From contig JAFCMP010000532.1 in NCBI GenBank assembly GCA_017506865.1, positions 615,720 through 679,719 on the forward strand: 64,000 nt of DNA, given 5' to 3'. Shown here in pieces: positions 1 through 64,000 of this stretch. The DNA is from Tribonema minus (taxonomy: Eukaryota > Sar > Xanthophyceae > Tribonematales > Tribonemataceae). Position numbers and translations under genes: made by a program. Under the pieces are notes generated by a model. The model searched no databases. It was not told where the DNA came from and saw only the letters and a list, made by a program, of their open reading frames with translations. The stretch's first letter is position 1; each line of letters starts with the position of its first letter.

Positions 1-1085
1 TGACTCAAAGGTCTGATTTGTTTCTTTTACCCCAGAGCCCAGTCTAACTGTGCCATGTAGAGACAAGGCATCGAGCTGTAGCTGAAGAGTAGTGGTATAG
101 TGCAGCAGTGTAGCAGTGGAGTAGTGTTCTTTTGCTGCAGTCAACGCCACATGCGGCTTGCCGCAGGTCCTGCCAAAATGGCCCTTGCACCAGTTCGCGT
201 TGACAGCAAGGCTTGTTGGTGCCAAGGCGTGACTCGCAAGTTATTGTTGCAGCCGATTGATGCCGCCCACAAACTAGACGAGGAGTGTTGTCAGTGCGGT
301 ACACAGCCTATCTTCAGGCTGTGGACCAATTACGCACTGACGTTCAACGCCAACACCATGTACAACAGCAGCAGGTATATAGGCTGGCGCCTGCTGAGCG
401 CTAATCACTTCGGCCTGTTGTGTGGCGGCGCCAGGACATCAACGGTCACACACAGCATCTGTGCCCAGGTGCTGCTTGCTGCACTGCAGCAGTCTCTTCC
501 ACACAGGCTGCAGCCCGACATCGGCAATTACGGTCTGTCAAACCAGCCTGACCTTGATGATGTGTTAGGTCAACCCTGGGCAAGGAGCTCCGCCTCCAGT
601 GTCTCAATTGTACGCACAGAACTTGAGCGTTGATGGCCGCTTCCCCGTCCGTACCTTTGCCAACACACCAAGTCTAAAGCCTTCTAAGTGCAAACAGTCT
701 TTGGCTGAGGACTCGCTGTTCACGCTTGTGGCAGCGGTGCATGCAGATGTGCAAGTGGGACAGCATGTATGGTGATTGTTGAAAAGTGCACATTTTGCAT
801 GCAATCATTGAAGTTAATGTCTATTGAAGCAGAACTAGTTTGTTTGATCAAGCTGCGAGCACAGCTTTGGTGTTCCCACATCATATGTCAACAAAAACGA
901 GCACGGCTTTGAGCAGTCTCCTTCCATACGCTGATAACCGTTGACACTATGCCAGGCATACGTGTTTCAGGGCAGATTACGAGGCCGGCACCTATTTCCG
1001 GGATTTCTCCCGACCATAGGGGGTCGCTTTGGTTTCAATGCTAACCCTAATCCTAGGCTGTTGGTTTATGGCGCTGATGAGCGCT
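1..1085. other. Repeat-derived left edge, no supported gene
   Basis: No intact gene is convincing here. A plus-strand frame is open from about 100 to 633, but the most protein-like stretch (around 302-410, rich in Q, R, Y and L) lies in another frame. This looks like decayed coding sequence or chance openness. At about 727-755 there is a copy of a short motif (GTGGCAGCGGTGCATGCAG followed by a GTGCAAGTG-like end). It recurs at 11,488 (+), 13,945 and 14,010 (minus) and 16,893 (+), so this edge contains a member of the local dispersed repeat family. Confidence 0.4.
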
Positions 1086-1400
1086 GTAGGCAGAAGTGTG
1101 CAAAAATGTATGTTGAGCACTGTTGCAATAGTTGAAGTTGAAGTTGAACTTCAAGTTGAAGTTGAAGTTTGGCAAGTGTTGAAGTTGGGGTTGTGCAATG
1201 TTCAACACAATCCAGTTGAGGTTGAGACTGGAGTGGATGCTCAGCGGGACGCGCTGAGCAATGCTGCATGCATGTCTATCTGGTTAATAATCACTGAACA
1301 CCCAAAATCATGGAATGAAGACTTCTTCTTGTTCAGCCACGGAGCTTGCTTGGATCGCTGTCATGACTTGCCAGCACACTTCTTGGGCCCAAGGCCACAT
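1086..1400 (+). repeat. Dispersed repeat DR1, copy 1
   Basis: About 315 bp that recurs almost unchanged and in the same orientation at 11,496-11,814. It contains a GTTGAA-rich microsatellite (about 1,132-1,170), then a unique portion ending in GGGCCCAAGGCCACA. A more diverged inverted copy lies at about 13,240-13,540. No TG..CA ends, target-site duplication or terminal inverted repeat is evident, so the element class is unknown. Confidence 0.75.
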
Positions 1401-2741
1401 TTGGTGACCGGAGTTTGCGGATCTGGACGCTACGTCCTGGGGCACGCCCCCGCCCGCAGACAAAGGTTCCTCGGGTGTTCCCTGCTGACAGGGGCCCGGA
1501 CTTCACAAGTGGCAGGGACAGAACCGCATCCAGGACCGTTCGGACCTTCTTCCTGTCAGCCTCGGCGCACCGAGGTCTGCTTTCTGGCGCACGCACTTCT
1601 TTTTGAGGTGTTTGCGATCGTATCGTCAGCCGGACGGTACTGGGGAGGACCCCAGCCCGCCAGACCGCCAGTTTAAGGGCTGCTGACAGCCTACGTGGTA
1701 GTTTGGTTCATTGGGCAACGGCAAACTTTCTACAGGCATCCGTGGGCTTCGCCGCAGCCTACGCGCATCGCCATCGCACGCAGTTCAACTGTTCCGGTGG
1801 GCAGTTGCACATCGAACGCGCAGAGTTTTGCAGGGCGGTGTGTGGCGTGGCGTACGCACAGGATTTGAAGGATTAGCGTGGCAACCTTCATCTACAGGCA
1901 TTCGTGGGCTCGCATCACGCCTACGTCGCCTTTCTCGCACACAGTTCAACTTCCGGTGGCAGTTACATGTCGAACGCGCAGAGTTTTGCAGGGCGGTGTG
2001 TGCGCACAGGACTGGGGGATTGGCGTGCGGTGCTTTGGAGCTGGTGGGAGCCTTGCGGGTCATCTGGGCGGCTTTGGCGCTTGGGTGCGCAGTGGGGCTG
2101 GCGCTTGGTGGAAAAACAGGAGAACCGGGTTAATTGGTTGGCGCTGAGGAGCGATTGCGAGCAGCGCTGGCGTGGCGTTGAGGCAGCGGCGCAGTACATC
2201 GGTACGTCATCTAGCCTGCTTCTCGATTGTCGTAGCTGGCCTGCTCGCACGATCGCAGCGTACTTCTGTGGCCTCATGTTGCAGTTTTCGCTATGTTGCT
2301 AGTTTTCGAGGCGTATTCTGCGTGTTTGCCGAGGTCGCACGGTTGCGTGCTCTGGCAAACTGCTAGTTCTACAGCATTGCGATATTGCCTACTTCGGAGC
2401 ACAGTGTCCTACGGCCTGGCGGAATTCATGGCGTGCGCAATTGATTTTCGACAGCCACTTTTTCTTGCGAGGCAGCGCTGCCACACCCTGCTGCCTCGGG
2501 CGCAACGCCGTCGGGTGGGCTACATTGCGCGTGCTCATTGGTGTCACTGGCATAGAAGTCACACGTACTGCAGCTCTGCACCGCCTACGGCGCTGGGGGG
2601 GGGGTTGCTGCAGACGTCTGGTGCAGAAACTTGGCATACAAACTGGCTCGGCAACGGTGTATCAGCTTGCTTGACGCTCGTCTATTGAGCTCAGTGATCA
2701 TCGGATGATCGAGACAATCATGGTGAGCTCATTCGGCAACG
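1401..2741. other. Stretch with a two-copy tandem duplication, no supported gene
   Basis: The main structure is a tandem duplication of about 155 bp. The segment starting CATCTACAGGCATCCGTGGG at about 1,732 repeats from about 1,889, and both copies end in CGAACGCGCAGAGTTTTGCA and GGGCGGTGTGTG. A G10 tract is at 2,595-2,604. Short open frames on both strands overlap each other and show no recognisable domain. Confidence 0.5.
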
Positions 2742-4094
2742 ATGTTGAGAGCGCATGACATGCCAGCTTCGGTGAGACCGAGGGAAGATGATGTACAGTC
2801 ATGGCGGAACTTCGGCATGCTCAGTAACGTGTCGAAAAACTTGAGGCCACCGATGACAACATCACGTACAGATGCCGTCGAAGCTGCTTTGCCGTGCCTC
2901 AGTTCTACACGCGGTGCAGTCGAGCTGGATGGGGCAGGTGCACGTGAGCAACCACGCTGGACGGCAGCCACAGCAGCAGCACACCAGCCTGACGCTCTTG
3001 CGAAGGAGCTCAGGGACTTCAATCAGGCGTACGGTCCGTTCGTCTCGGAGCATCCGTACCCAACTGACGTGCCAGATTATCGGCTGGTGCCGCCGGCCTT
3101 GGTCACCAGCGGTTGTATGGTGTCAACGTGGGAGCCCCGAGACGAGCTAGACTGCTGCGCGTCCTTCACCGACGATGATGAGGTCCTATGCACGGCCTAC
3201 GAGCGGGTCGTGTGGACGGTGGCTGGGGTTCATCCTGACTCCGGTCGAGTCACGCTGGTCTGTGGCGGCGGCGCAGGTCCTAATGGTGAGATCCGTCCCA
3301 ACAAGGACTTCGAGGCGGCGGATTGGAAGGAGGTATGGGTAACTGGCGAGGTCAGTCCATGGGCGCGTCAGGTTGGTGAGGTTGTCCTGTACTACAGCAG
3401 CAGTTACGCAGACAAGAAGGCCATGCCCTCTATCGCGCAGGTCACAGGTCATGCACAGCCAGTGTCACATCCGTTCTCGAAGGTGACTGATATGGTGCGT
3501 ATCTGGCACCCTAGGCTCGGCAGGGAAGTGGAGATACCGGCTTGGCAGCTAGCGCCTTGTTGGTTGCCTCGTAACACTCGTCTGCTGGCACGCTGTGGAC
3601 TTCCGGGGGTCACCACCGGCGATATTACGATGCTGGTGGAGGTGGAATGCTCGTTTGATGGCCAGGCTCGTCTGCGAGACATTCGTTATGGTTATGGCGG
3701 AGTACTTGTACGTCCCATCATCAACGGCAAAAGACAGCCAACAGGCATGCTTGCGTGGCATAAGCTACAGCCACTGGGGCGCAGTGTATCTTCCTTCTGC
3801 ACCCTACCTCCTGACCGGGCGCTGACGGACTCATACGTGATGGCCCCAACAGATGTCGAGGAGTGGGCTAGGCCGCTGGTGTACGCGTCTTCTCCCTCCT
3901 TGCTGGACTGTGCATCTACTTGCAATACGTCCAGTCCACTGCGCACGTGGTTGAGCTCTGTTGGTTACCGAGTTTCCTCGCACCGCCCCAAGAATGGCCT
4001 TCAAGAGTTTCAGATGCAGCCCTCAGTGCTCCAGCGCAGCTCGTGTGCAGGCTATGCGCCGGCGGTGAGACGCGCAGTCAGTGCAGCAGGGTAG
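2742..4094 (+). CDS. Unidentified 450-residue open reading frame
   Basis: An uninterrupted plus-strand frame of 450 codons. The middle (about residues 100-350) has mixed, globular-looking composition with scattered W, Y, C and D, for example the short stretches DFEAADWKEVW and VVLYYSSSYADKK. This differs from the low-complexity sequence downstream, so it is the best coding candidate in the left third. I do not recognise the family and see no membrane segment, signal peptide or catalytic motif. The frame overlaps the next long frame by 175 bases (3,920-4,094), so it may be the 5' part of a longer gene now broken by a frameshift or joined by splicing. The start is simply the first ATG of the open frame. 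A captured transposon gene is an alternative. Confidence 0.4.
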   Translation: MLRAHDMPASVRPREDDVQSWRNFGMLSNVSKNLRPPMTTSRTDAVEAALPCLSSTRGAVELDGAGAREQPRWTAATAAAHQPDALAKELRDFNQAYGPFVSEHPYPTDVPDYRLVPPALVTSGCMVSTWEPRDELDCCASFTDDDEVLCTAYERVVWTVAGVHPDSGRVTLVCGGGAGPNGEIRPNKDFEAADWKEVWVTGEVSPWARQVGEVVLYYSSSYADKKAMPSIAQVTGHAQPVSHPFSKVTDMVRIWHPRLGREVEIPAWQLAPCWLPRNTRLLARCGLPGVTTGDITMLVEVECSFDGQARLRDIRYGYGGVLVRPIINGKRQPTGMLAWHKLQPLGRSVSSFCTLPPDRALTDSYVMAPTDVEEWARPLVYASSPSLLDCASTCNTSSPLRTWLSSVGYRVSSHRPKNGLQEFQMQPSVLQRSSCAGYAPAVRRAVSAAG

Positions 4095-7000
4095 TGGATG
4101 GCGCAACCAGCAAGTCTCTGCGGATGCCGATGTGCTCGGCGGTCCAGGTTTGCTCTGGGCCAGGTGACTCCAGCGCGCACGGGAGGCGGCGTGCAGATGG
4201 CGATCATGCAAGTGCAATCACTGGCGGTGCTTTATCGACAGCGGTGGCTCGTCAGGGCGGCACTGCCGACAGAGGTACCACGCCTACCACCCGCAACTGC
4301 GACATGGTCTCAACAGTCATTGGTGACGCGGACAGCGGCGCACAAGCGAGTACGCTCAGCATCGGTGGGGGCGGCGCTCAGTTGCATGTCGATGGCGGTG
4401 GTCGCGTTGGTGACGCGAGGCGAACGAGTGCTCCAACGACAACTGCTCCAGCGGCAGCAGAGACGCGTGTTTTGGCCAGAACGCAGGCGCCGGCATGTGT
4501 TCCAGCCACAGTGCAGGCGGGCGCAGCTGCAGCACAAGCAGATGCAATGGAGGCTGTTGCGCAGCACGGGGTCGGAAGGATGGAATCTGCTGGAGGAGAG
4601 TTTTCGTCAGGCATTCAGTCGGCTGCAGAACGCCTGGCTGCCACTGCAAGGTGTGCAGCAACTGGCGACGGCTTGCTCAATGCTGCATCAGCATCAACAT
4701 CAGTGTCAGGTAGTGACGCTGCTGAGCTGCAGTATCTCAGCCATGTTGCCATTGGAGAGGGCATCATCCTTGCTGGGCTGCCGGTACCACAAGTAGCTGA
4801 TGGCAGCAGCAGGGGGCGTTGGGAAGACAGAACACCAGTGGGCGGTGGTGCATGTGAGTCAGAGCGGGCTACGGGCTCTGAACATTGCGTGCCTGCTTCA
4901 GCGCTGTTCGAACATGATGCCAGCAGTGGTCATTGCCCTTCCGGGTGCACAGGTGCTGCTTGTGAACGTGGCAGCGATGCACGGAACCCACACGCAATCA
5001 GTAACGTTGGTGTCAGTGCGCCTCTGCTGGTCAAGGGTGTCAATGGCAGTGCTCAGGGCTCGGGTACATCATCTTCGCCGACGACACTGTGCGAACCTGC
5101 ATTGGGCGCACCTCAGCAACACATGCCTCAGGCAGAGGTGATGTCAACAGCAGCTCAGGCGGGCGTAACGGCAGCACAGGCTGGTGCGAGTGGAGCGGTT
5201 GCAAAGCGTGGAAGTCAGGGCAAGGACACGGCATTTGCGGAGGTGGCACATCAGTCAGCGGTACGACGGGGCAAGGACACGGCATTTGAGGAGGTGGCAC
5301 ATCAGTCAGCGGTACAACAGGGCAAGGACACGAAATCTGCTGTGGTGGCACATCAGTCAGGTACTCTGTCGCCTGCACTAGGGTCGCTGTCCCTGCCTGC
5401 AGAAACCTCAGCTAGTACTGCAGGTACGGGATCGGCTCATGGCATCTTGTCTGCCGGCGCGCTAGCACTGTTGTCAGCAACACGCACTAGTGATGCTGGC
5501 ACTGGATTGCAGTCTCGGAGCCATGCCGCTGTGGAAGGCGACAGCACCCTGGGCATCGTCGTGCCAGCGCGGCTGGAATTCGATGTTGGTAGCAGCGCAC
5601 GAGGCTCAGCAACACTGACTGCTTGCCGGCATGGCAGCACTTCACCGAGCTCAGCACGGGCTGGTGTTTGCAACAGCGGCGCACCGGGCCAAGTGCAAAC
5701 GACAGGTGTTCTCGTCAGCTGCTCACTCAGGCTCAACATAGCAATGGCGACTGCTGGCCTGAATGGCTGTGCGCCGGATGCAGCGGTGCTGCCTGAAGAT
5801 CGAGGCAGCAGTGCTCAGTGTTCTGCAGGGGTCGCAGGTGCCGCATGTGAGATCAGCAGCATGTCACGGAGTCTGTTGCAGGGCGTGGACGGCAGTGTTC
5901 TGCAGCAGCTGTCAGAGTCGTTGATCAACAGTGCTGGCAGTGCTCGTCGCTCAACTCCGCCGGCGGAGGGTCATGGAAGTATATTCACGTGCTCTGAGCA
6001 ACACACAGGCTCTACGGATCCACCTGGCGGTCGTGGACAGAGGACAATGCAGAACATCTCAAAGCCACGTGTTCATTGCAGCAGTGCTCACAGCCCCATG
6101 CAGTTCTCGGACGCTGTTGGTGGCCATGGCAGCAACGCCCTGCAGCATGGCACCACGGACCGCTGGTGAGCATGGATGCTGCCCTTGGAACTCGGCATTG
6201 GAGACTAGTTCTGGCGGCAACTCATCCGACTCGACATCGACAGACGGGAGCGCCGATGGCAGCGCTTGCGTCTCGATGCAGCTAACTGCCGGTTATCACA
6301 GCAGTGGACAAGACATTCAGTCTGCCCCATTCATTAGTCTTGTTGAAGGCGGGGGCAGCTGTGAACAGTGCTCAGTGCTGCGCACAGACGAGTTTGGTGG
6401 CAGCGGCATCGAGGGCTGTGTGCGGGTTGTAGGAGTCGGTGCGACTCTCAATGACGAGGCCCTGGGACACGAAGCAACAGTTCCTACGGCGGCTAAATCA
6501 ATGGCGGGTGACAGCAACACGGATAACGTCACACAATCTGCTTGCAGGGGCAATGGCGGCACAACGCACACGCCCGCACCTCTATGCGGTGGTGGTCAAG
6601 TCGGCGTTCAGCCGTGTTCTGCAACGGTTAAAGGCGCTGCTTGCGAGCGTGGCGACAATGCATGCAGCTGCATGGCACTACCGGCTACTGGCTCTGTCTG
6701 CAGCACATCTGTCTCAGCGCCGCCGGCTGGATCTTGTGGCCGTGGTGCACAGTGCTCCGCAAGGGTGGCTGTTGCAGGCGCTGCTTGCAGGCATAGCAGC
6801 AACACACGCAGCTCAGTACCACAATGTCTTGGCTTTGATGGCAGTCCTCTGCCCACAGCGCCGCTGCTCGATCGTCTTGACGGTACCACTCAGCAATCAA
6901 CTCCGCTGCTGGACACACATGGCAGCAACACTCAGGGCCTTGTGCATTTGGCAGGTTGCGCAGGTAGACCTCTATGGACCGGGCAGTCCTCAGTGCGGTC

Positions 7001-10000
7001 CTGCGAGACTGATGGCAGTGGTGCTCAGGGCTTTGCACAGTGCTCCAACATTGCTGATGGTCTCGGCAGCAGCGCCCTCGGCACAACATCACCGATTGTT
7101 TGTGAGCACGAAGGCCATGCACAGAGCCCAGAGCTGCTGACTGGTTCTTGCAGCACGGCGTCAGGTCCAGGGTCGCTCAGCCTGGGCAACGGCGTCGATG
7201 ACAGTGCTCAAAGCCTTTTGCAGTGTGCTAACGTGATTGGTGGTCGCCACGATGCAACGCACAGCACAGCGGCACTTTCTGGCGGTCAAGGGCATGATAC
7301 ACAGGTTTTGGCGGTGGCCGTAGGGGCTGCTGGAGAACTTGGCGTCCACAGGCGGAAAGCGTGGCCGTTCACTGGGACCGATGAGAGTAGCACAGTGCCA
7401 ACTCAGGGCTTGGTACAGACTGCCGGCATTGCTGACGGTGACAGAATGGCTTGCAGTTCAGAGCAGCTACCTGGTCACATATGCAATGCGAGAAGCTCAG
7501 CCGCAACCATAGGCGCCAACATACAAAGCTCAGTGCTGCGGACAGAGAGAATCAGCAGCAGTGCTCACGGCTTTGCACAGTATGCTGACGCCGGTGGTGG
7601 CAATGGCGACGGGGTAGCTGGTTTAGCATTGCTGCCTGCTGGCGACACGGGCGCGGAAAACTCAACGCAGTTGGCAGGCAAAGTTGGTGGTCGTGACGCT
7701 ATCAGCCCATCACGGAGCCCAACAGTACCATCTGCTGGTAGCAGCATTACAGACAGTACCCCGCAACCCGCCGTCAGTAGTCATGATACGGCGCATGGCT
7801 CAGCGCCGCTTTGTGATGGACATGGCCGTGTCATTCAGGTGTGCACATGTGCAGCCGTGGATGGTGTCGCAGAACGGTGCGACTGCCACACACAGACTCT
7901 AAGCTCGGAGCCGCAGATGGAGAGTGCTGGCAGCAATGCTCAAGGCCTGGAAAAGTCTGCTGGCGCCAGCGGCAATCATGGCGACGGGACTTGTGGCTCA
8001 GGGCCTCTGTCTACACAAAGCTTCGCACAGTCAGCTGTCGATGGAGGTCGGTGGTGTTGGGTCCCACAGCTCAGTGCCGCTATCTGTTTCTTTCGATGGC
8101 GGTATACATGACAGTGGTGTCATCAGCACTGCGCACGGCTTTGCGCTGACTTCAGGTGTGACAGGTGCTGGGCAATGCAGCAGCTTCCACAGCGCACAGA
8201 GCTTGGTATCGCAGGCTGGAACCGCTAGCAACGGCACAGCCAACGCAATAACGCTCAGCCTGGTCGGTGGCCATGCCGGCAATCTACAGGGCTCTCATGC
8301 TGCACAGGCAATAACGGGTCATAATGGTACCTTGCAGCCAATGGGCATGGGCTCAGGCCCGACTAAGGGGGTTGAGCAATCCCGAATGGGGGGGTGCTCT
8401 ACTCTCCTGCTGGAGGCGGCGAGCAACGTAGTGCAGGATCTACACACAGGTGCACTGCTTGAGCAGCAGGCCATTAGCTGCCACATATGGGACCTTAGTC
8501 GGGATAGCTCCCACCCGCCCTCCCGCCCTGGCTGCTGTGTTGGCACGCTCTCTTCTTCGCTCTCGAGCGTGGGGGGGGGGGGATATCGGCAATGATGACA
8601 CAGCAGCATCGGCTGGCACTGGCAACGGCGACCTCTTGCTGCAGCAGCGGGTGCGTACAGCCTTACAGTATCAGCGACCGCATCTGTCAAACGCGGCTAC
8701 AGGTACAACATATGCGATCGGCCATCATACTGGCCACTTGCTGCGCCAGCAACAACGGTTGGTGGCAGCTGGTCATTCTGGTGGTGATACGGCGGCATGG
8801 GTTTCAGACAGTGGTGGTACCGCAAGGGCGGCCCTCGACATCAGCCAGACAGCACAACTCGGTCTGCGGACTGGCAAATTACTGCCGCATAAGGCACACA
8901 AGGCTCTGCAACGGCAACGCCCACCACTGCCGAATCAACAGCAAGCGTCCGCAATGCAGCAGCTGCGGTCAGCACCGGTCCAGCGTTTATCACCAGCGCA
9001 GCACCAGCGTCAGCGGCAGCTCCTCCTCGCAGCACCACAGCAACAGCAGTGCTCTGTACTGACAGGCGGCATTTGTTTTCATCAGGCACTGTGTCCTAAA
9101 GTGCAGTGGGCAGGCTCACCAACACGAACGCACATGGTTGCAGGGCCCAGAACAGAGGAGGCCGCTCTTGTGCCCGCTAATGGCATTGATGACGCCTCTG
9201 TGCCGTTCGACCCAGGGATCTGTAGCAAGGTATATGCAACAGTCCCTGCTGCCATGGGCGTCTCTTCGAAACCGCCTGCAACGCGCATCAGCGACAGTCT
9301 CTAGAGAGATGCAGGACTCAACGGCGAAATGCAGCTGCCCTCATTGCCTCTGACAGTTCAACGCTGCGCGGAGTGCACACCTGTCACGTTGCTCAGCAGC
9401 ACCAGCAGCAACACAGGGACAGGAGTTGCATCGTGCCACAGCAGTGAAGGCTCTGCATCGTTCGGAGAGGTTGGAAGCAACTGTGGCGTCTTAGCACCCT
9501 TGACAGCAGCGCCCAACAGCCATGATCCTATCGCGGCGGTCAGTAACATGGTGATTGCCACGGCTTCTCCTGGACTTGTGTACAGCAGTGAAGGTGGCAC
9601 AGCAGTGTCCATCAGCACCAGCAACGAGCAACGCTTAATCGCTGGGAGCCCTTCGGCAGTTGAGTGCAACATGGAGGCAGTTCAGCTTGTTGCAGTGATG
9701 AGTACAGCTGGCGCATGTCGGTTGGCGGAGGCCGTGCGACGCAAGGCAATGGTGCTCGTACAGCAAGGCACTGCAAGAGCTGGGATCACGGCTTCTACGC
9801 AATGCACAGCACTAGTGCCTGCGCAGCATAGTCCGATGACAGGGCGTACAGCAATGACGACACGCAGCATTGACCCCAGAGAGGAAGCCGCACGCAACAA
9901 CGGCAGCTATACGGGGCATACAAGCGGCGAGGATGAGACGCACACTGTTGGCAGCTGTGTCGCAATATGCCACAGCGGAGGCAAGGCATACAGCTGTGCT

Positions 10001-10480
10001 GTGCTGCGCGGCGATGAGGTCAGGACGCACGATGTGGTTGTGTCACGTGGCGGGGAGAAAGATGTACGGCCGATGGCGCACACCGCAGTTATGTGGCAGA
10101 AGGCACATGGTGATGTGGTGGCGCATGGCTTCGAGGACAAGGAGCCTAACGCGACAGGGAAAGTCGGCGGCAGTAGCGGAGTACAAGCGGTGCCACGGAG
10201 AGCACTGATGTGCACACCGGCGTACGCATCGAGGGCTAGAGCTTGGGCGACAGTCGCCACTGAGGAGGTTGTGGTGTCCAGCAATCGGGCTCACGTGCGC
10301 AGGTGGCGGCTCACTGCGGACTTGGTGGGTCGTTCACACCGCAGCGGGGCAGCTTACAGCAGGCAGGACTTGGCGGAGTGCCCGAGGAGGAGCAATCTCA
10401 AGGGCGGCGTGATGCTGCTTTCCTCACTACGCAGGTCAGGGAGGTGCATGCGGCCAAGTGTCATGGCTATCATGTGCTGA
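3920..10480 (+). pseudogene. Long stop-poor, frame-shifting low-complexity coding-like region
   Basis: Five consecutive plus-strand open frames almost tile this interval: 3,920-6,169, 5,931-8,111, 7,924-8,595, 8,450-9,304 and 9,329-10,480. Neighbours overlap by 146-239 bases except the last pair, which share a frame across one stop. The products are rich in A, G, S, T, C and Q. They carry a loose repeat around GAACERG- or GAACEISS-like cores preceded by C-S-A and followed by V-D-G-S or N-A-S. One frame switch (8,450-8,595) contains a G12 tract at 8,571-8,582, where a replication slip or base-calling error is likely. The simplest reading is one long repetitive reading frame damaged by indels. 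Unrecognised introns or sequencing error could also explain the switches. Function unknown. Confidence 0.35.
5217..5360 (+). repeat. 51-bp tandem repeat, three copies in frame
   Basis: Three consecutive 51-bp units encode near-identical 17-residue repeats with the core GKDTAF-EVAHQSA. The third unit is diverged (GKDTKSAVVAHQS). The unit is a multiple of three and falls in the 3,920-6,169 open frame, so the duplication preserved that frame. Confidence 0.8.
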
Positions 10481-11495
10481 CCGGAGGGTCATACGGGTTA
10501 GTGGAGCTCAGTACCGCCGACGCCTGAGGCGGCAAGGAGAGAAGGCGGTGCCGGAGGAGGGCAGCCTGAGGTGTTGAGGGGTGGTTGTGCCTCAGACACT
10601 TGTTGGAGCCGTTGGCGTACAACAGTTGTTGTTTTGACCGCAAGTCCGGCGAGGTTGCTTGACGCTACTAGTAGAGCAAGAGATGACACGTGAGTTACAG
10701 TGTCGCATGCCTGGCGTGCAAGCTATGGCGGCAAGGCAACATGCCGGAGCGTGGTCTTGGCGGGGAGGAAACGAGGAGCCCGTCTCTGTCATGGGGGGGT
10801 GGGTATTATTGGCCTGTTTCCAACTATATTCGCGGGTAGCAGGAGCATACTGTTGTTTTCACCGGCTATCTGGCTCGGTGGTGGGGGCAATCGGATGTCA
10901 GCCTGAGGGCTCACGTTGGTGTAGGCGGCACGGCGTCTGGCGGAGGAAGTTGTTGTTACACGATACGGAGTGCTGTAGATTCTCTGACTGCTTACCCGTA
11001 GTCGCTATGGGCATCAAGCGGGTTTTCAAGTGTGAAGCACATGGTGTAGCTTACTGATAGTAGCAATGTCTGGCCACAACCCCGTTCCACGCGGCCAAGT
11101 GCAGGAGGATGTCGTCATCATGCAGTTAACGCCTGGATTCTCTGGCTGCTGGTTGCTCAGCGTCTGGAGCGAGACCGGGGTTTGGGGGTACCAAGAGGTT
11201 GGTCGCGACCCCTTAGCGTGGTGCGATGGACTACACAACTGGGCTGCTACCCCAGCCTAGGACATGGGGGGGGGGAGTGTTGTTTGTGCGTTTGCGCAAG
11301 CGCAGTGCGTTGGCACCGGCCATTGTGCTGTACGCGTTTTCTGCTTCTGTTTTGCAGCAAGGTGCTAGATGTAACGGATTGTTTGCACGTGATGTGAGGA
11401 CATCCAGTGATGGCACAGCACATGCGTATTGCTTGTACCGCTGCAGGTTGTGCATGGATGCAGAGAGCACCATGCAGGGGGGGTATGTGGCAGCG
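10481..11495. other. Unannotated stretch with G tracts
   Basis: No supported gene. Two long G runs (G10 at 11,266-11,275 and G7 at 11,477-11,483) and G-rich sequence occur. Short open frames on both strands overlap and have no recognisable motif. The stretch ends in the GTGGCAGCGGT motif that begins repeat copies elsewhere in the window. Confidence 0.4.
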
Positions 11496-11814
11496 GTAGG
11501 CAGAAGTGTGCAAAAATGCATGTTGAGCACTGTTGCAACAGTTTAAGTTGAAGTTGAACTCCAAGTTGAAGTTGAAGTTTACCCAGTGTTGAAGTTGGGG
11601 TTGTGCGATGTTCAACACACTCCAGTTGAGGTTGAGACTGTTCTGGAGTGGATGCTCAGTGGGACGCGCTGAGCAATGCTGCATGCATGTCTATCTGGTT
11701 AATAATCACTGAACACCCAAAATCATGGAATGAAGACTTCTTCTTGTTCAGCCACGGAGCTTGCTTGGATCGCTGTCATGACTTGACAGCACACTTCTTG
11801 GGCCCAAGGCCACA
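11496..11814 (+). repeat. Dispersed repeat DR1, copy 2
   Basis: Direct repeat of 1,086-1,400, including the GTTGAA-rich tract and the 3' part with CATGGAATGAAGACTTCTTC. Only scattered base changes separate the two copies, so duplication or insertion was fairly recent. Together the copies bracket the 10-kb interval that holds the long frame-shifting coding-like region. Confidence 0.75.
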
Positions 11815-13239
11815 CATGTTTCACGTTGAAACCTCCTGGTTCGCAAAGCAGTGTTAATTAATGCACACCACTGCTGCTAGTGGCCGTGCGCTGCGTTGCT
11901 ACCGCTATGGATGAAGCAATACACAAGCATGTTTCACTATTCATGGCCTGCACCGCCGCCGTGCTTCATGGTGAGCGTACGAGACATTTTGGGGAAAAAA
12001 CTAAAAAAAATTGCGCACATAATCATACTTTGTCCCATAAGTATATTTACCAACAGTGACCTCACAATTGAGTGTTTCATATGTGAAATAAACTTGACAT
12101 CTTGTTGATATGAAAGCTGCCAATGTCAGCTTTCGGGGTTGGTGGGCACTACACTCACTACGGCACTATCGGCAGCTGGTGCGCCTCCAAGTACTTCAGC
12201 CGCAAAAGCCTCTCTGCTCGCAGCAGAACTGCAGCAGGCAGTGTGGTAATCATGGCAGCTGGGACATTGGGTAGCCTGCTGCTGCATTTTCACTTGAAGC
12301 TGCATCCCAAGCAGGCGGCTTCAGCAGCAACTTTGTCTGGGGAGCAGTCTGCATTGTGCAGCTCACGCTCCCACACAGCGTCATGATGGCAGCGCACACG
12401 GTCATCCTGCTGGTGCGGGCGCGTCTTCGTGCTTCAGCTGGCTTGAGTGGTGCAGCAGGCAAAGAGGAGCGTGCTTTGCGCAACGAGGTTGCTTTATGCA
12501 GGCAAAATGCTGCTGTATTCGCGAACGCTTGGAGGAATCAGAGAGTCGGGTAACAGGATGTGCACGCTGCGTCTTGCTGCGGTAGGCAGCAGTCAACAAT
12601 CAGCCTTATGCACTGCGCTTCAGGCAATCATAGAGCTTTATCATCTGCCAGCTTCCGAAGATTCAGCTCTGAACGTGGTTTGAGCAGTATTCTCGAGAAT
12701 CTGTAAGGCTCAGCAAACGATGGCATGTGTTTTCGAGGAAATCTGGAGCTGCTGCTGGCTCCTTGCATGCAAATGATACGCTTCTTACAGCTTTCGCACC
12801 ACCTTCGATGGCAAAGCACGCAAGTGCCATTGCAGACAATGCGACGGCAATGGCTTGCTGTGGCACTGCAGTACGGCAGCCTCATTCACAGCCGAGAGCC
12901 GTGCAGGCGGCTCAGCAGGCGACTCAGTCATAACCTGAAGTATAGCATGGTGCTGTCATTGCACCCCTGCAGGATTATCATAAAGTGCACCTTCGAATGA
13001 TGCATGGGGAGCAGTGGAATCAGACCTGCCAGTGGGTTCGCAATGTGATGCCGCGGATCTGACTGGCAGCAGACAGGGAGAGCAGCGAGACATATACTAC
13101 ATTGCTCGCTGGCAGCGGCGCGAGGGACACCTCAACCTTGTGTTCCGCAGATAACAGCAGTGTGAGGCTGGCAGTAGGCACGGCGGCGCTTCTTGACATC
13201 AATAATGCTGTGGTCTTGAGCCCAATAAGTGTATTGTCA
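11815..13239. other. Intergenic stretch, no supported gene
   Basis: Contains an A-rich patch (about 11,990-12,010) and alanine-rich short open frames on both strands at 12.1-13.0 kb that look like chance openness in GCA/TGC-rich DNA. I see no gene that can be defended, no RNA gene and no clear mobile-element ends. Confidence 0.35.
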
Positions 13240-13540
13240 TGTCATGACAGCGATCCAAGCGAGCTCCATGGCTGAACAAGAAGAAAGTCTTTAATCCAAA
13301 ATGTGACAGCGATCCAAGCGAGGTCCGTGGCTGAACCAGAAGAAAGTCGTCAATCCAAAATGTTGGGTGTTCAATACCTGTGACTATGATGACATGTGCG
13401 CAGCATTGCTGAGCGCAGCCGGCTGAGCATCCACTGAAATTGTCCCCACTTCAACTGAGAGTGTGCTGAACGTTGCACAACTTCAGTTTCAACACTTTTA
13501 CTTCAAATTTGTGAATATTTTCAACTTTTGCCCACATCAG
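13240..13540 (-). repeat. Diverged inverted copy of DR1 with an internal duplication
   Basis: The reverse complement matches the 1,086-1,400 repeat, including the AACTTCAAC-rich tract and the GCTCAGC / CATCCACT segment, but with many substitutions and indels. Its left part holds a tandem duplication of about 59 bp (GACAGCGATCCAAGCGAG... at 13,245 and again at about 13,304). This shows that the direct repeats at 1.1 and 11.5 kb belong to a dispersed family rather than being unique long terminal repeats. Confidence 0.65.
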
Positions 13541-13719
13541 CGCACCGCTGCCACAATGCTACTGTGGCGTGCACCCCGTCCAAGTGCTCGCTACTGCGTT
13601 GCGAGCCGCACGCATCAAGGGTACATGCCACATACTCCCACTTCCTTCACCAGATGTGGTCTTGTGGCCGTGCTGTGTCTACAAACTACGCATTTCCAGG
13701 GCGGGGGCCATATATACAA

Positions 13720-14050
13720 TGACCAGATCCATGAGAGGTAAGCTTCCAGCTTGTTCAAGATTTCCAGTGATTATTAGGAGTTGCAAGCCGCGCAGCATTG
13801 CTCAGCGCATGACGCTAACCGAAAACCTACATGCGCAGCAAACCTACTTCAACTTCAAATTCAAGTTAAACCTCGACATGAACTTAAATTTGAACTTGCA
13901 ACCTCAACAATGCATGCAGAGTTAATACCACACATGTGCCGTCGCACTTGCACCTCTGCATGCACCGCTGCCACAGTGCGCTTCTCATCAACCACTACAC
14001 AAGTGCTATCACACTTGCACCTCTGCATACAACGCTGCCACACCAGCACG
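13720..14050 (+). repeat. Dispersed repeat DR2, copy 1
   Basis: About 330 bp including CATATATACAATG, GATCCATGAGAG, GTTGCAAGC, a CAACTTCAA-rich tract and a CACTTGCACCTCTGCAT motif. It matches the reverse complement of 16,870-17,180 in the same order of blocks. The CACTTGCACCTCTGCAT block is itself duplicated (about 13,948 and 14,012). Confidence 0.6.
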
Positions 14051-14616
14051 CTGCCGAGGTAGGCCACGACAGCAGACTGAGTGCAGTATGCTGCGCCATT
14101 GTGGCAGTGTGCTGCGACATTGAGGTTCCCTGCAAATTTAGCTCCGGACATTGTCGTGCTGGCGCCGCTTATTTCATGCAGGACGCGGTGCCTTTCAAAG
14201 CCTACACCTGCTTTGATGCAGGTGGATGTTCAAGACTGGCTGGCCCTGGGAGGGGGGGAGGAGCACAACCACAACGGAGCACATCATGGAACAGCCTTTG
14301 CGGCACTCACATCAATGCTGTCAGACATAATCTAGACCGCATTCAACACCTGCGTCGTCCATGGTCCATGACGCGCCGACAGTCACCAGAATTGACGAAG
14401 CTGCCGTCGCAGCACCCCATGCCATGCACACCATCAGGCAGCTCCACCATCGACAGGATATCCATCCCGATTGAAGATCAACTAACACACTTGAGGTTCT
14501 CACGATGGCCTGCAGCTCGAAGCACACGCTCAGCAGCTGCTCTCATAGGCGGCCTAAGCAACAAACCACGCATAGCTAGCACGGCAGCGCGAGGATGATT
14601 CTGTCCTGTTTGAAAT
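14051..14616. other. Short intergenic stretch
   Basis: No supported gene. Open frames on both strands are short, overlapping and without recognisable domains. Confidence 0.35.
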
Positions 14617-14618
14617 TA

Positions 14619-15697
14619 GTGTTCTGGGCCGGTCCCACCAACCGGCTATCCCGCTTGAGAGAGGGCTCACCGCCTGGCTTTCACCGGCTTAGCTGGTGTA
14701 GACAAGGCTACCCGCTTACCGGGTTTATTGCCGGCTGTACGGCATACCGTATTAGTTCTGACTGCGTACTGCGTACGAGGCACATGATCTTGGGCTTTTG
14801 TCGCCTCACTTCCTCGTGGTGGTCGCAAGCTGCCAGCTGGTGTCAGGCAGGAATAGTGATGCTGTTCTGCATGCGCCCTACTGGCTGAATTGTCGAACGC
14901 AGCACGGCACACGAACACACAACGCCATGCTTTAAAGTTCAACTTGTCTGTAGTAGTCACACACGATCAAATGCGTGCGATCAAAGCTCTCACCGTGAGC
15001 ACACAGCAGTAGCTAGGCTCCTGTGACATCAATCTGGAAGCACCATCAGCATAGCATTGATACAGCAAAGCAGCGTGGTATCTATGCCTTGAGCAGTAGA
15101 GCTGCTGAACTGCTGGTGACATCAAAGAGCAGCCAACTTGCAGAGCAACATCAGTGGAAGCAAGCAAAGACACACCTCTGTGGACATGGCTGGAGAAGAG
15201 GAATGAGCCCAGAGTATGATATGGCTCAGCTCCAGAAGGCTTGCTGTCCCCCAACTAGGATGGTCTCTTATAGCTTGCTCAGGTGTCCAGGACACTTGTG
15301 TGAGCAAAAAAAAGCCTTTATCCTCTCGGTGCTCGCACAGGTTCTTGAAGTTGAAATACCGGTCCACGGAATGGTCTTCTTCTTCCAGAGCTCCTGGCAT
15401 TTCATGCTGCTTGTAGCATAAAACGGAGAACTTGTATCAGCGTCATTGCCTACACCACACCACACCTCTTGAAGTTCATGTTTTCTTTCGCGTCAACTGC
15501 CTTTAGAATTTGCAGGGCCAGCCCAAAGAGCTCGCTCCTGCCTGCACCTCACTGTTCTGAAGCATCAGCATGCTAGGACCCACGTTGAAGGTCGACTCCG
15601 CGCATGCAGAGGCCGAGAAGTCGGAACAGTGAAAAGCTTCACCGGCTTGCCACTTAGCCGAAGCCGGTCGGCTGAGCCCAGTTTCGGCTCAGAACAC
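14619..15697. mobile_element. Candidate non-autonomous TIR element flanked by TA
   Basis: The left end reads TA then GTGTTCTGGGCCG, with ACCAACCGGCT further in. The right end, reverse-complemented, reads TA then GTGTTCTGAGCCG, with CGACCGGCT further in. That gives imperfect terminal inverted repeats of roughly 35 bp around a 1,079-bp interior, with TA on both sides as in Tc1/mariner-type target duplications (TTA/CTA outward would also fit a Harbinger-like site). The interior has several ACCGGCT sub-repeats near both ends and no transposase-like frame. It would be a non-autonomous element; a chance inverted repeat is possible. Confidence 0.4.
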
Positions 15698-16869
15698 TAG
15701 TCCTGTTCTTTACAGCCTGAGGCCGGAGCCTATGGGCACCAGTAGCACTCTGCCGTGTTTGTACAGGAGAGTACATGATGGCAGCATCTGGCGTCTGAGT
15801 CCTGGGGGAAAGGGGGGGGGGGTATGTGGCATGTACCCTTCAATATGTGCGGCTCACAAGTAGTAGCGACCCACCTGGACGGGGCGCAGGCCACAAATCC
15901 CGCGTACCCGCCCTTAAGCGCGCTGGCTGTATGTATGTACAGCTTGTACTACATACAAGGGGGAGGAGAGATCAGCCGCGCAGGCATGTGCAGGTGCTGC
16001 CACGCCGGAATCGGAAGATGGCGGCTCTGTCGTGCACAGGCTCAGGTGTTGTGGCTTTGGCGAAACATGCCCTTTGGTGGCCATGGCTGACGGCGAATGT
16101 GCATGAGGGATGACACGTCTGCTCTGCGAGCGGGAGATTGCGGTTGTAATGTGGCAGAACAAGACCTGCTCTGGGGCACGAAAGCACAGCAACAGTGCTT
16201 AGAACTGGAAATGTGTGGTGCAGCACGGGGTTTCAGCAGCTCTGCAAGCGGCGCGGAGGAGCTCTGGCGAGTATGGGATTCGGGGGGTTTGTGTCAATAC
16301 CCCAAGTGGGATGGCGCAGTATGTATACTATGTAGCCATTTGGATATCATGATTGTGGCGCCCCTATGCCGACTATTCATAGCGCTGAGGTGCAAGATAT
16401 AAAGAGCTGGAGAGCGGAGCCCATCCGATGCTGTAGCACTTCTGTTGTCACCCTTCAGTTGGTCATTTGACTCGCCTATGCATATTATGCCGAAATGAGT
16501 TTCGTACTGCATGTGACAAGAGTACTTCAGACTATGCACTTCAGGCCGAGCAAGCGGATGATAGCAGCATCGGGTGTGGCCTCAAGACGAGGAAACTTGC
16601 AGCGCAATAGTTCTTACACCGGCTGAGCGATTTGGGGGGGCATGATTGCCGTCTCTGGGCAGTCCGTGACTGCTAGCCTGAGTGTAGGCGCGCATGTGGC
16701 CTTGCACAGTTGCTGCTGCAAGTGCCTGCGCTTGCGCAGCGATGTTTGGCAGTGAGCCACAGACTGAGAGCGTTTGCACATATGCAGGTGTTCCTGCAGT
16801 TGTCCTGTACAGGCACACACAGAAGAATAATGAAAGGGGCTAGCCATTGACTGCTGCTGGTTTGCGCAT
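15698..16869. other. Intergenic stretch with a G11 tract
   Basis: A G11 tract lies at 15,812-15,822. A plus-strand frame at about 16,097-16,402 (about 100 codons, first possible start GTG) is moderately protein-like but has no recognisable domain. Nothing else can be supported. Confidence 0.3.
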
Positions 16870-17180
16870 GGAAATATTATAATGTGGTAAAAGTGCATGC
16901 AGAGGTGCAAGTGCGTCAGCACCTGTTGTGTGGTGGTTGATGGCAAGCGCACAACCCCCTGCATGCATGTGTTGAAGTTGCAGGGTCACATTCAACTTGT
17001 GGTTCAGCTTGAAAAATTAAGTAGGCTGCTCCGCATGTAGGGGCTAGGGTTATGCGTACGTCATGTGCTGAGCAATGCTGTGCCGCTTGCAACTGCTAAT
17101 CCATGGACACCTTGAAACAAGCTTGAAGCTCATCTCTCATGGATCTCAACATTGTATATATGGCATGCTATGGCAGTGTG
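16870..17180 (-). repeat. Dispersed repeat DR2, copy 2 (inverted)
   Basis: The reverse complement matches 13,720-14,050 block by block: CACTTGCACCTCTGCATGCA, AACTTCAA-rich tract, CAGCATTGCTCAGC, GTTGCAAGC, GATCCATGAGAGATGAGC and CCATATATACAATG. The two copies form a widely spaced inverted pair of about 3 kb. They are clearly diverged. Confidence 0.6.
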
Positions 17181-18997
17181 GACGTCCCCCAGCTGAACAG
17201 CCACATGCCACACCTGCAGCCCCTGCTGCAGCCCTCTGCAAGCTTCACTACTGTCAATGCAATACCAATGTACAGCAAATCCACCATGCTGCAATCTACC
17301 AATGTGCAAGCTGTCGCTACAGCGCTCCTGAGGTTTTGAACCAAGCATTCGAAGTCAATATTGTTGCAGTTGCATGACCTTTCAGGAACTGGCCTCCAAA
17401 CTGCCCAGCACTCTTCAGGAACTGGACCCCTTTCTGGCAGATTTCTGGTTGTGAGGCTTCAGCCTTAACAATGTGTGGCCTGCATGACGCCCCTCTCATC
17501 GCGGGCACAATGGTTGGTTTGCTTGGCCGCTACATGGTGGTGACGTGTGCCTTCCTGGCCGAAGCGCTTCATGGACGCGTGGTACAGCTAATTTCTTCCT
17601 TGACCCCTAGGAAAGCCTGCCCCATCGCCCTGCGTTCCAGGGACAGCACTCACACAAGCGGTGCGGAGCAGACGTGCCGAGCAGATGAACCTGTCAATAT
17701 AATCGTAGACTAGTATTGTATCCAAGCAGCATAGCCACTGCTGTGCGCACAACATGAAGCATGAGGACACCCGCTGCCTTGACTTTCTTGCGTGCTACTG
17801 CTGAGGTGCTTATACTCCATGTGCATGACGTCCATCCCTTGCATGTACTTCAGAAGTATGCCTTTTTTGTTTGGATCTGATCGCTGTAACATAACCCTTT
17901 GCACACATCAAAAGCGGTAAACTTGTTTGTAATAAAATAATTTGAAATCCCACAGGAGGAAATGGCTGCTTTTAAAAAGTGAAACAGATAATTTTGGCGC
18001 ACATTCGAATACTGCAACGCAACACTCGCACATTTAATCATAGTTGAAGATGGCATTTGGATGACCAAATGTCGATGGTGAGCTGCAGGTTGATGCACAG
18101 AAGACAAACCAACTGTCAGGCATCAAACTGAAGATGATGGTAAATGTGGACTTGGGGCTAAGAAAAAACAGGGGGAGGGACTACGGCAAAAGCTATAGCA
18201 CTTTTGTGCATACATGAAATATGAGGTGCCGGCCAGGGCTCAACTTCTCGAGACCCTCATCACAGGCTGAAAAAGCCAAACAGCTTATCAAAAAACTGCT
18301 TGGTTTACACTACAGTGACTTTTACTGCACGCCGAAGGCCCGTACACACCCTACCCTGCACAGCACTCCAGCGCACACAGTGCCAGGACAAGGTCCACAA
18401 GTGAGTTGGCTAATCAAATCATACCATAGGAATCAAATAGAAGTATGCAAGCGCTCAAGGCACCGTGTTTCCTCAGAGGTCCTCTGCTGAATTTGCGCAC
18501 TTCATTTCAGTCGTGACGTTGAGGCGAGATTGATGTCGCCGCAGCGAGTACTGGTGAACGCTGTAGCTTGGGTTTTGCAGCTAATGCTCCAATCTATCAG
18601 CTCTCCGCGTCAGCACCTATATCGCGCCCTCTGTGGCGTATAAAACCTTAAGTTGCGTTGCACTGGATTTCGGTTTTTCCATGATTCCACATGCTGCAGA
18701 AGGCATTACCTCAATGATCCATGAATCAACTTGATTCCCACTACCACATTTCGAATTTCTATGAGTCAAGCCTACTTCCTGCTGCACGTCATAGCGTATA
18801 CTTGACCACAGGCGATCTGGTGATCTCCCGCTTCTGGACGCAGGCTTGGTGCACCACATTTCATTTTCGCCTTGAAACTAACTACGCCCCCCCGTGACCC
18901 ACCTTTCTGCAAGTGTAGAAATAATAACCGTTGCTTACATGTTGTGGTTGGGAGTCGATTTTTCCAGCTGCTGTGCTGCCCCTTGTCTTTTTTTTAG
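17181..18997. other. Intergenic stretch, no supported gene
   Basis: Moderately AT-richer than its surroundings at 17.7-18.2 kb. I found no exon, RNA gene or element end that can be defended. Confidence 0.3.
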
Positions 18998-19582
18998 GAT
19001 GCGGAACGAGGCCTCCACAATCAACAAGTCATTTCTGGGGGCTGAGCGGGCAGTGAGGATGCGTTGCCAGGCTTTATTGTAATAATAAAATACATGTGAG
19101 CTGGAATGTGGGAGACATGGAAGGACTCATCGACACCACGCACGCTTGCCAGGTGAAGTTGCACCCGTTGCATTTAGACAGGAAGGGGCGGTTTTCAGCT
19201 ATGATGTGTGTCTGCATGGCTCATAGTAACATCCTGTGTTCGAATGTCATTATTGTCTACTGTAGCGTGGTGCTAATGGTCTTGAACGCAATCACATTTT
19301 ACGCTCTGTGTAGGATGAAATTGACACATCCTCGCTGCCTGTGCTACTCAGGCAGGTATACAGCGCCGCGTCGCGTATGCACTGGACATTGGCGTGGAAG
19401 GTAGCATGAGCGCGGAGTATGCTGGTGGGAAGGACCTGATGGCTGATGCGCTGAGGGTGGTCGAGCTGTTGCTTGAAGAAATACAGTGGGAGTGTGCCAG
19501 TGGATTCATCCCAGTTCTGGGCATCTTTAATGGCTGGTGTGCAAAGCATGGAGCACCAAACCAGGCCAACCACTGCAGATGA
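18998..19582 (+). CDS. Putative small spliced gene, unidentified (3' exons)
   Basis: Three exon-like pieces can be proposed. The first (18,998-19,052) follows a strong acceptor (CTTTTTTTTAG) and ends at GTGAGG; it reads from an ATG as MRNEASTINKSFLGAERA. A second open piece around 19,100-19,152 ends TTGCCAG before GTGAAG and reads MEGLIDTTHACQ. The last (19,352-19,582) follows GTGCTACTCAG and encodes 76 residues to a TGA. It includes LDIGVEGSMSAEYAGGKDLM and an acidic/leucine stretch VVELLLEEIQWE. Exon 2 to exon 3 is in phase; the exon 1 to exon 2 junction is unclear. I do not recognise the protein. The antisense frame is longer but serine/alanine-biased, so I favour the plus strand. Confidence 0.3.
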
Positions 19583-20514
19583 AGAGGCCACATAGCTTTA
19601 GCCAATGCTAACACATTTGCTTGTGAGCGCAGGCCTTTGGCTCCGCATGCAAGATGAGCGCGGAAGAGAATTGCGCATGAAATTTCACCAGACTGAGTAA
19701 AGCAAATGGAGCTGGTTGTGGATTGATGCACAAGCCGCTGCTGAATAAAAACGCTGCATCTTTGTCAACCATGATGATTCCACAAGAAGTCTCTTGATGC
19801 CACAAGAAGTCTCCTTGATGCATTACTGTGCATATGTCACTGATGCATCACTGTGCATAATGCTGCTTCAAGTTTGCTGCTCGTATCTGCTTGTGTCTTC
19901 TCTTTTTGCTTGTTCTGTCAGGTGCCATATGACTTTCAAAAATTGACTTTCCTATTTTGCTTGTAAGCAGAATGCTTGGTTGACACTGTGCAGCAGCAAG
20001 GGCTTGCTGGCTATTGACCATCTTGTGGTACTGGTACAGAGGGATGTTTGGTGGCACACCAGCTTTGCGTCATGTGTGGCAATTGCGTTTTGCTGGGTGT
20101 TCTGATTGACGCCTGTAGCATGCGAATTGGTGCTGTTGCATACGCCAGATTGACACGCTTCGAGCGATGTCTTCAGTATCTGCTCCCATCGCCCACTGCA
20201 AATGGTGGCACATGTCGCAGCCATCTCTCGTGCCGCTCAACTGAACACTCCTGAAGGTCATCGACAAATACATGCTGCGAGCTGGGCAGGGAACTTCATC
20301 AGCAGGCAAGCAGCCCGGCACAGCGTCGCAATCCTTGCCTTGCGCTATGTACAACACTTGAAAGCATTGAAGTGCCCTTTCGCTCTCTGGGCGGTACCCT
20401 TTGGCCCGTTTTCTTGGAGTCCCCCCTCCCCCTCTTTTTTTCTTATCCCCAAGATGCAGAGCCAGAAAGCTGATATACTTCCATTAAACTAATGTTCCCA
20501 ATGTACTTCAATTG
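19583..20514. other. Intergenic stretch with short tandem duplications
   Basis: Contains two adjacent CCACAAGAAGTCTC(C)TTGATG units (about 19,780-19,820) followed by two TGATGCAT..ACTGTGCATA units. No supported gene. Confidence 0.4.
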
Positions 20515-20580
20515 AAATTCAGGCGCAGCAGCAATGAAAAAGAATCGAAATTCAGGCGCAGCAGCAATAAAAAAGAGTCA
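20515..20580 (+). repeat. 33-bp tandem duplication
   Basis: GAAATTCAGGCGCAGCAGCA plus an A-rich tail occurs twice in immediate succession (about 20,514 and 20,547). Confidence 0.8.
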
Positions 20581-22017
20581 TCTTTCAGTCAAAATATTGC
20601 GGCAAGCAACTTTACCGTGACTTCACTTATACAAGCGCCTCACCTCACAGAAGCAGAGGCACTGACGAGTGAAAGGCTGCAATATCACCAGTGACGGTCA
20701 CCTTGAAATGTCATGTACTGCATGCCACATAATGGTGAGATAAGTGCGTTCAGAAACTACTCCGACTCACATCTAAGACCTGTCAAAGCAGCAAAAAGTT
20801 GGTTGCATCATAATGATCTTGAAGCGTGGCGAGGGTGCCGTTAGCTTGGGTGGGGCGGGCACGCCCCCACTGAGCATCCCCGGGCCGGTTGGTGGCGCCC
20901 GTTGCCGGGTCGCCGAGGCATGCATCGAAGAGCTCCCCATCATGCCATTGCTGATGCTCAGTCTTCTGCTCCACCAGATGACGCTCCTGCAGGGCCACGG
21001 GATGCGGTCGTTGTCTCAGAGAGGCTGGTAGATCCCTCAACACGTGCGTGCCTATTAGTAGCAACAGGGGGGGGGGTGTTGCGGTAGAATGGTAGCTGGT
21101 GTAGCATATGTACGTGTAGTGGGTGTGGTCTGGAATGTACCCTCGAGGTTGCCAGCCCCCATATTATCCTTCAAACATTCATGACCAAGGAGCATTTGTT
21201 GAACAACAGGGGACCTTTGGGCAACCAGGGGCCTTCCCCTGCCTTGGGAAGGTTAACTCCGCAGTCGGGCTTCAACTCATTGCGACCCCGCTATAATGAA
21301 GCATGCAGAGCACACTGAAGCGGTATGTCATGTCATGCCTTATGACTTCTAGAATGAACGTGACATTGTTTGTAGGCACACACGTGTGTGTGTGTGCTGG
21401 CACATCACCTGTGCGTAGGCCATTACACGGAACACTTCTTCCTGCACAAGCACAGCCTGCCGCTGTGTCCATCTGTTGCACCTTTGAAGTCCGTACTTCG
21501 TGTGACTCGTTAGCTTTGACTTTCAAGGTAGGCTCTCGCAGAAGTCCACTATGTTGGTGCAGTAGGAGCTGGCGCTTTCCTGCACTTGCCCTCCGAGTTG
21601 TATTTCACCTGCCAGTGGGTGCTTCTGAAGCCCAATTCAAGTTGGTTCAGCCGTGGCGTCGTCTGCAGATGCCTGTAGAAGTCGGCGCGCCAAACATTGT
21701 GACACGATGTCAGGCGGCCGGGTCGTGCACAGCCCTGCAAAGTTGCCAAGAGCACCAAGAGCAACATTATATCATACTCAAGCGCGTACATTAAAAGAGC
21801 GGAAGGAACCTGCAGGTGCCGCTCGCAGGAGAACAACACTGCACTGCACCCCCAAAGTCGGACGAGCGCTGCTGGTGCTGGCAGCAGCAGCTGCTGCTTC
21901 AAGTTGCAGACCCCACTGGCAGTCAGACCTTCTGAGTACTATGTGATGTAAATGAAAGCAAAAGTTACGAAGGGGGGGGGGGGGGGGGGGGGGCGTAGTG
22001 TGCATTGACACCGTGAC
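20581..22017. other. Intergenic stretch ending in a G22 tract
   Basis: A G10 tract (21,067-21,076) and a very long G22 tract (21,972-21,993) are present. A plus-strand frame at 21,303-21,794 is open for 163 codons but has no recognisable domain. No gene is called. Confidence 0.35.
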
Positions 22018-22285
22018 GGTGCAGGGCGGCGTGCACTGACACGACCAGCACCATGCCCATGGCAGCCAGTGTCATGGAACAGCAGAGCGGCGTGCAATGC
22101 CACAATCAACAAGGACTGTACCGCACACCAGAGCGATGTAATGTTTAGGGGGTGTAGCATGCGCAGACACGGTGTGTACTGACACAACCAGCACCGATGC
22201 CCATGGCAGCTGGTGTGATGTGACAGCAGAGCGGCGTGCAACGCCAAGTCCAGCATGAACTGTACTGTACCCAAAAGCGCCGGAA
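22018..22285. repeat. Imperfect tandem duplication of about 130 bp
   Basis: Two imperfect units share, in order, a CACTGACAC- or TACTGACAC-like block, ACCAGCACC, ATGCCCATGGCAGC, TGTGATG- or GTCATGG-like bases, CAGCAGAGCGGCGTGCAA and a GACTGTACC- or AACTGTACTG-like block. The first spans about 22,030-22,130 and the second about 22,170-22,270. Confidence 0.65.
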
Positions 22286-22417
22286 AGCTCAAAGGGGGGC
22301 AACTCACGCAAGCATGGAAAACTTCAAGCATTTGCTTGGAGCAAGTCGGAACAGCTGAGCCACACAGTGCCAGCGGCAAGGTGGCACTGTGATAATTCTA
22401 CTACGCGGCGACCTATA

Positions 22418-23205
22418 GAGCTGACAACAGGTGCTGGCACATCTAGCGGACCTCTTTCGCTTGCCACCGCCAGAAATTCTGCTCTGGCTACAGGCGCTGT
22501 CAGCCTGGCATCTGGAGACAGCAGTGCAAGTGGTGTAAGCGGAAACGTTATGCTGAGATCCGGCACCTCCGGTGCTGGCAACAGTGGAGCAGTGGAAATT
22601 GCTACTGGAAGTGCAGAAGGCGGAAGTGGCGGTATGTTGAGCCTCTCTGTTGGCAGTGGAGTAAGCGGCACTGGTGGGCATGTGTTTGTCCAATCTGGTG
22701 CTTCAACTACTGGCGGAGCAGTCAATATCTTCGCCGGCAGTGGCACGACTGGCGATGGCGGAGATGTGACTATTTCCAGCGGTGGCGGTGCACGCAGCAG
22801 CGTAGTAAAGCTTCTCAGTGGGGATGGACGTGTGGGAAACACTGGTGATGTGGTCATAGCATCAGGGACAGCCAGCCAGTCTTCTGCATCAAGTGGCTCA
22901 CTTGTGCTGAGTTCAGGAGTTGCCAGGGACGGCGATTCTGGAGCTGTACTGGTCGGCAGTGGCAGCGCCTCAGGCGGAGTCGGGGGCCCTGCACGTCTGA
23001 CTGTGGGCAGCGGTGACTCTGGTGCTGGTGGTGAATTGCTGATGGCGTCAGGGGCATCCACAACTGGCGGCGCGGTCAGTATTGCTGCCGGTGCCGGCAC
23101 AAGCAGTGTTGGTGGTGCCATTCACCTTCTGTCTGGTGCTGGCACCGAGGGGGGCGCAGTGACTGTCAAGACCGGAAGCGGCGCAGTCAATGATGGCGGC
23201 GCACT
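22418..23205 (+). pseudogene. Dispersed 788-bp fragment of the giant S74 repeat gene
   Basis: This segment aligns without gaps to 47,146-47,933 in the giant gene (constant offset of 24,728 bases), with scattered substitutions. It retains the same open frame, giving about 260 residues of the Gly/Ser repeat (short motifs such as SGASTTGGAVNIFAG). Both ends break abruptly: upstream it is preceded by unrelated sequence, downstream the match stops after GGCGGCGCACT. The frame runs into non-homologous sequence and stops at 23,287. No PSI module, S74 domain, promoter or splice context is present, so it is a detached fragment rather than a gene. Its parent spans the junction where the 3,003-bp array begins. 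Confidence 0.8.
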
Positions 23206-23590
23206 CAAGTTTTCTTGGTTAAACAAGGCACAAGGCACGCTAGCCCAGAAATCTGGCGGCACAGAGTGCCGACATATGCGGGGGTAGAGCATTGTGCTAC
23301 TGCCTGCCCGCCTGCAAACACAAATGCAGGATGTACACTACTTCTACTTGGTAAGGGGCAAGAGGACTACAGTGACCCCTGTGTCTGCTCCTGTTGCAAC
23401 TGTGGCTGGTGCCATGTACATGTACTGCTGCAGCAGTCCCGCACACCGCGTGACGCATCCCCCGTACCCCCCCCCCCCCGTATCCCCCCCCCCCCGGCCC
23501 CCCGGGTTGCATAACCTCCATACTGCCCCTCATGCCATTGTGGCATCCCCCTCCTCGTCAACCCCCTCCTCGTCACCACCGCCCTCCCCG

Positions 23591-25372
23591 TCATCGACGC
23601 CCCCCCCCCTCCTCACCGCCCTCGTCGCCGTCACCACCCTCCTCGCCATCCTCCTCGTCGTCGTCTTCCTCGTCGCTTTCCTCCTCTTCGGTGTCCTCCC
23701 TCTCTTCTTGATCCGGGTCATACCCCAGGATGATGTCATCGACCCCGCGCGTGGCATAGACGCCGCGCATGCCGAGGTCAGCACGCGCATTGGTGTCGCT
23801 GTCGATGGCAGCAAACCCCCCCTCCGCCGCCTGAGCGAGAGCGCAGTCCTCGTTTCTGCATACCCTGTTTCTGTGCCCGAACTCATCGCCGCCGCCCTGT
23901 GTGGGCCCCCACACACCAGGTGCGAGAAGGAACTGTATGGCTCTGGTATGATGAGTGTTGGACATCGGCAGGCCAGCTGCGTCACCAATTTCTTGATGGG
24001 AATGGCGGCCCGGCCGATGGCGGGGAAGCGCGCACAAGCGCCAAAGAAGATGATTCGTCGGGGCCTCCTGTGCGTAGCCCGCCACCTCCTGTGCCTGCGC
24101 TTGCAGCGTGGATACCGGCGGCCGCGGGCCCGCACACGCTTCCATCCCGGCGGCCTGTGCTGCCGCCGAATTGTGGCCAGCCTTTCTGCCATCTTGGCAA
24201 TGGCGGCCTGCTGCGCACGGAAGCGGCTGAACCTCTGATGCTATCGTGCTGGGTGCAGCAGCTCTCCCCACATGGCATCTGCATGGTGCCGCCAAGTGGT
24301 GCGGTAGGCGCGCAGTACCTGTGATGATGCAGCCACCAGGACGGGCACCGTGTGTACACAGAGCGGAATGAGTGGGGGTTACCATTACAGTGGGGGCAGG
24401 GGTAGAGTCACGTGAGGGCCCACCGCATCAGATTGTAGAGGACATGCGACCATCACGGAAGCCCCAAGGCTTCTCCCACCATCAGGGCTCTGTGCAGCGA
24501 CTCACAATCATCGGCTCTACGCAACAGTCATACATCATGTGCACCAGAATGAGTGAATGACAGGCCCTTGATGAGGTATGCCACTGATCTTGAGACCCAC
24601 AAGGCTTTTAGATGGCAGCAGCAACGGACCATGAACGCACACATCACACCAGATCTGTCGACCTGCATTTCAAACTTTCATGCGCTCCTGCAACAGAAGC
24701 AGTCACGTGGCACTTGCTGATTCAATGACAAGTACAGTCAGGTCCGACCCTCATGATGTCATGTGCTCGCTCCCATTGTGCATTGAGATAGACAGCAGTG
24801 GGCCCTTGCGCACTGTTGAACCAGTATAACACAAGGCGAGAGCACACTCATGCAAGAGCCTGCGGTACTGGCTCAAGACAACACAAGGCCCGGTGCTGCT
24901 GCCCCGCAATTCTTACCTGATAGCCGCGGCCCGTGCGGGTGTGCCTGTCCGCGAGCGCCGCGAGTGCAGTGCCGTACGCCTGGTTGTTCAAGCGGCGTTG
25001 CGCCTCCCCCTCCTCAATGCGCACAGACTTTGCCCATTCGCGGTATATAATCCGCCCCTGACCCCTCCTCCGCCGTCACGCCATCGCCCTCTGGGGGCGG
25101 ATTTGCTGCAAAATCCGCGGTGTTCTTGCGCTCCAGCGCTGTCCAAGGGCAGTGACCACACTGAAAGCCAGCACCTGGCCCGGGTCCACCCCAGTCACCA
25201 CGACATGGTGCAGGGCGCGCAGCCGCTCCTGTGCAGCAGGGGTACCGTCCGCCACCGTAGCCGGCTTCGCCCCTATCTCCCTGTGCACACGCAGGAGGCG
25301 GAACACCCCATTGGGGCCTTCAGCCATCTCCCCCTCCAGCACATCCCCCAGCTCCTCATTGATGTACCCAAC
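23591..25372 (-). pseudogene. Fanzor/TnpB-like RNA-guided nuclease, decayed copy B
   Basis: Read right to left. An exon begins at 25,372 after a TGTCACAG acceptor and contains the RuvC-I-like motif TGVDPGQVLAF (Asp codon 25,184-25,186). It continues to an IYREWAKS..AYGTALAALADRHT segment and a TATCAG|GTAAGA donor at 24,917. The next exon starts at 24,318 after ATCATCACAG with YRTTW..ELLHPAR, then QRFSRFRAQQAAIAKMAERL. It proceeds to IIFFGACARF, a RuvC-II-like IIPEPYSS (Glu codon 23,941-23,943), a partial zinc ribbon (LVCGG ... VCRNEDC) and RuvC-III-like AAIDSDTNARADLGMRG. It ends in a long Glu/Asp tail and TGA at 23,591. This order matches TnpB/Fanzor proteins. The copy is broken: a TAG lies in frame after HPAR, a frame change follows LVCGG at a G5 run, and at least two more lie between RuvC-I and the donor. 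Candidate upstream exons lie near 25,449-25,540 (APIVMALYYASMQTEN) and 25,700-25,765 (IQLANARFDLKDYQ). Confidence 0.65.
24319..24916 (-). other. Intron of Fanzor-like copy B
   Basis: Bounded on the minus strand by CAG|GTAAGA at 24,917/24,916 and ATCATCACAG| at 24,319/24,318. No coding content recognised inside. The matching intron in the other copy runs from 27,086 down to 26,897. Confidence 0.5.
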
Positions 25373-26524
25373 CTGTGACACAGAAGAGAATGCAATGAAC
25401 ATGAGGGGAGGGGGGGGGGGGGCATATCAACAAGCTGTCGGGCGTACCATTCTCGGTCTGCATTGAGGCGTAGTACAGCGCCATGACAATCGGCGCCCTC
25501 ACTGACGGCATGCTGATGGCATGCTTGAGTCACAAAGGTGAGGCTACACAGTGTCTGCATGCAGGCAGCAACCACCAGCACTGCCCCCCGGGCAACCCAG
25601 CACTGCCACTGCCCACACCATCACCCGCACACACACCCCCCGCACCCATCACCCCCCCCCCGTAACCCAAACCGCAACCCTTGCACCCAGGCCTGTGCGA
25701 TACTTGGTAATCCTTGAGGTCAAAACGGGCATTGGCGAGCTGTATCTCAGGTGGTGCTGTCCTGTCGCCTCAAGCATCACCACTGGCATGCCCTTGAGCA
25801 AGGCACCAGCAGGCCCCGCTTTTCGCACACTGGCTTCGATCAAGACCAGCGATGTTTTCTGGCGCGCGCTTGGCCACTCCACGAGCTGGTTGATGCACAG
25901 CACGACGAGGCTGGCCCCAGATCTTTGTCTCATGCACCATACCTGTCGTTCCGCAGGCAGCAAAGACAACACACATGATTGTGACAACACTGCCCGTGGT
26001 CAATAGTAAATACCACGATGATTGGTGTGTACGGTGCTTGTGATGTAATTCGTGCGCTCTGGTGAGCAGCTCTGCACACGGGAAAGTTGTAACACGTCCA
26101 TGATGCAGCACATGATTTTTTATACTATAAATCACCCCAACTTGAAGATGAAGCAGCTGGTGACAGGTAAATATCAATGGAGGTGTCTTACTGTAGTGCA
26201 GATCCGCATCATGTAGTGCAGGTCAGTAACCTTAGCTCTGCCGGTCCAACAAACAAGCCCAAATCTTCAAATCCTTCCTAGCCCTAATTGTAACCCTAAC
26301 ACTAACCTGAGGTCCGAAAATGCCAACAAGGTCAAAATAACGCGGACCTTGCCTGCTACACTTGGACCTGATCGACCGCTGTACATAGAGAAGTCACCGT
26401 GTCACTATGAAATGACTTAGAGCTGTTGAGCATTCAACAATGCATCGAACCATAAACTTCAAGGTGTGTTGGGCATTCAAAATGAGTTGACTGCACCTGT
26501 GAGCAACAGAAGCCATCAGCACGT
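25373..26524. other. Spacer between the two Fanzor-like copies
   Basis: Holds possible upstream exons of the copy at 23.6-25.4 kb (minus strand near 25,449-25,540 and 25,700-25,765), a G13 tract (25,410-25,422), and telomere-like CCCTAA/CCCTAAC words near 26,281-26,305 that are too few to be a telomeric array. No transposon ends were recognised. Confidence 0.35.
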
Positions 26525-27507
26525 CTAATGCACAGGCCAGCTACGGCCAGCAACCAGCAGCGGAGAATCCGCTGCTGCTGGCCGCCACTCCTTGCTTATA
26601 TCCCGCACGCTAGCTGCCACACCACCGCCTTGGTGGAAATGGGAGGACGGCCGCACGCTGCCCTCCCGTGCAGCGACATCAAAGAACACGACGCGTCGTC
26701 CTGCCCGGCAATTTGTCTGCCACTTGCGGTACTTCTGATTCCGCTGTCGTCTGGGTTGCTGTCGTTGCAGAGGCGCGATCACCTCCGCCACCTCGACGAG
26801 CGCCCTCTGCCGCTCGCTAAAACGGAAAGGGTGCAGCAGCTCATCGTACATGTCGTCCTCGGGCTCAGCCCAGGTGGTGCAGCAGTCTACTAGGGCCTAC
26901 ACGAGGCAGTGCAATGCAGCAAAGATGCGATGCACAGGGTCAGTGCTGAGCACAATGCACTCATTTGACTGTCAAGCAAATCTGTACCGAGGACGCCGTG
27001 TGAGTGCATGCTGACACCTGCTGCAGTCCACAGGCAGGCAGACAGCCCTCCGGGTGAGTTTTGCGCTCAGCCTACGCCCAGCTCACCCCAATGTCGCAGG
27101 TGCACGTGTGCTCCTCAGCCAGCGCCGTGCACGCACCTCTGTACTCGTCGTTGGCGGTGCAGCAGGCCGCCTCTTTCTGCTCCTTGATAATGGACAAAGC
27201 CCATGTGCGGTACAACTCGCCGGACACTTCAAAGGCCTCCACATGCCGATCCGTCGGGTCGCGCACAAAGTCTCCCGCACTCTCGCATTGCCAGTGTTTG
27301 CCCAGAGCAACAGCTCCACCTACTGCAAGCACCTGCTCTGGGTCGACGCCAGTCTCCGCTTCAGAGACTTCAGGCGCCCCGGTGCGTCGGCGGGGCCATA
27401 GCCCACAGGGTCAGCACCCACCTCCCTGTGTACTCTGTCCAGGCGGAAGACTCCGTTGCCGCCCTGCAGCACATCCTCCAGCTTCATGTCCTTGTATTGT
27501 AACCCAC
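26525..27507 (-). pseudogene. Fanzor/TnpB-like RNA-guided nuclease, truncated copy A
   Basis: Paralogue of the copy at 23.6-25.4 kb, same strand. An exon starts at 27,507 after the same TGTCACAG acceptor and encodes NGVFRLDRVHREVGADP. After one frame change it encodes TGVDPEQVLAVGGAVALG (RuvC-I-like, Asp codon 27,342-27,344) and ELYRTWALS ... YRGACTALAEEHT, ending at a GTGAGC donor (27,087). The next exon starts at 26,896 after GTGTAG with CCTTWAEPEDDMYDELLHPF, then SERQRALVEVAEVIAPL and RRVVFFDVA, and stops at 26,525. Intron positions match the other copy. The RuvC-II glutamate region, zinc ribbon and RuvC-III are missing, so it cannot be a complete nuclease. Family assignment rests mainly on the better copy. 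Confidence 0.55.
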
Positions 27508-28228
27508 CTGTGACACCACACAACACAGTCGCGGGCAGGGGTCAGTCAGTCAGACTGAGTACTGCCCACTGGCAATCCGAACCCTAACCCGAAATATATC
27601 AGCTGCCACAGAGTACCAGTACATTCAGCATTTTCAAATGCACACGCCACTCGAACGGCAAGCAGCAGATGGGCAATTACGTTCACTACCATGAAGTCCT
27701 TTCATCATACAGCAAAAATAGAGCCGAAAAGTGGGATCCAGCCAAGGGCCACTGAAGAAGGAAGTCAGGTAAATGGAGACTCCAAAGTCTCCCTCAAACA
27801 TGTTTACACCATAAATATTTGGGTCTGGGCGTCGTCCTCTCCAAGTACTGTACGTGTCGGAATTGCAGGCTCTCATGTGTCTGCACAGTTGTGTTACAGT
27901 GGTTGAGCCGGGGAGCTTTGGTCTCCTCGAGGCATGAGTCGGGGAGCTTTAGTCTCCCGCGGCATGACTGGCTTTATCGTCCAGTGGTGCGTGCCTTCTC
28001 GGCGAAGGCAGCGGACCTATGCTTAATATTCACTTCTCCTTTGCACAGTCCTTCAGCTGGAGTCTCTCTTCCTCCCTGCTGCCTTGCTACCTGGCTTGGC
28101 ATCTTGTCATGGAGCTCTAGCTGAGTCGTCATTCCCGACAGCACCAACAATATTGTTTGTGTGACACAGATGGTTAGGGTTGTCAACTGCGTACAACGCA
28201 TGATATCCATCATAAGAATATATACGTC
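27508..28228. other. Intergenic stretch with a short tandem duplication
   Basis: At about 27,905-27,970 a 31-32-bp unit (CGGGGAGCTTTGGTCTCCTC / CGGGGAGCTTTAGTCTCCCG, then CGGCATGA-like) occurs twice. Each unit contains a small GGAG..CTCC hairpin. No gene supported. Confidence 0.45.
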
Positions 28229-28462
28229 ATGATAATAGCTGTATCGATTCAGTTGTACGCTCAGGATTATAATGCCTGTTTTGCCGCTGGTTCGGCGTGT
28301 TCCGCGGTGTACGAGCTGCGCAGAGTTGCTGCGTACGCTCCTACGCTCAGCTGGACTACGCTCAGGTGGACAAAGCATTTGAAGAATAGGTACATCTTGT
28401 CACCTCAACAGCTGCAAGCTCTAGTCATCGAGTTGTACTCACTTGCCCTTCAGTCAGCGTGA
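28229..28462 (+). CDS. Unidentified short open frame
   Basis: A 77-codon plus-strand frame with mixed composition, including SIQLYAQDYNACFAAGSACS and LSPQQLQALVIELYSLAL near the C-terminus. It looks more protein-like than its surroundings but has no recognised domain and could be a terminal exon or chance. Confidence is low. Confidence 0.2.
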   Translation: MIIAVSIQLYAQDYNACFAAGSACSAVYELRRVAAYAPTLSWTTLRWTKHLKNRYILSPQQLQALVIELYSLALQSA

Positions 28463-28703
28463 CCTCCCAGCACGAGCCTGTGTAGTTCTGTTCAGCAACG
28501 CCTCCTTGAAGCATGGTACGCGTAGCAAACGTAAGGCTACGTACGGTCATCATCAGCTATGCGAGGTGATAGCAAGTACTCTGTAAGCACTACTAGGTGA
28601 AGCATGAGGCCATGGGCACTCCATCCACCAGTGGAGGCCTGGTGGTGGCTGTCATCGCACATGATGCCGTTCCCTATGGGCAATAGGGTGTGGGAAGAGC
28701 GCA

Positions 28704-29092
28704 CTACAGTGTACGTAAGCAACTGCGGATGCTGCGTGCCAATACTGCCCGCCATGTTGCCGCCTGTTGCTGCATCACCAGCAGCGGGGGTGCCACAGTG
28801 CTGCCGCCCGCTGCCACAGCATCGCTGGCGGCAGGGATGTCATTGGCGTCAGTGGTCATGGCAAGGGCAAATTGTGAAGGTTCGGCGAACCTTTGAGCAG
28901 GCAGCGACACATGGCGTCACCATGACCAGTCCAGTGTTCGCCCATGACAAACAAGGTCAATGTTCCACACACCTTGTTGAAGGGGTTGCAGAGCATGGTG
29001 GACTGGGTCTGCATCTGGCGCACGCCTGCAACGAAACCAGGATGACGCTCTCCTGGACTGATACGCCTGTCAATGACGAAGTAAGGATTCAA
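28704..29092 (-). CDS. Unidentified minus-strand exon-like segment
   Basis: On the minus strand, 29,092 down to about 28,900 reads NPYFVIDRRISPGERHPGF followed by QTQSTMLCNPFNKVCG and LTLFVMGEHWTGHGD. After a frame change at about 28,900 it continues FAEPSQFALAMTTDANDIPA and LLVMQQQAATWRAVLA to a stop at 28,704. The composition suggests a real, now frame-shifted, protein segment. I do not recognise the family. The plus-strand frame across the same bases (28,604-29,215) is longer but tryptophan/cysteine-biased and probably a shadow. Confidence 0.3.
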
Positions 29093-31510
29093 GGCCTGTT
29101 GAGAATTACTGAATCAGTCAAGTCAGGGCCACCATGGTTGGAGAGGTCAAAGTCAGGGTGCCGTAGATTATGGGGCCTTCTGATATCCCCCCCCCCCCCA
29201 CGTCATGTCGGCTAAACAGGGGAGTCTGATACAAGGTGGATGTTTTTCTAATATACAACATGCATGCGGCTCGGTTGTGAGGGGCATGGTTAATGCAGGA
29301 GGGAATTGTTCTTGATGCAGCCCGAGACAGAAATAAGCCACGACAGTTTTTGTTAGTATATTACATGATGAAAGTCACACATGATGTCATTCATACCTAC
29401 GTATACTGCCTGGTGTTGGTGACCCTAGCCAGCCTATGCAGATACCCCAGGTTGTGGGTGGGAGGATGCTTTCAGGCTTTCCTTTAGCTAGCCAGACAAG
29501 GACTCTGAACTGCGAGAAGCGCCTAGCGCTAGGATTTGTTCTTGGTTACCCCAAGTTGTGACGTCACAAAGGAACGCTCTGGGACGCAGAATTTCCTGGT
29601 TGTATGCACCCCACTGACCAAGTGCACATCCAAAACTGTAACATGTTCTTACAGTGTAAATCTGTCTTGCATGGGGCATCGCTGGCTACGATCACCCACA
29701 TATCACCATGAGCAAGCCCGGGGATGCCGAGATGCGATTGACAGCTGTAGCACTGCGCATGAAGCTGTATCTTCAACTACAGCAGCTCCTGACTTGCCAT
29801 GCCAGATGCAGACACCTCCTCAGGGCGAACTGAGGCGCACCGTGACCGTTGTAACTTCCTAACCTGGCACATGCGCAAGCGTGCAGTCAGAGATTGAGTA
29901 GGGCCATTCATCAATGTAAGTTGCGGCACCTGCTGATCGGCAGTAGCTCAACGGCGGCCACATTATCTCTGACGTGCACAGGTCGCCATGCACAGCCTAC
30001 AAACAAAAAGCTATTGAGTTTGCACTTCTGGTATTGGCCAACAGACGGCCCGAAGTCCTGCTCGTACACGACTGCGCTCATTGAATTGTCCGTCTTGATG
30101 CTCAACTGCCAATCAAAGGCTTAGAAGCAGGCAATTGTGAGCGCGCGAAGGAATAGATGGACTCGACCTTTGGATACTTGAAAACCTTTACAAGCATACA
30201 CCTACAACACGCCTGCTCTGCCAACCACTGTTTGCAGAACACATATGGCTGCTCTTCTCAGAACAATGTCGTTCGCCTGAAGTTTAATGGTGGTACAGTA
30301 CTGTCAGTTTGATTCCACTTGGATATCAAACTGTGGTGCCCTGTGCAGAGGTAACAAGCAAATGCTTGAGCATTCATAGCACTGCGTATGGCCAGTTTTC
30401 TCATTGCTGCAGGCGAGTTCTGGCACAGACCCAGCATGAGCACCACTTCTTTAGTTCTGTCAATGTGCAAAACTGCCAAATACCGCATGGTCAGACCATT
30501 TCATTAGCACCAACATGCTTTTTTTAATGTTGAAACAATGCGACTCCTACATTGAAGTACAGTAGCCTAAAATAACAGTCCAGGGGAGTCAAGGCAGTAG
30601 GAGATGCAGTGCCTACAGAGTTGAGGTAGACAATGCGTCTGAAGCACAGCACAGCAAACTACTTTGCACTGCAGCTGCCCTAATCTTCAGCACGCAAACG
30701 CATACTTGGTTGGAACACGCAATGCATACTTTAAAGACCTCCAAACATTTTTTGCGCCATCCTGCGGACAGTTCTTTCGTGCCCAGCGCCTTGTTGGCGT
30801 GCTGTGATGAGCAGCAAACCGCTGCTATGCTGGATCTGCCTGCGTTGCTGCGATGTAATACTGCTACCGTGGCATCGGACAGATCCCAACGGTCTGGAAA
30901 TAGACGGTGGCGAGGCGGGCGGCAAGGCAAAGTCAGTGCAGCAAAATGATTCAAGGGTGACAAGGGCGACTCAGATTTTAATGCCCACTGGCAGCAGTTT
31001 GCGGCCTTCGTGATGTTCAGATGTCGCAGCAAATTGTGAGTTGATGGTCAATGTCTGCAACTTATGAGTCAGCGAGCCATGGCAAGTCAGTGAGTGCTGA
31101 ACGATGAGGACGTCATCGTGCTTGATGTACACTGTCACGGCATGTGCTCGATCTGGTGCTTGCAATCACCATGCTTCTTGCATTGAGCTAGCTAGCGTAA
31201 GTAATATTAAGTCTGCACCTTACTGCCATACAAAAGCAGTGCTGTAAGAAAAGCTGCACAGCCGCTCAACAGTCAATACCCTCAATCAATTAGTATTCAT
31301 TATGTGCATTGCGTTTTATGCTATTCATCATGCATTGCGTTTTAATATGGGCGCGCCCCGCGCCTTTTTTTTCACGCCTTCCCGGGGGGGGGGGGCGTTC
31401 TTTCGCGGACGGTGCGAATAAAAAGTTGAACAAGCCCGCAGCATTTGCGTATTTTCATGATCACAGGGTCCACGCAGGAAAGCACTGCACTTTCAGAGCA
31501 GCTTTGAGGG
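29093..31510. other. Intergenic stretch, no supported gene
   Basis: C13 tract at 29,187-29,199 and G12 at 31,384-31,395. Several short frames on both strands (for example 30,613-31,032 minus) have no recognisable domain. No RNA gene or element ends seen. Confidence 0.3.
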
Positions 31511-31735
31511 ATGGTCTCTGAGTCACTGACCCGCTTTGAGCGCAACTTAAGACACCTGTTCATCCCACATGCATTAGGGGTCCCTCGCCCCCTATCTCCG
31601 GAGGTAGATGGGAGGATCATTCTTGTCTGCGTACGTGATGTGTATGTTCAGGGCAGGGTGACGGACGTGGACCTGGTGAGGGGGGGCGTCATTGAACTTC
31701 TGCGACAACAACAGTCCCAAATAGAGATACTGTAG
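31511..31735 (+). CDS. Unidentified short open frame just upstream of the giant gene
   Basis: A 74-codon plus-strand frame with VDGRIILVCVRDVYVQGRV and a Gln/Ile-rich C-terminus LLRQQQSQIEIL ending in TAG. It stops only about 50 bases before the proposed start of the giant gene and is in the same frame as its first exon. It could be the last exon of a neighbouring gene or an upstream exon that is spliced; neither can be shown. No domain recognised. Confidence 0.25.
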   Translation: MVSESLTRFERNLRHLFIPHALGVPRPLSPEVDGRIILVCVRDVYVQGRVTDVDLVRGGVIELLRQQQSQIEIL

Positions 31736-31786
31736 AATCCACATTCGGGAACAACTCGGAGCGTTCATTTTTTCCGGTAAAAAGTG

Positions 31787-34700
31787 ATGTTGAACTGCGG
31801 CGTGCGTGAGGTGATAGGAGGATCGGAGGCGAGGCGAGCGAGGAAAGGGCGGGAACGGAGTTGCGCTGGTTTGGCAATCTCAGTCTGCCTTTTTGCACAG
31901 TGCAAAGTGGTGCATGGAGCGCAAACTGGTGAGTGCTTGTCGGCAAAATCTTATGTAGCGCGAAGTTGTGCTTTGCAGTGATCCAGCCGTACAGCCAGCT
32001 CACCTCTGTTGTGTCTGACTTGGGCTGATGTGGCAGACTTGAGGCTTTCAAGCGTGTCGGTGTCATGAGCGGCGCCTTCTGGTGGGTGGTGGTGGCTTGG
32101 AGCCTGTGCTTTGTTTCGACAGCCAGTCAGCCAGCCACCTGCGGCATTTACTCCAGCACGGAAGCAGGCGAATACTGGTGAGTCATTGGCATTGCAGTTG
32201 ATTGAGGCGATCCTAGGTTCTGTGCTGATGCTTTCTTTCTCTCTGCGTGCAGGTCCGAGGTGGCCAAATGCTCGCCTTGCGTTGCCTTGGCGGGGTGTGG
32301 TTATTGTTTGTCCACGTTGCAGTGTTTAGATGGTACGGTGTCCGGTCCTTCAGATGGGACGCCCTGCCCAAGTTGGAGTTTCGATGAAGCCGCTTGTCCG
32401 GCCGTGCCGGAGTGTGGACAATACGAAAATTGCTCGTCATGTGTCGCTAGCGATGAATGCGCCTGGTGCGCTTCCGAGGCAGCGTGCATGACGATTTCTG
32501 AGATCTTCAGCATTGACTGCCGCGGCACCGTCTTCGACTTGCCATGCCCATCTTCATTTGTTGGCGAGAACCGCGTGGTTGGAAACCTGGTGGTGGAGGC
32601 TGACCCCCTTTTTGGAGGCGGCAGCATACGCGCGAGCGGAACCACTCCAATGGGGCAGCCATTCAGGCTCACGTTGGATTCTCACATGTTTGAAGTACAG
32701 TCATCTTATGACGTGGACCTCCTCTCCGGGAACACCGGTGCTGCAAGCACCGAGGGAGGCCACGTGCGTATTTCAGCTGGCAGTGGAACCAACCCCTTGG
32801 GTGGCAGTGGTGGCTCAGTCACTCTGCTGGGTGGCAGCGGCGCTGGTCTGGAGGCATACGGAGGCGACGTTGGCAATGGGGGCAAAATAACCCTTCTTGG
32901 CGGCACGTCACAACAAGGGGCTGGTGGACATATCTACCTGTATGCTGGGCGAAGCTTGCAGGGGTCTGGTGGATCAGTGTCGCTGGCAAGTGGCACAGGA
33001 TTACGCGCGTCTGGTGATGTTGATGTAAGCAGTGCTGCAGGTCTTGAAACCGCAAGTTCAGGGAATGTCATGGTGAGCAGTGGCACCACATACTCGGGCA
33101 ATTCAGGCACTTTGCTGTTGAGCACAGGTTCATCAGCCTCTGGATCAGCCGGCGAGATGACCCTGTTCATAGGTGGCAGTGGCTCAGGCAACGGGGGAGC
33201 TATCAAGCTTGCTGCAGGACCCTCATCCTCTGCTGACACTAGTGGTGGCGATATTTGGCTCACATCAGGCACAAGCGAATATGGTCAGTCAGGCGCACTC
33301 AGCTTGCAGACAGCGCCTGCCCCAGCAGGTCCGAGTGGCAACATCAGAGTCGCAAGCGGTACATCGGCTAATGGCAACAGTGGCTCCATATCTCTGGTGA
33401 CCAACTCAGCGGCAGGTGGACGCGGTGGCAGCATCTATCTCATGGTGGGTGCGGGCAACAGTGGAAAGGGGGGCCCTATGAAGCTGAGTGCTGGCGATGC
33501 CTCGGGTGCTGGCGCATCGGGGGGGGATGTTGAGCTGTCGGCAGGAGCTGGGCTCGCCGCGTCAACGGACGCTGGCGGACTTGGTGGTCATGTCAGGATA
33601 TATGGTGGTGCTGCTTTTGGCACCTCCAGTACTGATAATGCTGGGCAGGTCCTCATTTCAGGTGGTGATGCAGCAGCAGGTATCGGTGGCTCTGTGCTGG
33701 TCACGTCAGGTGCAAGTCAGCTGTCCTCCAGCGGAAACACTTCACTCGCTACTGCAGACTCAGGCAGTTCAGGTTCAAGCGGTGCTGCAGCCATTACAAC
33801 GGGTGCGGCAACAGGCGGACCATCAGGAAAGATTGGTCTGAGAACAGGTGATGCCAAAGGCGCGGCGAGTGGGAGCATCGAGCTTATGGTGGGCAGCAGC
33901 GACTCTGGAGTTGGCGGCGCTATTCTGATCTCCGCTGGAATGAGCAGTGATGCATCTGGAGGTACCGTAGTGATATCCAGTGGCAAGGGTACCGTTGGCT
34001 CAAGTGGTGATGTTGTAATTGAGACAGCTGACGCTGGAGACAGCGGAGTTTCAGGGGCGATAGTGTTGACAACAGGCCATGCTACCTCAGGCACAGCTGG
34101 CAACATAGAGCTGAAGACTGGCGCCTCCAGCAACGGCAAAGCAGGAGACATCGTTTTCAACATTGGCGGTGCAGAGTCCATAGGCGATGGCGGCGACATT
34201 TCGTTCAAAGCAGGAAACACCAATGCCGTCGACGGTGTTGGTGGCTCCGTCACTCTAATGGGAGGCGATGGCGCCAACGTTGATGGCGGCACCGGAGGCA
34301 ATGTGCAGCTGATTGGAGGCGCTGCAGCTGCTGCAGCTGCAGTCGACGATCTTGGTGATGGGGGCAATGTGATTTTACAGGGCGGTATTGCAGATGATGG
34401 TGTTGGTGGCGCTCTGGTGTTGAAAGGAGGCGCAAGCTCTAGTAGCAGAGGCGGCAGCATTGACTTGGAGAGCGGTGTCAGTGGCATGCAAGATAGTGGC
34501 GACATAACCGTGAAAACCGCCAATGCCTCGAGCTTGGGCGCAAGTGGTCACGTTGTAATTGGCACAGGCACCTCTAGCTTTGGCAGCTCTGGCATGGTGT
34601 CACTGCTCAGTGGCACAGCAGCCAGTGGTGCAGGCGGCGACATCCGCATCGCCATTGGGACAGGCGCACTAGGTGCCGGTGGCAACATGTATCTAGCTGC

Positions 34701-37700
34701 CGGAGACTCGACCGCCATCACAGCCAATGGCGGGAGCGTGTACCTGAGTGCCGGCAGTGGCCTTAGTGCGGATGAAGGCAATGGCGGCAATGGAGGCCAT
34801 GTTGTGATACAAGGTGGACTATCTGCAGGGCTTGCCCCCAGCGATGCTGGTGGTGTTGTACAGGTTGTGGGAGGCATGGCAAGAGCAGGGTGGGGCGGAG
34901 GCGTCAATATCCAATCTGGGAGCAGTGAGCAGGGCTCTAGCGGTCCTGTCACAATCTCCTCACCCAGCTCTGGAACAGACGGGGTGAGTGGCGATGTATC
35001 TGTATTGACAGGCAAGTCGCTTGCCGGTGCATCTGGATCTGTAGCCATCAGCACAGGAGCCTCGCTGTTGGGGCAGGCTGGCAGCATTGCAGTACTTGTA
35101 GGCGAGAGCTCCTTCGACGACGGTGGCTCAGTTGACATTATCGCTGGCCGTACGTCAGCGGCAGCCGGCCGAGGTGGTGGAGTGCTCATTGCAGGCGGCG
35201 AAGGCGCAAGCCCTCATCCAGTAGATGGTGGCGATGGAGGTTACGTGAAGCTTCAAGGTGGTGCTGCACGTGGTCTCAATGTGCAGGATGAGGGCGGGAT
35301 GGTCTCACTAGCTGGAGGGAGTGCATATGCTGGTCCGGGTGGTAACATCAACCTGCGGTCAGGTGCCAGTACGCTTTATTCCAGTGGTGGTGTATCGGTC
35401 ACCACAGAAGACGCTGGTGTTCATGGGGTCAGCGGCAGTATATCTCTATCCACTGGCACATCTAGCTCTGGCGGCAGTGGGCAGCTACAACTCTTCACTG
35501 GTACTGCACATGGCGGGCCAGGTGGGGCAATCAGTTTTGCTGTTGGCACCGGGGATTCTGGCGCAGGCGGTCCGATCCGCTTATCTGCCGGTGACACATC
35601 TGGCCGGTCATCAGGCGGGTACATTGAGATCAACACTGGTGCCAGCAAAAAGGCATCCAGTGGTGCCATTTTAATGCACACTTCAAATGCAGGCGCCAGC
35701 GGGGAAAGCGGGCAGATTACCTTGGCGACAGGCACTGCCAGCAAGGGCTCTAGCGGCGGGCTGAGCCTCATCAGCGGCGCTGCTGCAGGTGCAGGTGGTA
35801 ACATTGCTCTGTTTGTAGGTGCGGGCAAGAGTGGGACGGGCGGCGATGTGCTTCTCACTGCAGGCAAAGCTGAGGGGCCAGCCGCTGCTGGAGGTGATGT
35901 GATAATTGCAGCTGGAGAAGGAAGCAGCATGGATCGCTACAATGGTGGCACCGGAGGGCGCGTTCAGCTCTTTGGTGGAGCGGCGCAAGGGGCGGCGGCA
36001 TCAAATCACGGTGGTAATGTGGAGATTGCAGGTGGGTTTGCTAGCAAAGGAGTTGGTGGTGCGATAATGATGAAGTCTGGCTTCAGCAGCTCATCGTCAA
36101 GTGGTGAGGTGGATATCTCTAGCTCTGATGCTGGCTCAGCTGGCAGCAGTGGTGGCATCTCCATGTACTCAGGCACCGCAACACGCGGCAACTCTGGCAC
36201 TGTCAGCATCCAGACTGGCAGTGCATCTGACGGGCAAGGGGGCTCGTTCCATGTTTATCTAGGCACTGGTGCATCAGGACAAGGCGGCGGCATTGTAATG
36301 ACTGCCGGTGACACCCTGGCATCTCAAACTGGCGGCGCAGTATCAATCCGGTCCGGGTTCTCTTATGCGGCATCCAGTGGCAGCTTGAAGTTTGAGACTG
36401 CCAATGCTGGGCAAGCCGGCAGCAGCGGGAGCATATCACAGGTCACAGGCATGAGCAGCCAAGGCCCCTCTGGCAGTCTAGAGTTTCAGACAGGTGATGC
36501 AGTTGGCGGCCCGGGTGGCAGCATGGACTTTCTCGTGGGCAGCGGTGACGCATTTGATGGTGGTGGCATCATGCTCAGGGCAGGCCGCACAAGCGCACGC
36601 GGCAAGAAAGGAGGGGATGTAACAATTGCTGCAGGAGTTGGTGCCAGTACAGCAGGGAGTGGGCTCGGAGGGGGGGGCAAAGGTGGCCATGTCTTCATCG
36701 AAGCAGGCCTTGCCAATGGAAGAGATGCCACCACTGACCAGGGCGGCAACATCAAACTCGTTGCTGGTGGTGCAGCATTGGCCAACGGTGGATCTATCAT
36801 CCTGCGCTCGGGCTCAAGCACATCTACGACAAGCGGAAAACTGGTCATGTACACAGCAGATGCAGGGGAAGCAGGTGCCAGCGGAGAGGTAATACTATCC
36901 ACTGGTCTGGCCACCCAGGGCAACTCTGGCACTGTTTTCATTGGCACAGGCCAGTCCATCAAGGGCAAGGGTGGAGGAGTTACTATTGCCGTTGGCCGAA
37001 GCAATTCTGACGGTGGAGGCTCTGTTGTCCTTGCTGCTGGGGACACAACAGCAGCAGGCAAAGAAGGTGGGACAGTCACAATCACTGGTGGCCATGGGAC
37101 CAGTACCAATCCCAAAGACGGAGGCGATGGCGGTGCAGTTTTCATCAGCGGCGGTGATGCTTACGGGCAGTCAGCTGCAGATGCTGGCGGTCAGCTCACT
37201 CTTATGGGCGGCAAGGCAGCAAGAGGGACAGGTGGAAATCTGTATCTCACCTCTGGTCCGAGCCTTTTTGCCACCAGTGGCTGGCTACAACTTCACACTG
37301 CCAATGGCACACATAGTGGGAATCTTTCAATTGCATCAGGAAATTCACAGAGCGGCTCATCCGGGTGGCTGCATATTGGCGCCGGATTTGCTGAGCATGG
37401 AATGGCAGGATCAGTCAACATCACAAGCGGTGGAGCAGACAGAGGGCCAGCAGGTGCACTCTTAATGAGTGCGGGCTCAAGTAGAACGCAACAGGGAGGC
37501 GTCGGCGGTGCTGTGTTCATTCAGTCCGGCAGCAGCGAGTCTCACTCCAGCGGCAACGTGAGCATCAGCTCCGCTGATGCAGTTCTTGACGGGACAACTG
37601 GGTCTTTGCTCATCAAAACCGGCTCTTCGTCCAAAGCATCATCTGGTTCTGTCCTCCTCGCGTCAGGATCAGCAATGCTTGCTGGCAACGTCACTTTGGC

Positions 37701-40700
37701 TGTTGGAGCATCTTCATCAGGTGTGGGCGGGGACGTCAGTTTAGCTGCTGGCTCCTCATTGGGCTCTGCACCTTCTGCGGCTGGAGGCAAAGTACGTGTG
37801 GCGGCTGGCAATGCAACTACTGGACCTGGAGGTTCCATTGATCTGAGTGCCGGGATGAGTTCTGCTGGCGCGGGAGGGCAGATATCACTCACAAGTGGAC
37901 CCTCTATTGGGATGCAACCCACTGATGCGGGTGGTGCAGTATCTATAATTGGTGGCCAAGCATACCGTGGGCAAGGCGGCAGCATGCGTATTTCTTCTGG
38001 TGCTAGCCTGCTGTCCGCGAGTGGCATTTTAGAGATTCTGAGTGCGAAAAGCTTGCAGACAGGAAATGTGGTGGTTCGTTCAGGACAGGCTACTGCTGGA
38101 GCTTCAGGGGCAGTGGTTGTTGGGAGTGGAGACTCTGACCTTGGGCAAAGTGGTGCCATCCTGATTGAGGGCGGCGCTGGTGTCACAGGTGCAGATGTGC
38201 AGGTGACTGGCGGCAACAGTCGAGGGCACGGAGCAGAAGGGGGGTCAGTAGTTGTCACCAGCGGCAGCAGCAGCAGTGGCGCTAGTGGCATCATCTCAAT
38301 ATCCTCTGCCGGCGGTGTTCTTACGGGAGCAAGCGGTGCTCTGGAGCTCAAAACAGGTGCCGCCAGTGAAAGCTTGTCTGGCAGCATTTTGTTGACGACC
38401 GGTCTTGCACATACTGCAGGTAACATCAGCGGAGTGGTTGGATCATCAACGTCCGGAGCTGGCGGTACTATCACTCTACAAGCTGGCAGCAGCGATGGCG
38501 CTTCCGCACCTGGCGGTGACATATCTGTATCGGCTGGCAAATCAGCCACAGGTGATGGCGGATCATTGCTGATTGAAGCTGGAGCCAGTCAAGCGTCTGG
38601 AAGTGGCGGCAACCTGACGTTTTCCGCAGGTGGTGGCAGTGTGGGCGGCGATGTAGCTATATCAGGCGGGCTGTCAACAACAGCCAATGGCGGCAATATA
38701 TCGCTCACCACCGGCCAAAGCAGCAACGGCGTATCATCAAGTGGCCAACTCCTACTACACACAGCTGACAGCGACTTCAGTGGGCCTGTCTCCTTGCAAT
38801 CGGGCAGAGCTGCGGCTGGTGTATCCGGCTCTGTAATAATCTCAACTGGCACTGCAGTTTCAGGCGCTGCAGGCTCCGTGGAGATTGCAGTAGGCAATGG
38901 GCCTGGAATTTATGGTGGCAATGTTACTATCACCGCTGGTGCAGTCACATTATCCAAACAAAGTCAGGGCGGATCTGTGGCAGTCACCTCAGGAACCAGT
39001 GCGCTAGGCACAAGCGGTGAAGTAAGGGTCACATCAGCTCCCGGGGGGGAGGTGGGCAGCAGTGGAGCTGTCAGACTTACCTCAGGGCCCAGTGAAGGGG
39101 GCATGTCAGGCAGCATGGCACTTGCAACTGGAGCTGGCATCATGGCTGGTAACATTAGCGTTGTTGTTGGGTCATCATCTTCGGGAAGCGGAGGTAATTT
39201 AACACTGCAAGCAGGGGGCAGCTCGCATCATGGAGGCAGCGCGTGGCTTCAGGCAGGCAATGCGACATCAGGAGCTGGTGGAGCGGCCACTGTATCTGCA
39301 GGTGGCAGTGAAAACGGTGCTGGTGGTGCCGTACACATCATGGGAGGGCAGGCAGCCAACAAAAACGAGGGCGCAGCTGGTGGTGCCGTGGAGATACTGG
39401 GAGGCTCAAGTGTGGCAGCACAAGGCGGTTTGCTGACACTGTCATCAGGTTCTAGCATCTCAGCAGAAAGCGGTGCGGTTGCAGTGAGCAGCGGCATAGG
39501 TCACCAGACTGGCAATGTCTCAGTGTTTACTGGGGCAGCAGCAAGTGGTGACTCAGGGGTGCTTCGCCTTACCACTGGGAATGCTACTGACGGTGCTGCA
39601 GGCGCTCTCGAGATCATGGCGGGCACTGGCGACTCCGGCTCTGGTGCGCCACTGCTGGTTGCTGCTGGCAATACAACTGGCGCAGCAAAAGGCGGATATC
39701 TGCTCATGAGCAGTGGGCACAGCACTAGAGCTACCAGTGGCAATGTCCAGGTGACTTCAGGTGCTGGTGGCACGCACAATGGAAGTGGCGACGTCGCAGT
39801 TCTCACCGGGCCTGCAACAGCAGCACGGTCTGGAGCCATACTAGTTGCTACTGGTGCTGCACTCAGCACTGGCAACATAACTGTCAGTGTCGGCCCATCA
39901 ACTAGCGGTCTGGGTGGACACGTAAATATCACTGCTGGCGCGGCCCAGGCTGCAGCAGGAGGAAGTGTAGGCCTTCTAGGTGGCTTCGCCGCTGCTGGCA
40001 CTGGCGGCCTTGTGAGTGTTACTGGTGGGACCAGTCAGCACCAAGGATCAGGAGGTGGTGTGAGCGTTGAAGGTGGTGCAGGCTGGGGCTCTACTGGGCG
40101 TGACACTGGAGGCAGCGTCAGCATTGCAGGTGGATCAGGTCAATCTGCAGCTGGTGGCAATGTCACTGTGCAGTCTGGTGCAAGCTTCGCAACTTCCAGC
40201 GGCTCCCTTGTACTTGGCAGCGCTGCGAGCAATAGCACTGGTGATGTAAAAGTGGGCACAGGCACTGCATCATCGGGGTCATCAGGGGCATTACGTATTG
40301 CAACTGGTGATGCGATTGCAGGAAATGCAGGCAACATGACTGTCCAGGGAGGCGCAAGTGACGACGGCGATGGCGCTGCAATCTTGGTTGCAGCAGGACC
40401 ATCACGCTTGGGGGTGGGAGGCTTTATCAACATAATCAGCGGACAAAGCCTCGCTGCTGTTAGTGGCAGTGTCGCCATTGGCTCTGCAACTGGAGCAACA
40501 AGCACTGGTACAGTCAGTATTGCATCTGGTAGCCCAACTTTAATTGCAGGATCATCTGGTGCTCTTGCACTCACAACTGGAGATGGCGGTGCTGCTGGTG
40601 GCATCAGTATGCACGTAGGCAACTCTAGCATAGGCGATGGTGGGCATGTAAACATCGCTGCCGGTGCTTCAAGGAGCATCGCGCAAACAGGGGGCGCGTT

Positions 40701-43700
40701 AGGCCTGTATGGTGGCAACTCAGATGCCGGTGACGGTGGCATTGCAAGAATTGCTGCTGGAGCCAGTACAAGTAAGGGCAAGGGTGGCAGTGTGCACATC
40801 GCAGGTGGCTCCTCAACTGGCCAAGCTGCCATCGATGCTGGCGGTGAGGTACAGGTCAGAGGAGGTCCAGCTTTAGGAGCAGGAGCTGGCGGGGATCTGC
40901 TGCTTGCATCAGGACGCAGCACAAAGTCATCAAGTGGGGCTCTCCTGCTACGCTCTGATTCTGGTGCTAGCACTGGAGATGTCGCACTGACATCTGGCGA
41001 AGCTGCAAATGGGAACAGCGGAGCGCTGCGCATCATGACTGGGTCTGCAAATGGCGGATCTGCGGGAGACATCCTAGTCAGTGCTGGCGCCACGCAGTCA
41101 GGCAACGGAGGTACACTGTCTTTGTCAGCAGGAGCTGTCACGTCCACAGAGCAAGCGGTAGGTGGGTCTGTTGTCGTTTCCAGCGGTCAAAGTGCTGAAG
41201 GATCAAGTGGCGATGTAAGTGTCTCCACCGCCTCTGCTGGCCGAGCTGGCGCAAGCGGTGTCATATCAATAGCGACAGGCACTGCGTTTTCTGGTGCTTC
41301 AGGGAACATTGCTGTTGCAACAGGGGAGGGCCCACAAGCAGGCAGCATCTCTGCTAACGTTGGCAGATCTCTTGCAGCAACCGGCGGCTCTTTCGATGTT
41401 CATGCAGGCGATAGCATGGTGCTCGATGGTGGGCGGATGCACATCTCAGCAGGTGAATCTGTTGCTGGTGTCGGCGGAGCACTCACCCTTGTTGCAGGAG
41501 GTGCAGGCGCGTCGGGGCTGGCAGGTGGGGATGCTCACCTGATAGCAGGCAGCAGTCGGGGGTTCACCACAAACAGCTCGGGTGGGGCACTTTACCTGCA
41601 AGGAGGAGCCGCTGCATCTGGCTCAGGCGGACCGGTGTCATTGTTGACAGGTTCTAGTGATGAACGTTCCAGTGGTGCCCTTTCCTTGGCTACTGCCGAT
41701 GGATCGCTCTCTGGTGATGTGGTCATGCAGTCAGGACAGGCGCTTCTTGGCTCTTCTGGTGCCTTAAGTCTCGGCACTGGTGACGCCGTGCTGGGCAAGA
41801 GTGGCTCAATCATGGTGACAGCTGGCTCAAGTTCTGAAGCTGGTGCATCAATTTCACTGACTGCAGGTGCAACAGGCGGAGTAGGCAATTTGCAAGGTGG
41901 GCGCATTATGCTCACCACCGGAAGCAGCACCTCTGGTACCAGTGGTGCTATGCTGCTTGCAACAGCTGATGCTTCAACAATCGGTAACAGTGGTGCCACG
42001 TCAATCGCAACTGGCTCCACCACGCAGGGCACAAGTGGTACATTTGATGTCACGACCGGCAATGGTATGGAAGCTGGTGCAATCTCTTTGGCAGTGGGCG
42101 TCTCCTCGTCAGCTGCTGGCGGTGCCATTGCACTGACAGCGGGCGCGAGTGCCGGGGACTATGCATCAGGAGGCAATGTTTTTGTTGCAGCTGGCTTGTC
42201 GGAGCATGGTAATGGCGGAAACATCACTTTCAAAGCAGGTCCTGGCCTGACCAGTGCAGGTGGTTCAGTTGAGATATCAGGAGGCTCTTCTCACTTGCAG
42301 TCTGCCGACATGTCTGCTGGTGGGATACTTATTCAAGGTGGAAACGTGGATTCTGGTGTAGGCGGGCGCGTATCGATCGTCTCTGGGGCGAGCTCGTCAT
42401 TGGACAGCGGAGCTCTTGACCTTTTCAGTTCAGCTGGTGACTCAACGGGCCCAGTGACGCTCGCATCTGGAATGTCAGCACAGTCATCAGGCGCACTGCA
42501 CATTCATACTGGGGATGCATCATCTGGGTCAGCAGGGTTTATCGACATCAGGGCAGGCCAAAGTGCTGCTCAGAACGGCGCACAGCTCTCTCTGGCAGCC
42601 GGCAACAGTTCTGCTGGTGGGGGGCTGGGTGGCTCGGTGACACTCATGAGCGGAAATGGCTCATCGGGCACAAGCGGCGATGTGCTGGTAGCTACACCTA
42701 CTGCGCCGCAGACAGGAGCGGTATCACTCATGACAGGCGCAGCCTCAAGTGGTACATCCGGTGATGTGTTGCTGCATACTGGGGCAGGAAGGGAGGCAGG
42801 TGCAATTTCGGCAAGGATTGGTGATTCCAGCTCAGGCAATGGTGGGAACATAAGCTGGATCGCTGGCACTGCAACCCGTCACGGTGCGTTTGGTGGCAGT
42901 GTAGACATTGTTGCCGGAGAAGCAAGAGATGGCACGGCCGGGTCTGTAAACGTCACTGGAGGATTCAGCAACCAAGCTCAGGGGGGGGATGTCATTGTAC
43001 AGGGGGGGAGTGGTGTCCAGGGAGGAGGTCTTGTTCTTGCTGCTGGTGACGGGTCCAGTCGTGGGGGCGGTGACGTGGTGCTTCAACCAGGTCATGGCCT
43101 GACCGAATCTGGCTCTGTCAATGTGTTGTCAGCTTCTGGTCGTTCAAGGCTCTTTGCTGACGAGGACAATGTCATGGTGACGTCTGGCGATGCAGGCGGC
43201 ATATACTTTGCAGTACCATCTGGTCCTGTCATCACCAACAATGTTATTGGATTTAGCGTGCAAGCGCCCACGGAGTCTGATAATCGTGACCCTCGACAGC
43301 GGGGATATGACCTGCGTATCCAGGAAGTGGCAAAAGATGATCCACGCATCATCACCAATGTCCCGATGCAAGTGAGCAGCATCCAGTACTCCTCCGATCA
43401 GCGGATCAAGAATCGCGTGGAAGATGTTGATGTCGACGACTTGCTGCAGAGATTCCAGCACGTTGAAATGAAGTCGTATCACTACACCGAACAGTGGCGA
43501 AATGTAAACAGGATCAGTGGTGACCCACAAGTGCGTGGTGTCATTGCACAACAACTCGCCACCATCTTCCCTGAACATGTGGATGTCTTGAAAGAGTTTG
43601 AGCTCCCTGATAAAGGATTCAAGCTGGACAACTTCTACCAGGTGGATAAGGACGGTTTGACCATGGACCTTATTGGCGCTGTGCAAGCCATGTTTGATCG

Positions 43701-46700
43701 CTACAGCACCAGCGCCAACAGCCCAATCAAAAGTGGCGACCTTATCATCTCATCAGCTCATGGTGGCAGTTACATGACAGCAGATGTTCAGGAACCATCC
43801 ACTAGCGGCAACATCAGCATCATCACTGGCGATGGCTCGGCAGCAACAGGCACGATTACGGTCAGATCCGGGTCGACATCTGGCGCAGCAGCAGGCAGCA
43901 TCTTGCTGCAGGTTGGCCCTGCGGCCAGCACGGCATCTGGGGCAGAACTGCGGATGCTGGACCGTGATATGATCTTATTGGGCGGGGCTGCTGCTGACAC
44001 GGCGGATGCTGAGACAGGAGCAGGCGGGAATGTGACGCTCATCGGCGGGAGCTCGTCCATTGCGGCCGGCGGTACACTTCTGTTCAGCAGTGGTGTTGGT
44101 GCACAACGTACAGGAGATGTTCACATTGCTTCGGCTGCAGCAGCAGAGGATTCCTCAGCGGAAAGCGGGCATGTCAGTTTGGCAACTGGTTCCACTGGTG
44201 CTGGACATGTGGGAGACCTAGCACTGCTGACCGGTGACTCGCTATCTGGTGCAGCCGGCAATATTCTCGTTCAAGTCGGAGCAGCAGCGTCTGGTATGGG
44301 AGGTAGTGCACATCTATCAGCTGGCCTGGCAACAGCAGCAAACACACAAGGAGGCTCGATGCATATTGCCGCAGGTGATGCAACAGGCTCAGAGAGTGAT
44401 GGTGGGTCTGCGTTGATCACTGCTGGGCGCAGCGCTTCGGCTGTAGGGGGGTCCTTCACTCTTTCGTCAGGTCCAGGTTTGGGTGCATCTGGCGCAGTGC
44501 AGCTGCAGACAGCTGAGAGTGCAAGTACTGGGATGCTTTCCTTGAGCACTGGCACTGCTCAGGCAGGAAACAGTGGTAGCGTTCACATTGCTTCCGGCCA
44601 TGCAGGCGCAGGCAGTAGTGGTGCCCTTCTTGTTGAAACCGGCAACAGCACAGTTGGCGACGGAGGTGCTCTGCGCATTGCCACAGGCCACAGCTTGACT
44701 GGAACTGGTGGGCCATTGCAACTTTTGACAGGAGCAGGAGCATCAGGAACAGGTGGCATCACAATTTCATCAGCATCAGCAACAACAGCTGGTAGTGGCG
44801 GCGTTGCACTGTCCACTGGAGACGCACTTCGTGCTGACTCTGGTTCCATTGCGTTGACAACTGGTCACGCAGGTACTGCACAAAGTGGCAACATAGAAGT
44901 TCATGTTGGTGCATCTGGCAGTGGCCATGGTGGCGCGGTCGTCATCTCAAGTGGCAATTCAAGTGCTGCCTCTCGTGCAGGTGGGCCAATTATTCTGCAA
45001 GCTGGGCAGGGGTCCAGTGCACTTGGTGGCAGTGGTGGCAATGTAACTGTGCAGGCAGGCATGGGGGCCACATCCAATGGCGGCTCCGTTGTCATCAAAA
45101 GTGGCAGCGGAGATGCTACTTCAAGTGGCGCAGTTGTGCTTTCAACTGCATCCGGAGGGACGACGGGTTCTAGTGGAAGCTTGTCGATTATTTCTGGAGA
45201 CTCTGGCCTCGGCGGCACTGGTTCTATCATGTTAGCCACTGGGGAGTCTGCTGGAGGCCCTGCTGGCAACATCAATGCTGTAGTTGGCACTGCAAGCAGT
45301 GGTGCAGGTGGATCAGTATCAGTACGTGCAGGAGACGCAGAGGTGATGACCGGAGGGCAAGTGAGCATATCTTCAGGTTCAAGCAGATTTTCGTCCAGCG
45401 GGCAGCTTGTTTTAAAAACTCCGAATGCTGGACTTGCTGGCACCAGTGGCCCCATCATGTTGAGTACAGGCACCTCTAGTTTGGGTAACAGTGGGCTAAT
45501 ATCTTTGCAAACAGCCTCTGCCCGGTTTGGACGTGGCGGCTCAGTGCATGTCATCGTAGGAAGTGGCACGAGCGGTGCGGGTGGCGACATCCAGCTTGCG
45601 GCCGGATCCACAAGTGCAGTTGACGGTGCTGGCGGCAGTATCAGGATTGCTGGTGGAAGTGGGGTTGGCGCTTCTGGCGGCGCTGGTGGCAATGTAGACA
45701 TCACTGGCGGTACCAGCATGCAAGGCACTGGTGGTGCTCTGCGGCTTCTCAGTGGGCAGGGGATGGCAATGTCCAGCGGCGCAGTGATGCTTGCCTCAGC
45801 AGGTGCTGGCACAGCTGGAGTCAGCGGCTCTGTCACATTGATGTCTGGTACTGCAGCAGCAGGCAGCAGTGGTGCCCTTATGCTCAGCTCCGGGCAGGCA
45901 CACAATGGTCATGGAGGGGCCATCTCCCTCGCAGTAGGCGCTGGTGACAGTGGAGTTGGCGGCGGCATCAGCCTTACAGCGGGAACAAGTGCTGCTGCCA
46001 CTGGTGGCCCAATTACCGTAAGCAGCGGTGTGGGGGCAGCATCGAACAGCGGTTCAGTAAACATGCTCACAGCAGATGCAGGCACTGCAGGCATCAGTGG
46101 CACGCTGAGCCTTTACACTGGCGCATCAAGTCAGGGCAATTCTGGCTCACTTCTCATGCGCACAGGGCCTGCAACAGGAGGCAGTGGAGGTGAGATCCGC
46201 CTTACAGTGGGGTCGTCTACAAGCGGCAAAGGTGGAGATTTGACAGCCATGGCTGGTGCAAGTGACTTTTCTGCTGGTGGTTCTATTGTGCTCAAATCAG
46301 GAGCCAGCTCCATGATGAGCAGCGGTGCCATATACGCACAGACGTCTGATGCTGGAGCCACTGGCGCCAGTGGCGCCCTTTCTTTTGCATCTGGCACCAC
46401 CACTTTTGGTGACAGCGGTGCAATCATCTTGTCTACGGGCACTGCCACTCAAGGGCGGGGCGGGGGCATACAGCTCTCGGTTGGCAGCGGAGATACTGGC
46501 AACGGTGGTGGAGTGGATGTGCGGGCTGGCAGTAGTCAGACTGGCACTGGTGGAGCTATTAACATAACGAGTGGGTCCAGTGTGACCTCTAGCAGCGGAG
46601 ATGCATCAATCTTTACCTCTGATGCAGGCGCAGCTGGATCCAGTGGCCAGTTGAACCTCAAGACTGGAGCATCGATTGCCGGCGACAGCGGATCTATTGT

Positions 46701-49700
46701 TCTTGCGACCGGCGGCGCCACGGGAGGAAAAGGTGGGCAGCTCCAGTTGCAGGTAGGCACCGGCGATTGTGGGGTAGGCGGGATGATCACGGTCATCGCT
46801 GGTGACAGTCGAGATTCTACTGGTGGACAAGTGCTAATCAAAAGTGGCCAAGGCATAGCTGCATCAAGTGGCAACGTAGCTATCATGACTTCTGACGGTG
46901 GACCATCTGCTTCGAGCGGCCAACTGTTGCTGAGTTCAGGGGCTTCACAATCAGGCAGCAGTGGGGCAGTGATGATTGCATCAGGCATTTCCAACAATGG
47001 CGCTGGTGGTCCAATACACTTGTCCGTGGGGTCCGGAGTCAGCGGAGTTGGCGGCGCCCTCCGCTTGCAAGCTGGATCATCAATGTCAGGTGGCCTTATC
47101 AGCCTCGTAGCAGGTGCCGCTATCAGCGGATCTGGCGGTGCGCTTGAGCTGACAACAGGTGCTGGCACATCTAGCGGACCTCTTTCGCTTGTCACCGCCA
47201 GCAGCTCCGCTCTGGCTACAGGCACTGTCAGCCTGGCATCTGGAGACAGCAGCTCAAGTGGCGTAAGCGGAAAAGTTATGCTGAGATCTGGCACCTCTGG
47301 TGCTGGCAACAGTGGAGCAGTTGAAATTGCTACTGGAAGTGCAGAAGGCGGAAGTGGCGGTATGTTAAGCCTCTCCGTTGGCAGTGGCGTAAGCGGCACT
47401 GGTGGGCATGTGTTTGTCCAATCTGGTGCTTCAACTACTGGCGGAGCAGTCAACATATTTGCCGGCAGTGGCACAACTGGTGATGGCGGAGATGTGACTA
47501 TTTCCAGCGGTGGCGGTGCACGCAGCGGCGTAGTAAAGCTTCTCAGTGGGGATGGACGTGTGGGAAACACTGGTGATGTGGTCATAGCATCGGGGACAGC
47601 CAGCCAGTCTTCTGCATCAAGTGGCTCACTTGTGCTGAGTTCAGGAGTTGCCAGGGACGGCGATTCTGGTGCTGTACTTGTCGGCAGTGGCAGCGCCTCA
47701 GGCGGAGTCGGGGGCCCTGTAAGTCTGACTGTGGGCAGCGGTGACTCTGGTGCTGGTGGTGAATTGCTTTTGGCATCAGGGGCATCCACAACTGGCGGCG
47801 CGGTCAGTATCGCTGCCGGTGCTGGCACAAGCAGTGTTGGCGGTGCCATTAACCTTCTGTCTGGTGCTGGCACCGAGGGAGGCGCAGTGGCTGTCAAGAC
47901 CGGAAGCGGCGCAGTCAATGATGGCGGCGCACTGTCGCTGTTGACAGGCGACGGTGGTGCAAGCGGAGTCAGCGGCATGTTGACGCTGAGCTCGGGTGCA
48001 TCAGGGTCAGGCAACAGCGGCGCAGTGTTGATCGGCAGCGGTTCAGCCACTGGTGGAGGTGGAGGTATGCTCCAGCTGTCTGTGGGCAGTGGCGATGCTG
48101 GTCCAGGAGGCGCATTGGTGCTGATGTCAGGACAAGCAGCCACGGGCGGTGATGTGCGTATGGTAGCAGGGACAGGCATCACGGGATCTGGTGGTGCGGT
48201 GAGCATAGCATCAGGCAGCGGCTCCAGCAGTGGTGCACTTCACCTGGCGACTGGCACCGGAGCAAGTGGCCGTAGCGGTGCTGTTAGCATCGTATCTGGT
48301 GCAAGTGGAGCTGCGGGGGCAAGCGGCGAGCTTGTGCTCAGCACTGGCACATCCCATTCTGGCACTAGCGGCGCTGTGTCAATCGGCAGCGGCGCAGCCA
48401 TGGGAGGTTCTGGCGGGAAGCTGAGCCTGGTGGTTGGCCCAGGCAGCTCTGGCACAGGTGGAGATGTGCTGGTGCAGTCAGGGGAATCCATGTCAGGTGG
48501 TGCCATAGCGGTTGTGGCAGGTGCAGGTTCAAGCGGCACAGGCGGCGCAGTGCTCCTTGCTGGTGGTGCTGGTAGCACTGATGGCGGCAATGTGCAGGTG
48601 GTCAGTGGCACAGGGCTCTCTGGGGCAAGCGGCGCAGTTTCTGTTGCTTCTGCACCCACAGCTGCTGGCATGAGTGGCACAGTGACACTTGGCTCTGGCA
48701 GCAGCAGTGCTGCCAGCACTGGATCTGTGCTCATTGGCACTGGGTCATCCGCTTCCGGCAGTGGTGGCAGTCTGCTGCTGTCTGTCGGCAGTGGCACAAG
48801 CGGCAATGGCGGCTCGGTAGCAGTCAGTGCAGGGTCTAGCACTTCCTCCACTGGAGGTGCAGTCAGCATCATCAGCGGAGCAAGCACGTCGTCTGCTAGT
48901 GGGGAAGTGCGTGTGCTGTCTGCAGATGGCGGAGCCTCGGCTGGTAGCGGCTCGCTCGTCTTCAGCTCAGGCGCATCAGCGACCGGCAACACTGGCTCTC
49001 TGCTGGTAGGTAGCGGGTCGTCCACCGATGGAGTTGGAGGAGACCTGAGCCTGACGGTAGGCAGTGGTACCACCGGCACAGGCGGCCAGGTAGTCCTCAG
49101 TGCCGGGCAGTCAGAGACTGGTGGTGCATTGACCATGTCTGCAGGTGCAGGAAGCAGCGCAGGCGGCACTGGTGGTGCTGTATCACTGGTATCAGGGTCA
49201 GGATCTTTGGGTGGAGGGATTGAGGTCACCAGCGGTGCTGGCGCATCTGGCAGCAGTGGCGACATCAGCATCGGCACTGGCACAGGCGGGCCAGCGGGCA
49301 TGAGTGGTGCTGTCTCTTTCAGCACTGGCAGGTCATCATCTGGCACCAGCGGATCCGTGCTGATCGGCAGCGGCAGTGCTGGAAATGGCGGTGGTGGCCT
49401 CTTGAGCCTCACTGTCGGCACAGGTACATCTGGCACTGGAGGAAGCGTGTTGCTGAGCTCTGGGGCATCTGCATCAGGCGGAGATGTTTCAGTTTTGGCG
49501 GGTTCTGGGTCCTTCGGGTCCGGTGGTTCCATGAGCCTTGCAGCAGGCACTGGTGCTATTGGCGGTGCTTTCTCTGTCAGCAGCGGCAGCGGCAACTCTG
49601 GCAACAGCGGGGCTGTGTCAGTACAGTCTGGCGATGCTGCTTTGGCAGGCGTCAGCGGAGATGTATCAGTCAGCTCCGGCACAGCTGCTCTCGGCACCAC

Positions 49701-52700
49701 TGGTGCAGTACGTATCGGCACTGGTGTTTCCACTGCGGGCAGCGGAGGCGAGCTGAGCCTGACTGTAGGGTCCGGCACTGTTGGTGAAGGAGGTGCAGTC
49801 GTGATCGAGGCAGGACTGTCCGCCAGTGGTGGTGCCGTCAGCATAGCAGCAGGCACAGGTACTGCCGGCGACGGTGGCAGTGTCCGCGTGACAGCTGGCG
49901 ATGGCAGCTCCACTGGTGGCGCTTTGTCCTTCGCAAGTGGTGCAGCATCCTCCGGTAACAGCGGAGCAGTCAGACTTGTTTCAGGGTCCAGCAGTGCATC
50001 TGGCGCCAGTGGCAATCTTGTGTTCAGCTCTGGGACATCATCATCGGGTCCAAGTGGCTCTGTCTTGATTGGCAGCGGCACAGCTAGTGAAGGGGCCGGC
50101 GGGCAGTTGAGCCTTGTTGTTGGCTCAGGAACGTCAGGTGCTGGTGGAGGTGTTGTTGTACAAGCAGGCCAGTCCACAGTCGGTGGTGCTGTCACCATTG
50201 CTGCAGGAAGCGGCACGAGCAGTGCTGGAGGTGCAGTAAGGCTGGTGACAGGCTCTGGCATCTCAAGTGGAGCTGTGTCAATCAGCAGTGCTCACGGATC
50301 AGCAACAACAACAGGTTCTGTCAGCTTGGCTTCTGGAGACAGTGGCTCAAGCGGTGTGAGCGGCAATCTTGCTCTGCGGTCCGGTGCTTCTGGTGCAGGT
50401 GACAGTGGTGCTGTTGAGATCACTACAGGAGGTGCCACAGGCGGCAGAGGCGGTGCCTTGAGCCTGACCGTCGGCAGCGGCACCAGCGGTGCAGGTGGGG
50501 CTCTGCAGCTGACTGCAGGATTCAGCAGCGGCGGCGACGGTGGCAACGTCGACCTCAGCAGTGGTTCATCCAACAGTGCGGCAAGTGGCGACGTCAGTGT
50601 TGCATCTGCTGCTGGCACAATGTCTGGCAAGCTGGTGCTGAGCTCTGGCGCATCGAGGTCTGGCAGCACAGGTGGTGTACTTGTCGGCAGTGGCAACGCC
50701 TCAGGCGGAGTCGGGGGCCCCGTAAGTCTAACTGTGGGCAGCGGTGACTCTGGTGCTGGTGGTGATTTGCTGATGGCGTCAGGGGCATCCACAACTGGCG
50801 GCGCGGTCAGTATTGCTGCCGGTGCTGGCACAAGCAGTGATGGTGGTGCCATTAACCTCCTGTCTGGTACTGGCAGCGGGGGGGGCGCAGTGACTGTCAA
50901 GACCGGAAGCGGCGCAGTCAATGATGGCGGCGCACTGTCGCTGTTGACAGGCGACGGCGGTGCAAGCGGAGTCAGCGGCATGTTGACGCTGAGCTCGGGT
51001 GCATCAGGGTCAGGCAACAGCGGCGCAGTGTTGATCGGCAGCGGTTCAGCCACTGGTGGAGGTGGAGGTATGCTCCAGCTGTCTGTGGGCAGTGGCGATG
51101 CTGGTCCAGGAGGCGCATTGGTGCTGATGTCAGGACAAGCAGCCACGGGCGGTGATGTGCGTATGATAGCAGGGACAGGCATCACAGGATCTGGTGGTGC
51201 GGTGAGCATAGCATCAGGCAGCGGCTCCAGCAGTGGTGCACTTCACCTGGCGACTGGCACCGGAGCGAGTGGCCGCAGCGGTGCTGTTAGCATCGTATCT
51301 GGTGCAAGTGGAGCTGCGGGGGCAAGCGGCGAGCTTGTGCTCAGCACTGGCACATCCCAGTCTGGCACTAGCGGCGCTGTGTCAATCGGCAGCGGCGCAG
51401 CCATGGGAGGTTCTGGCGGGAAGCTGAGCCTGGTGGTTGGCCCAGGCAGCTCTGGCACAGGTGGAGATGTGCTGGTGCAGTCAGGGGAATCCATGTCAGG
51501 TGGTGCCATAGCGGTTGTGGCAGGTACAGGTTCAAGCGGCACCGGCGGCGCAGTGCTCCTTGCTGGTGGTGCTGGTAGCACTGATGGCGGCAATGTGCAG
51601 GTGGTCAGTGGCACAGGGCTCTCTGGGGCAAGCGGCGCAGTTTCTGTTGCTTCTGCACCCACAGCTGCTGGCATGAGTGGCACAGTGACACTTGGCTCTG
51701 GCAGCAGCAGTGCTGCCAGCACTGGATCTGTGCTCATTGGCACTGGGTCGTCCGCTTCCGGCAGTGGTGGCAGTCTGCTGCTGTCTGTCGGCAGTGGCAC
51801 AAGCGGCAATGGCGGCTCGGTAGCAGTCAGTGCAGGGTCTAGCACTTCCTCCACTGGAGGTGCAGTCAGCATCATCAGCGGAGCAAGCACGTCGTCTGCT
51901 AGTGGGGAAGTGCGTGTGCTGTCTGCAGATGGCGGAGCCTCGGCTGGTAGCGGTTCCCTCGTCTTCAGCTCAGGCGCATCAGCGACCGGCAACACTGGCT
52001 CTCTGCTGGTAGGTAGCGGGTCATCCACCGATGGAGTTGGAGGAGACCTGAGCCTGACGGTAGGCAGTGGTACCACCGGCACAGGCGGCCAGGTAGTCCT
52101 CAGTGCCGGGCAGTCAGAGACTGGTGGTGCATTGACCATGTCTGCAGGTGCAGGAAGCAGCGCAGGCGGCACTGGTGGTGCTGTATCACTGGTATCAGGG
52201 TCAGGATCTGTGGGTGGAGGGATTGAGGTCACCAGCGGTGCTGGCGCATCTGGCAGCAGTGGCGACATCAGCATCGGCACTGGCACAGGCGGGCCAGCGG
52301 GCATGAGTGGTGCTGTCTCTTTCAGCACTGGCATGTCATCATCTGGCACCAGCGGATCCGTGCTCATCGGCAGCGGCAGTGCTGCAAATGGCGGTGGTGG
52401 CCTCTTGAGCCTCACTGTCGGCACAGGTACATCTGGCACTGGAGGAAGCGTGTTGCTGAGCTCTGGGGCATCCGTATCAGGCGGAGATGTTTCAGTTTTG
52501 GCGGGTTCTGGGTCATTCGCGTCCGGTGGTTCCATGAGCCTTGCAGCAGGCACTGGTGCTATTGGCGGTGCTTTCTCTGTCAGCAGCGGCAGCGGCAACT
52601 CTGGCAACAGCGGGACTGTGTCAGTACAGTCTGGCGATGCTGCTTTGGCAGGAGTCAGCGGAGATGTATCAGTCAGCTCCGGCACAGCTGCTGTCGGCAG

Positions 52701-55700
52701 CACTGGTGCAGTACGCATCAGCACTGGTGTTGCCACTGCGGGCAGTGGAGGTGAGCTGAGCCTGACAGTAGGGTCCGGCACTGTTGGTGAAGGAGGTGCA
52801 GTCATGATCGAGGCAGGACTGTCCGCCAGTGGTGGTGCCGTCAGCATAGCAGCAGGCACAGGTATAGCCGGCGATGGTGGCAGTGTCCGCGTGACAGCTG
52901 GCGATGGCAGCTCCACTGGTGGCGCTTTGTCCTTTGCAAGTGGTGCAGCATTCTCCGGTAACAGCGGAGCAGTCAGCCTTGTTTCAGGGTCCAGCAGTGC
53001 AGCTGGCGCCAGTGGCAACCTTGTGTTCAGCTCTGGGACATCATCATCGGGGCCGAGTGGCTCTGTCTTGATTGGCAGCGGCACAGCTAGTGAAGGGGCC
53101 GGCGGGCAGTTGAGCCTTGTTGTTGGCTCAGGAACGTCAGGTGCTGGTGGAGGTGTTGTTGTACAAGCAGGCCAGTCCACACTCGGTGGTGCTGTCACCA
53201 TTGCTGCAGGAAGCGGCATGAGCGGTGCTGGAGGTGCAGTAAGGCTGGTGACAGGCTCTGGCATCTCAAGTGGAGCTGTGTCAATCAGCAGTGCTCACGG
53301 ATCAGCAACAACAACAGGTTCTGTCAGCTTGGCCTCCGGGGACAGTGGCTCAAGCGGTGTGAGCGGCAACCTTGCTCTGCGGTCCGGTACTTCTGGTGCA
53401 GGCGACAGCGGTGCTGTTGACATCACTACAGGAGGTGCCACAGGCGGCAGGGGCGGTGCCTTGAGCCTGACTGTCGGCAGCGGCACAAGCGGTGCAGGTG
53501 GCGCACTGCAGCTGACTGCAGGATTCAGCAGCGGCGGCGACGGTGGCAACGTCAACCTCAGCAGTGGTTCATCCAACAGTGCGGCAAGCGGCGATGTCAG
53601 TGTTGCATCTGCTGCTGGCACAATGTCTGGCAAGCTGGTGCTGAGCTCTGGCGCATCGAGGTCTGGCAGCACAGGTGGTGTACTTGTCGGCAGTGGCAGC
53701 GCCACAGGAGGAGGCGGGGGCGCTGTTAGTTTGGCTGTGGGCACCGGTGACTCTGGCGCTGGTGGTGCAGTGCGGTTGACAGCAGGCAAATCGTCAAGCG
53801 GTGGTGACATTGGCATCACATCAGGGCCTGGCGTTGAAGGTGCTGGTGGTCTCGTGATGATACAGTCAGGGACTGGTGGTTCTCGTGGAGGTGCAATTGC
53901 TTTGATCACTGGCAGCGGGTCATACAGTGACGGTGGCGCTCTTTCGTTGCTGACAGGGGATGGCGGCATAAATGGTATGAGTGGCATGTTAACTCTGAAC
54001 ACTGGTTTGTCCCAAAGTGGGAACAGCGGAGCAATCACAATCGCCAGTGGGCCCTCAGCACGCAGTAGGGGCGGTGCCTTGAGCCTGGCAGTTGGTAGTG
54101 GCACGAGCGGTGCAGGTGGGGCACTGCAGCTGACTGCAGGATTCAGCAGCGGCGGCGACGGTGGCAATGTCAGCCTCAGCAGTGGTTCATCCAACAGTGC
54201 GGCAAGCGGCGACGTCAGCGTTGCATCTGCTGCTGGCACAATGTCTGGCAAGCTGGTGCTGAGCTCTGGCGCATCGACGTCTGGCAGCACAGGTGCTGTA
54301 CTTGTCAGCAGTGGCAACGCCTCAGGCGGAGTCGGGGGCCCCGTAAGTCTAACTGTGGGCAGCGGTGACTCTGGTGCTGGTGGTGAATTGCTATTGGCAT
54401 CAGGGGCATCCACAACTGGCGGCGCAGTCAGTATTGCTGCCGGTGCTGGTACAAGCAGTGTTGGTGGTGCCATTAACCTCCTGTCTGGTACTGGCAGCGG
54501 GGGGGGCGCAGTGACTGTCAAGACCGGAAGCGGCGCAGTCAACGATGGCGGCGCACTGTTGCTGTTGACAGGCGACGGTGGTGCAAGCGGAGTCAGCGGC
54601 ATGTTGACGCTGAGCTCGGGTGCATCAGGGTCAGGCAACAGCGGCGCAGTGTTGATCGGCAGCGGTTCAGCCACTGGTGGAGGTGGAGGTATGCTCCAGC
54701 TGTCTGTGGGCAGTGGCGATGCTGGTTCAGGAGGCGCATTGGTGCTGATGTCAGGACAAGCAGCCACGGGCGGTGATGTGCGTATGGTAGCAGGGACAGG
54801 CATCACGGGATCTGGTGGTGCGGTGAGCATAGTATCAGGCAACGGCTCCAGCAGTGGTGCACTTCACCTGGCGACTGGCACCGGAGCGAGTGGCCGCAGC
54901 GGTGCTGTTGGCATCGTATCTGGTGCAAGTGGAGCTGCGGGGGCAAGCGGCGAGCTTGTGCTCAGCACTGGCACATCCCAGTCTGGCACTAGCGGCGCTG
55001 TGTCAATCGGCAGCGGCGCAGCCATGGGAGGTTCTGGCGGGAAGCTGAGCCTGGTGGTTGGCCCAGGCAGCTCTGGCACAGGTGGAGATGTGCTGGTGCA
55101 GTCAGGGGAATCCATGTCAGGTGGTGCGATAGCGGTTGTGGCAGGTGCAGGTTCAAGCGGCACAGGCGGCGCAGTGCTCCTTGCTGGTGGTGCTGGTAGC
55201 ACTGATGGCGGCAATGTGCAGGTGGTCAGTGGCACAGGGCTCTCTGGGGCAAGCGGCGCAGTTTCTGTTGCTTCTGCACCCACAGCTGCTGGCATGAGTG
55301 GCACAGTGACACTTGGCTCTGGCAGCAGCAGTGCTGCCAGCACTGGATCTGTGCTCATTGGCACTGGGTCATCCGCTTCCGGCAGTGGTGGCAGTCTGCT
55401 GCTGTCTGTCGGCAGTGGCACAAGCGGCAATGGCGGCTCGGTAGCAGTCAGTGCAGGGTCTAGCACTTCCTCCACTGGAGGTGCAGTCAGCATCATCAGC
55501 GGAGCAAGCACGTCGTCTGCTAGTGGGGAAGTGCGTGTGCTGTCTGCAGATGGCGGAGCCTCGGCTGGTAGCGGCTCGCTCGTCTTCAGCTCAGGCGCAT
55601 CAGCGACCGGCAACACTGGCTCTCTGCTCGTAGGTAGCGGGTCGTCCACGGATGGAGTTGGAGGAGACCTGAGCCTGACGGTAGGCAGTGGTACCACCGG

Positions 55701-58700
55701 CACAGGCGGCCAGGTAGTCCTCAGTGCCGGGCAGTCAGAGACTGGTGGTGCATTGACCATGTCTGCAGGTGCAGGAAGCAGCGCAGGCGGCACTGGTGGT
55801 GCTGTATCACTGGTATCAGGGTCAGGATCTTTGGGTGGAGGGATTGAGGTCACCAGCGGTGCTGGCGCATCTGGCAGCAGTGGCGACATCAGCATCGGCA
55901 CTGGCACAGGCGGGCCAGCGGGCATGAGTGGTGCTGTCTCTTTCAGCACTGGCATGTCATCATCTGGCACCAGCGGATCCGTGCTGATCGGCAGCGGCAG
56001 TGCTGCAAATGGCGGTGGTGGCCTCTTGAGCCTCACTGTCGGCACAGGTACATCTGGCACTGGAGGAAGCGTGTTGCTGAGCTCTGGGGCATCTGCATCA
56101 GGCGGAGATGTTTCAGTTTTGGCGGGTTCAGGGTCATTCGGGTCTGGTGGTTCCATGAGCCTTGCGGCAGGCACTGGTGCTATTGGCGGTGCTTTCTCTG
56201 TCAGCAGCGGCAGCGGCAACTCTGGCAACAGCGGGGCTGTGTCAGTACAGTCTGGCAATGCTGCTTTGGCAGGAGTCAGCGGAGATGTATCAGTCAGCTC
56301 CGGCACAGCTGCTCTCGGCAGCACTGGCGCAGTACGCATCAGCACTGGTGTTGCCACTGCGGGCAGTGGAGGTGAGCTGAGCCTGACAGTAGGGTCCGGC
56401 ACTGTTGGTGAAGGAGGTGCAGTCGTGATCGAGGCAGGACTGTCCGCCAGTGGTGGTGCCGTCAGCATAGCAGCAGGCACAGGTACTGCCGGCGATGGTG
56501 GCAGTGTCCGCGTGACAGCTGGCGATGGCAGCTCCACTGGTGGCGCTTTGTCCTTTGCAAGTGGTGCAGCATCCTCCGGTGACAGCGGAGCAGTCAGCCT
56601 CGTTTCAGGGTCCAGCAGTGCATCTGGCGCCAGTGGCAACCTTGTGTTCAGCTCTGGGACATCATCATCGGGGCCGAGTGGCTCTGTCTTGATTGGCAGC
56701 GGCACAGCTAGTGAAGGGGCCGGCGGGCAGTTGAGCCTTGTTGTTGGCTCAGGAACATCAGGTGCTGGTGGAGGTGTTGTTGCACAAGCAGGCCAGTCCA
56801 CACTCGGTGGTGCTGTCAGCATTGCTGCAGGAAGCGGCACGAGCGGTGCTGGAGGTGCAGTAAGGCTGGTGACAGGCTCTGGCGTCTCAAGTGGAGCTGT
56901 GTCAATCAGCAGTGCTCACGGATCAGCAGCAACAACAGGTTCTGTCAGCTTGGCTTCCGGAGACAGTGGCTCAAGCGGTGTGAGCGGCAATCTAGCTCTG
57001 CGGTCCGGTGCTTCTGGTGCAGGTGACAGCGGTGCTGTTGGGATCACTACAGGAGGTGCCACAGGCGGCAGGGGCGGTGCCTTGAGCCTGACCGTCGGCA
57101 GCGGCACAAGCGGTGCAGGTGGCGCACTGCAGCTGACTGCAGGATTCAGCAGCGGCGGCGACGGTGGCAATGTCAGCCTCAGCAGTGGTTCATCCAACAG
57201 TGCGGCAAGCGGCGACGTCAGTGTTGCATCTGCTGCTGGCACAATGTCTGGCAAGCTGGTGCTGAGCTCTGGCGCATCGAGGTCTGGCAGCACAGGTGGT
57301 GTACTTGTCGGCAGTGGCAACGCCTCAGGCGGAGTCGGGGGCCCCGTAAGTCTAACTGTGGGCAGCGGTGACTCTGGTGCTGGTGGTGAATTGCTATTGG
57401 CATCAGGGGCGTCCACAACTGGCGGCGCAGTCAGTATTGCTGCCGGTGCTGGTACAAGCAGTGTTGGTGGTGCCATCAACCTCCTGTCTGGTGCTGGCAC
57501 CGAGGGGGGCGCAGTGACTGTCAAGACCGGAAGCGGCGCAGTCAACGATGGCGGCGCACTGTCGCTGTTGACAGGCGACGGTGGTGCAAGCGGAGTCAGC
57601 GGCATGTTGACGCTGAGCTCGGGTGCATCAGGGTCAGGCAACAGCGGCGCAGTGTTGATCGGCAGCGGTTCAGCCACTGGTGGAGGTGGAGGTATGCTCC
57701 AGCTGTCTGTGGGCAGTGGCGATGCTGGTTCAGGAGGCGCATTGGTGCTGATGTCAGGACAAGCAGCCACGGGCGGTGATGTGCGTATGGTAGCAGGGAC
57801 AGGCATCACGGGATCTGGTGGTGCGGTGAGCATAGCATCAGGCAGCGGCTCCAGCAGTGGTGCACTTCACCTGGCGACTGGCACCGGAGCGAGTGGCCGC
57901 AGCGGTGCTGTTAGCATCGTATCTGGCGCAAGTGGAGCTGCGGGGGCAAGCGGCGAGCTTGTGCTCAGCACTGGCACATCCCAGTCTGGCACTAGTGGCG
58001 CTGTGTCAATCGGCAGCGGCGCAGCCATGGGAGGTTCTGGCGGGAAGCTGAGCCTGATGGTTGGCCCAGGCAGCTCTGGCACAGGTGGAGATGTGCTGGT
58101 GCAGTCAGGGGAATCCATGTCAGGTGGTGCCATAGCGGTTGTGGCAGGTGCAGGTTCAAGCGGCACAGGCGGCGCAGTGCTCCTTGCTGGTGGTGCTGGT
58201 AGCACTGATGGCGGCAATGTGCAGGTGGTCAGTGGCACAGGGCTCTCTGGGGCAAGCGGCGCAGTTTCTGTTGCTTCTGCACCCACAGCTGCTGGCATGA
58301 GTGGCACAGTGACACTTGGCTCTGGCAGCAGCAGTGCTGCCAGCACTGGATCTGTGCTCATTGGCACTGGGTCGTCCGCTTCCGGCAGTGGTGGCAGTCT
58401 GCTGCTGTCTGTCGGCAGTGGCACAAGCGGCAATGGCGGCTCGGTAGCAGTCAGTGCAGGGTCTAGCACTTCCTCCACTGGAGGTGCAGTCAGCATCATC
58501 AGCGGAGCAAGCACGTCGTCTGCTAGTGGGGAAGTGCGTGTGCTGTCTGCAGATGGCGGAGCCTCGGCTGGTAGCGGCTCGCTCGTCTTCAGCTCAGGCG
58601 CATCAGCGACCGGCAACACTGGCTCTCTGCTGGTAGGTAGCGGGTCGTCCACCGATGGAGTTGGAGGAGACCTGAGCCTGACGGTAGGCAGTGGTACCAC

Positions 58701-61700
58701 CGGCACAGGCGGCCAGGTAGTCCTCAGTGCCGGGCAGTCAGAGACTGGTGGTGCATTGACCATGTCTGCAGGTGCAGGAAGCAGCGCAGGCGGCACTGGT
58801 GGTGCTGTATCACTGGTATCAGGGTCAGGATCTGTGGGTGGAGGGATTGAGGTCACCAGCGGTGCTGGCGCATCTGGCAGCAGTGGCGACATCAGCATCG
58901 GCACTGGCACAGGCGGGCCAGCGGGCATGAGTGGTGCTGTCTCTTTCAGCACTGGCATGTCATCATCTGGCACCAGCGGATCCGTGCTGATCGGCAGCGG
59001 CAGTGCTGCAAATGGCGGTGGTGGCCTCTTGAGCCTCACTGTCGGCACAGGTACATCTGGCACTGGAGGAAGCGTGTTGCTGAGCTCTGGGGCATCTGCA
59101 TCAGGCGGAGATGTTTCAGTTTTGGCGGGTTCAGGGTCATTCGGGTCTGGTGGTTCCATGAGCCTTGCGGCAGGCACTGGTGCTATTGGCGGTGCTTTCT
59201 CTGTCAGCAGCGGCAGCGGCAACTCTGGCAACAGCGGGGCTGTGTCAGTACAGTCTGGCAATGCTGCTTTGGCAGGAGTCAGCGGAGATGTATCAGTCAG
59301 CTCCGGCACAGCTGCTCTCGGCAGCACTGGCGCAGTACGCATCAGCACTGGTGTTGCCACTGCGGGCAGTGGAGGCGAGCTGAGCCTGACAGTAGGGTCC
59401 GGCACTGTTGGTGAAGGCGGTGCAGTCACGATCGAGGCAGGACTGTCGGCCAGTGGTGGTGCCGTCAGCATAGCAGCAGGCACAGGTACTGCCGGCGATG
59501 GTGGCAGTGTCCGCGTGACAGCTGGCGATGGCAGCTCCACTGGTGGTGCTTTGTCCTTCGCAAGCGGTGCAGCATCCTCCGGTAACAGCGGAGCAGTCAG
59601 CCTCGTTTCAGGGTCCAGCAGTGCATCTGGCGCCAGTGGTAGCCTTGTGTTCAGCTCTGGGACATCATCATCGGGGCCGAGTGGCTCTGTCTTGATTGGC
59701 AGCGGCACAGCTAGTGAAGGGGCCGGCGGGCAGTTGAGCCTTGTTGTTGGCTCAGGAACATCAGGTGCTGGTGGAGGTGTTGTTGTACAAGCAGGCCAGT
59801 CAAAACTCGGTGGTGCTGTCAGCATTGCTGCAGGAAGCGGCACGAGCGGTGCTGGAGGTGCAGTAAGGCTGGTGACAGGCTCTGGCATCTCAAGTGGAGC
59901 TGTGTCAATCAGCAGTGCTCACGGATCAGCAACAACAACAGGTTCTGTCAGCTTGGCCTCCGGAGACAGTGGCTCAAGCGGTGTGAGCGGCAATCTTGCT
60001 CTGCGGTCCGGTACTTCTGGTGCAGGTGACAGCGGTGCTGTTGACATCACTACAGGAGGTGCCACAGGCGGCAGGGGCGGTGCCTTGAGCCTGACCGTCG
60101 GCAGTGGCTCCAGCGGTGCAGGTGGGGCACTGCAGCTGACTGCAGGATTCAGCAGCGGCGGCGACGGTGGCAACGTCAACCTCAGCAGTGGTTCATCCAA
60201 CAGTGCGGCAAGCGGCGACATCAGCGTTGCATCTGCTGCTGGCACAATGTCTGGCAAGCTGGTGCTGAGCTCTGGCGCATCGAGGTCTGGCAGCACAGGT
60301 GGTGTACTTGTCGGCAGTGGCAGCGCCTCAGGCGGAGTCGGGGGCCCTGTAAGTCTGACTGTGGGCAGCGGTGACTCTGGTGCTGGTGGTGAATTGCTGT
60401 TGGCATCAGGGGCATCCACAACTGGCGGCACTATCAGTGTTGCTGCCGGTGCCGGCACAAGCAGTGTTGGTGGTGCCATTAACCTCCAGTCTGGTGCTGG
60501 CACCGAGGGGGGCGCAGTGACTGTCAAGACCGGAAGCGGCGCAGTCAACGATGGCGGCGCACTGTCGCTGTTGACAGGCGACGGTGGTGCAAGCGGAGTC
60601 AGCGGCATGTTGACGCTGAGCTCGGGTGCATCAGGGTCAGGCAACAGCGGCGCAGTGTTGATCGGCAGCGGTTCAGCCACTGGTGGAGGTGGAGGTATGC
60701 TCCAGCTGTCTGTGGGCAGTGGCGATGCTGGTCCAGGAGGCGCATTGGTGCTGATGTCAGGACAAGCAGCCACGGGCGGTGATGTGCGTATGGTAGCAGG
60801 GACAGGCATTACGGGATCTGGTGGTGCGGTGAGCATAGCATCAGGCAGCGGCTCCAGCAGTGGTGCACTTCACCTGGCGACTGGCACCGGAGCGAGTGGC
60901 CGCAGCGGTGCTGTTAGCATCGTATCTGGTGCAAGTGGAGCTGCCGGGGCAAGCGGCGAGCTTGTGCTCAGCACTGGCACATCCCAGTCTGGCACTAGCG
61001 GCGCTGTGTCAATCGGCAGCGGCGCAGCCATGGGAGGTTCTGGCGGGAAGCTGAGCCTGGTGGTTGGCCCAGGCAGCTCTGGCACAGGTGGAGACGTGCT
61101 GGTGCAGTCAGGGGAATCCATGTCAGGTGGTGCCATAGCGGTTGTGGCAGGTACAGGATCAAGCGGCACAGGCGGCGCAGTGCTCCTTGCTGGTGGTGCT
61201 GGTAGCACTGGTGGCGGCAATGTGCAGGTGGTCAGTGGCACAGGGCTCTCTGGGGCAAGCGGCGCAGTTTCTGTTGCTTCTGCACCCACAGCTGCTGGCA
61301 TGAGTGGCACAGTGACACTTGGCTCTGGCAGCAGCAGTGCTGCCAGCACTGGATCTGTGCTCATTGGCACTGGGTCATCCGCTTCCGGCAGTGGTGGCAG
61401 TCTGCTGCTGTCTGTCGGCAGTGGCACAAGCGGCAATGGCGGCTCGGTAGCAGTCAGTGCAGGGTCTAGCACTGCCTCCACTGGAGGTGCAGTCAGCATC
61501 ATCAGCGGAGCAAGCACGTCGTCTGCTAGTGGGGAAGTGCGTGTGCTGTCTGCAGATGGCGGAGCCTCCGCCGGTAGCGGTTCCCTCGTCTTCAGCTCAG
61601 GCGCATCAGCGACCGGCAACACTGGCTCTCTGCTGGTAGGTAGCGGGTCGTCCACCGATGGAGTTGGAGGAGACCTGAGCCTGACGGTAGGCAGTGGTAC

Positions 61701-64000
61701 CACCGGCACAGGTGGCCAGGTAGTCCTCAGTGCCGGGCAGTCAGAGACTGGTGGTGCATTGACCATGTCTGCAGGGGCAGGAAGCAGCGCAGGCGGCACT
61801 GGTGGTGCTGTATCACTGGTATCAGGGTCAGGATCTGTGGGTGGAGGGATTGAGGTCACCAGCGGTGCTGGCGCATCTGGCAGCAGTGGCGACATCAGCA
61901 TCGGCACTGGCACAGGCGGGCCAGCGGGCATGAGTGGTGCTGTCTCTTTCAGCACTGGCATGTCATCATCTGGCACCAGCGGATCCGTTCTGATCAGCAG
62001 CGGCAGTGCTGCAAATGGCGGTGGTGGCCTCTTGAGCCTCACTGTCGGCACAGGTACATCTGGCACTGGAGGAAGCGTGTTGCTGAGCTCTGGGGCATCT
62101 GCATCAGGCGGAGATGTTTCAGTTTTGGCGGGTTCAGGGTCATTCGGGTCTGGTGGTTCCATGAGCCTTGCGGCAGGCACTGGTGCTATTGGCGGTGCTT
62201 TCTCTGTCAGCAGCGGCAGCGGCAACTCTGGCAACAGCGGGGCTGTGTCAGTACAGTCTGGCAATGCTGCTTTGGCAGGAGTCAGCGGAGATGTATCAGT
62301 CAGCTCCGGCACAGCTGCTCTCGGCAGAACTGGCGCAGTACGCATCAGCACTGGTGTTGCCACTGCGGGCAGTGGAGGTGAGCTGAGCCTGACAGTAGGG
62401 TCCGGCACTGTTGGTGAAGGAGGTGCAGTCATGATCGAGGCAGGAGTGTCCGCCAGTGGTGGTGCCGTCAGCATAGGAGCAGGCACAGGTACTGCCGGCG
62501 ATGGTGGCAGTGTCCGCGTGACAGCTGGCGATGGCAGCTCCACTGGTGGCTCTTTGTCCTTTGCAAGTGGTGCAGCATCCTCTGGTAACAGCGGAGTAGT
62601 CAGCCTCGTTTCAGGATTCAGCAGTGCATCTGGCTCGAGTGGCGACCTTGTGTTTAGCTCTGGGACATCATCATCGGGTCCAAGTGGCTCTGTCTTGATT
62701 GGCAGCGGCACTGCCACTGAAGGGGCCGGCGGGCAGTTGAGCCTTGTTGTTGGCTCAGGAACATCAGGTGCTGGTGGAAGTGTTGTTGTACAAGCGGGCC
62801 AGTCCACACTCGGTGGTGCTGTCAGCATTGCTGCAGGAAGCGGCACGAGCGGTGCTGGAGGTGCAGTAAGGCTGGTGACAGGCTCTGGCATCTCAAGTGG
62901 AGCTCTATCAATCAGCAGTGCTTACGGTTCAGCAACAACAACAGGTTCTGTCAGCTTGGCCTCCGGAGACAGTGGCTCAAGCGGTGTGAGCGGCAATCTT
63001 GCTCTGCGGTCCGGTACTTCTGGTGCAGGTGACAGCGGTGCTGTTGACATCACTACAGGAGGTGCCACAGGCGGCAGGGGCGGTGCCTTGAGCCTGACCG
63101 TCGGCAGCGGCACAAGCGGTGCAGGTGGCGCACTGCAGCTGACTGCAGGATTCAGCAGCAGCGGCGACGGTGGCAACATCAACCTCAGCAGTGGTTCATC
63201 CAACAGTGCGGCAAGCGGCGATGTCAGTGTTGCATCTGCTGCTGGCACAATGTCTGGCAAGCTGGTGCTGAGCTCTGGCGCATCGAGGTCTGGCAGCACA
63301 GGTGGTGTACTTGTCGGCAGTGGCAGCGCCTCAGGCGGAGTCGGGGGCCCTGTAAGTCTAACTGTGGGCAGCGGTGACTCTGGTGCTGGTGGTGAACTGC
63401 TATTGGCATCAGGGGCATCCACAACTGGCGGCACTATCAGTGTTGCTGCCGGTGCTGGCACAAGCAGTGTTGGTGGTGCCATTAACCTCCAGTCTGGTGC
63501 TGGCACCGAGGGGGGCGCAGTGACTGTCAAGACCGGAAGTGGCGCAGTCAATGATGGCGGCGCACTGTCGCTGTTGACAGGCGACGGTGGTGCAAGCGGA
63601 GTCAGCGGCATGTTGACGCTGAGCTCGGGCGGCATCAGGGTCAGGCAACAGCGGCGCAGTGTTGATCGGCAGCGGTTCAGCCACTGGTGGAGGTGGAGGT
63701 ATGCTCCAGCTGTCTGTGGGCAGTGGCGATGCTGGTCAGGAGGCGCATTGGTGCTGATGTCAGGACAAGCAGCCACGGGCGGTGATGTGCGTATGGTAGC
63801 AGGGACAGGCATCACGGAATCTGGTGGTACGGTGAGCATAGCATCAGGCAGCGGCTCCAGCAGTGGTGCACTTCACCTGGCGACTGGCACCGGAGCGACG
63901 GCCGCAGCGGTGCTGTTAGCATCGTATCTGGTGCAAGTGGAGCTGCGGGGGCCAGCGGCGAGCTTGTGCTCAGCACTGGCACATCCCAGTCTGGCACTAG
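31787..64000 (+). CDS. Giant secreted-type beta-solenoid repeat protein with PSI and Peptidase S74 domains (3' incomplete)
   Basis: Proposed exons: 31,787-31,928, 32,123-32,177 and 32,253 to beyond the window, joined in phase at GTGAGT donors and CAG acceptors. The last exon is open for 31.7 kb without a stop, giving about 10,650 residues so far. Order: Arg-rich N-terminus and a hydrophobic stretch AGLAISVCLFA (possible signal peptide); Cys-rich PSI-like modules (about residues 60-155); Gly/Ser/Ala/Thr repeats with an SGG-V-hydrophobic-SG pattern (about 180-3,680); a Peptidase S74 domain (about 3,720-3,890); then the same repeats to the edge, the last 16 kb as near-identical 1,001-residue units. 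S74 domains of phage tailspikes and MYRF trimerise and cleave themselves, so an extracellular trimeric fibre is a reasonable inference, not shown. The start exon is the weakest part: its n-region is long and an earlier exon may exist. Three single-base indels near 63.63-63.90 kb disturb the frame locally. Confidence 0.75.
31929..32122 (+). other. Intron 1 of the giant gene (proposed)
   Basis: Donor CAAACTG|GTGAGTGC and acceptor TTTGTTTCGACAG|CCAGTC; 194 bases. It splits an Ala codon (G|CC). Joining restores the frame into the Cys/Trp-containing exon 2. Confidence 0.6.
32178..32252 (+). other. Intron 2 of the giant gene (proposed)
   Basis: Donor AATACTG|GTGAGTCATT and acceptor CTTTCTCTCTGCGTGCAG|GTCCGAG; 75 bases. 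It splits a Trp codon (TG|G), giving GEYW-SEVAKCSPC across the junction. Confidence 0.65.
32253..32520 (+). other. PSI-like cysteine-rich module pair
   Basis: Two Cys-rich blocks follow each other. The first is KCSPC ... GCGYCLSTLQCLDG with a later PCPSW. The second is CGQYENCSSCVASDECAWC followed by C at short spacing. The C-x2-C, CxWC/CGYC and C-x-G..C-x2-W spacing is that of PSI (plexin-semaphorin-integrin) modules, which occur in extracellular proteins. This supports export of the protein. The spacing has not been checked against a profile. Confidence 0.6.
43201..43740 (+). other. Peptidase S74 / intramolecular chaperone auto-processing domain
   Basis: The frame leaves the repeat and becomes a globular domain. 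It includes SSDQRIKNRVEDVDVDDLL (the S-D-x-R-x-K signature), then KSYHYTEQW, the hallmark GVIAQQLATIFPEHV, and MDLIGAVQAM near the end. The presumed nucleophile Ser is codon 43,393-43,395 and the Lys five residues on is codon 43,408-43,410, matching the Ser-Lys dyad described for MYRF and phage endosialidase chaperone domains. The fragment RGYDLRIQEVAKDDPRIITN just before it resembles the region leading into S74 domains. Such domains normally sit at the C-terminus. Here the repeat resumes with no stop, so more than 6,700 residues follow. Confidence 0.85.
47687..48229 (+). repeat. Partial leading unit of the 3,003-bp array
   Basis: Matches the last 543 bases of the first full unit (50,690-51,232) at a constant 3,003-base offset. 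Upstream of about 47,687 similarity falls to that of the general repeat, marking the left boundary of near-identity. Confidence 0.7.
48230..51232 (+). repeat. 3,003-bp tandem unit 1
   Basis: Unit boundaries are set at the recurring GTGGTGCACTTCACCTGGCG. The unit is 3,003 bases, exactly 1,001 codons, so copy gain or loss keeps the giant frame open. Within it runs a degenerate repeat of roughly 14-18 residues ending in a hydrophobic strand and S/A-G. Confidence 0.9.
51233..54853 (+). repeat. Enlarged tandem unit 2 (3,621 bp, internal 618-bp duplication)
   Basis: Same unit plus 618 bases (206 codons). The block containing GCACTGCAGCTGACTGCAGG and the following GGATTCAGCAGCGGCGGCGA occurs at about 53,500 and again 618 bases later. 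The insertion includes a stretch around 53,800-54,060 not present in the other units. The frame is preserved. Confidence 0.85.
54854..57856 (+). repeat. 3,003-bp tandem unit 3
   Basis: Near-identical to unit 1 with scattered substitutions, same length and phase. Confidence 0.9.
57857..60859 (+). repeat. 3,003-bp tandem unit 4
   Basis: Near-identical to units 1 and 3. It shares some variant bases specifically with unit 3 (for example TCAGGGTCATTCGGGTCTGG near 56,127 and 59,130), suggesting that these two are each other's closest copies over that part. Confidence 0.9.
60860..63862 (+). repeat. 3,003-bp tandem unit 5, with compensating indels near its end
   Basis: Same length overall, but with +1 near 63,630 and -1 near 63,737 relative to other units, so about 107 bases are read in a different frame. 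A few substitutions also cluster here. Confidence 0.85.
63863..64000 (+). repeat. Start of tandem unit 6, cut by the window edge
   Basis: Matches the start of the other units. One base is missing near 63,898 (GCGAGTGGCCGC becomes GCGACGGCCGC), shifting the frame to the edge without creating a stop. Confidence 0.8.

Follow-up and report, generated by a model that had tools for sequence, protein, structure and literature searches.

A giant open reading frame of repeats with an internal Peptidase_S74 domain: a candidate self-cleaving fibre protein in an alga

The plus strand of the window (the whole 64,000-nucleotide stretch of DNA analysed here) carries an open reading frame of more than 10,500 codons that is real, although the frame and the end first given for it need correcting. 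The frame continues beyond the window onto a second contig, and the variation among its repeat units provides good support, at the level of sequence, for a coding function. Our preferred reading, which we consider probable, is that it makes up most of a three-exon gene for a secreted, self-cleaving, trimeric fibre protein of ~26,450 residues, the frame being kept by selection together with in-frame recombination.

The genome to which the window belongs was searched as an assembly of 158.2 Mb in 554 contigs. It gave 92 matches to the chlorophyll-binding family, identifying the organism as an alga, and the look of these proteins suggests what we take to be a red-plastid lineage. Upstream in the window, between 2727 and 10477, lies a run of long plus-strand ORFs of 290 to 765 codons; no Pfam family was found in the five that were scanned (four at E ≤1, one at E ≤0.01). 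The features of the giant gene that fall within the window are as follows.

32065..32177, plus strand: predicted exon 1, with an ATG at 32065 and a putative signal peptide (MSGAFWWVVVAWSLCFVSTASQ...); the exon's last codon, TGG, is split
32178..32252, plus strand: predicted intron 1, 75 bp, GT-AG (GTGAGT...TGCAG)
32253..64000, plus strand: window part of the giant exon (exon 2), with open codons from 32254 and three single-base indels in the last 370 bases
32413..32502, plus strand: PSI (plexin) module, best stretch (PF01437, E 8.4e-8)
32755..43155, plus strand: diverged 15-residue Gly/Ser rungs (GGxVxLxxGxSxxGx), N-terminal part
43393..43581, plus strand: Peptidase_S74 / ICA domain (PF13884, E 4.6e-10, 40.1 bits, above the cut-off of 22)
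43804..48240, plus strand: diverged rungs following the ICA domain
48241..63999, plus strand: recent tandem array of 3003-bp (1,001-codon) units, starting at 48241, 51244, 54865, 57868 and 60871

The open frame and its coding nature

A plus-strand frame without any stop extends from 32206 to 63999 (10,598 codons), and the corresponding entry in the ORF listing covers 32260..63999 (10,580 aa, with an open 3' end). The initial annotation had described a single exon of at least 31.7 kb in which every triplet from 32253 to the window edge was open. Taken literally from that base, 283 of the 10,582 codons are stops; the open codons begin one base later, at 32254, and base 32253, the first of exon 2, completes the TGG codon begun in exon 1 (donor at 32178). 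The frame does run to 63999 without a stop, but the last 370 bases carry the three indels. A single exon with a clean stretch of at least 31.4 kb is supported, and the length given for the exon was if anything an understatement, since it continues onto contig C511.

Between 32254 and 63627 the giant frame has no stop in 10,458 codons, compared with 418 and 281 stops in the other two plus-strand frames; the three minus-strand frames have 414, 76 and 480. In the part that precedes the recent array (32254-48240) the count is 0/5,329, against 196 and 177 in the other plus-strand frames. As a control for chance, 100 first-order Markov sequences were modelled on this same part with the same dinucleotide steps; these had a mean of 145 stops per frame (minimum 123) and no open run longer than 423 codons. 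Long ORFs (up to 673 aa) are also present on the minus strand between 37542 and 63839. We rejected these as genes, as they recur with the 3003-bp unit and even the most open minus-strand frame has its 76 stops, and they are taken as shadows of the coding frame.

Evidence of constraint on the protein comes from 11 clean 3003-bp units, a set that leaves aside the variant unit at 51244, the last unit in the window, the noisy C511 units, the unit with an extra base (see below) and units of variant length. Among these 11, 99 variants are synonymous and 77 non-synonymous, none of them creating a stop; the observed mutation spectrum predicts 61.2 and 114.8, respectively (N/S ratio 0.415, one-sided p 4.8e-9). 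When the two wrong frames are used instead, the ratios for these same variants are 1.77 and 2.75, with 10 and 7 stops. The absence of stop variants, with 2.3 expected, is weak on its own. The 439 pairs of old, diverged copies have a median pS of 0.72 and a median pN of 0.39, values of supporting use only, as picking copies by protein similarity lowers pN. The stop counts and the N/S ratio together rule out a chance origin of the open frame.

The same two results bear on whether the locus might be a tandem satellite, or a product of assembly, in which an open unit has merely been copied. About half of the window part is indeed an array of units 88-98% alike, the contig ends are noisy and overlapping, and there are array contigs that could not be placed. 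Against this, the stop-free first 16 kb lies outside the recent array, the copies are under protein constraint, and on either side of the array lie conserved domains and splice sites whose frames match. A pure satellite is ruled out by the stop counts and N/S ratio, and we regard this explanation as a whole as highly improbable.

As to size, the comparison with titin and mucin exons drawn in the initial annotation agrees with known lengths: the titin and MUC16 exons, at ~17 kb and ~22 kb, are shorter than the giant exon. A literature search on giant exons and proteins found no comparable exon among the papers listed, a result that does not prove that none exists; as the PKZILLA genes encode giant algal polyketide synthases, we do not call the giant exon the longest known.

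Repeat units, the contig end and the rest of the gene

The repeat has two scales. The shorter is the rung: of 647 steps between successive motif hits, 333 are exactly 15 residues, a short and regular repeat of the kind expected of a beta-solenoid. The longer is the 1,001-codon unit of the array, in which the copy at 51244 is a variant, 88% alike. Of the 16 unit spacings, 15 measure 3003, 3501 or 3621 bp, each a multiple of three, whilst the sixteenth is 3004 and holds the extra base. Two units of C511, at reverse positions 21960 and 34968 (13,008 bp apart), differ at only 2 sites, which indicates that exchange between them was recent, unless the assembler duplicated the stretch. The initial annotation had put the upkeep of the frame down to selection or to in-frame exchange of repeats; the N/S ratio of the clean units bears out the first, and these spacings and near-identical units the second.

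When the first 1,000 aa of rungs were used to search the organism's own genome, 204 matches were obtained, those listed lying in C529 (the contig that holds the window), C511, C456 and C491. Searches of the phage, viral contig and genome contig collections found no homologue of the rung region: the rungs together with the S74 domain (862 aa) had no tblastn match among the 50,697 records of the phage collection, and the rungs alone had no relative in a scan of the viral contig collection. A dispersed 788-bp copy of part of exon 2 (47146-47933) lies on the plus strand at 22418..23205, ~10 kb upstream of the gene and outside the gene model, in a separate open frame (22259-23284). The copy is 95.4% identical to the exon without gaps; of the differences, 24 are synonymous and 12 non-synonymous, and none introduces a stop.

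Contig C529 (679,719 bp) comes to its end at the right edge of the window. Set against the 3003-bp unit before it, the last copy of the array shows three single-base indels (63630, 63737 and 63899); these throw parts of the final 370 bases out of the repeat's frame, and it is by luck that no stop arises there. Contig C511 (1,967,978 bp) likewise ends within the array and carries the gene onward on its minus strand. Over the first 4,077 bases of its reverse strand, the alignment to 59897-63999 of the window shows 32 mismatches and 92 gap openings; the three others longer than 4 kb show 144, 144 and 154 mismatches. Between the C511 unit in the overlap and the last window unit there are 22 differing sites, and between it and each of the 11 clean units 76 to 117; a C491 unit is close to it as well (19 differing sites). 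From these comparisons we infer that the overlap of ~4.1 kb is true, joining the two contigs, and that the C511 end is unpolished.

On C511 (in reverse numbering) the frame is open from 4652 to 21460 and again from 21228 to 50978, being broken in the assembly by an extra single base at 21293. The N/S ratio is 0.374 in units upstream of this base and 0.494 in those downstream, and the unique 3' part of exon 2 has 0/1,382 stops, compared with 55 and 42 in the other frames; the extra base is therefore likely to be either an error of assembly or very recent in origin. The remainder of the gene on C511 is predicted as follows.

C511 reverse 50947: donor of exon 2 (GTCAGT)
From C511 reverse 50947 onward: predicted intron 2, 192 bp
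C511 reverse 51139-51767: predicted last exon (exon 3), in which the rung pattern is resumed in frame, ending in TGA

In PHROGs and Pfam, exon 3 had weak matches only (the best to DUF2345, E 0.0096, 16.2 bits, below the cut-off of 30.7); it had no tblastn match among the 50,697 records of the phage collection and no relative in a scan of the viral contig collection. Past the giant gene on C511, ~2 kb downstream and on the same strand, lies a Peptidase C13 gene (L025:3404-4312, minus strand; PF01650, E 1.9e-36), by its look presumably that for the GPI transamidase subunit GPI8.

Taking the ~4.1 kb overlap into account, the whole length of exon 2 comes by arithmetic to an estimated 78,616 bp and the predicted chain to ~26,450 residues, which at the mean mass per residue in the window part corresponds to ~2.3 MDa. 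We give the exon length as an estimate because further array is present on two small, unplaced contigs, C456 (13,793 bp) and C491 (11,713 bp), of each of which 10,000 bases were read. These may represent other haplotypes or missing units, and the length of the array may vary between alleles. One stretch of C456 is 99.4% identical to part of C511; one C491 unit differs from the last window unit at 7 sites, but the C491 unit that follows differs at 54 from the next C511 unit, which is itself noisy in part.

The Peptidase_S74 domain and the predicted product

The N-terminal end of the predicted protein has the appearance of a secreted one. Exon 1 encodes a putative signal peptide, called by eye from the sequence, and is followed in exon 2 by the PSI module, for which Pfam reported two stretches within 32254-32850; in a genome-wide search for PSI this module was the sole match. 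The predicted in-frame splices to the upstream ATG exon and to the last exon, where the rungs resume, favour the three-exon reading. The frame in the window is rich in glycine (25.4%), serine (19.2%) and alanine (13.2%).

Interposed in the rungs is the domain matched by the Pfam model for the S74 family. Its predicted catalytic pair, within the motif at 43390-43410, comprises a serine (43393-43395) and a lysine (43408-43410) five residues apart, and the cut site is predicted to lie just before 43393. In MYRF, S587 and K592 (corresponding to S911 and K916 of the phage endosialidase) are needed for self-cleavage, according to PMC8326128, and the spacing in the giant protein is that of S587 and K592. 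The PDB entries found by sequence at E ≤1 were the MYRF ICA (7dc3, 5.5e-9) and FolD (0.28), with no third. Three PHROG tail-fibre families also match (E 1.7e-11, 1.6e-9 and 2.9e-4); of these, phrog_1980 spans both rungs and S74 (E 1.6e-9, over residues 80-569 of the 733 searched) in a weak match. NCBIfam had no family for the three proteins searched.

The giant protein shares its S-D-x-R-x-K motif with three other S74 loci of algae and with seven viral sequences picked from 41 viral loci; in the alignment with these seven, the S, D, R and K columns are invariant. The 41 were found in the viral contig scan with alignment A3, in which another algal S74 sequence stands first; the same scan found no relative with alignment A2 or with the giant protein's own S74 region, which likewise had none in the genome contig scan. 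Besides that of the giant gene, the genome has three S74 loci: L003 (on C190), L004 (C71) and L006 (C79). Those on C190 and C71 have a different repeat (GGLTVTTGGAAVTGAL...) followed by S74, and that on C79 has an apparent intron inside S74.

AlphaFold2 gave poor models of both regions. In the case of the rungs (mean pLDDT 63.8, no secondary structure reported), a Foldseek search of the PDB with the model found nothing significant (best E 5); a solenoid fold is suggested by the 15-residue period and the Gly/Val/Leu pattern. The S74-region model (mean pLDDT 46.6) matched the three MYRF ICA 7dc3 chains best (E 4e-5 to 8.1e-5), then endosialidase chaperone chains at E 0.065 and weaker and then unrelated proteins. 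Among its 6 matches at E ≤0.001 in the viral Foldseek library are the tail fibre of a Synechococcus phage and an S74 protein of Pyramimonas orientalis virus. Foldseek scores residues too, so that these results are not independent of the sequence match.

The tail-fibre matches raise the question of origin. An integrated virus or polinton-like fibre gene, enlarged and without function for the alga, would fit with them, and S74 domains are described as widespread in polinton-like viruses of eukaryotes (PMC12220804) and as present in prasinoviruses (PMC12906663). The two predicted spliceosomal introns, the signal-peptide-like exon, the PSI module and the purifying selection seen in recent copies all argue against such an origin, as do the position of MYRF as nearest S74 relative in the PDB and the finding that a rung profile had no match at E 1e-3 among ORFs of at least 80 aa at the 41 viral S74 loci. 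We think a viral gene improbable here.

Another alternative concerns what the ICA domain does. In a real giant secreted coat or matrix protein it could act as a folding or trimer clamp, or persist as a relic, with the chain left uncut. Its internal position, with more than 20,000 residues after it, fits with this, the S74 of the best-known fibres being C-terminal, as in the virus fibres of PMC12220804 and in the viral loci examined. The Ser-Lys pair and its spacing are nevertheless intact in the giant protein, and an internal ICA can cut, as MYRF demonstrates (PMC8326128), leaving an uncut chain rather unlikely in our judgement.

The reading that we prefer, the secreted and self-cleaving fibre, would work as follows. 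A short signal-peptide exon, a giant exon of ~79 kb and a short last exon would together encode a secreted chain of PSI modules and then many hundreds of rungs, with the ICA domain interposed near residue 3,750. The rungs would stack into a beta-solenoid-like stalk and three chains would join at the ICA domain, which would then cleave the chain that carries it, in the manner of phage tail spikes and MYRF. Cleavage would yield a trimeric N-terminal fibre with ~3,750 residues in each chain and a C-terminal part of very large size, and the product would be a fibre of the cell surface, wall or scale. Purifying selection, together with recombination between units whose length is a multiple of three, would keep the frame open.

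In its fullest form the proposal is of a ~2.3 MDa self-cleaving, trimerising surface fibre, encoded almost entirely by a ~79 kb exon that is kept open, lengthened and shortened by in-frame exchange of 1,001-codon blocks, and of a structural use of ICA in a eukaryote outside MYRF. We advance this tentatively, with rather less than even confidence. Were it true, the phage-type ICA self-cleaving chaperone would extend from virus fibres and MYRF-type regulators to a giant algal structural protein. If transcribed and translated whole, the exon and its product would be among the largest eukaryotic coding exons and proteins and would put to the test how cells produce and translate an mRNA of ~80 kb. 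The locus would also provide a measurable case of a frame held open by selection together with in-frame recombination.

Comparison with known systems

The membrane transcription factors MYRF and MrfA resemble the giant protein in having an internal ICA domain, in the spacing of its Ser-Lys pair and in being the best PDB match by sequence and fold. In contrast to these factors, the ICA of the giant gene sits in a predicted secreted repeat protein. A MYRF protein has a DNA-binding domain and a membrane anchor on the two sides of its ICA domain; no DNA-binding family was found in Pfam scans of parts of the giant chain (on a rough estimate, ~11,800 of the ~26,450 residues lie outside the scans), and we do not file the giant protein as a MYRF.

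The likeness to phage tail spikes and fibres, and to the fibres of polinton-like viruses and prasinoviruses, lies in an S74 domain beside repetitive, beta-rich stalks. In prasinoviruses, solenoids and S74 are found in one gene region, as reported in PMC12906663. In polinton-like viruses from most eukaryotic groups, S74 is ubiquitous and often C-terminal, in modular proteins of up to 3.9 k residues (PMC12220804), compared with ~26,450 here. Unlike in these fibres, the S74 of the giant protein is internal and its gene has predicted eukaryotic introns and a PSI module; nor was its stalk repeat found in virus fibres as represented by the 41 viral S74 loci, where the rung profile had no match at E 1e-3.

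Titin, the mucins and the algal polyketide synthases share with the giant protein their size class and their growth by repeated blocks, but differ in their domains. The PKZILLA proteins are larger than the giant repeat protein. Algal polyketide synthases of 1.2 MDa have also been described (PMC4661987). Finally, a survey of proteins of more than 5,000 residues indicates that signal peptides are rare at 26k to 35k residues (PMC11573180), and by this measure the giant protein, with its putative signal peptide, is an unusual member of its size class.
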